Origin: a virus
Virus record (IMG/VR): IMGVR_UViG_3300017752_000192
Location: 1 to 22,079 of that record
DNA: 22,079 nucleotides
Direction: 5' to 3' (one strand)
Position numbers and translations under genes: made by a program. Shown in pieces: positions 1 through 22,079 of the stretch; within the stretch, counting starts at the first letter, position 1, and every line of letters starts with the position of its first letter. The notes under the pieces are model-generated. The model searched no databases, had not been told where the DNA came from, and worked only from the letters and a program-made list of their open reading frames with translations.

Positions 1-89
1 ACTCCACCGTACAGGACTTTGTCCTCGATGTGAGTCATGTGAGTGTTCTTCTGCTCAGAGAGAACTTCACGTGTAAAGAAAGATTCCAT
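1..89 (-). CDS. N-terminal fragment of a phage protein, cut by the window edge
   Basis: An ATG at 89 opens a frame of 29 codons that runs off the left edge. It starts MESFFTREVLSE and continues with THMTHIEDKVLYGG. The start overlaps the stop of the 428-aa gene as TAATG, the usual coupling in this genome, which supports a real gene. The 'HMxHIEDxVLYGG' stretch resembles the N terminus of a conserved protein of marine T4-like phages that I remember only as a family of unknown function, possibly nucleotidyltransferase-like. The family link is from memory and weak. It is probably co-transcribed with the 428-aa gene from the late promoter at 1407-1414. Confidence 0.65.
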   Translation of the reverse strand, partial: MESFFTREVLSEQKNTHMTHIEDKVLYGG

Positions 90-1375
90 TACATTACCTT
101 ATAGTATGGACCAGACAATTCTGACTCCGACCCAGCATAGTTTGCTAGACCAGAAGAGAATCTATCTTTGTCCTTCTTATTGAACTGGGAAACCAGTGCA
201 ACGATTTGCGTTGATTGGATCTTTGAAAGATACCAAGCGTCCGTCTTGTCCTTCAACTCTGTATAGAATTCATACTCTGTCATCTTAGGCAAGTCAGGGC
301 ACATGCAGTACCAATCGTAGAATTGTTTGATGTCTTCATCGGTGCGTCCACGCAATTCGATCTGAGGAGTGAACTTAGGTCGCGCTGGACCAGCGATGTG
401 GTCGTACAGTCCCTTGATTGGACCGCCTGACATCTTACCCATGTTGGCGTTCTTGCCCTTGAGTTCTCCCTGCCAAGTGCTACCGAACAACCTGAACTGT
501 GCATGACCGCCATCAAAGTAGAGGTATCCGTCTTGGGACTTCCAGAAAGAAACAAGACCGAGGGTCATGCTCTTGAAGTCATACGAGGAGCGACCTCCGC
601 CCACGTTCATTTCTTTTGCCTTGACACTACCAACAACCTTCTTCAGAGATACGCCAACGATGTCGCCACTGTTATAGTATTCGATCAACTTGGTGTTCAT
701 CTCGAGGAGAGTTTCGGTGCGCTTGATTACGGCGAGTGCCTGTTCACCCTTTGGGGTGCACATCCAGATGTCAGCAGGGTTCCACTTGTTCTCGTCGCCA
801 AATGGTTTACCTGCTTCCTTGTTCATCTTCTTATAATGGGCGTAGAGTTCGCCGACCCATCTAGACCCACGGTGGTGAGTGTAGTTGGTTTTAGTGAAAC
901 GCTTCTTCAGGTTTTCTGCTGTGAGTTTGGAGGAGTTGACCCAGTCGTCTGGCAACTTAGTCAGGATGTTATTCAACTGCTCATCGACGTCGAACTTATT
1001 GGCGTTCTTCTTCAGACCAGCATGGGTGTATGGTTGCTTGCTGTAGAGCGCCGCGTTATATACACACTGAGCAGACTCGGTGAGTTTAGTCTGTGCCGCG
1101 CCAGCACCTGATCCACCTGACCCTTTATACTTTGCGACTACGGCATAGGATCCAGTCAATTCAACGTGACCTGTGGTAGACTTTGTCGGGGTTGGGTTGT
1201 ACTTGGCGCCATACGCTTTCAGTTTGGTAGCGATAGACATAAGCACATCAACGCGGTCAACTCCTTTTGGTAATAGGACTGTGACCAACTTCGAACCTTT
1301 GCCGTCTTTGAGGTCTGTGTATCCGCACTTATCGACTTGAATCTTAAGTTCGTCTCTTGATTTTATTGCTGGCAT
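89..1375 (-). CDS. 428-aa phage protein of unknown function, late-promoter driven
   Basis: The protein has no signal peptide or membrane segment. A glycine/alanine-rich linker at about residues 85-95 (GSGGSGAGAA) separates an N-terminal domain of about 80 residues from a larger C-terminal part. The C-terminal part contains KWNPADIW at about 197-204, a W/PAD motif I associate with uncharacterised phage proteins and some nuclease-like folds. I cannot assign an activity. It starts with ATG at 1375, 32 bp downstream of a perfect T4-type late box TATAAATA, so it is probably made late, as virion or packaging-stage proteins are. The next gene starts inside its stop codon. The opposite strand carries a 202-codon open frame, most likely a codon-use shadow. 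Existence of the gene is near certain; function is unknown. Confidence 0.85.
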   Translation of the reverse strand: MPAIKSRDELKIQVDKCGYTDLKDGKGSKLVTVLLPKGVDRVDVLMSIATKLKAYGAKYNPTPTKSTTGHVELTGSYAVVAKYKGSGGSGAGAAQTKLTESAQCVYNAALYSKQPYTHAGLKKNANKFDVDEQLNNILTKLPDDWVNSSKLTAENLKKRFTKTNYTHHRGSRWVGELYAHYKKMNKEAGKPFGDENKWNPADIWMCTPKGEQALAVIKRTETLLEMNTKLIEYYNSGDIVGVSLKKVVGSVKAKEMNVGGGRSSYDFKSMTLGLVSFWKSQDGYLYFDGGHAQFRLFGSTWQGELKGKNANMGKMSGGPIKGLYDHIAGPARPKFTPQIELRGRTDEDIKQFYDWYCMCPDLPKMTEYEFYTELKDKTDAWYLSKIQSTQIVALVSQFNKKDKDRFSSGLANYAGSESELSGPYYKVM

Positions 1376-1406
1376 TATCCAAGGTCCAAGTTAGAATTAA
1401 TAAGTC

Positions 1407-1414
1407 TATTTATA
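1407..1414 (-). promoter_or_regulatory. T4-type late promoter TATAAATA
   Basis: On the minus strand the sequence reads GAGTATAAATAGAC, an exact match to the T4 late -10 box (TATAAATA), with no -35 box as expected for sliding-clamp-activated late transcription. It lies in the 49-bp gap between the Dam methylase stop and the 428-aa start, in the right orientation to drive the 428-aa gene and the gene running off the left edge. Confidence 0.75.
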
Positions 1415-1424
1415 CTCGAAATTT

Positions 1425-2279
1425 CTACAGCGCCTCGTAATTCATTAGGATAAGTTCTTTCCTATTCTTTTCATCTTCGCGGTATGCCTTCCCGCTGTGC
1501 ATCGTGTACGTCAAATCAAAGACGTCACTACGCCAGTCGGAGTACATCTTCTTGATCAGGTCGTTGTTATCGTACGACAGCATGGCGAACCCTTCGACAT
1601 GTCGCATGTCCTCGCAAAAGGTATCGTGATTAAACGCTTTGTGTATCTCGCCTGACTTCTTACCATAGACGAAAGAATTACCGTCCTTTCCGACCTTTGC
1701 GTATGGAGGGTCGAGGTAGACCCAAGAGTTGTGGTTACCAACAAGGAGTTCGGAGTAGTCTGTATTGGTTATCTTCCAATCCTTGATGTGCTGGCCAAAG
1801 TCAGCAAGTGCTCGGATATTCTTCTCGCTGAAGTTAGACTGAGATGCTGAGGCACTGAACCCGCCTGCGATCAAACCAGAGAACCCACACTTGTTCACGA
1901 CCCAGAATCTCCACGCTACGCAGAATGGGTCGGTATGTGTGGTATCCTTCAAAGATTCTTTACATTCGAGAAACAACGCTCGGTGACCTTCAACGTCGCC
2001 TGCGTTTCGCTTTGCTTCGAGTAAAGTGGAGACCAGATCAGTAGGTTGGTCTCGGAGCGCCATCCAGAAACAATACAACTCGTAGAATACATCGTTGATC
2101 CAGACTGGTGTGTCGGGGTATCGCCTAGAGAATTCTATTGACATGCTACCACCACCAACAAACGGTTCCCTGAACTCATCGATCGGTTGCTTCGGCATAT
2201 TGTCGAACAGATACTTTGCTGCTCTAGACTTACCGCCAATATATCGGAGTGGGGTCTTTGATGCCTTCGGTAGTGTCAT
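1425..2279 (-). CDS. dam: DNA adenine-N6 methyltransferase, Dam/D12 class
   Basis: The protein transfers a methyl group from S-adenosylmethionine to N6 of adenine in a specific DNA site. Class features in order: an N-terminal PLRYIGGKS stretch, the AdoMet-binding motif FREPFVGGGSMS (about 40-50), and the catalytic DPPY at about 190-197, preceded by WVYL. The length (284 aa from this start) is normal for D12-class enzymes. Two starts are possible: ATG at 2279, used here, and an in-frame GTG at 2291 giving four more residues. Neither has a strong Shine-Dalgarno sequence. It follows the SprT-like gene by 20 bp. In phages these enzymes usually protect phage DNA from host restriction; the target site cannot be read from sequence, though GATC is the usual Dam target. 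Confidence 0.93.
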   Translation of the reverse strand: MTLPKASKTPLRYIGGKSRAAKYLFDNMPKQPIDEFREPFVGGGSMSIEFSRRYPDTPVWINDVFYELYCFWMALRDQPTDLVSTLLEAKRNAGDVEGHRALFLECKESLKDTTHTDPFCVAWRFWVVNKCGFSGLIAGGFSASASQSNFSEKNIRALADFGQHIKDWKITNTDYSELLVGNHNSWVYLDPPYAKVGKDGNSFVYGKKSGEIHKAFNHDTFCEDMRHVEGFAMLSYDNNDLIKKMYSDWRSDVFDLTYTMHSGKAYREDEKNRKELILMNYEAL

Positions 2280-2299
2280 ATAGGTCTTCACAGTCTTAA

Positions 2300-2785
2300 T
2301 TATACAGGTAGAAATACGCCTAGGAAGTCGATGTTATTTCGGGTTATCTTCTTGCTGTCGAGCAATTCAATCCAACCGTCATGTAACTTGTCTTCCCACA
2401 TCCGCGCCTCTACTTCCCAAGGTTCATTCTCTTCGTCGTTCATGTCGAAGGAGCATTCCTCGCCTTTCCATTGACACTTCTCAATACCGTCCTTACGTGG
2501 GATCAACTCCCGTCTCAGGTATTGTCGTGCGTGTACCATTTCGTGTCCTAGAGTCTTGAGTTTATCTTCGTTGGGGATTGGTTTGCCCCATTGAATCGAC
2601 CCTATGTGTATTTCCGCCTCACGGTTGTCGCCCCAGCAGAGACCATAAGCGTCACCCTCGAGCGTTCCTCTACTTAGATGCACGTCGATGGTTCCGCGTA
2701 GTTTGTTGAGTTCTAGATGGTGCGCACAGAAGTGGGCATAGACTCGCATGTATTTCGGTACTGACTTCGAGAAAAAGATTTCCAT
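2300..2785 (-). CDS. SprT-like zinc metalloprotein
   Basis: The protein carries HEMVH at residues 81-85 within LGHEMVHARQY, the zinc-binding HExxH of zincin metallopeptidases. A conserved PWEVEA (122-127) about 40 residues later offers a glutamate as the likely third zinc ligand. This matches the SprT/Spartan-like domain found in many phages. Cellular Spartan cleaves proteins cross-linked to DNA; the phage substrate is not known. There is no signal peptide, so it acts in the cytoplasm. It starts with ATG at 2785, with an AGG ten bases upstream as a weak ribosome site. It lies between an exported small protein and the Dam gene, probably in one operon. Confidence 0.8.
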   Translation of the reverse strand: MEIFFSKSVPKYMRVYAHFCAHHLELNKLRGTIDVHLSRGTLEGDAYGLCWGDNREAEIHIGSIQWGKPIPNEDKLKTLGHEMVHARQYLRRELIPRKDGIEKCQWKGEECSFDMNDEENEPWEVEARMWEDKLHDGWIELLDSKKITRNNIDFLGVFLPV

Positions 2786-2814
2786 AATATAATGACCTAA
2801 TCAATTGAGTAATA

Positions 2815-3180
2815 TTAACAACCAGAAGTGCAAAGCACTTTGTCGATAGTTTTACCAATCTCGTAGATCTGACGGTTGATTCCGTTTTGGACTTTGTTCT
2901 CTACGGTCGTGCCGAACCCTTCAACTGAACGTTCAACAATGCGCCCTACTGGACCCGCTTCCTCTTCCTTCTGCTTGAGGTGCCAGCATCGGGGAACATA
3001 CAGACTTCCAGTCGACTCGTTGTAAATTGGTTCGCAATGACTAGAGGTAGTCTCGATGACCGTAGTGCCAGCTGGAACGGTGATGGTCATCGTCTCCTGC
3101 GCTGTGGCGTCAGTGACCAGTGAATAACTGAATATGACGAATATGAATGCCAATACTTTGGGCGTCTTGTTGCCGATCAT
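2815..3180 (-). CDS. Small exported protein of unknown function
   Basis: The N terminus is a clear Sec signal peptide: basic MIGNKTPK, a hydrophobic core (VLAFIFVIFSYSLV) and a probable cleavage site after ATAQ near residue 28. The mature part is about 93 residues with four cysteines (SSHC, PRCW and a terminal LCTSGC), which suggests disulfides in the periplasm. I recognise no family. The start codon overlaps the stop of the 39-aa gene (ATGA), and AGGAAAG sits upstream as ribosome site. It is the third gene after the early-type promoters at 3.3-3.5 kb, so it is likely expressed early. Confidence 0.8.
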   Translation of the reverse strand: MIGNKTPKVLAFIFVIFSYSLVTDATAQETMTITVPAGTTVIETTSSHCEPIYNESTGSLYVPRCWHLKQKEEEAGPVGRIVERSVEGFGTTVENKVQNGINRQIYEIGKTIDKVLCTSGC

Positions 3181-3296
3181 TTTACTTTCCTCAACCAGAT
3201 AATTGCTCGAAGGTGGTGGTTATATCCGATGAACTTCTTTGCCTCGCCTGTTCTACGGTTTAGTGCGACGGTCCAGAAACTATGTGTATCGGTCAT
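3177..3296 (-). CDS. 39-aa unknown small protein
   Basis: This short frame encodes MTDTHSFWTVALNRRTGEAK followed by a basic C terminus ending LRKVK. It is supported by a strong ribosome site (GAGGAG, 7 bases before ATG), an ATGA overlap with the exported protein downstream, and a promoter module ending about 25 bp before the start codon. It has no membrane segment and resembles nothing I know. Translational coupling to the next gene is likely. Confidence 0.7.
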   Translation of the reverse strand: MTDTHSFWTVALNRRTGEAKKFIGYNHHLRAIIWLRKVK

Positions 3297-3320
3297 AACA
3301 ATCTCCTCAACTCAGATACT

Positions 3321-3381
3321 ATTATCTCATATTTAGGGTACAAGCGCAACATTTCAAAAACCCTTATAGATCAACAGGTTA
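3321..3381 (-). promoter_or_regulatory. Early-type promoter module, copy at 3.35 kb
   Basis: On the minus strand the upstream element TAACCTGTTGATC begins at 3381. A TTGCGC -35 box (3344-3349) begins 32 bp later, and after 17 bp a GATAAT -10 box follows (3321-3326). The start of the transcript (GATAATAGTATCTGAGTTG and the following GAGGAG) is almost identical to that of the 14.4-kb copy, a longer match than promoter function needs. It drives the 39-aa and 121-aa genes. Confidence 0.75.
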
Positions 3382-3383
3382 CC

Positions 3384-3464
3384 CTACTCTTCCTCTTCAT
3401 TGAGGATCTCAGCGCCTATAACGAACACAGCACAGGCGACCACCAACAACATAAACACCGACAT
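3384..3464 (-). CDS. 26-aa membrane micro-protein
   Basis: The frame reads MSVFMLLVVACAVFVIGAEI then LNEEEE. This is one hydrophobic segment of about 17 residues followed by a strongly acidic tail. The ribosome site AGGAAG lies 5 bases before ATG. A near-consensus promoter (TTGACT, 17 bp, TAGAAT) lies just upstream, and a second promoter module follows directly downstream. The setting and the amphipathic design argue for a real single-pass inner-membrane peptide. Function is unknown; phage peptides of this kind include host-enzyme inhibitors and lysis regulators, but nothing here selects one. Confidence 0.65.
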   Translation of the reverse strand: MSVFMLLVVACAVFVIGAEILNEEEE

Positions 3465-3495
3465 CTCGACTTCCTTTTATCATCTTATACTGCCT

Positions 3496-3555
3496 ATTCT
3501 ACGGCATATAGAAGGAGAAGTCAACAACTTAATTCCCTGTAAAATCAACAACTTA
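3496..3555 (-). promoter_or_regulatory. Early-type promoter module, copy at 3.5 kb
   Basis: The minus strand carries TTGACT (3519-3524), a 17-bp spacer and TAGAAT (3496-3501), close to the sigma-70 consensus. The upstream element TAAGTTGTTGATTTTACAGG starts at 3555, 31 bp before the -35 box, one less than in the other copies. The -35 region itself repeats the element (TAAGTTGTTGACTT), so two copies are stacked here. It drives the 26-aa membrane peptide and probably the genes beyond. Confidence 0.78.
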
Positions 3556-3570
3556 GAACTTTTTTTAAAT

Positions 3571-3592
3571 CTCCTGTAGAATCAACAAGTTA
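3571..3592 (-). repeat. Third copy of the TTGTTGATT upstream element
   Basis: The minus strand reads TAACTTGTTGATTCTACAGG, nearly the same as the element 37 bp downstream (TAAGTTGTTGATTTTACAGG). No good -35/-10 pair sits at the expected distance from this copy. It is therefore more likely an extra binding site than a promoter of its own. Confidence 0.6.
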
Positions 3593-3671
3593 CTAACTTT
3601 AGTTCGCTATTCGCGTTTCAGGACAAATACAAAAATATTTCGCGAAACGAGACAAAAATAGGAGATCGACA
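3593..3671. other. Gene-free control region between diverging promoters, with a palindrome
   Basis: With the flanking modules this makes a gene-free stretch from 3465 to 3747. Inside is a perfect 10-bp palindrome TTTCGCGAAA (3638-3647). Two related stretches, TTCGCGTTTCAGGACAAAT (from 3610) and TTCGCGAAACGAGACAAAA (from 3639), form an imperfect direct repeat about 29 bp apart. The region separates the leftward early promoters from the rightward late promoter. An operator role is inference. Confidence 0.4.
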
Positions 3672-3679
3672 TATAAATA
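3672..3679 (+). promoter_or_regulatory. T4-type late promoter TATAAATA, plus strand
   Basis: The sequence CATATAAATAAATTC contains the exact late box TATAAATA. It is the only such box on the plus strand and lies about 70 bp upstream of the only plus-strand gene, which it presumably drives late in infection. Confidence 0.75.
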
Positions 3680-3747
3680 AATTCGTGACGTGGGATGTAT
3701 TCTTTGTAATTACTGTGCCATGATCACAAAGGCAATGGGAGGTTTCA

Positions 3748-4155
3748 ATGCCTAGCGAGCGAATTTCCGAAGTCGAAACGAAGTTGTTCACCCATGAAGG
3801 TCGCATCAAAAGTTATGAGCAGGATATGAGGCAACTCCAGGATAATGTTGACCGAATAGAGTCTCACTTGCTCGAAGTGAACTCACGCCCGTTTCCAATA
3901 GGGGCAGTCATATCTGGTGTTGTAGGTATACTTGGTGTCATGGGTACTGCTATCTTCGGAGTACTGAATTATGTCGATGGAAAGGTTGAGCAACAACTGC
4001 AAGTCTCAAACTATGTCGAGCGAAGAGTACAGACTAACGCTGATGAATTGGGGGATCTAACTACGATCCTTCATGACCGTGTTGGTCGCTTAGAAGAGAG
4101 AGTTGCGTCTCAAGGAAGAGAGATCGCCGGAACTAGACATAACCATTCGCAATGA
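3748..4155 (+). CDS. Coiled-coil protein with one membrane segment, the only plus-strand gene
   Basis: The 135-residue protein has a charged N-terminal coiled coil (about 1-45, with heptad-like ISEVETKLFTHEGRIKSYEQDMRQL), a hydrophobic segment at about 50-73 (FPIGAVISGVVGILGVMGTA and following residues) and a second coiled coil to the C terminus. There is no cleavable signal peptide, so it is probably an inner-membrane or virion-associated bitopic protein. The ribosome site GGGAGG lies 5 bases before ATG. It stands alone between a late promoter and a strong terminator. Its layout recalls spanin, holin-accessory or superinfection-exclusion proteins, but no sequence match supports any of these. 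Confidence 0.85.
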   Translation: MPSERISEVETKLFTHEGRIKSYEQDMRQLQDNVDRIESHLLEVNSRPFPIGAVISGVVGILGVMGTAIFGVLNYVDGKVEQQLQVSNYVERRVQTNADELGDLTTILHDRVGRLEERVASQGREIAGTRHNHSQ

Positions 4156-4212
4156 AGTCTGCAATGCTGGTCGTACCAGAGCAAAGAAGACGCAAGGATG
4201 CATTTTAATTTC

Positions 4213-4238
4213 GGGGGCGGATTTGCCCCCATTTTTTT
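4213..4238 (+). terminator. Rho-independent terminator
   Basis: GGGGGC and GCCCCC form a perfect 6-bp stem with a 6-base loop (GGATTT), followed by A and seven T. It lies 57 bp past the stop of the plus-strand gene and ends that transcript. On the minus strand the stem is followed by GAAATT, so it should be weaker in that direction. Confidence 0.92.
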
Positions 4239-4240
4239 AC

Positions 4241-4312
4241 CTATTGATTGTGACCCCGCTCAATGCCTTTCAAGAGTCTCCTCACAAACCCTTCACAATC
4301 ATACCCTATCAT
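4241..4312 (-). CDS. Possible 23-aa peptide
   Basis: A short frame encodes MIGYDCEGFVRRLLKGIERG and three more residues, a basic amphipathic helix. It starts 13 bp after the HAD gene stop and ends next to the terminator stem. AGGGG precedes the ATG but only two bases away, which is poor spacing. It may be a genuine micro-gene at the end of the operon or chance; coding evidence is thin. Confidence 0.35.
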   Translation of the reverse strand: MIGYDCEGFVRRLLKGIERGHNQ

Positions 4313-4325
4313 TTCCCCTGTAAAC

Positions 4326-4907
4326 CTATCGATTTACTGTTGTGTACACATCCTTCCAGTTACGGACGAACTGTGCTTCGCCGACATAGGACTTATTGTG
4401 GTCATGCTCCATGAGGAGAGAACGTAGACCTGCCCTCGTGCCGACATCTGCGTTAGCAGGTTTATCTTCAACCCACCAACACTCGGTGCCTCTGTACTCT
4501 TCTAGCGCGTCATCTTTATCCGCGCCTGTATCTAGATATACAAATCTCTCGAACACAGATGGACCATATAACTCGATAAGGTTCTTCGTGCGCAAGTGCT
4601 GTGCATACTGGTCGTTCGTCATCGAGGTGATTACGTGAAAGACATAACCAAACTCCTCGTGTAACTTTCGTACATACTTAACTGAATCTCGCAGAGGTGG
4701 CAACTTGCGTATTGTGGCAGACTCGTTAAACATCCGAACAAGACGTCTGGTTTCTAGCGCCGAGATGCCATAGCGTTCCTTCATAGCGTAGTCTGTGGCA
4801 TGAGACTCATCTGCCTCGTACCCATATCTCGACATCCACTGACCAAAGGAGTAACTCCAATCAAGGAGTACTCCATCAACGTCTGTTAGAATTACTTTAT
4901 CTTTCAT
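4326..4907 (-). CDS. HAD-superfamily phosphatase, possibly 5'-nucleotidase-like
   Basis: The N terminus VILTDVDGVLLDW is HAD motif I (DxDG), with Asp9 as nucleophile and Asp11 as acid/base. A threonine/serine after a hydrophobic strand (HVITSMT) fits motif II. ECWWVEDKPANAD fits motif IV, with acidic residues for magnesium. The size and the phage setting fit small HAD enzymes that dephosphorylate deoxynucleotides or polynucleotide ends. The exact substrate is not visible. It follows the 96-aa gene with a 2-bp gap and has no strong ribosome site, which suggests translational coupling. Confidence 0.85.
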   Translation of the reverse strand: MKDKVILTDVDGVLLDWSYSFGQWMSRYGYEADESHATDYAMKERYGISALETRRLVRMFNESATIRKLPPLRDSVKYVRKLHEEFGYVFHVITSMTNDQYAQHLRTKNLIELYGPSVFERFVYLDTGADKDDALEEYRGTECWWVEDKPANADVGTRAGLRSLLMEHDHNKSYVGEAQFVRNWKDVYTTVNR

Positions 4908-4909
4908 AA

Positions 4910-5200
4910 TTAATGCCCAGTGTTCTCTTCGTCTTTCCTTCGAAGCAGATAGTCGACATGGTCGAGATTCAAAGGTTCACGATCAAATGCATTCATCATG
5001 TTACACATACCCTCATACAACTCATCGGGCACATCGCCGAATGGGTTCGCTGGGGTGTCACAATAGAAGGTCACATTACCGTCAAGGTCATAGAACACCT
5101 CATGGATCATATATCCAAGAAGTGGTTCCGTCTTAGGGCGATGTGCAATTCTGAAGTCGCTATTGGTGGCAATGTTATTCCACTCCGTGGTCTTCTTCAT
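4910..5200 (-). CDS. 96-aa unknown protein
   Basis: This soluble protein, MKKTTEWNNIATNSDFRIAH and onward, has a central YDLDGNVTFYCDTPANPFGD stretch and an acidic C terminus. I recognise no family. The start overlaps the end of the nuclease gene by 26 bp and is supported by a GAGG ribosome site 7 bases upstream. It sits between the PD-(D/E)XK nuclease and the HAD phosphatase, so a role in DNA or nucleotide metabolism is possible but not shown. Confidence 0.75.
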   Translation of the reverse strand: MKKTTEWNNIATNSDFRIAHRPKTEPLLGYMIHEVFYDLDGNVTFYCDTPANPFGDVPDELYEGMCNMMNAFDREPLNLDHVDYLLRRKDEENTGH

Positions 5201-5867
5201 ATTGATCCCTCAACTTAATAAACTCTGGTATCCACTCGTCCCTGTCCTCAATGAACACTTGCGAGTCTCCCTCAGCGGAAGTAATGATGGTTACAAGTTG
5301 TGATACAGGTTGCCCTGTCATCTCTTCGAACATAACAGCATACGCTGCTTCCTGCTTGAAGTAGTTATAGATTTTGGATCTAGTCTTGCGACGTGCAGCG
5401 GTCTTCCAGTCAATGACGGAGAGTTTGCCATTAAACTCTGCAATCATATCTACGGTGCCTGCTGTGCGGAGGTGATCAGAATACATTAGACCCTCGATCA
5501 CCTTGATGTTGTCAATACTTTCATTGGCAACGGTTCTGAGTCGAGTAAACATTTCAAGAGCGTTGGGCATTACTACGCCCTCTGTCTCTTGGTTTGAGCA
5601 ATAGTCTTCGATCAACTGGTGGACCGAGGTGCCTCGCTGAGACGCTTGGGTACTGACTCGTTGTGCTTCTTCCTTACCTACTCGTCTGCGCCACTGCGCT
5701 AGACCTGCCTGTAACTTCTTACAGGAGGAGGTGACTGTTGTCACAGAAGGATAGGGCATAGCAATCTCCCCGTCGTCGCGAACGTAATGTCGCTTTCCAT
5801 CGATGTTGACCCGTTTGATCTTAGGAAGGTCAACTAACTGCAAGTTGAACTGTTTTCTATCACTCAT
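5175..5867 (-). CDS. PD-(D/E)XK nuclease, RecB/Cas4-like exonuclease
   Basis: Motifs of the RecB-type nuclease domain appear in order: SVTTVT near 41-46; RGTSVHQLIEDY (79-89) with the conserved His83; GTVDMIAEF (137-145) with Asp140; VIDWKTA (151-157) with the catalytic Asp153 and Lys155; and KQEAAYAVMFEE (171-182), the QxxxY motif of RecB/Cas4/lambda-exonuclease relatives. At 230 aa it is a single-domain nuclease. No Fe-S cysteine cluster of Cas4 type is visible. It likely processes DNA ends in phage recombination or degrades host DNA. A TTGACT/TAGAAT promoter lies upstream. Confidence 0.9.
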   Translation of the reverse strand: MSDRKQFNLQLVDLPKIKRVNIDGKRHYVRDDGEIAMPYPSVTTVTSSCKKLQAGLAQWRRRVGKEEAQRVSTQASQRGTSVHQLIEDYCSNQETEGVVMPNALEMFTRLRTVANESIDNIKVIEGLMYSDHLRTAGTVDMIAEFNGKLSVIDWKTAARRKTRSKIYNYFKQEAAYAVMFEEMTGQPVSQLVTIITSAEGDSQVFIEDRDEWIPEFIKLRDQYEEDHGVE

Positions 5868-5895
5868 AATACATACTCATTATACAATACAATCT

Positions 5896-5923
5896 ATTCT
5901 ACTCATACTACCAGGAAAGTCAA
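5896..5923 (-). promoter_or_regulatory. Sigma-70-type promoter before the nuclease gene
   Basis: The minus strand has TTGACT (5918-5923), a 16-bp spacer and TAGAAT (5896-5901) in the 57-bp gap before the PD-(D/E)XK gene. It lacks the TTGTTGATT upstream element of the promoter modules. A second TATAAT (5879-5884) lies nearer the gene without a matching -35 box. Confidence 0.6.
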
Positions 5924-5924
5924 A

Positions 5925-6302
5925 TTACTCTCCTGCAAAAGAATCGGTCTCAGAGTAGACAGCATCGATGCCTTCAGTCTTCAGAAGAGTCTTCTTCGCT
6001 GACTTAAAAAGGTTCTTGTTCTCTTTGCGCCACTTCCGTGCCAACTGCCCGTCCTGCCCGAAGTCGGCATTACCCAACGCCCAAGACTTCTGTACCGTCT
6101 GGAGCATATGAACTTGCACAGGGTCGCCGTCTTGCTCAAACGTCCACATAAAGTAGATTCGTCCATACGCATCATGCGCCGCCATTGCTTCTTGCTCGAA
6201 GTGAGCGGAAAGTCTCTCGACCGCGAAAAGTGCAGCTGGAGCGAGTTCTTCGATTCCCTGCTTGCGGAGAGTTATGATTGGTTTCTGATCACTGTCTGAC
6301 AT
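5925..6302 (-). CDS. 125-aa unknown protein behind a late promoter
   Basis: This soluble protein has a FAVERLSAHFEQEAMAAHDA helix, a YGRIYFMWTFEQDGDPVQVH strand-rich centre and a lysine-rich helix KWRKENKNLFKSAKKTLLK near the C terminus. I recognise no family. The ribosome site AGAGGA precedes ATG at 6302. A perfect late box TATAAATA lies 30 bp upstream, so this gene is probably switched on late even though its neighbours look early or constitutive. Confidence 0.78.
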   Translation of the reverse strand: MSDSDQKPIITLRKQGIEELAPAALFAVERLSAHFEQEAMAAHDAYGRIYFMWTFEQDGDPVQVHMLQTVQKSWALGNADFGQDGQLARKWRKENKNLFKSAKKTLLKTEGIDAVYSETDSFAGE

Positions 6303-6331
6303 TATAAAATCCTCTTTGGTATGTGCGCATA

Positions 6332-6339
6332 TATTTATA
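6332..6339 (-). promoter_or_regulatory. T4-type late promoter TATAAATA
   Basis: The minus strand reads GACGTATAAATATATGC, an exact late box. The TAA inside the box is the stop codon of the 94-aa gene upstream, so promoter and coding end are superposed. It points at the 125-aa gene. Confidence 0.7.
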
Positions 6340-6619
6340 CGTCACCTTCGGTCGCCTTTCCCTGCCTTAGAATCTCACCAGCAAAGTACACGTCCTTGAC
6401 ATGACTCTCATAGCAGTGGTCTTCATCCCAGAAGAACACCTTGTTGAGCAACTCGTATGCCTTGCTCCAGATAGGTTCGTTCCTGTGGCGATAGCACCTA
6501 GCAGAAATGGTCTCGTCGGGATTGCCATACAAGAAGATTGCGTTACCCGACTGGGATAACAGAACGAATATTCGCTCGCCAAAACCAAAGACGAACTTAA
6601 AGACTGCGTTGTCTGTCAT
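6335..6619 (-). CDS. Conserved small phage protein with a GNPDETISARCYR motif
   Basis: The 94-aa protein contains GNPDETISARCYRHR (about 31-45) and FFWDEDHCYESH (about 62-73). I recall the same pair of motifs from small proteins in many tailed phages of Proteobacteria, all of unknown function. There is no signal peptide; the N-terminal hydrophobic stretch is short. The stop codon lies within the late promoter at 6332-6339. The ribosome site AGGATAAG precedes the ATG, and the stop of the 73-aa gene overlaps the start. Confidence 0.8.
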   Translation of the reverse strand: MTDNAVFKFVFGFGERIFVLLSQSGNAIFLYGNPDETISARCYRHRNEPIWSKAYELLNKVFFWDEDHCYESHVKDVYFAGEILRQGKATEGDV

Positions 6620-6837
6620 GACTTATCCTCAATGTAGCAGGGCGCATCCTCAAGTTTGCCGATCATATCTGAGACGATATCGCTCGCCGCGATCATGGCA
6701 TTGATGCAGTCATTTATCGCCTCACGGTCGATATCGACTCCCTGTTCAACGGCACCTTTGTCCGCTTCGGTCAAATTAACAATAGCGCCTGTCAGCGATC
6801 CATTCGCCTCAATCAGGTTTTGAAAAATACCTTTCAC
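6616..6837 (-). CDS. 73-aa acidic helical protein, GTG start
   Basis: This is a small acidic protein without motifs I know; its composition suggests two or three helices. It starts with GTG at 6837, supported by GAGGAG 6 bases upstream. The GTG shares its G with the TAG stop of the preceding gene, and its end overlaps the next ATG. This is tight coupling in a run of small genes from 7.5 to 5.9 kb. Confidence 0.72.
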   Translation of the reverse strand: MKGIFQNLIEANGSLTGAIVNLTEADKGAVEQGVDIDREAINDCINAMIAASDIVSDMIGKLEDAPCYIEDKS

Positions 6838-7157
6838 TATGATCTCCTCATCTGGGCGATTTCCGTCGCCTGTTCTTGATTGATAACTGGCACAGCATTA
6901 CTTTTGTGCATCGTAGCGATGCCAGTAACGAGTGTCCCTGTATACTCTTTGCGCTCAGGCGCAGCGTTGACTGTAGGCGCACCCAGATCGACAGAAGAAA
7001 TCTCTGGTTGATCTGAGTCACGTCGGTACGGTTGACTCGCCGAGGTCTTCATGGACTCGAACGGTCGGGGTGTATACTTCTCGAACACTTCACCCTTGGG
7101 TGCCTTCTTCTTGATCTTGCGACCAGAGAAGTCGTGTGTCATAGAACCATGCTTCAT
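6837..7157 (-). CDS. 106-aa protein with basic N terminus
   Basis: The longest open frame starts at 7184, but ATG at 7157 is the better start: it has AAAGGATG upstream and overlaps the previous stop as ATGA. The product MKHGSMTHDFSGRKIKKKAP continues with KYTPRPFESM. It has a basic N-terminal part and a low-complexity, probably disordered middle. The FSGRKIKKKAPKG and YTPRPFE motifs recall a small conserved phage protein family without known function. DNA or RNA binding is possible from the charge but not shown. Confidence 0.78.
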   Translation of the reverse strand: MKHGSMTHDFSGRKIKKKAPKGEVFEKYTPRPFESMKTSASQPYRRDSDQPEISSVDLGAPTVNAAPERKEYTGTLVTGIATMHKSNAVPVINQEQATEIAQMRRS

Positions 7158-7327
7158 GAAACATCCTTTTCTTCGATAGACCAAACTCGGTCAGGGTATT
7201 GCTCTTCCAACTCGATAACCATGGACAACGCTTGACTCGCGCTGTAGGCGGTGTAAGTGTACGGCGACTCACCTTCCTTTCCGTCCCATTGATCCTTATA
7301 GGTGATCATCCAGATTGATTCGTTCAT
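7154..7327 (-). CDS. 57-aa unknown protein
   Basis: The frame encodes MNESIWMITYKDQWDGKEGE, then YTYTAYSASQALSMVIELEE and a C-terminal RVWSIEEKDVS. ATGA overlaps at both ends (start with the previous stop, stop with the next ATG) and normal codon use support a real gene. The pattern of one strand pair, a helix and a final strand fits a small alpha/beta fold. Function is unknown. Confidence 0.72.
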   Translation of the reverse strand: MNESIWMITYKDQWDGKEGESPYTYTAYSASQALSMVIELEEQYPDRVWSIEEKDVS

Positions 7328-7512
7328 GCTGTATGACCTGCCATGGCGAGAATCGCCGCGTTGTCTGGATCGGCGAGTGCCTTCTCCGTGATTAAATCTT
7401 CAACGATGTTCAAGGCACTGATCAATCCAGCAACCGCTTCCTCGTCTTGGTGCGTATCTGCCCAAGTAATCTCGGCGTTGATCAAGTCACGTGCTTCAAG
7501 TAGATACTTCAT
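7324..7512 (-). CDS. 62-aa helical protein, first gene of an operon
   Basis: The product MKYLLEARDLINAEITWADT continues as an acidic, alanine-rich helical protein without known motifs. GAGGG lies 6 bases before the ATG. It is the first gene behind the promoter module at 7540-7601 and is coupled to the 57-aa gene by ATGA, so it is probably one of the early products. Confidence 0.75.
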   Translation of the reverse strand: MKYLLEARDLINAEITWADTHQDEEAVAGLISALNIVEDLITEKALADPDNAAILAMAGHTA

Positions 7513-7539
7513 TGCTTACCCTCACTCAATTGAAATACT

Positions 7540-7601
7540 ATTATCGTCCATATGGTAGGACAATGGCAAAGTTAAAAAAAGTGAATAGAATCAGTAGGTT
7601 A
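7540..7601 (-). promoter_or_regulatory. Early-type promoter module, copy at 7.55 kb
   Basis: The minus strand has the element TAACCTACTGATTCTATTCA starting at 7601, TTGCCA (7564-7569) 32 bp later, an 18-bp spacer and GATAAT (7540-7545). The TAA of the element is the stop codon of the 199-aa oxygenase upstream. The transcript start GATAATAGTAT matches the 3.35- and 14.4-kb copies. Confidence 0.78.
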
Positions 7602-8198
7602 CACTCTACCGAAATTGAAAGAGATGGCGGTCCGCTCGAACTCGCCTGTCTGTGGACCCTGTGGACCAATCTGATGCTCCAACCATGGGTTCCAGAAAAG
7701 CATCATCCCCGTCTTGGGTTTGACCCTATGCAACCAACCAGCGCACCTATCGGGGGAGGGTTCGCTCATACCTGCTATGGTATACAGCGGGGACTTAAAC
7801 ACCAACGGACAAGACTGTTCGTCAGCATATGGATAGTAAGTGCCTGCAACGCAGCATTTGGGGTGATTGTGGAATGTGTGGAAGTCATACTCCCTGTAAA
7901 CTGACCACCATGCATGGACCATATCTGCGTATTTGTTATGAGCAACTCCCTGATTCTCAAGGAACATCACCGCGCCTGCTTTTATACATTTCTTCAGATC
8001 TTCCCAATAGGGCATTCTCTGGTTCAGTTTATGGTTATTCAAATCGTTATTGAAGTATGATGTGTACGCATCGTCGAAAGAATCCTTCAGCGATTCCTTA
8101 CAGAATTGCGCGATCTCTTGATGCGGTAGTTCGACATCGGTGGTCAGGATGTTTATGTCTTTGGGGAAGGGATCCTTGAAAGAAAACTCTCGTATCAT
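7599..8198 (-). CDS. 2OG-Fe(II) oxygenase-like protein
   Basis: The second half shows the double-stranded beta-helix pattern of phage 2-oxoglutarate/Fe(II) oxygenases: FHTFHNHPKCCVAGTYYPY (106-124) with metal-binding His110/His112, GMMLFWNPWLEHQIGP (164-179) with the distal His175, and FERTAISFNF (187-196) with Arg189, likely for 2-oxoglutarate. This resembles the phage family annotated as TIGR02466-type putative 2OG oxygenases. The substrate is unknown; related enzymes hydroxylate proteins or nucleobases. The start overlaps the stop of a second oxygenase gene, so the two are made together. Confidence 0.85.
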   Translation of the reverse strand: MIREFSFKDPFPKDINILTTDVELPHQEIAQFCKESLKDSFDDAYTSYFNNDLNNHKLNQRMPYWEDLKKCIKAGAVMFLENQGVAHNKYADMVHAWWSVYREYDFHTFHNHPKCCVAGTYYPYADEQSCPLVFKSPLYTIAGMSEPSPDRCAGWLHRVKPKTGMMLFWNPWLEHQIGPQGPQTGEFERTAISFNFGRV

Positions 8199-8710
8199 TT
8201 ATATTCAAACCAACCCGTGATGGTATACTTGTCGCTGTCTAGTCCATCAGCATAATGCGGGTGGGTATACCCTGCTGGCCAGATGACCAACTTGCCCGTA
8301 GAAGGTGACACAGATGTTTTCTGCTGAGGGAATATGGTGTGACCGTCTTCGGTTCTATTCAGGTATGCCATCCATACAGCAAACCGAGCAGGGTTGTTGG
8401 GGGTCTGCTCGAAATGTTCAGCGGTAAACCCCTCGCCCTTTGAGGACTTCTGTACCTTGTATGTGATGTTCTTGTACATCTTATCTTCGATCAACTCGGG
8501 GCAGTTGAATGCAGAGAAATACTCTGTCGCTTTCTCAAGGAGAATAGGTTCGAACTCTTTTACCATATCAGGGGAAACGCTTCGCAGGTATAACGCAGAG
8601 TCAACTCGCCCTGGAACTTCTGTCCTGATTGCCTGATGCGCGTGCCCTTCGTAACAGGTTATCAACCTGTCACATAGGTCTTTAGGAATGGCATTGCTCC
8701 AGACTTTCAC
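8195..8710 (-). CDS. Prolyl-4-hydroxylase-like 2OG-Fe(II) oxygenase
   Basis: The 171-aa protein has the P4H-type core: FTAEHFEQ (95-102) with a His-x-Glu metal pair in place of the usual His-x-Asp, RFAVWMAYLN (109-118), GHTIFPQQ, GKLVIWPAGYTHPHYADG (139-156) with the distal histidine, and DKYTITGWF (160-168) with Lys161 as likely 2-oxoglutarate ligand. The same layout is found in the 243-aa protein at 17.4-18.1 kb, so the phage carries two paralogues. It starts with GTG at 8710, overlapping the DUF3310 stop. The likely reaction is hydroxylation of a peptidyl residue; the target is unknown. Confidence 0.88.
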   Translation of the reverse strand: MKVWSNAIPKDLCDRLITCYEGHAHQAIRTEVPGRVDSALYLRSVSPDMVKEFEPILLEKATEYFSAFNCPELIEDKMYKNITYKVQKSSKGEGFTAEHFEQTPNNPARFAVWMAYLNRTEDGHTIFPQQKTSVSPSTGKLVIWPAGYTHPHYADGLDSDKYTITGWFEYK

Positions 8711-8994
8711 TGATTCTCTTCGACGTCATGCACATGTAATGCGATGATGGCGTAATGCAGAACCTTCATCAGATCTGCTCGGTTCTTTCCTGCCTTCTTG
8801 CCATACCGCTGGGTGTACTTTAAGATGTTACCGAGACAGAACCCCTCACCGTGTCCACCGTCGATGATGAACTCCGTCGCCTGAAACTTGTTCTTGGCAT
8901 AGTGCTCGCCATATGTCTTATCGACATACTGAGTCAACTCTTCGATGATTCGGTCTTCGCTGTACTTGTACTCGATGTCAATCTTCTTTGGCAT
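8707..8994 (-). CDS. DUF3310 (SaV-like) protein
   Basis: The segment FIIDGGHGEGFCLGNILKYTQRYGKKAGKNRADLMKVLHYAI is the signature of DUF3310, a small protein of many phages that is sometimes labelled 'nucleotide kinase' without proof. The family lacks a P-loop, and none is seen here. The 95-aa length is normal. It is soluble. It lies between an RHH regulator and a hydroxylase with TAATG and GTGA overlaps. Confidence 0.9.
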   Translation of the reverse strand: MPKKIDIEYKYSEDRIIEELTQYVDKTYGEHYAKNKFQATEFIIDGGHGEGFCLGNILKYTQRYGKKAGKNRADLMKVLHYAIIALHVHDVEENQ

Positions 8995-9242
8995 TAGTAA
9001 TCTACTCCATCACGATACTGTCCACGGATATCACTCAGTGGGTCAAATTCTGCATTCTCTTTTGATTTGGCAACTGCTTCCTCTTCACCGTTCACCACTC
9101 TCTCCATATAACCCAGAAGCAAACTCGCCATGGATACACCTTCCTCCTCGGCGACAACTTTAAACTGGGTGTGGAGATATTCAGGGACTCGGATGTTAAA
9201 GAGTTTAGTGTTACCTCGTTCGCTACCTTGCTTCTTCGCCAT
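8994..9242 (-). CDS. Ribbon-helix-helix (Arc-like) DNA-binding protein
   Basis: From ATG at 9242 (TAATG overlap with the upstream stop) the product has 82 residues and starts MAKKQGSERGNTKLFNIRVP. The strand TKLFNIRVPEYLHTQFKVVAEEEGVSMASLLLGYMERVV fits the ribbon-helix-helix fold: a strand with alternating exposed residues, then two helices separated by a GVS turn. Such proteins bind operators as dimers and repress. A longer frame reaches 9332, but its extra N terminus has no ribosome site and covers the upstream gene. It is the best candidate in the window for a regulator of repeated operator sites; no direct evidence links it to them. Confidence 0.8.
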   Translation of the reverse strand: MAKKQGSERGNTKLFNIRVPEYLHTQFKVVAEEEGVSMASLLLGYMERVVNGEEEAVAKSKENAEFDPLSDIRGQYRDGVDY

Positions 9243-9487
9243 TACTTCACCAAAGTAACGACAATCAGAACAAACAAGAAGATGTTCGTGAAGAACAGTT
9301 CCAGTGCAAGGATGGTATGGTACCAAACCCAACGCGCCTGATAGACTTCTTGTACTTGTTCGTTTTCGTTTCCTGGGAGATGTTCAACAATCGCTTTGTC
9401 GAAGGCATTGTTCTCGACTGGTTGCTCGATAAAATCCTTTGCCTGTAAACCCTTCTTGCTGAAGAAATTTCTTACATTATCAATCAT
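9242..9487 (-). CDS. C-tail-anchored membrane protein, 81 aa
   Basis: ATG at 9487 is chosen over the longer frame from 9532 because AGGAG lies 7 bases upstream and the ATGA overlaps the previous stop. The product begins MIDNVRNFFSKKGLQAKDFI, is acidic in the middle, and ends with one strong membrane segment of about 20 residues (ILALELFFTNIFLFVLIVVT) followed by LVK. This is tail-anchored topology with the soluble part in the cytoplasm. No family recognised. Confidence 0.8.
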   Translation of the reverse strand: MIDNVRNFFSKKGLQAKDFIEQPVENNAFDKAIVEHLPGNENEQVQEVYQARWVWYHTILALELFFTNIFLFVLIVVTLVK

Positions 9488-10053
9488 ACTGTTACTCCTG
9501 CCCACCATTCTGGCGTGGGACGTTTCGACCAAACGGCAAACCGTTGCTTGTCTGCTTTATAAAACTTTCGATACGACGTCACAACATCCAAGGATCCGTC
9601 GTCATTAGTAGTTATACAATCTGGATATGCCTTCATCGCGGGAGTCGGTAGAGTGAACTCGCCAGACTTGAGGTTCCTTGGAGGAGTTGCAAGTCTCTCT
9701 GCCAACTTACGTTGACAAGCATGGACCTTACCATAGCGGTGAGTGTATTCTCGACCCAGTTCCTGCCATAGGTCATACAACCAGAAATAATTCTCGAGGG
9801 ATTGCCGTGCCCAGATAGCACTGGGATGATTGACGTGGCACGCTTTGTAGATGATGTTCTCGTCTGGACCGTCGAGACGCCAACGCTTGACGCGCTGTCC
9901 CGCCCGACCACGGTCTGTCCACTCCTCGCCGTCAAGGAGACGATGAGCAGTGGACAGGAGTTGTGGGTATTCGATATTCATCTTGACGACGTGCTTGTCG
10001 AGATGTTCTATTGCGGACTGTACCGCTGATTCGTTTAGGCAAAATATATTCAT
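9484..10053 (-). CDS. Conserved phage protein, possibly pyrimidine-dimer-glycosylase-related
   Basis: The protein has conserved blocks LDKHVVKMNIEYPQLLSTAH (18-37), HVNHPSAIWARQSLENYFWL (73-92), YTHRYGKVHA (102-111) and a C-terminal YRKFYKADKQRFAVW. I know this block pattern from a family widespread in phages and some bacteria, often left unnamed and sometimes annotated as pyrimidine dimer DNA glycosylase-like (T4 endonuclease V has a comparable helical architecture). The repair assignment is tentative. It begins with ATG at 10053, and GAGAGAGA lies about 11-18 bases upstream. Confidence 0.72.
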   Translation of the reverse strand: MNIFCLNESAVQSAIEHLDKHVVKMNIEYPQLLSTAHRLLDGEEWTDRGRAGQRVKRWRLDGPDENIIYKACHVNHPSAIWARQSLENYFWLYDLWQELGREYTHRYGKVHACQRKLAERLATPPRNLKSGEFTLPTPAMKAYPDCITTNDDGSLDVVTSYRKFYKADKQRFAVWSKRPTPEWWAGVTV

Positions 10054-10060
10054 AACATTA

Positions 10061-10089
10061 ATTCTCTCTCAAATCGTTCTCATAGTCAA
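10061..10089 (-). promoter_or_regulatory. Possible weak promoter before the 189-aa gene
   Basis: The minus strand has TTGACT (10084-10089), 17 bp, then GAGAAT (10061-10066). The -10 box is poor, and the expected transcript start would fall at or beside the ATG at 10053, making a leaderless message. It lies at the stop of the 521-aa gene (TAAGTGTTGACT), a partial likeness to the upstream element of the promoter modules. Confidence 0.3.
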
Positions 10090-10092
10090 CAC

Positions 10093-11658
10093 TTATTTCT
10101 TATCAGTTAGATCATACGCCCCCATGTATGCTCTAGAGTCTTCCGAGATATAATCTTCTTCGTCGTCTTCCGAGGTGACGACTTGGTAATCGCTCCAGTC
10201 CTCATCGTGTGGTATTGGATCTTCTTCCAACCACTCGTCAGGTTCTTCAATGGGGTGCACCTTCCCTGACCAAGATACGTCTATTGGGTGCGGTTCCTGA
10301 GGGATGATCTCTTCAACGTCAACAACGTTGTTTGGGTCGACTCGCATATTCCCGTCGTCGTAGAATATCTTGTCCTTCTTAGAACGACGGAACTCCATAG
10401 AGGCAGCGAGTAACAGCACCACAGCAAGTGGGTCGAATACTATGACCAACAGGATGATAACAAACCTGACTGCCTTGTCGAGGTATGCTCCTGCGTCCTC
10501 GCCATAGATCAGTTCTGCAATATACTTTAGTGGACCAACCTCTGCTTCCAGATCACGCACACTGCTTTCGAGCACAAACTTCTCTTCGCGCAGGGTATCC
10601 ATCTCAGCATAGTATTGATCTATCTCTGCCTCTAGGTTAGAAACCAGATTGTCAGCGGATACTTCCTTGTCGCCGATCCTGCTTTGTAGCGACTGTATCT
10701 CGGTATTCGCTGCGTCGACTTCTGCTTGTGCTGATGCTCTAAGTTCTTCGATTTTAGTCTGTCGTGGTTTAATGTCGTTCACGAGGGCAGCACGTAGTGC
10801 CACGATTTCTGCCTGTACCTCCTCGGACACCTCTATCTCCTTCTCGCGAAGGGATGTGATATCTGCGTCAAGTACCTGTATCTGCGCACCAAGTTCCTCT
10901 CGACGCGTTTCCTGCTCTGCTCGGAGAGACTTAGCATCCTCGGTCCAGTCTTTCTTGACCGAACCGAATGCGCCCTTCTCAATACCCTTCTCTGATAGAG
11001 CACGAACTTCCGCGTCCATCGTTTTAATCTCGTCGCGAATACGCTCTATGGATCGCTCTTTGGTCTGCACGTCTTCCTTTACTCGTGACTGAGCAACCCC
11101 GATACGATCCTGCTGTACCCTTATGTCAACACCCAGTTGATCCCGTAGACTCTGTATCTGTGCCTCTTCGCTCGCTATGGCATCACCAATACGATCCCAC
11201 GCGCTGTCGATAACTTGTTCCTGTCGTGCAATACTTCGCTCGACCGATCCGGATGTACTCGTCGAGTCGCCTATCCTTTCGATCTTTTGCTCTGTTGCCA
11301 AGACTCTACCTTCGAACCTAGCAATCTTATCATCAAGACGTTCGACCTTCGCGCCTACTTGAGATGATTCGCCTACTTGTTCGGTGTGTGCCTTGGACAG
11401 GAATCCAAAGATCCCTAGTGATGTGATGAACATTAGGACTGCCACCGCGCTAGTGAGATATGTTCTCATCAACCACGGAACCTGTGACCAGTTGGAATGT
11501 AACCACGCAGCGGTGACCAACTTTCCAACCTCGAGCACGCCACCCATGATGGCGATAGGGATAACAGATCCTGAGAAAATCGCGATAAGTCCCGCGATAC
11601 TATACCATGCTGCGACTCCAGCAATGGAGAATGATGTTGCAAGTGTTAGGTATTTCAT
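10093..11658 (-). CDS. Large membrane-anchored coiled-coil protein, 521 aa
   Basis: The architecture is clear. Three membrane segments lie at about 8-30, 33-53 and 67-88. A long charged coiled coil follows at about 95-385, rich in E/R/K/Q with heptads such as QIQVLDADITSLREKEIEVSEE. A fourth membrane segment lies near 396-420 (VRFVIILLVIVFDPLAVVLL). The acidic, proline-containing tail has about 98 residues. I recall similar proteins with the 'RFVIxxxVxVFDPLAVxLLxAAxxxF' segment in marine T4-like phages, without known function. The coiled coil probably lies on one face of the inner membrane, pinned at both ends. The gene follows the SleB hydrolase by 4 bp, which hints at a lysis or envelope role, but that is inference. 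Confidence 0.88.
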   Translation of the reverse strand: MKYLTLATSFSIAGVAAWYSIAGLIAIFSGSVIPIAIMGGVLEVGKLVTAAWLHSNWSQVPWLMRTYLTSAVAVLMFITSLGIFGFLSKAHTEQVGESSQVGAKVERLDDKIARFEGRVLATEQKIERIGDSTSTSGSVERSIARQEQVIDSAWDRIGDAIASEEAQIQSLRDQLGVDIRVQQDRIGVAQSRVKEDVQTKERSIERIRDEIKTMDAEVRALSEKGIEKGAFGSVKKDWTEDAKSLRAEQETRREELGAQIQVLDADITSLREKEIEVSEEVQAEIVALRAALVNDIKPRQTKIEELRASAQAEVDAANTEIQSLQSRIGDKEVSADNLVSNLEAEIDQYYAEMDTLREEKFVLESSVRDLEAEVGPLKYIAELIYGEDAGAYLDKAVRFVIILLVIVFDPLAVVLLLAASMEFRRSKKDKIFYDDGNMRVDPNNVVDVEEIIPQEPHPIDVSWSGKVHPIEEPDEWLEEDPIPHDEDWSDYQVVTSEDDEEDYISEDSRAYMGAYDLTDKK

Positions 11659-11662
11659 AGTT

Positions 11663-12151
11663 CTACTGCCTGTAAAAGATATGATTGTTTACTTTACTCA
11701 CTTTAATCATTGTATGTGCCCAGTATGGGGTGACGTGTACCGCATGATACCACATGGCACCTTGCGTGAAGTCTTGCCCCGATAATCGATAGAATGTGAC
11801 CGCAGATACCAACTTTGCGTTCTTCCACTCAACCGAATCATAATCTATGACTTCTGGTTTGCCGTCGCAATACCAACTGAATTGACATGCGTTACGAATG
11901 GGGACCAGTTCCCCAGTCTTCCAGGACGGATGCAACTTTGCCTGTTTGACAACGCCACAAACCGAGTCTGGGAATCTAGATGATTCGACTCGGTTCATTG
12001 TGACGTGTCCAACTGCTTCCATACCCTTAATGCCTTCGCCCCGAGACTCGTGATATATGTTCTCAGCGAGGCAGGTTATTTCGGATTCATCTTTCACGCC
12101 ATAGGCATAAGAGATACTAGGGATCAATAGAAACAACAGCAGGTATTTCAT
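11663..12151 (-). CDS. Secreted cell-wall hydrolase, SleB/Hydrolase_2 family; likely lysin
   Basis: An N-terminal signal peptide (MKYLLLFLLIPSISYAYG, cleavage near residue 17) is followed by the SleB-type catalytic domain: CLAENIYHESRGEG (27-40) with the catalytic Glu in YHESRGE, VGHVTMNRVESSRFPDSVCGVV (47-68), CQFSWYCDG (89-97) and a C-terminal GAMWYHAVHVTPYW. The family cleaves peptidoglycan glycan strands. With its own signal peptide it can reach the periplasm by the Sec route without a holin pore. Full length for the domain, 162 aa. Start at 12151; GAGTG is a weak ribosome site. Confidence 0.92.
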   Translation of the reverse strand: MKYLLLFLLIPSISYAYGVKDESEITCLAENIYHESRGEGIKGMEAVGHVTMNRVESSRFPDSVCGVVKQAKLHPSWKTGELVPIRNACQFSWYCDGKPEVIDYDSVEWKNAKLVSAVTFYRLSGQDFTQGAMWYHAVHVTPYWAHTMIKVSKVNNHIFYRQ

Positions 12152-12157
12152 GAAGTA

Positions 12158-12427
12158 TCACTCGTCGTGATTCTCGGCGACCATGCCCATCTTCTTCAGG
12201 TCTTCGTGTTCGCCAGAAACCTTAAACATTCTTCCGTCTGCCATCGCTAGGGTCAGAACCTTATTCATGACTCTCAGCGAGGTGTTAGGATATTTAGGAT
12301 GCGCAGCATATTTGAATCCTACATGAACCACTTCGCCATACAGGGTATGTCCAGATTCAGTCTTCCAAGATACGTTGCGCCCTTTGACATCTACAGGTGA
12401 TGGGATTACTTTCTTTGCCTTTGCCAT
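12158..12427 (-). CDS. 89-aa unknown protein, small beta-rich domain
   Basis: ATG at 12427 is preferred over 12445 because AAGGAA lies about 7-9 bases upstream. The product MAKAKKVIPSPVDVKGRNVS goes on with short strands (HTLYGEVVHVGFKYAAH, SLRVMNKVLTLAMADGRMFKVSG), which suggests an SH3-like barrel. It is basic at the N terminus. No family assigned. It lies between the 59-aa gene and the lysin in one operon. Confidence 0.75.
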   Translation of the reverse strand: MAKAKKVIPSPVDVKGRNVSWKTESGHTLYGEVVHVGFKYAAHPKYPNTSLRVMNKVLTLAMADGRMFKVSGEHEDLKKMGMVAENHDE

Positions 12428-12445
12428 AATAAAATTCCTTTTCAA

Positions 12446-12625
12446 TTAGTCTGTCAGTAAGACTTTTGCATCAGTCTTCTGAATAAAATTACCAGTGTTC
12501 ATAGAGTCGCCCGTCTTGACATAATACTCTTGCGGGGTCTCATAGATGACTTCGAATACTTGCCCGACGGCATGCTCATACCAGACTAGACTGGCAGCGG
12601 GTGGACTTGTGATGACTACTTTCAT
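12446..12625 (-). CDS. 59-aa unknown protein
   Basis: The frame MKVVITSPPAASLVWYEHAV continues GQVFEVIYETPQEYYVKTGD and ends with a strand-rich C terminus (FIQKTDAKVLLTD). The start overlaps the previous stop as ATGA, and it fills the 195-bp gap exactly. A small beta protein without known family; the GQVFEVIYETPQEYYV stretch looks like an SH3-type barrel. The coupling makes a real gene likely. Confidence 0.72.
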   Translation of the reverse strand: MKVVITSPPAASLVWYEHAVGQVFEVIYETPQEYYVKTGDSMNTGNFIQKTDAKVLLTD

Positions 12626-12915
12626 GACATGAATGCCTCTAGCGAATTATAGGTTGCGTTCTTCCAAGGGTCGGAAGTGAATGGGGTGACGAATACATCA
12701 GGGATTGGTTCGCGCAACTCCTTGAATGCTCGGTGCTTCTTACTGAACAGGAATAACTTTGAAAACTTTTCCCACTCATGGGTGCCTGCCTTACGCATAG
12801 CAACCAGACGACCACCGTGTCCACCTTCGATCAGGTAGTCGTGTTGGGGCACCTCGTACTCCACTTTGGAATACTTCGTCGTTTCCCTCATAATCTTGAG
12901 TTTGATATCACTCAC
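12622..12915 (-). CDS. 97-aa unknown phage protein, GTG start
   Basis: This soluble protein has a central HDYLIEGGHGGRLVAMRKAG motif (about 25-44) and FSKLFLFSKKHRAFKELREP. I recognise no domain. It starts with GTG at 12915, whose GTGA overlaps the stop of the 86-aa gene. Its own stop overlaps the ATG of the 59-aa gene. Confidence 0.78.
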   Translation of the reverse strand: MSDIKLKIMRETTKYSKVEYEVPQHDYLIEGGHGGRLVAMRKAGTHEWEKFSKLFLFSKKHRAFKELREPIPDVFVTPFTSDPWKNATYNSLEAFMS

Positions 12916-13172
12916 TTAATGTCTCCAGCAATCAACTCATCATAGGATTGTGCCACGAACTCTTGCTTGCGGTTCTGCTTGCTGTAATACAGACCAGGTT
13001 TGTCGTCACCGCCATATGTCAGAACAGTCTCGAATCCCTTCTCTGGGTCTTCCATAATCTGCTTGCCAGAGTGGAGCATTGAAACAGGATCTTTGAAGTT
13101 GACTACTTTGCACGGTTCTGAATTCGCCGCTTCTTGTGGCGTCAGGATTGCTTTATAATAATGGACTTTCAT
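12912..13172 (-). CDS. 86-aa unknown protein
   Basis: A soluble, charged protein beginning MKVHYYKAILTPQEAANSEP, without recognisable motifs. Its ATG directly abuts the TGA stop of the exported 110-aa protein, and its stop overlaps the next GTG. It is probably translated by coupling within the operon that starts at the 13.6-kb promoter module. Confidence 0.75.
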   Translation of the reverse strand: MKVHYYKAILTPQEAANSEPCKVVNFKDPVSMLHSGKQIMEDPEKGFETVLTYGGDDKPGLYYSKQNRKQEFVAQSYDELIAGDIK

Positions 13173-13505
13173 TCACTCTACCTCAGTTGCTTCCACGATT
13201 GGTTTTAATATTTGGTCACGAACAGACAAGTATGGGGCGCACTCTCCGCTGATCGTCGTTGTGTATCTGGTCATTCGCTTATACTTTCGGTCTTTCTCAC
13301 TCGATGTGCTTACCACTACGGTGCTGGTCTTATCGAAGGTGAACCCCATTGCGGTGCATCCCATCGCTGCTTTGAACTGAGCATTGAGAAGAGATACATC
13401 CTTCGTGTTGCCAGATCCTGTTACCTCAGAGATAGATGGTAGGGTAGTCGCCGAGGCAAATGAACCTACAATCAGGAACGGTGCTAGTGCTAGTGCGATT
13501 TTCAT
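13173..13505 (-). CDS. Small exported protein, 110 aa
   Basis: A clean signal peptide (MKIALALAPFLIVGSFASA, cleavage near residue 19) leads a mature part of about 91 residues with two cysteines (MGCTAMGF, GECAPYL), enough for one disulfide in the periplasm. No family recognised. The ribosome site AAGGAAG is well placed. It is the first gene behind the promoter module at 13549-13610, with a late-like GATAAATA box at 13534-13541 between promoter and start codon. Confidence 0.82.
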   Translation of the reverse strand: MKIALALAPFLIVGSFASATTLPSISEVTGSGNTKDVSLLNAQFKAAMGCTAMGFTFDKTSTVVVSTSSEKDRKYKRMTRYTTTISGECAPYLSVRDQILKPIVEATEVE

Positions 13506-13533
13506 ACATACTTCCTTAACATGGGTGTTACCT

Positions 13534-13541
13534 TATTTATC
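13534..13541 (-). promoter_or_regulatory. Late-promoter-like GATAAATA box
   Basis: The minus strand reads TTGATAAATAAGG, one base off the late consensus TATAAATA, 29 bp before the start of the exported 110-aa gene. The same GATAAATAA sequence stands at 15337-15344 in the matching place before another exported protein. It could give both genes a second, late start; one mismatch makes this uncertain. Confidence 0.4.
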
Positions 13542-13548
13542 AAGAGAT

Positions 13549-13610
13549 ATTGTATCTCGCCGACTCGCATAAGGACAACTTTTAGAATATTGAATACAAT
13601 CAACGAGTTA
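13549..13610 (-). promoter_or_regulatory. Early-type promoter module, copy at 13.6 kb
   Basis: The element TAACTCGTTGATTGTATTCA starts at 13610 on the minus strand. TTGTCC (13573-13578) follows 32 bp later, then 18 bp and TACAAT (13549-13554). The TAA is the stop codon of the zinc-ribbon membrane protein. Confidence 0.75.
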
Positions 13611-14141
13611 GCGAATATCCGCCTGTCTCTTCTTGATTGCGGCGATCGCCTCCTCGCGCTTGTTTTGATATGTCGCAGAGACCATCATAAGACCGAAAGA
13701 AAGTAATCCATGTGTCCAGAAGAAACTACTTTCTAGGTTCAAGTAGAACAACCAGTTGAAAACTATTGACCCCAAGAAGAACAGAAAGTACAGCGCCATT
13801 GGTACTTGCAGGGCAGCAAACTGCCCCTCAGACAGACGGATCTTTCCTTCAACCTTCGCCTGCTGGACAGCGTTGTTTTGTGCTACTGCTTCGTTGTGAC
13901 CCGAACAATCAAGGCACTTCCAAACGGTACGGTTGCGAGTATACGAACGACGGTTGTTTGCAACGACAGTCTTCTTGACCTTCTTTGCAGCAGTATCACT
14001 GACCATCGCAAATGCGAGGTTGCCAGCGGTAACTTTGTTGTCGGAGCGACCAGAGTTATATGACTCGGTTACCCTCTCCATCATATTCGCAGGATTCTTG
14101 ATCCCACAATCGTAACAAGTCTTGCGCGCATAGTTTGCCAT
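13608..14141 (-). CDS. Membrane protein with N-terminal zinc ribbon, 177 aa
   Basis: Two CxxC pairs, C9YDC12 and C76LDC79, can form a four-cysteine zinc site; the first is followed by GIKNP and the second by SGHNE. Between them is a basic, serine/asparagine-rich stretch (NNRRSYTRNR). Two membrane segments lie at about 113-133 and 140-158, then a basic C-terminal helix. Both termini are probably cytoplasmic. Zinc-ribbon domains joined to two membrane helices occur in uncharacterised bacterial proteins; the role here is unknown. Strong ribosome site GAGGGAGAG. Confidence 0.83.
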   Translation of the reverse strand: MANYARKTCYDCGIKNPANMMERVTESYNSGRSDNKVTAGNLAFAMVSDTAAKKVKKTVVANNRRSYTRNRTVWKCLDCSGHNEAVAQNNAVQQAKVEGKIRLSEGQFAALQVPMALYFLFFLGSIVFNWLFYLNLESSFFWTHGLLSFGLMMVSATYQNKREEAIAAIKKRQADIR

Positions 14142-14142
14142 A

Positions 14143-14373
14143 TTACTCTCCCTCTTCCTCAGTAGGATAACGCTCAGCAGAGACGTTCAGATACTTCACG
14201 ACCAGAGGCATCATGACCTCGATGTCCGCCTCACGGTCTTCCTCAGCAACGTTCTCGCTGTGCTTCAGACCAATCATGGCACCCAACAAACAATCCAGAA
14301 GGTTTTGCATATCTTCGTTCATGCTAACGCCCGCACGCTCACGTGGGGTTGGAAACTCGATTACTTCACTCAT
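14143..14373 (-). CDS. 76-aa acidic protein
   Basis: The product MSEVIEFPTPRERAGVSMNE is a small soluble protein with a central helix (MQNLLDCLLGAMIGLKH) and an acidic C terminus ending EEEGE. The N-terminal 'VIEFPTPxxR' stretch is frequent in small phage and plasmid proteins of unknown role. It is the first gene after the 14.4-kb promoter module, with GAGGAG 10 bases before the ATG. The zinc-ribbon gene starts 1 bp after its stop. Confidence 0.78.
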   Translation of the reverse strand: MSEVIEFPTPRERAGVSMNEDMQNLLDCLLGAMIGLKHSENVAEEDREADIEVMMPLVVKYLNVSAERYPTEEEGE

Positions 14374-14399
14374 TTCTTGCTCTCCTCAACTCAGATACT

Positions 14400-14461
14400 A
14401 TTATCGCCGAAAGTGTAGTACAGTGGCAACAATAATAAAGGTGAATAAAAACAATAACTTA
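14400..14461 (-). promoter_or_regulatory. Early-type promoter module, copy at 14.4 kb
   Basis: The element TAAGTTATTGTTTTTATTCA begins at 14461 on the minus strand; its TAA is the stop codon of the membrane protein upstream. TTGCCA (14424-14429) follows 32 bp later, then 18 bp and GATAAT (14400-14405). The transcript start repeats that of the 3.35-kb copy almost base for base. Confidence 0.78.
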
Positions 14462-14716
14462 CGTGGGGAAATATATTTGGATAAGGGATGTTGCGAGGAG
14501 CAGACCCATGACTCCATTCAGGAGGATCAGGGCGCGGTCGTGCCACATGATTGAGACGGTCGTCCAACCTATGGTGGCGAGAAATCCTATGGCGATATCA
14601 TACTCTCGGTATTCTGGTCCAGCGGATCGGAATGCCACGCTGGTTAGTATCAGGATGGTCGAGACCCACTTCAGGTACCAGTCGATCCCGCCTGTTGTTC
14701 GCTTTCCTTCAGTCAT
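14459..14716 (-). CDS. Small polytopic membrane protein, 85 aa
   Basis: From ATG at 14716 (ATGA overlap with the previous stop) the product starts MTEGKRTTGGIDWYLKWVST and has three hydrophobic segments (about 13-32, 40-57 and 61-82) with short loops. I recall small three-helix proteins with the 'YLKWVST' start in marine phages, of unknown function. Holin-like size and topology make a lysis role conceivable, but the lysin is 2.3 kb away in another operon. The stop codon is embedded in the promoter element. Confidence 0.8.
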   Translation of the reverse strand: MTEGKRTTGGIDWYLKWVSTILILTSVAFRSAGPEYREYDIAIGFLATIGWTTVSIMWHDRALILLNGVMGLLLATSLIQIYFPT

Positions 14717-14877
14717 ACCCTGATCCACATATCCTTGTACATCTCGTCATCTGGACCCATGAGGGCAATAAGTTCCATGGACTGTAGCATCTCGCTCCAG
14801 CTGGAAGTTTGATAGAAGTTATGAAGTAGACCCATGTTGAGCGGGTCTATTCGGACGGTAAAAAACGAAGTTTCCAT
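14713..14877 (-). CDS. 54-aa unknown protein
   Basis: ATG at 14877 is chosen because it lies 7 bp after the protease gene stop. The longer frame from 15000 would lie inside that gene. The product starts METSFFTVRIDPLNMGLLHN and is acidic and methionine-rich in its second half (SMELIALMGPDDEMYKDM). Soluble; no family. The stop overlaps the next ATG. Confidence 0.68.
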   Translation of the reverse strand: METSFFTVRIDPLNMGLLHNFYQTSSWSEMLQSMELIALMGPDDEMYKDMWIRV

Positions 14878-14884
14878 ATCAATC

Positions 14885-15313
14885 TCACTTAACAAATGCA
14901 GTAGGTGCCCATGATTTATGCGCTTGGTCCAACCAGCGACGCTGGATATGACCACTACGACGCTGGATCGAAGTAGGCATCTCTTCATGTGCCCAACCAT
15001 AACAATGCTTCAACTCATGACGAACGGTAATATCATCAGCATTAACTTTCATGAAGACGTTACAGGCAAACTCAGTACGCGAGATTTCACCAGTAGCATT
15101 ATCACGATACACACGCTTAGAAGTCAGGGCACAACCAAGAGCGTTCTTGCCACAGACTTTACGAACTTTAAAGTTATCACGGACAACGTTAATCTCAACG
15201 GGATCAATCAGTTTCTCATAATCAACACCAGCAACGCCTACATCATGAGCGCCTGCATCACCCAGAGCGGGGATAGAGACAGCGAGAGCGAGAGCAGCGA
15301 TTACGTTTTTCAT
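14885..15313 (-). CDS. Secreted metzincin-like zinc protease candidate
   Basis: A signal peptide (MKNVIAALALAVSIPALGDA, cleavage near residue 20) leads a mature protein of about 122 residues. HELKHCYGWAH at 99-109 is an exact HExxHxxGxxH, the three-histidine zinc motif of metzincin metalloproteases, with Glu100 as catalytic base and a conserved-looking glycine turn. Four cysteines (54, 61, 84, 104) could form two disulfides. The domain is far smaller than typical metzincins; short proteins with RHELKHC-like motifs occur on plasmids and phages without assigned function. A possible Met-turn (EEMPTS, about 110-115) follows very closely, nearer than usual. It would act in the periplasm or outside. 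Strong ribosome site AAAGGGA and strong promoter module upstream. Confidence 0.75.
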   Translation of the reverse strand: MKNVIAALALAVSIPALGDAGAHDVGVAGVDYEKLIDPVEINVVRDNFKVRKVCGKNALGCALTSKRVYRDNATGEISRTEFACNVFMKVNADDITVRHELKHCYGWAHEEMPTSIQRRSGHIQRRWLDQAHKSWAPTAFVK

Positions 15314-15336
15314 TTTTTTATTTCCCTTTCAGACTT

Positions 15337-15344
15337 TATTTATC
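15337..15344 (-). promoter_or_regulatory. Late-promoter-like GATAAATA box
   Basis: The minus strand reads GTTGATAAATAAAG, one mismatch from TATAAATA, 24 bp before the protease start. Together with the identical box at 13534 it suggests that some exported proteins may have both early and late transcription. Confidence 0.4.
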
Positions 15345-15359
15345 AACCTTACAAGACAT

Positions 15360-15420
15360 ATTATAGCATATGTTAAGTACAACGACAAGATTAAGAAACC
15401 TGAATGAAAACAACAACTTA
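15360..15420 (-). promoter_or_regulatory. Early-type promoter module, copy at 15.4 kb (perfect TATAAT)
   Basis: The element TAAGTTGTTGTTTTCATTCA starts at 15420 on the minus strand. TTGTCG (15383-15388) begins 32 bp later, then 17 bp and a perfect TATAAT (15360-15365). It drives the metzincin-like gene and its followers. An extra element lies directly upstream as a 27-bp tandem repeat. Confidence 0.85.
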
Positions 15421-15447
15421 CGAAACCTGAATGAAATCAATAACTTA
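15394..15447 (-). repeat. Two tandem 27-bp copies of the promoter upstream element
   Basis: On the minus strand, 15447-15421 and 15420-15394 are two 27-bp units, TAAGTTrTTGwTTTCATTCA followed by GGTTTCk, identical at 24 positions. The TAA of the first unit is the stop codon of the cytochrome c gene. Duplication of this element alone, in phase with itself, suggests a protein-binding site rather than a chance AT-rich spacer. Confidence 0.85.
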
Positions 15448-15717
15448 CAGCGTTTTAACGTATGCGGCGATCGCCTCGATCTGTTCTGGAGTGAGTCCAG
15501 ACGCCTGACTTACCATAATGGCGTTACCCTCTCCTGCCTTGAACGACCTCAGAAGGGCAGCGATGTCCCTCCCAGCGAGCGCGGGACCGATCCCACCTTC
15601 TCCTTGGGCACCGTGACATGCGCCACAGATACGGAATCTCGCCTCTCCCTCAGACATCGGGTCGGCATTACATCCCACTGATACCAGCAGGGCGAACATT
15701 GCTATCGAATATTTCAT
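15445..15717 (-). CDS. Exported c-type cytochrome, 90 aa
   Basis: A signal peptide (MKYSIAMFALLVSVGC, with a cysteine at 16 that might be lipid-modified although the lipobox is poor) precedes a class I cytochrome c domain. CGACH (31-35) is the haem-binding CxxCH. GIGPALAGRD (43-52) is the usual Gly-Pro-x-Leu-x-Gly loop. Met68 is a candidate sixth haem ligand. The C-terminal helix LTPEQIEAIAAYVKTL closes the fold. At about 72 mature residues it is a minimal single-haem cytochrome. It would need host cytochrome maturation in the periplasm and could move electrons to or from host respiratory partners. ATGA overlap with the GIY-YIG-like gene upstream; ribosome site AAGGAA. Confidence 0.9.
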   Translation of the reverse strand: MKYSIAMFALLVSVGCNADPMSEGEARFRICGACHGAQGEGGIGPALAGRDIAALLRSFKAGEGNAIMVSQASGLTPEQIEAIAAYVKTL

Positions 15718-16274
15718 AATAGTTCCTTTTGGATAAATTGGATTAAGTCTCCCAGTTGCTCAGCAGACATCGCCTTACAGTATTCTTTCACCATTACTTC
15801 TGGACCTTGGTGCCCATCGACCTCAGGCAACCGACCATACTGGTCCTTGTATTCTGACAGGAGAAGAGACTCCATGCCATGAGCAGATAGTTTGACGGCA
15901 TCACCAAACCCCATCGGGTAGTATGCCACATACAGGTGACGTCTGTTCTCTTCGCCGAACAGAGCACGAAAGTACATCCCATTCTCATAAGGATTCTTTT
16001 GTGCCAGTCCCCTCATGACAGTACCAGAGAAATCCATGGTGCGGTTGCACATGCCCCGTGCCACAGATGACCCAGCGGTTCCGATGTAGATGACTCGCTC
16101 GTCGAGATGGTCTACAGATTGGGTCGCGATCTCGCCTGTCGGGTCATACGCATACAGGTAGCACCCTCCCTGATTGTACCCATACTCGTCTTTCTTATCG
16201 AACCCGACATAGTCGCTGTCAAACTTAGCACGCTTGTCATTCGGGAAGATTGGTAACCAGTTAGTCCAACTCAT
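15714..16274 (-). CDS. GIY-YIG nuclease-like protein
   Basis: GCYLYAYDP (37-45) and RVIYIGTAGSS (60-70) are spaced like the GIY and YIG strands of this nuclease fold. They are followed by arginines in VARGMCNRT (71-79) and a candidate catalytic Glu135 in SAHGMESLLLSEYKDQYGRL. The GIY-YIG fold cuts DNA in homing endonucleases and repair enzymes. There is no attached DNA-binding module such as NUMOD or zinc finger and no intron nearby, so a free-standing nuclease or a non-catalytic relative are both possible. The start overlaps the stop of a 30-aa peptide gene. Confidence 0.65.
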   Translation of the reverse strand: MSWTNWLPIFPNDKRAKFDSDYVGFDKKDEYGYNQGGCYLYAYDPTGEIATQSVDHLDERVIYIGTAGSSVARGMCNRTMDFSGTVMRGLAQKNPYENGMYFRALFGEENRRHLYVAYYPMGFGDAVKLSAHGMESLLLSEYKDQYGRLPEVDGHQGPEVMVKEYCKAMSAEQLGDLIQFIQKELL

Positions 16275-16363
16275 ATGAACAACACCAACATACCGCCTAA
16301 CGTGGCACCCATTGCGATGATCACTAGCAACCCGATGAAATCATTACCAATATCGTTCTTCAT
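16271..16363 (-). CDS. 30-aa membrane micro-protein
   Basis: The frame reads MKNDIGNDFIGLLVIIAMGA then TLGGMLVLFI, a short charged N terminus and one membrane helix. It has a ribosome site (GGAG, 6 bases before ATG), an ATGA overlap with the GIY-YIG-like gene, and an early-type promoter module ending 25 bp upstream. It has the same position and design as the 26-aa peptide at 3.4 kb. Function is unknown. Confidence 0.7.
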   Translation of the reverse strand: MKNDIGNDFIGLLVIIAMGATLGGMLVLFI

Positions 16364-16387
16364 AACTATCTCCATACTTGAACCACT

Positions 16388-16448
16388 ATTCTATCGCAGT
16401 ATAAGATTAAAGACAATATTCATTAAACTGAACGAAATCAACAACTTA
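16388..16448 (-). promoter_or_regulatory. Early-type promoter module, copy at 16.4 kb
   Basis: The element TAAGTTGTTGATTTCGTTCA starts at 16448 on the minus strand. TTGTCT (16411-16416) follows 32 bp later, then 17 bp and TAGAAT (16388-16393). Here the element encodes the last residues of the radical SAM protein (V-S-C) and supplies its TGA stop. It drives the 30-aa peptide, GIY-YIG-like and cytochrome genes. Confidence 0.8.
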
Positions 16449-17451
16449 CAATAACGTTGTCCTTCAGGGAGAAGTCGGTGCCCAGCATATGCTTGGTTCT
16501 TGCCGTTGCATCGTTCGACCAGACCAGCACCTCGGGGTCATCGTACAGGAAGTCGCAGTTCTTACAATAGTCGATATCGTCGAACCGTTCCTCTTCGTGA
16601 GCGAGTCTCAGTTCTTGGTATCTCTCTCCATAAAAAACTTCTTCGAACGATTGGTCGCTCAAGTGCCCCAACACAGACTTCGCCTCGTTGGGTGGACCCA
16701 GAGTCTGACAACAGGGAGTCATCGCTTGGGTCTTGCCGTCCACACCACCAGCACGGATTGTTATCTCTGGTCCGGATGGTCGCCCACAGGTCTTGCGGTC
16801 TATAGGATTCCTTTTGTTTCCCTCTGGATCATAGTTGCCTGACCAGTTGTGCATCTTCCAGATGTACGCCTTGCTGTTCACGTGCTTGATGAAGTTCTGT
16901 CGATACTCACTAACTTCGAAGTCAATCTGGTTGTTATCGGTGATCAAGTGGTACGTGCTGAGTTCACAGGAAGAACTTGTATCTTGGATGTACCCCTGCA
17001 TGTTCATGAGGTTCTGTCGAACCTGAAAGAAATTATCCACATTCATCCAAGTGTTGTACTTGGAGGGACTGTATCCAATTACAGAGACTCTAATGAAGTC
17101 AATGCCTGCGTCGATGACTCGCTTCATGTAGTCGCCTTGCAGGTTGAACCCATTGGTGTAGATGTAGCACTTCAGGTCGCGCTTCTTCACCTCAGCGATG
17201 TACTTGTCCAAGTCTTTTGCGAGTGTAGGTTCACCCGACCCCTCTAGGTTTATCTGAGGAGTGCCGTACTTGGGTACAATTTCGTCAAGTATCGCGGTGA
17301 ATTTATTGAGTGGCATCTTTCGGGTCCAGTCCTTTCCTCTTCCTGGACTGGTCTGGGGGCACATCTGGCAGGTGTAGTTACATCCACCGATTACCTCAAT
17401 CACTGCCCTCTTCAACTTTAGAGTGTCGGAATATTTCTTCATCATTTGCAA
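16438..17451 (-). CDS. Radical SAM enzyme with SPASM-like C-terminal cluster domain
   Basis: IEVIGGCNYTCQMCPQ holds the CxxxCxxC motif (Cys24, 28, 31) that binds the [4Fe-4S] cluster and S-adenosylmethionine. LEGSGEPTL (69-77) is the GEP-type SAM-binding strand, and RVSVIGYS (121-128) a further barrel strand. The C-terminal part has Cys222, the pair Cys247/248, and CKNC at 296-299 followed by FLYDD, as in SPASM domains that bind auxiliary clusters. SPASM enzymes usually modify peptides or proteins, some sugars or cofactors. It overlaps the hydroxylase gene by 56 bp; starts at 17451, 17445 or a GTG at 17402 are possible. It may act with the neighbouring oxygenase on the same target (inference). 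Confidence 0.9.
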   Translation of the reverse strand: MQMMKKYSDTLKLKRAVIEVIGGCNYTCQMCPQTSPGRGKDWTRKMPLNKFTAILDEIVPKYGTPQINLEGSGEPTLAKDLDKYIAEVKKRDLKCYIYTNGFNLQGDYMKRVIDAGIDFIRVSVIGYSPSKYNTWMNVDNFFQVRQNLMNMQGYIQDTSSSCELSTYHLITDNNQIDFEVSEYRQNFIKHVNSKAYIWKMHNWSGNYDPEGNKRNPIDRKTCGRPSGPEITIRAGGVDGKTQAMTPCCQTLGPPNEAKSVLGHLSDQSFEEVFYGERYQELRLAHEEERFDDIDYCKNCDFLYDDPEVLVWSNDATARTKHMLGTDFSLKDNVIVSC

Positions 17452-18127
17452 CCGCTTGTTGTGGATGGGTGAACCATCCAGTAATAACCATTTTCCAACT
17501 GTCTTCTGTCGGAGGTGTGCCGTGGTGGGGATGTGTAAATGCCGCTGGCCATATGACTAGCGTACCTGCTTTCGGTGGGAGCAGCAAATCGTGACGTGGG
17601 AATGCAGTATGTCCACCATTCTCAACGTCGTTCATATATAGCATCCATACAGCATACCTTCGAGAAGAATTATCTCCAGGACCCTGCTCGCAGTGCGGTC
17701 CATTAAACCCGCCACCTGGGGGTGTCCGTTGAACCTTTAAGGTGAGTCTCTCTGCGTTCTGGTGCGTTTCTCTATTGGGGCGCGGGGCATCCTTTGACCA
17801 CTCAGGGTGGTTCTGTCCGATGGCATTAAAGTAGAGGTCTGCGCCTGCACAGACAGCACAACGGATTCTTTCTGCGTCCTCTTGGAATCTACCAAACGTT
17901 TCCATGTTGAAACTCGCATCCCACCGCTTATTGTTGTGTTGGAAGTTCACTTCGTTTTTAGTGAACCCTCCCTCAATCGGAGTTTCTTTATCCATCCCCA
18001 TTTCAACTAGGTTGGCATCGAATTTCTCGTTGAAGAGTTCAGTCATCCTTGCGCAGAAATCTCGGTCAACCCAATCCTCTAGGATTCCTATATCATGCTT
18101 TAGAACGATGTCATCCTTCTTCGCCAC
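17396..18127 (-). CDS. Prolyl-4-hydroxylase-like 2OG-Fe(II) oxygenase, 243 aa
   Basis: The C-terminal half has the P4H-type fold: FNGPHCEQGPGD (141-152) with a His145-x-Glu147 metal pair, RRYAVWMLYMNDVENGGHTAFP (156-177), AGTLVIWPAAFTHPHHG (187-203) with the distal histidine, and WKMVITGWF (211-219) with Lys212 as likely 2-oxoglutarate ligand. The N-terminal half contains the dioxygenase support helices. It is a longer paralogue of the 171-aa enzyme at 8.2-8.7 kb. It starts with GTG at 18127, AGGAAGG upstream, overlapping the glycosyltransferase-like gene by 17 bp. It likely hydroxylates a residue in a protein; the neighbouring glycosyltransferase raises the possibility that the hydroxyl is then glycosylated. 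Confidence 0.9.
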   Translation of the reverse strand: MAKKDDIVLKHDIGILEDWVDRDFCARMTELFNEKFDANLVEMGMDKETPIEGGFTKNEVNFQHNNKRWDASFNMETFGRFQEDAERIRCAVCAGADLYFNAIGQNHPEWSKDAPRPNRETHQNAERLTLKVQRTPPGGGFNGPHCEQGPGDNSSRRYAVWMLYMNDVENGGHTAFPRHDLLLPPKAGTLVIWPAAFTHPHHGTPPTEDSWKMVITGWFTHPQQAVANDEEIFRHSKVEEGSD

Positions 18128-19043
18128 GTGCCTTCCTCTTCTTGCGAGTCAGATCATTGATATCCGACTTATACCCATAATGTGAACGGTCAAGGCAGTT
18201 TTCCAATCTTCTCTTTTGTGCTATCGAAGAATGGTCCATCATGGTCTGCCTAAACCGATCATCCATCATCTTATATAGGTGAGAAAAGAATTGCCTGCCA
18301 TCATCGAAAGAAGCAGAGTTGGGGTAGGTGACCTGCGTAGAAAGCACGATATCGTCGGTGAACGTGATGAAGTGCTTACCGAATTGCCTCGCTATCATGT
18401 GCCACATACCATCATACCCAACACAGAAGTCACACCCTTGGATTGTGGAGTATGCCTTTTGGAATGAATCTCTATACGTCAGGCGGATGACCTCGTGGTT
18501 CGGATGCATGTCAACAAGTTTGGAATGGACGCTGCTCCAGTCCATCATATCCTTGTATGCCTTTACAGGTGTCGCATTATGCTGGAAGTCCCAGTACGCA
18601 ATCGTCTTGTCGTTGGTATGGGCAGAGTCTTTCCACTCTCCCTCTGCCATCCAGAAATCGCACAGAGGATACAGCAGACCTTCTTTGGGTTTCTCTCTTC
18701 CCTTCGCCTGAGTCTGTAGGTAATACCGATGAGGATCCCTGGTGTGTCGCGCTTCGTCGTCGTTCATCAGTACGTCCACATAGGAGAACATATCAGATCC
18801 CCACACATGCTCCATCGTGACGAGTTCGCACCCCACCATACGTTCCAGCATGAGTTCGTATCTCTCCTGGACGGTCTCGGTATCTATTGGGTGAAACAAC
18901 CAGTCCCCTTCTCGTGCCCAGTGGATGTACAGGTCAACTTCCACACCCTGTCTTCGTGCCCACGTGGTGGCAGTGGAGAGTATAAGGTGCATGTCACCTG
19001 CGCCCTCCCCACCTCGGAAGTCAAACTGATCAGGGAGACTCAT
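18111..19043 (-). CDS. GT-B-fold glycosyltransferase-like protein (heptosyltransferase/GT9-like)
   Basis: The N terminus FRGGEGAGDMHLILSTATTWARRQGVEVDLYIHW resembles the GGxGDxxxxTPxL opening of GT-B enzymes. The C-terminal IQGCDFCVGYDGMWHMIARQFGKHFITFT (201-229) resembles the donor-binding 'xxGxDSGxxHxAxxxGxPxxxxxG' segment of heptosyltransferases, with Tyr-Asp-Gly in place of Asp-Ser-Gly. The 310-aa length fits a small GT-B protein. The C-terminal tail is basic (TRKKRKAR). The activity is not proven; the match is by pattern. TAATG overlap with MazG and overlap with the hydroxylase place it in one translational unit. Confidence 0.65.
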   Translation of the reverse strand: MSLPDQFDFRGGEGAGDMHLILSTATTWARRQGVEVDLYIHWAREGDWLFHPIDTETVQERYELMLERMVGCELVTMEHVWGSDMFSYVDVLMNDDEARHTRDPHRYYLQTQAKGREKPKEGLLYPLCDFWMAEGEWKDSAHTNDKTIAYWDFQHNATPVKAYKDMMDWSSVHSKLVDMHPNHEVIRLTYRDSFQKAYSTIQGCDFCVGYDGMWHMIARQFGKHFITFTDDIVLSTQVTYPNSASFDDGRQFFSHLYKMMDDRFRQTMMDHSSIAQKRRLENCLDRSHYGYKSDINDLTRKKRKARGEEG

Positions 19044-19408
19044 TAGTCGCTGATTGCCACAAACGATTTCTCTATTGGTCGCTCGTCTGCTTCCTTCACA
19101 AACACGCCATCCACCATACGACCCTTGCGGTCCTTGATGTCATCCCATGCCTGTTGTAGGCACTCCGTGAGCGTCAGTCCATTTCTCTCTGCGATATTAA
19201 TGAGTACCACCACCATGTCGCCGATATCGTCTGACACATCCTTTCCCTTACAGATGTTATCAGATAACTCACCTGCTTCCTGTATGAGTTTTGCGAATTG
19301 GTCTTTATCCGTGGAACCATGGACCAGGTTTCTGTCGTGGTGCCATGCCCGTATGTTCTCTGTGAGTGTGATCAGATCACCATTCTCTTTCCGATGTCTT
19401 GTATTCAC
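19043..19408 (-). CDS. mazG: MazG-like nucleotide pyrophosphohydrolase
   Basis: The protein has the MazG helical core: NIRAWHHDRNLVHGSTDKDQFAKLIQEAGELSD with E44xxE47 and DVSDDIGDMVVVLINIAERNG with D61xxD64, which bind magnesium, then ECLQQAWDDIKDRKGRMVDGVFVKE, a common C-terminal signature. MazG hydrolyses (d)NTPs to monophosphate and pyrophosphate; phage copies are proposed to alter host nucleotide or alarmone pools. It is a single-domain phage form of 121 aa. It starts with GTG at 19408 overlapping the previous stop, with GGAG upstream. Confidence 0.92.
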   Translation of the reverse strand: MNTRHRKENGDLITLTENIRAWHHDRNLVHGSTDKDQFAKLIQEAGELSDNICKGKDVSDDIGDMVVVLINIAERNGLTLTECLQQAWDDIKDRKGRMVDGVFVKEADERPIEKSFVAISD

Positions 19409-19506
19409 TTACCGATCTCCTCTGTTGCCTTTGCGGATAATATAAAACAGATACCGCCTGTAACGAGTGGTAATAGCATTAGTGTTCCTACTCCTGCTGC
19501 CAGCAT
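19405..19506 (-). CDS. 33-aa membrane micro-protein
   Basis: ATG at 19506, backed by GAGAGG just upstream, gives MLAAGVGTLMLLPLVTGGIC then FILSAKATEEIGK: one membrane helix and a short charged tail. A longer frame reaches 19659, but its N-terminal part is unlike a protein start and has no ribosome site. The stop overlaps the MazG GTG. It is the first gene of the MazG/glycosyltransferase/hydroxylase/radical SAM run. Confidence 0.7.
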   Translation of the reverse strand: MLAAGVGTLMLLPLVTGGICFILSAKATEEIGK

Positions 19507-19631
19507 GTTCCTCTCTCCTGATTGTTTTGATGTATTTTGATGCAGTCTCGCTCCGCCGACTCCGTCCTCCGCCGTGTGGTCGTCTCGTGAAAACACGAGC
19601 GACTCATGCACGACTCCTGAACGACTCAGAG
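19507..19631 (-). other. Gene-free 125-bp spacer with hairpin and 11-bp phased repeats
   Basis: A perfect 6-bp hairpin CTCGTG-AAAA-CACGAG lies at 19584-19599 (no T run follows on either strand). Next to it CGACTC recurs at 19600, 19611 and 19622, exactly 11 bp apart, one helical turn, and once more at 19557. No convincing -35/-10 pair is seen. The spacer sits before the micro-protein that opens the MazG/radical SAM operon, so an operator or mRNA structure role is plausible. Confidence 0.5.
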
Positions 19632-19892
19632 TTACTGCTTGGACTGTTGCTTCTTCCACAGATCGTTGAGCGCATTCTGTAACTGCTTGTATCCGAGTTC
19701 CCCGCCCAGTGCAGCGTCGCGCTGTACCGAGTCGAGTTGGTCTTGGTGTTCTGCCACCAGTTCCTTCAGTGCATCGACAGAGTCTCGAAGACGGATCTCC
19801 TTCGGAGAAAGATTGTCGTTGCGAGTCGTGGAGGGTATTGGACCCAGTTCTAAACAGAGGTGGTATAGTGCTTCGCGGGGTGTCATAATCAT
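19632..19892 (-). CDS. 86-aa helical protein
   Basis: The charged soluble protein MIMTPREALYHLCLELGPIP is mostly helical (LRDSVDALKELVAEHQDQLDSVQRD) and ends in a basic KKQQSKQ. No family known. ATG at 19892 is preferred over 19886 because AAAGGACAC precedes it and the ATGA overlaps the previous stop. Confidence 0.73.
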   Translation of the reverse strand: MIMTPREALYHLCLELGPIPSTTRNDNLSPKEIRLRDSVDALKELVAEHQDQLDSVQRDAALGGELGYKQLQNALNDLWKKQQSKQ

Positions 19893-20257
19893 GTGTCCTT
19901 TGGTACGCGGGGGAGTATTAATTGGTCTACCTTATATAGTGCATCCTTGGCAAGGAACAACTCATGCTTTACTTCGTCATCGTACCCTGCCACAGGGGAG
20001 TCCTGTAAACGAGTCATCATGTCGATGGTGGCACGTAGCAACGAGTGAAGTGCATAGTAGTGGTGGATGTCAGGTTCGGCAGGATCTTTGATCGATGATA
20101 ACAACTCATCTAGATGGGAGAGGAGAGAGTCGATCTGGTCGGGTTGGAGTTCCTGGAGTGCTTCCTGTTCCAGATAATCTTCCTCGGCAGATACGACCCT
20201 TTGTCGAAATGCATCTAACGATACAACGTTGTCAGAGTCTGTACTTTCTTTTTCCAT
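19889..20257 (-). CDS. 122-aa acidic helical protein
   Basis: The protein begins MEKESTDSDNVVSLDAFRQR; the 'VVSLDAFRxR' stretch is common at the N terminus of small phage proteins. The rest is helical and acidic (ELQPDQIDSLLSHLDELLSSI). No motif or membrane segment. Weak ribosome site; its end overlaps the 86-aa gene. Confidence 0.75.
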   Translation of the reverse strand: MEKESTDSDNVVSLDAFRQRVVSAEEDYLEQEALQELQPDQIDSLLSHLDELLSSIKDPAEPDIHHYYALHSLLRATIDMMTRLQDSPVAGYDDEVKHELFLAKDALYKVDQLILPRVPKDT

Positions 20258-20282
20258 AATGTAGTTTCCATAATGTGTTGAA

Positions 20283-20594
20283 TCAAATCATCTTGCCAGC
20301 GAAACAACTTGCTGAGTCGGTCTTCTTTCCGATGACCTTTATCGTGCAAATGTTAGCGAGGTTGGCATGTGTTCTTTCATCAGATGGTTTGCCATCTATC
20401 AATTCGTAACCCACGATCCAAAAGAACTTAGGGGTAACGCCCTCAGCATAGAACGACTCGTATGCACGAACGTACATCGATTCGTATACGCGATAGCGTA
20501 TTGGATCGGAACAGTTATTATACAGCACCTCGACATCGCGATACCCTGCTTTTGGGGTATCTTTCGGTCCTTCTAGATCGTCTGGGTGTACCAT
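20283..20594 (-). CDS. 103-aa unknown protein behind a late promoter
   Basis: This soluble alpha/beta protein includes YRVYESMYVRAYESFYAEGV and KFFWIVGYELIDGKPSDERT. No family recognised. ATG at 20594 follows AGGA by nine bases. The late box TATAAATA lies 51 bp upstream, and a 6-bp hairpin (20621-20640) would form at the 5' end of the message. Confidence 0.75.
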   Translation of the reverse strand: MVHPDDLEGPKDTPKAGYRDVEVLYNNCSDPIRYRVYESMYVRAYESFYAEGVTPKFFWIVGYELIDGKPSDERTHANLANICTIKVIGKKTDSASCFAGKMI

Positions 20595-20620
20595 GGTATG
20601 TTATCCTTGCGGGCAGGTGG

Positions 20621-20640
20621 GGTGGACTCGTAACTCCACC
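20621..20640 (-). promoter_or_regulatory. Hairpin at the 5' end of a late transcript
   Basis: GGTGGA (20621-20626) and TCCACC (20635-20640) pair perfectly around an 8-base loop. The hairpin begins only a few bases after the expected start of the transcript from the late box at 20645-20652, so it may protect the message end. No T run follows, so it is not a terminator. Confidence 0.45.
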
Positions 20641-20644
20641 AGGA

Positions 20645-20652
20645 TATTTATA
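20645..20652 (-). promoter_or_regulatory. T4-type late promoter TATAAATA
   Basis: The minus strand reads AGAGTATAAATATCC, an exact late box, 51 bp before the 103-aa gene. No standard -35 box is at the right distance. Confidence 0.72.
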
Positions 20653-20907
20653 CTCTGTGAGTCGTGCAATACCATTTTTTCTCGCAGAATATTTTTTTAT
20701 ATCGCATAATCCAATCGCCGTGGAGGTTTAGGGGGAGGAGTAATCGGGAGTGATCGGGAGTGACTCGGAGTCGGAACCGCTAGGGATCCTAACCTGTAAC
20801 CCTTTTTCACTAGGAGTCCCGTACGAACCAACACCCCCCCCCTACCTTTAGGGGAGGAGGCACGACGCACGACACATGCACCATGAACGCACACCATGGT
20901 CCATCAC
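20653..20907. other. Gene-free repeat- and G/C-tract-rich region, 255 bp
   Basis: The region holds, left to right: an AT-rich patch (ATTTTTTTATAT near 20690); TTTAGGGGGAGGAG (20727-20740); three 10-bp units, ATCGGGAGTG twice exactly and ACTCGGAGTC once (20743-20772), the last making an inverted repeat GACTC-G-GAGTC (20762-20772); GGATCC within TAGGGATCCTAA; a run of nine C (20834-20842) in a hairpin with TAGGGGAGGAGG (to 20860); and CACGAC twice. TTTAGGGG(G)AGGAG occurs twice 120 bp apart. A 66-codon minus-strand frame here has no ribosome site and looks non-coding. It looks like a site for protein binding, replication or RNA structure; which one cannot be told. Confidence 0.5.
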
Positions 20908-21045
20908 TCAGGGTATCAGTCCCATCACCTTGCGTACTGCATACTCTGATGTGCCACATGACTCGGCGATAGCAGCATATGTCGACTGTCCATCGTCTGC
21001 CACCACGACTGCTCTTAACTCTTTGTCTGTTATTTCTCTATTCAT
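20908..21045 (-). CDS. 45-aa helix-turn-helix-like protein
   Basis: The frame reads MNREITDKELRAVVVADDGQ, then STYAAIAESCGTSEYAVRKV and MGLIP. The segment YAAIAESCGTSEYAVRKVM has the spacing of a helix-turn-helix: helix, turn with CGTS, recognition helix. At 45 residues it would be among the smallest HTH proteins and would need to dimerise. The ribosome site AGAGGAAG is strong. It overlaps the 43-aa membrane gene by 8 bp and is the last gene before the repeat-rich region, which could hold its binding sites (inference). Confidence 0.7.
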   Translation of the reverse strand: MNREITDKELRAVVVADDGQSTYAAIAESCGTSEYAVRKVMGLIP

Positions 21046-21169
21046 TTTCACTTCCTCTTGTTTGCATTACACTACACCCAATCATATAAAGAGTGTAACA
21101 AATGATGAATGGTATTAGCACAGGGAACACAACAAACATAATTGCTGTTATGACTAGATCTTTATTCAT
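21038..21169 (-). CDS. 43-aa membrane protein
   Basis: The product MNKDLVITAIMFVVFPVLIP continues FIICYTLYMIGCSVMQTRGS and ends ENE. One long or two short membrane segments span residues 5-35. It overlaps both neighbours by 8 bp: its start lies in the end of the 33-aa gene and its stop in the start of the HTH gene. The ribosome site is weak, so translation is probably coupled. Confidence 0.65.
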   Translation of the reverse strand: MNKDLVITAIMFVVFPVLIPFIICYTLYMIGCSVMQTRGSENE

Positions 21170-21263
21170 TCTCTTTGCTCTCTATGGAATACACAGTTGC
21201 CTGTATTGTTGTCAATAGAATTAATGTTAGAAGGACAATCGCGTCAGACAGATTATGCTCCAT
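21162..21263 (-). CDS. 33-aa membrane micro-protein
   Basis: ATG at 21263 gives MEHNLSDAIVLLTLILLTTI then QATVYSIESKENE: one membrane helix with a charged tail. The longer frame from 21380 runs through another gene in a different frame. No strong ribosome site; it overlaps the preceding gene by 11 bp. Confidence 0.55.
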   Translation of the reverse strand: MEHNLSDAIVLLTLILLTTIQATVYSIESKENE

Positions 21264-21408
21264 CGGAGTCTGCCATTTTCTCTTCGACTTTGAAGTAATG
21301 ATCATCTGGACCAGACGTATTGTCCTGATATAGGAATTTCTGGAGGATGTATGCGGCGAGGAGAAACGCCCCCACCACACAGACGAAGAGGAGCAGGAGA
21401 GGCATCAT
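21253..21408 (-). CDS. 51-aa membrane protein
   Basis: The frame MMPLLLLFVCVVGAFLLAAY continues ILQKFLYQDNTSGPDDHYFK and has an acidic tail. One N-terminal membrane segment of about 20 residues; no clear cleavage site. ATG at 21408 overlaps the previous TGA; AGGACA lies about 10 bases upstream. No family known. Confidence 0.68.
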   Translation of the reverse strand: MMPLLLLFVCVVGAFLLAAYILQKFLYQDNTSGPDDHYFKVEEKMADSDGA

Positions 21409-21602
21409 AGGATGTGTCCTGCCTCTACCATATACTCGTCGAGTTTGGTTGCTGCATCTTCCGAGGACATACCAGAGTCCAAGAGATCGGAATAAACAGC
21501 GTCCCAGTCGATGACCGTGTCTCCCTGGAAGGAGATCGATCTCTTCTTGACTGCTGCGCGGATCACTCCACCTGATGCGTTGGTCTTGCTACTGCTTGCC
21601 AT
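21405..21602 (-). CDS. 65-aa unknown protein
   Basis: The product MASSSKTNASGGVIRAAVKK has a flexible, basic N terminus and an acidic helical second half with LLDSGMSSEDAATKLDEYM, which has the look of a UBA-like or small helical hairpin. That likeness is weak. GAGGAAGAG precedes the ATG at 21602. Soluble. Confidence 0.75.
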   Translation of the reverse strand: MASSSKTNASGGVIRAAVKKRSISFQGDTVIDWDAVYSDLLDSGMSSEDAATKLDEYMVEAGHIL

Positions 21603-21604
21603 GA

Positions 21605-21856
21605 TTACTCTTCCTCACTACTCTTGTCAATTGATTCTTTAATCCACTTCTTGAGTGATGCTTCACCACCAAGACAGACCACTTCGAGTTTGTACTCTTC
21701 CTCGACCTTCTCAACAAGATTAGCACGAGAGATGGCGAAGAAGTCAGACGGATGCAGGAGGATCTTTGTTGCCTTGCCTGTCTCAATCCAACGCTCAATG
21801 CGCTCTCGGAGCGGAGTCTTGTAGTAAAACGATTGTGGGAGATCTGTAGTGCTCAT
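21605..21856 (-). CDS. 83-aa unknown protein
   Basis: The protein MSTTDLPQSFYYKTPLRERI is soluble and alternates helix and strand (ATKILLHPSDFFAISRA, YKLEVVCLGGEASLKKWI). No family recognised. The ribosome site AGGAAAA lies upstream, and the next gene starts 2 bp after the stop. Confidence 0.75.
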   Translation of the reverse strand: MSTTDLPQSFYYKTPLRERIERWIETGKATKILLHPSDFFAISRANLVEKVEEEYKLEVVCLGGEASLKKWIKESIDKSSEEE

Positions 21857-21859
21857 AAC

Positions 21860-22048
21860 TTATTTTCCTGTGTTGGATTCTTCAAATTGGTAGAGGATAC
21901 CGAAGATGGTATCATATGTTTCTCTTGCGTGCTGGAGGGCAATACGGTGCTCCTCAGTGTGGGAACGTTTCCAGTTCCTTTTCGCGATCTCGAGTCGTGC
22001 TTCAAACGTTCCCTCGAGATGCGCCGTTAATGCGGAGGTGGTGATCAT
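21860..22048 (-). CDS. 62-aa helical protein
   Basis: The charged helical protein MITTSALTAHLEGTFEARLE, with RNWKRSHTEEHRIALQHARE, has no known motif. ATGA overlaps the end of the gene entering from the right edge. The stop lies 3 bp before the next ATG. Confidence 0.7.
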   Translation of the reverse strand: MITTSALTAHLEGTFEARLEIAKRNWKRSHTEEHRIALQHARETYDTIFGILYQFEESNTGK

Positions 22049-22079
22049 AGGTAGTTTGGTCCAGTCCAGCGTACATCAA
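22045..22079 (-). CDS. C-terminal end of a gene entering from the right edge
   Basis: The last codons read D-V-R-W-T-G-P-N-Y-L and stop with a TGA that overlaps the ATG of the 62-aa gene (ATGA). Only ten residues are in the window, so the call rests on the coupling pattern. Confidence 0.5.
   Translation of the reverse strand, partial: DVRWTGPNYL

Follow-up and report, generated by a model that had tools for sequence, protein, structure and literature searches.

This 22,079-nt stretch of viral DNA (hereafter, the window) raises the question of why seven minus-strand sites should carry the same 13-nt element, TAAsTTGTTGATT, at a fixed distance from promoter-like boxes. The sequence-only reading that drew attention to them explained this geometry by the RNA polymerase alpha subunit or an unnamed activator touching about -55 to -68, and regarded the sites as an early regulon signal. 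All seven sites were recovered with their parts in place (Table 1), as were their spacings, the first base of the element preceding the TTG of the -35 box by 32 bp in six of the seven copies and by 31 bp in the 3.5-kb copy, followed by 17-18 bp before the -10 box. Eight matches to the composite pattern were counted in the window, whereas 200 dinucleotide shuffles averaged 0.15 and never gave more than 1. The DNA between the element and the -35 box, supposed to be free to vary, is in fact constrained, since TATTCA or CATTCA recurs there, as does a T-run spanning element positions 22-27 (about -46 to -41). Indeed, the whole block from -67 to -25 is conserved across modules, the 13-mer itself occupying -67 to -55, and the resulting promoter grammar reads TAAGTYRTTGATT-N19-TTGnCTTTG-N14-nATAAT.

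Table 1. Promoter modules and additional element copies in the window, with their counterparts in related records (agreement of each core with the IHF consensus in brackets where given)
Feature	Position	Strand	Parts	Context	Related records
Module A	3321..3381	-	core 3369-3381 (TAACCTGTTGATC); T-run 3355-3360; -35 TTGCGC 3344-3349; 17 bp; -10 GATAAT 3321-3326	5' of 39-aa ORF and of gene 2815-3180	same-gene orthologous promoter in G001, G006, G007, G009
Module B	3496..3555	-	core 3543-3555 (TAAGTTGTTGATT, exact consensus); -35 TTGACT 3519-3524 at +31; 17 bp; -10 TAGAAT 3496-3501		
Third element copy	3519..3531	-	TAAGTTGTTGACT	overlaps module B -35 box	
Extra element copy	3580..3592	-	TAACTTGTTGATT (exact IHF consensus); own -10 at standard distance absent	upstream of module B	similar tandem core pair at G006 16895/16923
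Module C	7540..7601	-	core 7589-7601 (TAACCTACTGATT, 8/9); T-run; -35 TTGCCA 7564-7569; 18 bp; -10 GATAAT 7540-7545	5' of gene 7324-7512; TAA = stop of gene 7599-8198	orthologous promoters in G001, G006, G007, G009
Module D	13549..13610	-	core 13598-13610 (TAACTCGTTGATT, exact); -35 TTGTCC 13573-13578; 18 bp; -10 TACAAT 13549-13554	5' of gene 13173-13505; TAA = stop of gene 13608-14141	
Module E	14400..14461	-	core 14449-14461 (TAAGTTATTGTTT, 8/9); -35 TTGCCA 14424-14429; 18 bp; -10 GATAAT 14400-14405	5' of gene 14143-14373; TAA = stop of gene 14459-14728 (DUF6552)	G009: module likewise after DUF6552 homologue
Module F	15360..15420	-	core 15408-15420 (TAAGTTGTTGTTT, 8/9); -35 TTGTCG 15383-15388; 17 bp; -10 TATAAT 15360-15365	5' of gene 14885-15313	orthologue at G001 6003
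Tandem element copy	15435..15447	-	TAAGTTATTGATT (exact consensus)	27 bp upstream of module F; TAA = stop of cytochrome c gene 15445-15717	
Module G	16388..16448	-	core 16436-16448 (TAAGTTGTTGATT, exact); -35 TTGTCT 16411-16416; 17 bp; -10 TAGAAT 16388-16393	5' of small ORF 16275-16364; gene 16438-17451 stops at TGA inside element	G001, G006: orthologous promoters after radical-SAM gene

With regard to their location, the sites do lie at gene boundaries, as an intergenic siting would have it, but no long gaps surround them, and in four copies the element overlaps the stop codon of the upstream gene, either through its own TAA (three copies) or through an internal TGA (the 16448 copy). The next gene starts 24-46 bp after the -10 box in six of the seven copies; downstream of the 3496 copy, a start codon with an ORF of at least 30 aa was sought and none was found. 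A long common leader follows the -10 box in the copies at 3321 and 14400.

Each site has the make-up of a sigma-70-type promoter, for which hexamers 16-18 bp apart and upstream of a gene start are expected, and would be read as such through its TTGnCTTTG -35 region, 17-18-bp spacer, and ATAAT-like -10 box. T4 late promoters are defined by TATAAATA at -10 and no -35 box, whereas the modules combine an ATAAT-like -10 with a -35; moreover, TATAAATA late promoters occur in module-bearing records at places separate from the modules. T4 middle promoters are defined by a MotA box at -30 and by MotA and AsiA in the genome. The TTTGCTTTTG seen in some modules has a superficial likeness to the MotA box TTTGCTTTA, but its place is that of a -35 box at 17-bp spacing. 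Neither MotA nor AsiA was detected in module-bearing records, although the T4 positive control worked; the reading of TTTGCTTTTG as a MotA box was rejected on these grounds. The T-run was likewise considered as part of a terminator and rejected, as a scan of the modules found no regular stem-loop before it; the two overlaps recorded, both weak, were at module C (7591-7612 and 7543-7564).

The module also recurs in related phages, with 79 matches in 20 of the 38 viral records searched, 2 matches when its spacing was shifted by 1 bp, and none for the reversed pattern. The module-bearing records are from uncultured marine T4-like phages, encoding gp20, the major capsid protein gp23, and gp55, and contain up to about 17 module promoters per genome. 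Among 45 modules from five records, 38 have a gap of 19 and a spacer of 17, and the median distance from the -10 box to the next start codon is 31 bp. Beyond this group, a strict-pattern search of cellular genomes (257 Gb) gave no module match, and no module was found in the nearest cultured phages by gp20 (C48C1, Melnitz-3, Mosig, HTVC008M, S-SM2, and S-SCSM1). A DNA similarity search against cultured phages returned nothing useful, and a search with the DUF6552 gene for a clue to the host found no bacterial or plasmid relative. As for the proposed early regulon, the repeated module, its presence in relatives and its separation from late promoters fit it, and we infer the early timing.

What, then, would bind the element? 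Read as its reverse complement, AATCAACAAsTTA, the element fits the IHF consensus in the literature, WATCAANNNNTTR (PMC8942017), and the reverse complement of TAASTTGTTGATT agrees with that consensus at all specified positions; the core of module A departs from it at the W position only. An element-blind test gave the same picture, the exact IHF consensus lying 32 bp upstream of 20 of the 35 promoter-like right halves taken from five records and at no other offset. In 37 right halves that fit none of the search patterns, the IHF score was bimodal: 16 of them reached 8-9 of 9 at -32, and in another 8, counted by eye, the core lay one base further upstream. Conservation within the 13-mer follows the consensus, the N columns being lowest (1.44, 1.57, 0.88, and 0.81 bits) and the specified columns ranging from 1.57 to 2.0 bits. 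When lambda attP was scanned, H2 appeared as AATCAACTACTTA, one base from the module core AATCAACAACTTA, and H' as AAAAAA-N8-TATCAATTTGTTG. In the modules, T-run (22-27), linker (14-21) and core (1-13) follow one another as they do in H', and the linker is likewise 8 nt long; in the element-blind set, T is present in 65-87% of sequences at columns 23-27 and in 35% at column 22. Judged by these sequence features, the upstream 13-mer is probably an IHF-type binding site with its A-tract in register. A protein contact at fixed distance is still probable, but the factor making it is most probably neither the alpha subunit nor an unnamed activator. A phage-encoded IHF/HU was rejected, as a search that included positive controls found no PF00216 gene in 9 phage records, so that IHF would have to be supplied by the host.

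We consider it probable that the modules are promoters of the sigma-70 type, probably early, at which host IHF assists by bending the DNA at about -67 to -41. Each would contain a predicted IHF site whose core, AATCAA-N4-TTA on the opposite strand, spans -67 to -55 and whose A-tract, at -46 to -41, reaches nearly to the -35 box. Host IHF bound there would sharply bend the DNA beside RNA polymerase and may wrap the upstream DNA back onto the polymerase and its alpha CTDs, raising promoter occupancy or opening, and the promoters would be read early by the unmodified host polymerase.

Precedents exist for parts of this arrangement. The lambda attP sites share the core consensus, but are recombination sites instead of promoters. 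In phage Mu, IHF regulates the early promoter Pe (PMC3820752). A scan of the Mu early region located the consensus site TATCAACGCGTTA at Mu 947, yet only one promoter is involved there, and its IHF core lies on the opposite strand. That core is presumably further from the promoter than the module cores, which occupy -67 to -55 and have their A-tract on the side of the -35 box; in these T4-like phages the design occurs many times in each genome. The lambda pL promoter is a sigma-70 early promoter stimulated by IHF, as reported in PMC2753651 (citing Giladi et al. 1998). IHF reportedly works there with a distant UP element, whereas the DNA upstream of the module element shows no conserved AT-rich distal UP sequence, so the pL mechanism is not supported in detail; the geometry is not comparable either, since no 8-of-9 IHF consensus was found in lambda 35400-35900. 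T4 early promoters resemble the modules as numerous strong sigma-70 promoters with conserved sequence 5' of the -35, read by host polymerase, but their design is UP/-35/TGn/-10 and IHF goes unmentioned in the review (PMC2988021), whereas the module has no consistent TGn. PeSL cassettes are also small intergenic promoter units recurring between the genes of T4-like phages, but pair the promoter with a stem-loop, and the modules have no regular terminator-like stem-loop. Our literature search, covering a library of open-access papers, found no paper on IHF sites in T4-like promoters, and a set of IHF promoters recurring with rigid spacing in lytic T4-like phages seems to be a novel variation on these designs.

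Several other explanations deserve consideration. The element might be the site of a phage-encoded activator replacing MotA, with an accidental likeness to IHF and with promoters of the middle or delayed-early class. N positions 4-5 (G and T; two of the four N positions) and parts of the region down to -25 are more conserved than IHF would require, so that a phage-specific factor could be what is recognised; in addition, the module is absent from all bacterial genomes searched, and many of the phages' genes lack an assigned function. However, the IHF consensus arises within the shuffled consensus block with a probability of only 0.004, a figure that does not yet count the A-tract register; the N columns vary more than the rest of the element; and, besides the failure to find MotA and AsiA, a substitute is unneeded given a proper -35 at optimal spacing. 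We therefore regard such an activator as rather unlikely. It is very improbable that the element is an extended UP element, in which alpha CTDs touch the T-run and 13-mer directly with no extra protein. The T-run does overlap the proximal UP position and could double as part of one, and T4 early promoters combine strong UP/-35/TGn/-10 with further conserved regions (PMC2988021). UP elements, however, span -58 to -37, with the distal part at -58 to -45 (PMC2613000), so that the 13-mer, the most conserved block, lies almost wholly upstream of alpha CTD binding in a simple promoter; nor is it an A/T tract, and alpha CTD does not need the sequence-specific conservation of TTGAT.

IHF is able to act with either sign, and bound IHF might accordingly serve later shut-off or genome organisation instead of activation. 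The tandem cores without a promoter at standard distance (3580 and its G006 counterpart) would suit such a role, but an architectural organiser would need no fixed distance to a promoter, and the almost invariant -35/-10 spacing of the 45 modules suggests a role within promoter binding or opening. We judge a negative or structural role to be improbable. Lastly, the copies could be recent duplicates of one promoter cassette, their spacing kept by descent and not by function. A shared leader (AGTATCTGAGTTGAGGAGA) points to possible duplication, so that copies within a genome are not all independent, and PeSLs are reported to shuffle genes in T4-like phages, as cited in PMC4503421. Nevertheless, the same columns are conserved in 62 modules that share less than 85% identity with each other, and orthologous promoters retain the element at genes whose proteins are 33-63% identical and whose surroundings have diverged, which makes recent duplication hardly credible as the explanation.

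Returning to host IHF, a predicted site at a near-invariant distance before an ordinary promoter means that the early genes of these phages may depend on a host DNA-bending protein. Whether a marine lytic T4-like clade has built its early transcription on this nucleoid protein, with a hard-wired bend abutting the -35 box and a regulon operating without a phage transcription factor, seems to us evenly balanced. If IHF is confirmed, the fixed spacing earlier ascribed to an unknown activator would be explained, and these phages would clearly exemplify a lytic lineage whose general early activator is an architectural protein of the host; early gene expression, and perhaps host range, would then be tied to IHF. 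The promoter grammar lets probable early genes be picked out directly in environmental sequences.

All seven minus-strand sites that the sequence-only reading had claimed were found at their coordinates and with the spacings it gave. The first base of the element (TAAsTTGTTGATT) lies 32 bp from the TTG of the -35 box in six copies and 31 bp in one, and four copies have a 17-bp spacer to the -10 box, the other three an 18-bp one. When composites were counted as an element with at least seven of nine consensus positions, a TTG at +31/32 and a -10 box at 17/18, eight matches were found in the window, compared with a mean of 0.15 and a maximum of 1 in 200 dinucleotide shuffles. The eighth may be a plus-strand candidate within a gene, taken from a looser scan.

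On the opposite strand, the element reads AATCAACAAsTTA, and the IHF consensus is WATCAANNNNTTR (PMC8942017). Shuffling the conserved block gave a probability of 0.004 of finding this consensus on either strand, a figure for IHF alone among the factors that might be tried. The same scan returned H2 (AATCAACTACTTA) and H' (AAAAAA-GCATTGCT-TATCAATTTGTTG) in lambda attP, and TATCAACGCGTTA in the Mu early region. The phage modules share a T-run at positions 22-27, 8 nt from the core, a layout identical to that of lambda H', with its T-run/A-tract and 8-nt gap; hence, TATTCA and the T-run would both belong to one site, and the element-to--35 interval would be constrained. The fixed-distance promoter module is upheld and extended, with one correction: the DNA between element and -35 box, described as otherwise "free to vary", contains the recurrent TATTCA and T-run. 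TATTCA at positions 15-20 is indeed shared, and is now read as part of the same putative IHF-type site.

Loci fetched by pattern are biased toward the element, and unbiased weight comes only from searches blind to it. Using the right half only (TTG..TT then ATAAT), 35 places were collected from the window and four related records; the exact IHF consensus started exactly 32 bp upstream in 20 of them, and at the other 32 offsets examined in none of the 35. A second set comprised 37 right halves from all fetched loci, matching no pattern used in fetching. At -32, 16 of these scored 8 or 9 of the 9 specified positions, one scored 6 and 20 scored 4 or less, eight of the latter, by a visual count, having the core shifted upstream by one base. 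For an element-blind set (n=23), conservation per column was between 1.57 and 2.0 bits over the nine specified positions, with values of 1.44, 1.57, 0.88 and 0.81 bits in the four N columns.

With regard to distribution, the fixed-length pattern gave 79 matches in 20 of 38 viral records. Two of these matches, one in G025 and one in G027, look doubtful, and because some records are near-duplicates (G004/G007, G009/G011), the matches do not all count as independent events. The reversed pattern gave zero matches in the 38 records and a spacing wrong by one base only 2; these controls of equal base composition exclude an A/T artefact as the cause of the matches. Scanned more widely, IMG/VR yielded 81 stretches, and bacterial and archaeal genomes totalling 257 Gb yielded none. 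Among 45 modules from five records, tallied after a few low-quality matches had been taken out by hand, 38 have a gap of 19 and a spacer of 17, the median distance from the -10 box to the next start codon is 31 bp, and in 26 an upstream open frame terminates at the element's TAA. Orthologous loci keep their modules upstream of the 2815-3180 family, homologues of the gene downstream of the first copy (5/5 records), after a 2OG-oxygenase gene (5/5) and after a radical-SAM gene (3/5), while the proteins there are often only 33-63% identical. The leader AGTATCTGArTTGAGGAGA, common to several modules after the -10 box, suggests that whole promoter-leader units were copied.

Among the related records, G007 and G009 (151-154 kb) encode homologues of T4-type gp23, gp45, gp55, uvsY and regA; gp20, encoded in G009, has as its best cultured match phage C48C1 (55%), listed under Kyanoviridae. 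The module pattern had no match in C48C1, Melnitz-3, Mosig, HTVC008M, S-SM2 or S-SCSM1. The T4-type late signal TATAAATA is enriched between the genes of both large records, and its four occurrences in the window, all apart from the modules, constitute a predicted second promoter class. We infer early use of the modules from two features, their distinctness from the late class and their complete -35/-10.

Features in the window and in G006, another viral record searched
Feature	Position	Strand	Remarks
Module copies (starts)	3321, 3496, 7540, 13549, 14400, 15360, 16388	-	
Plus-strand candidate	11783	+	
Further element copies	3580, 3519, 15435		
Late-type TATAAATA	3672	+	upstream of gene
Late-type TATAAATA	1414, 6339, 20652	-	upstream of genes
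Likely gene, 135 aa	3748-4230	+	late-type site at 3672; by eye, a coiled coil and what looks like one membrane segment
Strong terminator-like hairpin and T-run	4213-4230		
DUF6552 gene	14459-14728	-	common to C48C1 and Pelagibacter phages HTVC008M and Mosig; no relatives in bacteria or plasmids searched
Small phage-borne cytochrome c gene	15445-15717	-	cbb3-type subunit III domain
Protein with GIY-YIG-like stretch	15714-16274	-	by eye, YLYAY...VIYIG; Pfam gave no match
Tandem IHF-like cores, 24-37 bp apart	3519-3592; G006 16895-16935		precede same gene family in two phages; G006 pair without -10 at standard distance
Shared leader	3300-3330, 14370-14400; also G006		

What the sequence shows is a sigma-70-type promoter carrying, at -67 to -41, a built-in IHF-type sequence. 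Host IHF would bind the module and bend the DNA beside the -35 box, and this bend would assist promoter binding or opening by RNA polymerase. Bends of up to 180 degrees are within the reach of IHF (PMC8942017). Among phage promoters, Mu Pe (PMC3820752) and lambda pL (Giladi et al. 1998, as cited in PMC2753651) are targets of IHF. The pL scheme is reported to involve a distant UP element, whereas sequence conservation upstream of the modules gives no support for one, which makes direct wrapping or an IHF-polymerase contact equally likely; the T-run may double as a proximal UP subsite. The G and T at positions 4-5 are conserved beyond the needs of IHF, which leaves room for recognition of the element by a phage-specific factor. 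Searches of the phage records detected neither MotA nor AsiA, T4 as control giving strong matches, nor any IHF/HU-family gene.

Most likely, judging from sequence, the modules represent an IHF-assisted early promoter design repeated through a clade of marine T4-like phages. They would work like known IHF-aided phage promoters, and what appears to be novel is that a lytic T4-like lineage has the design in many copies with rigid spacing.
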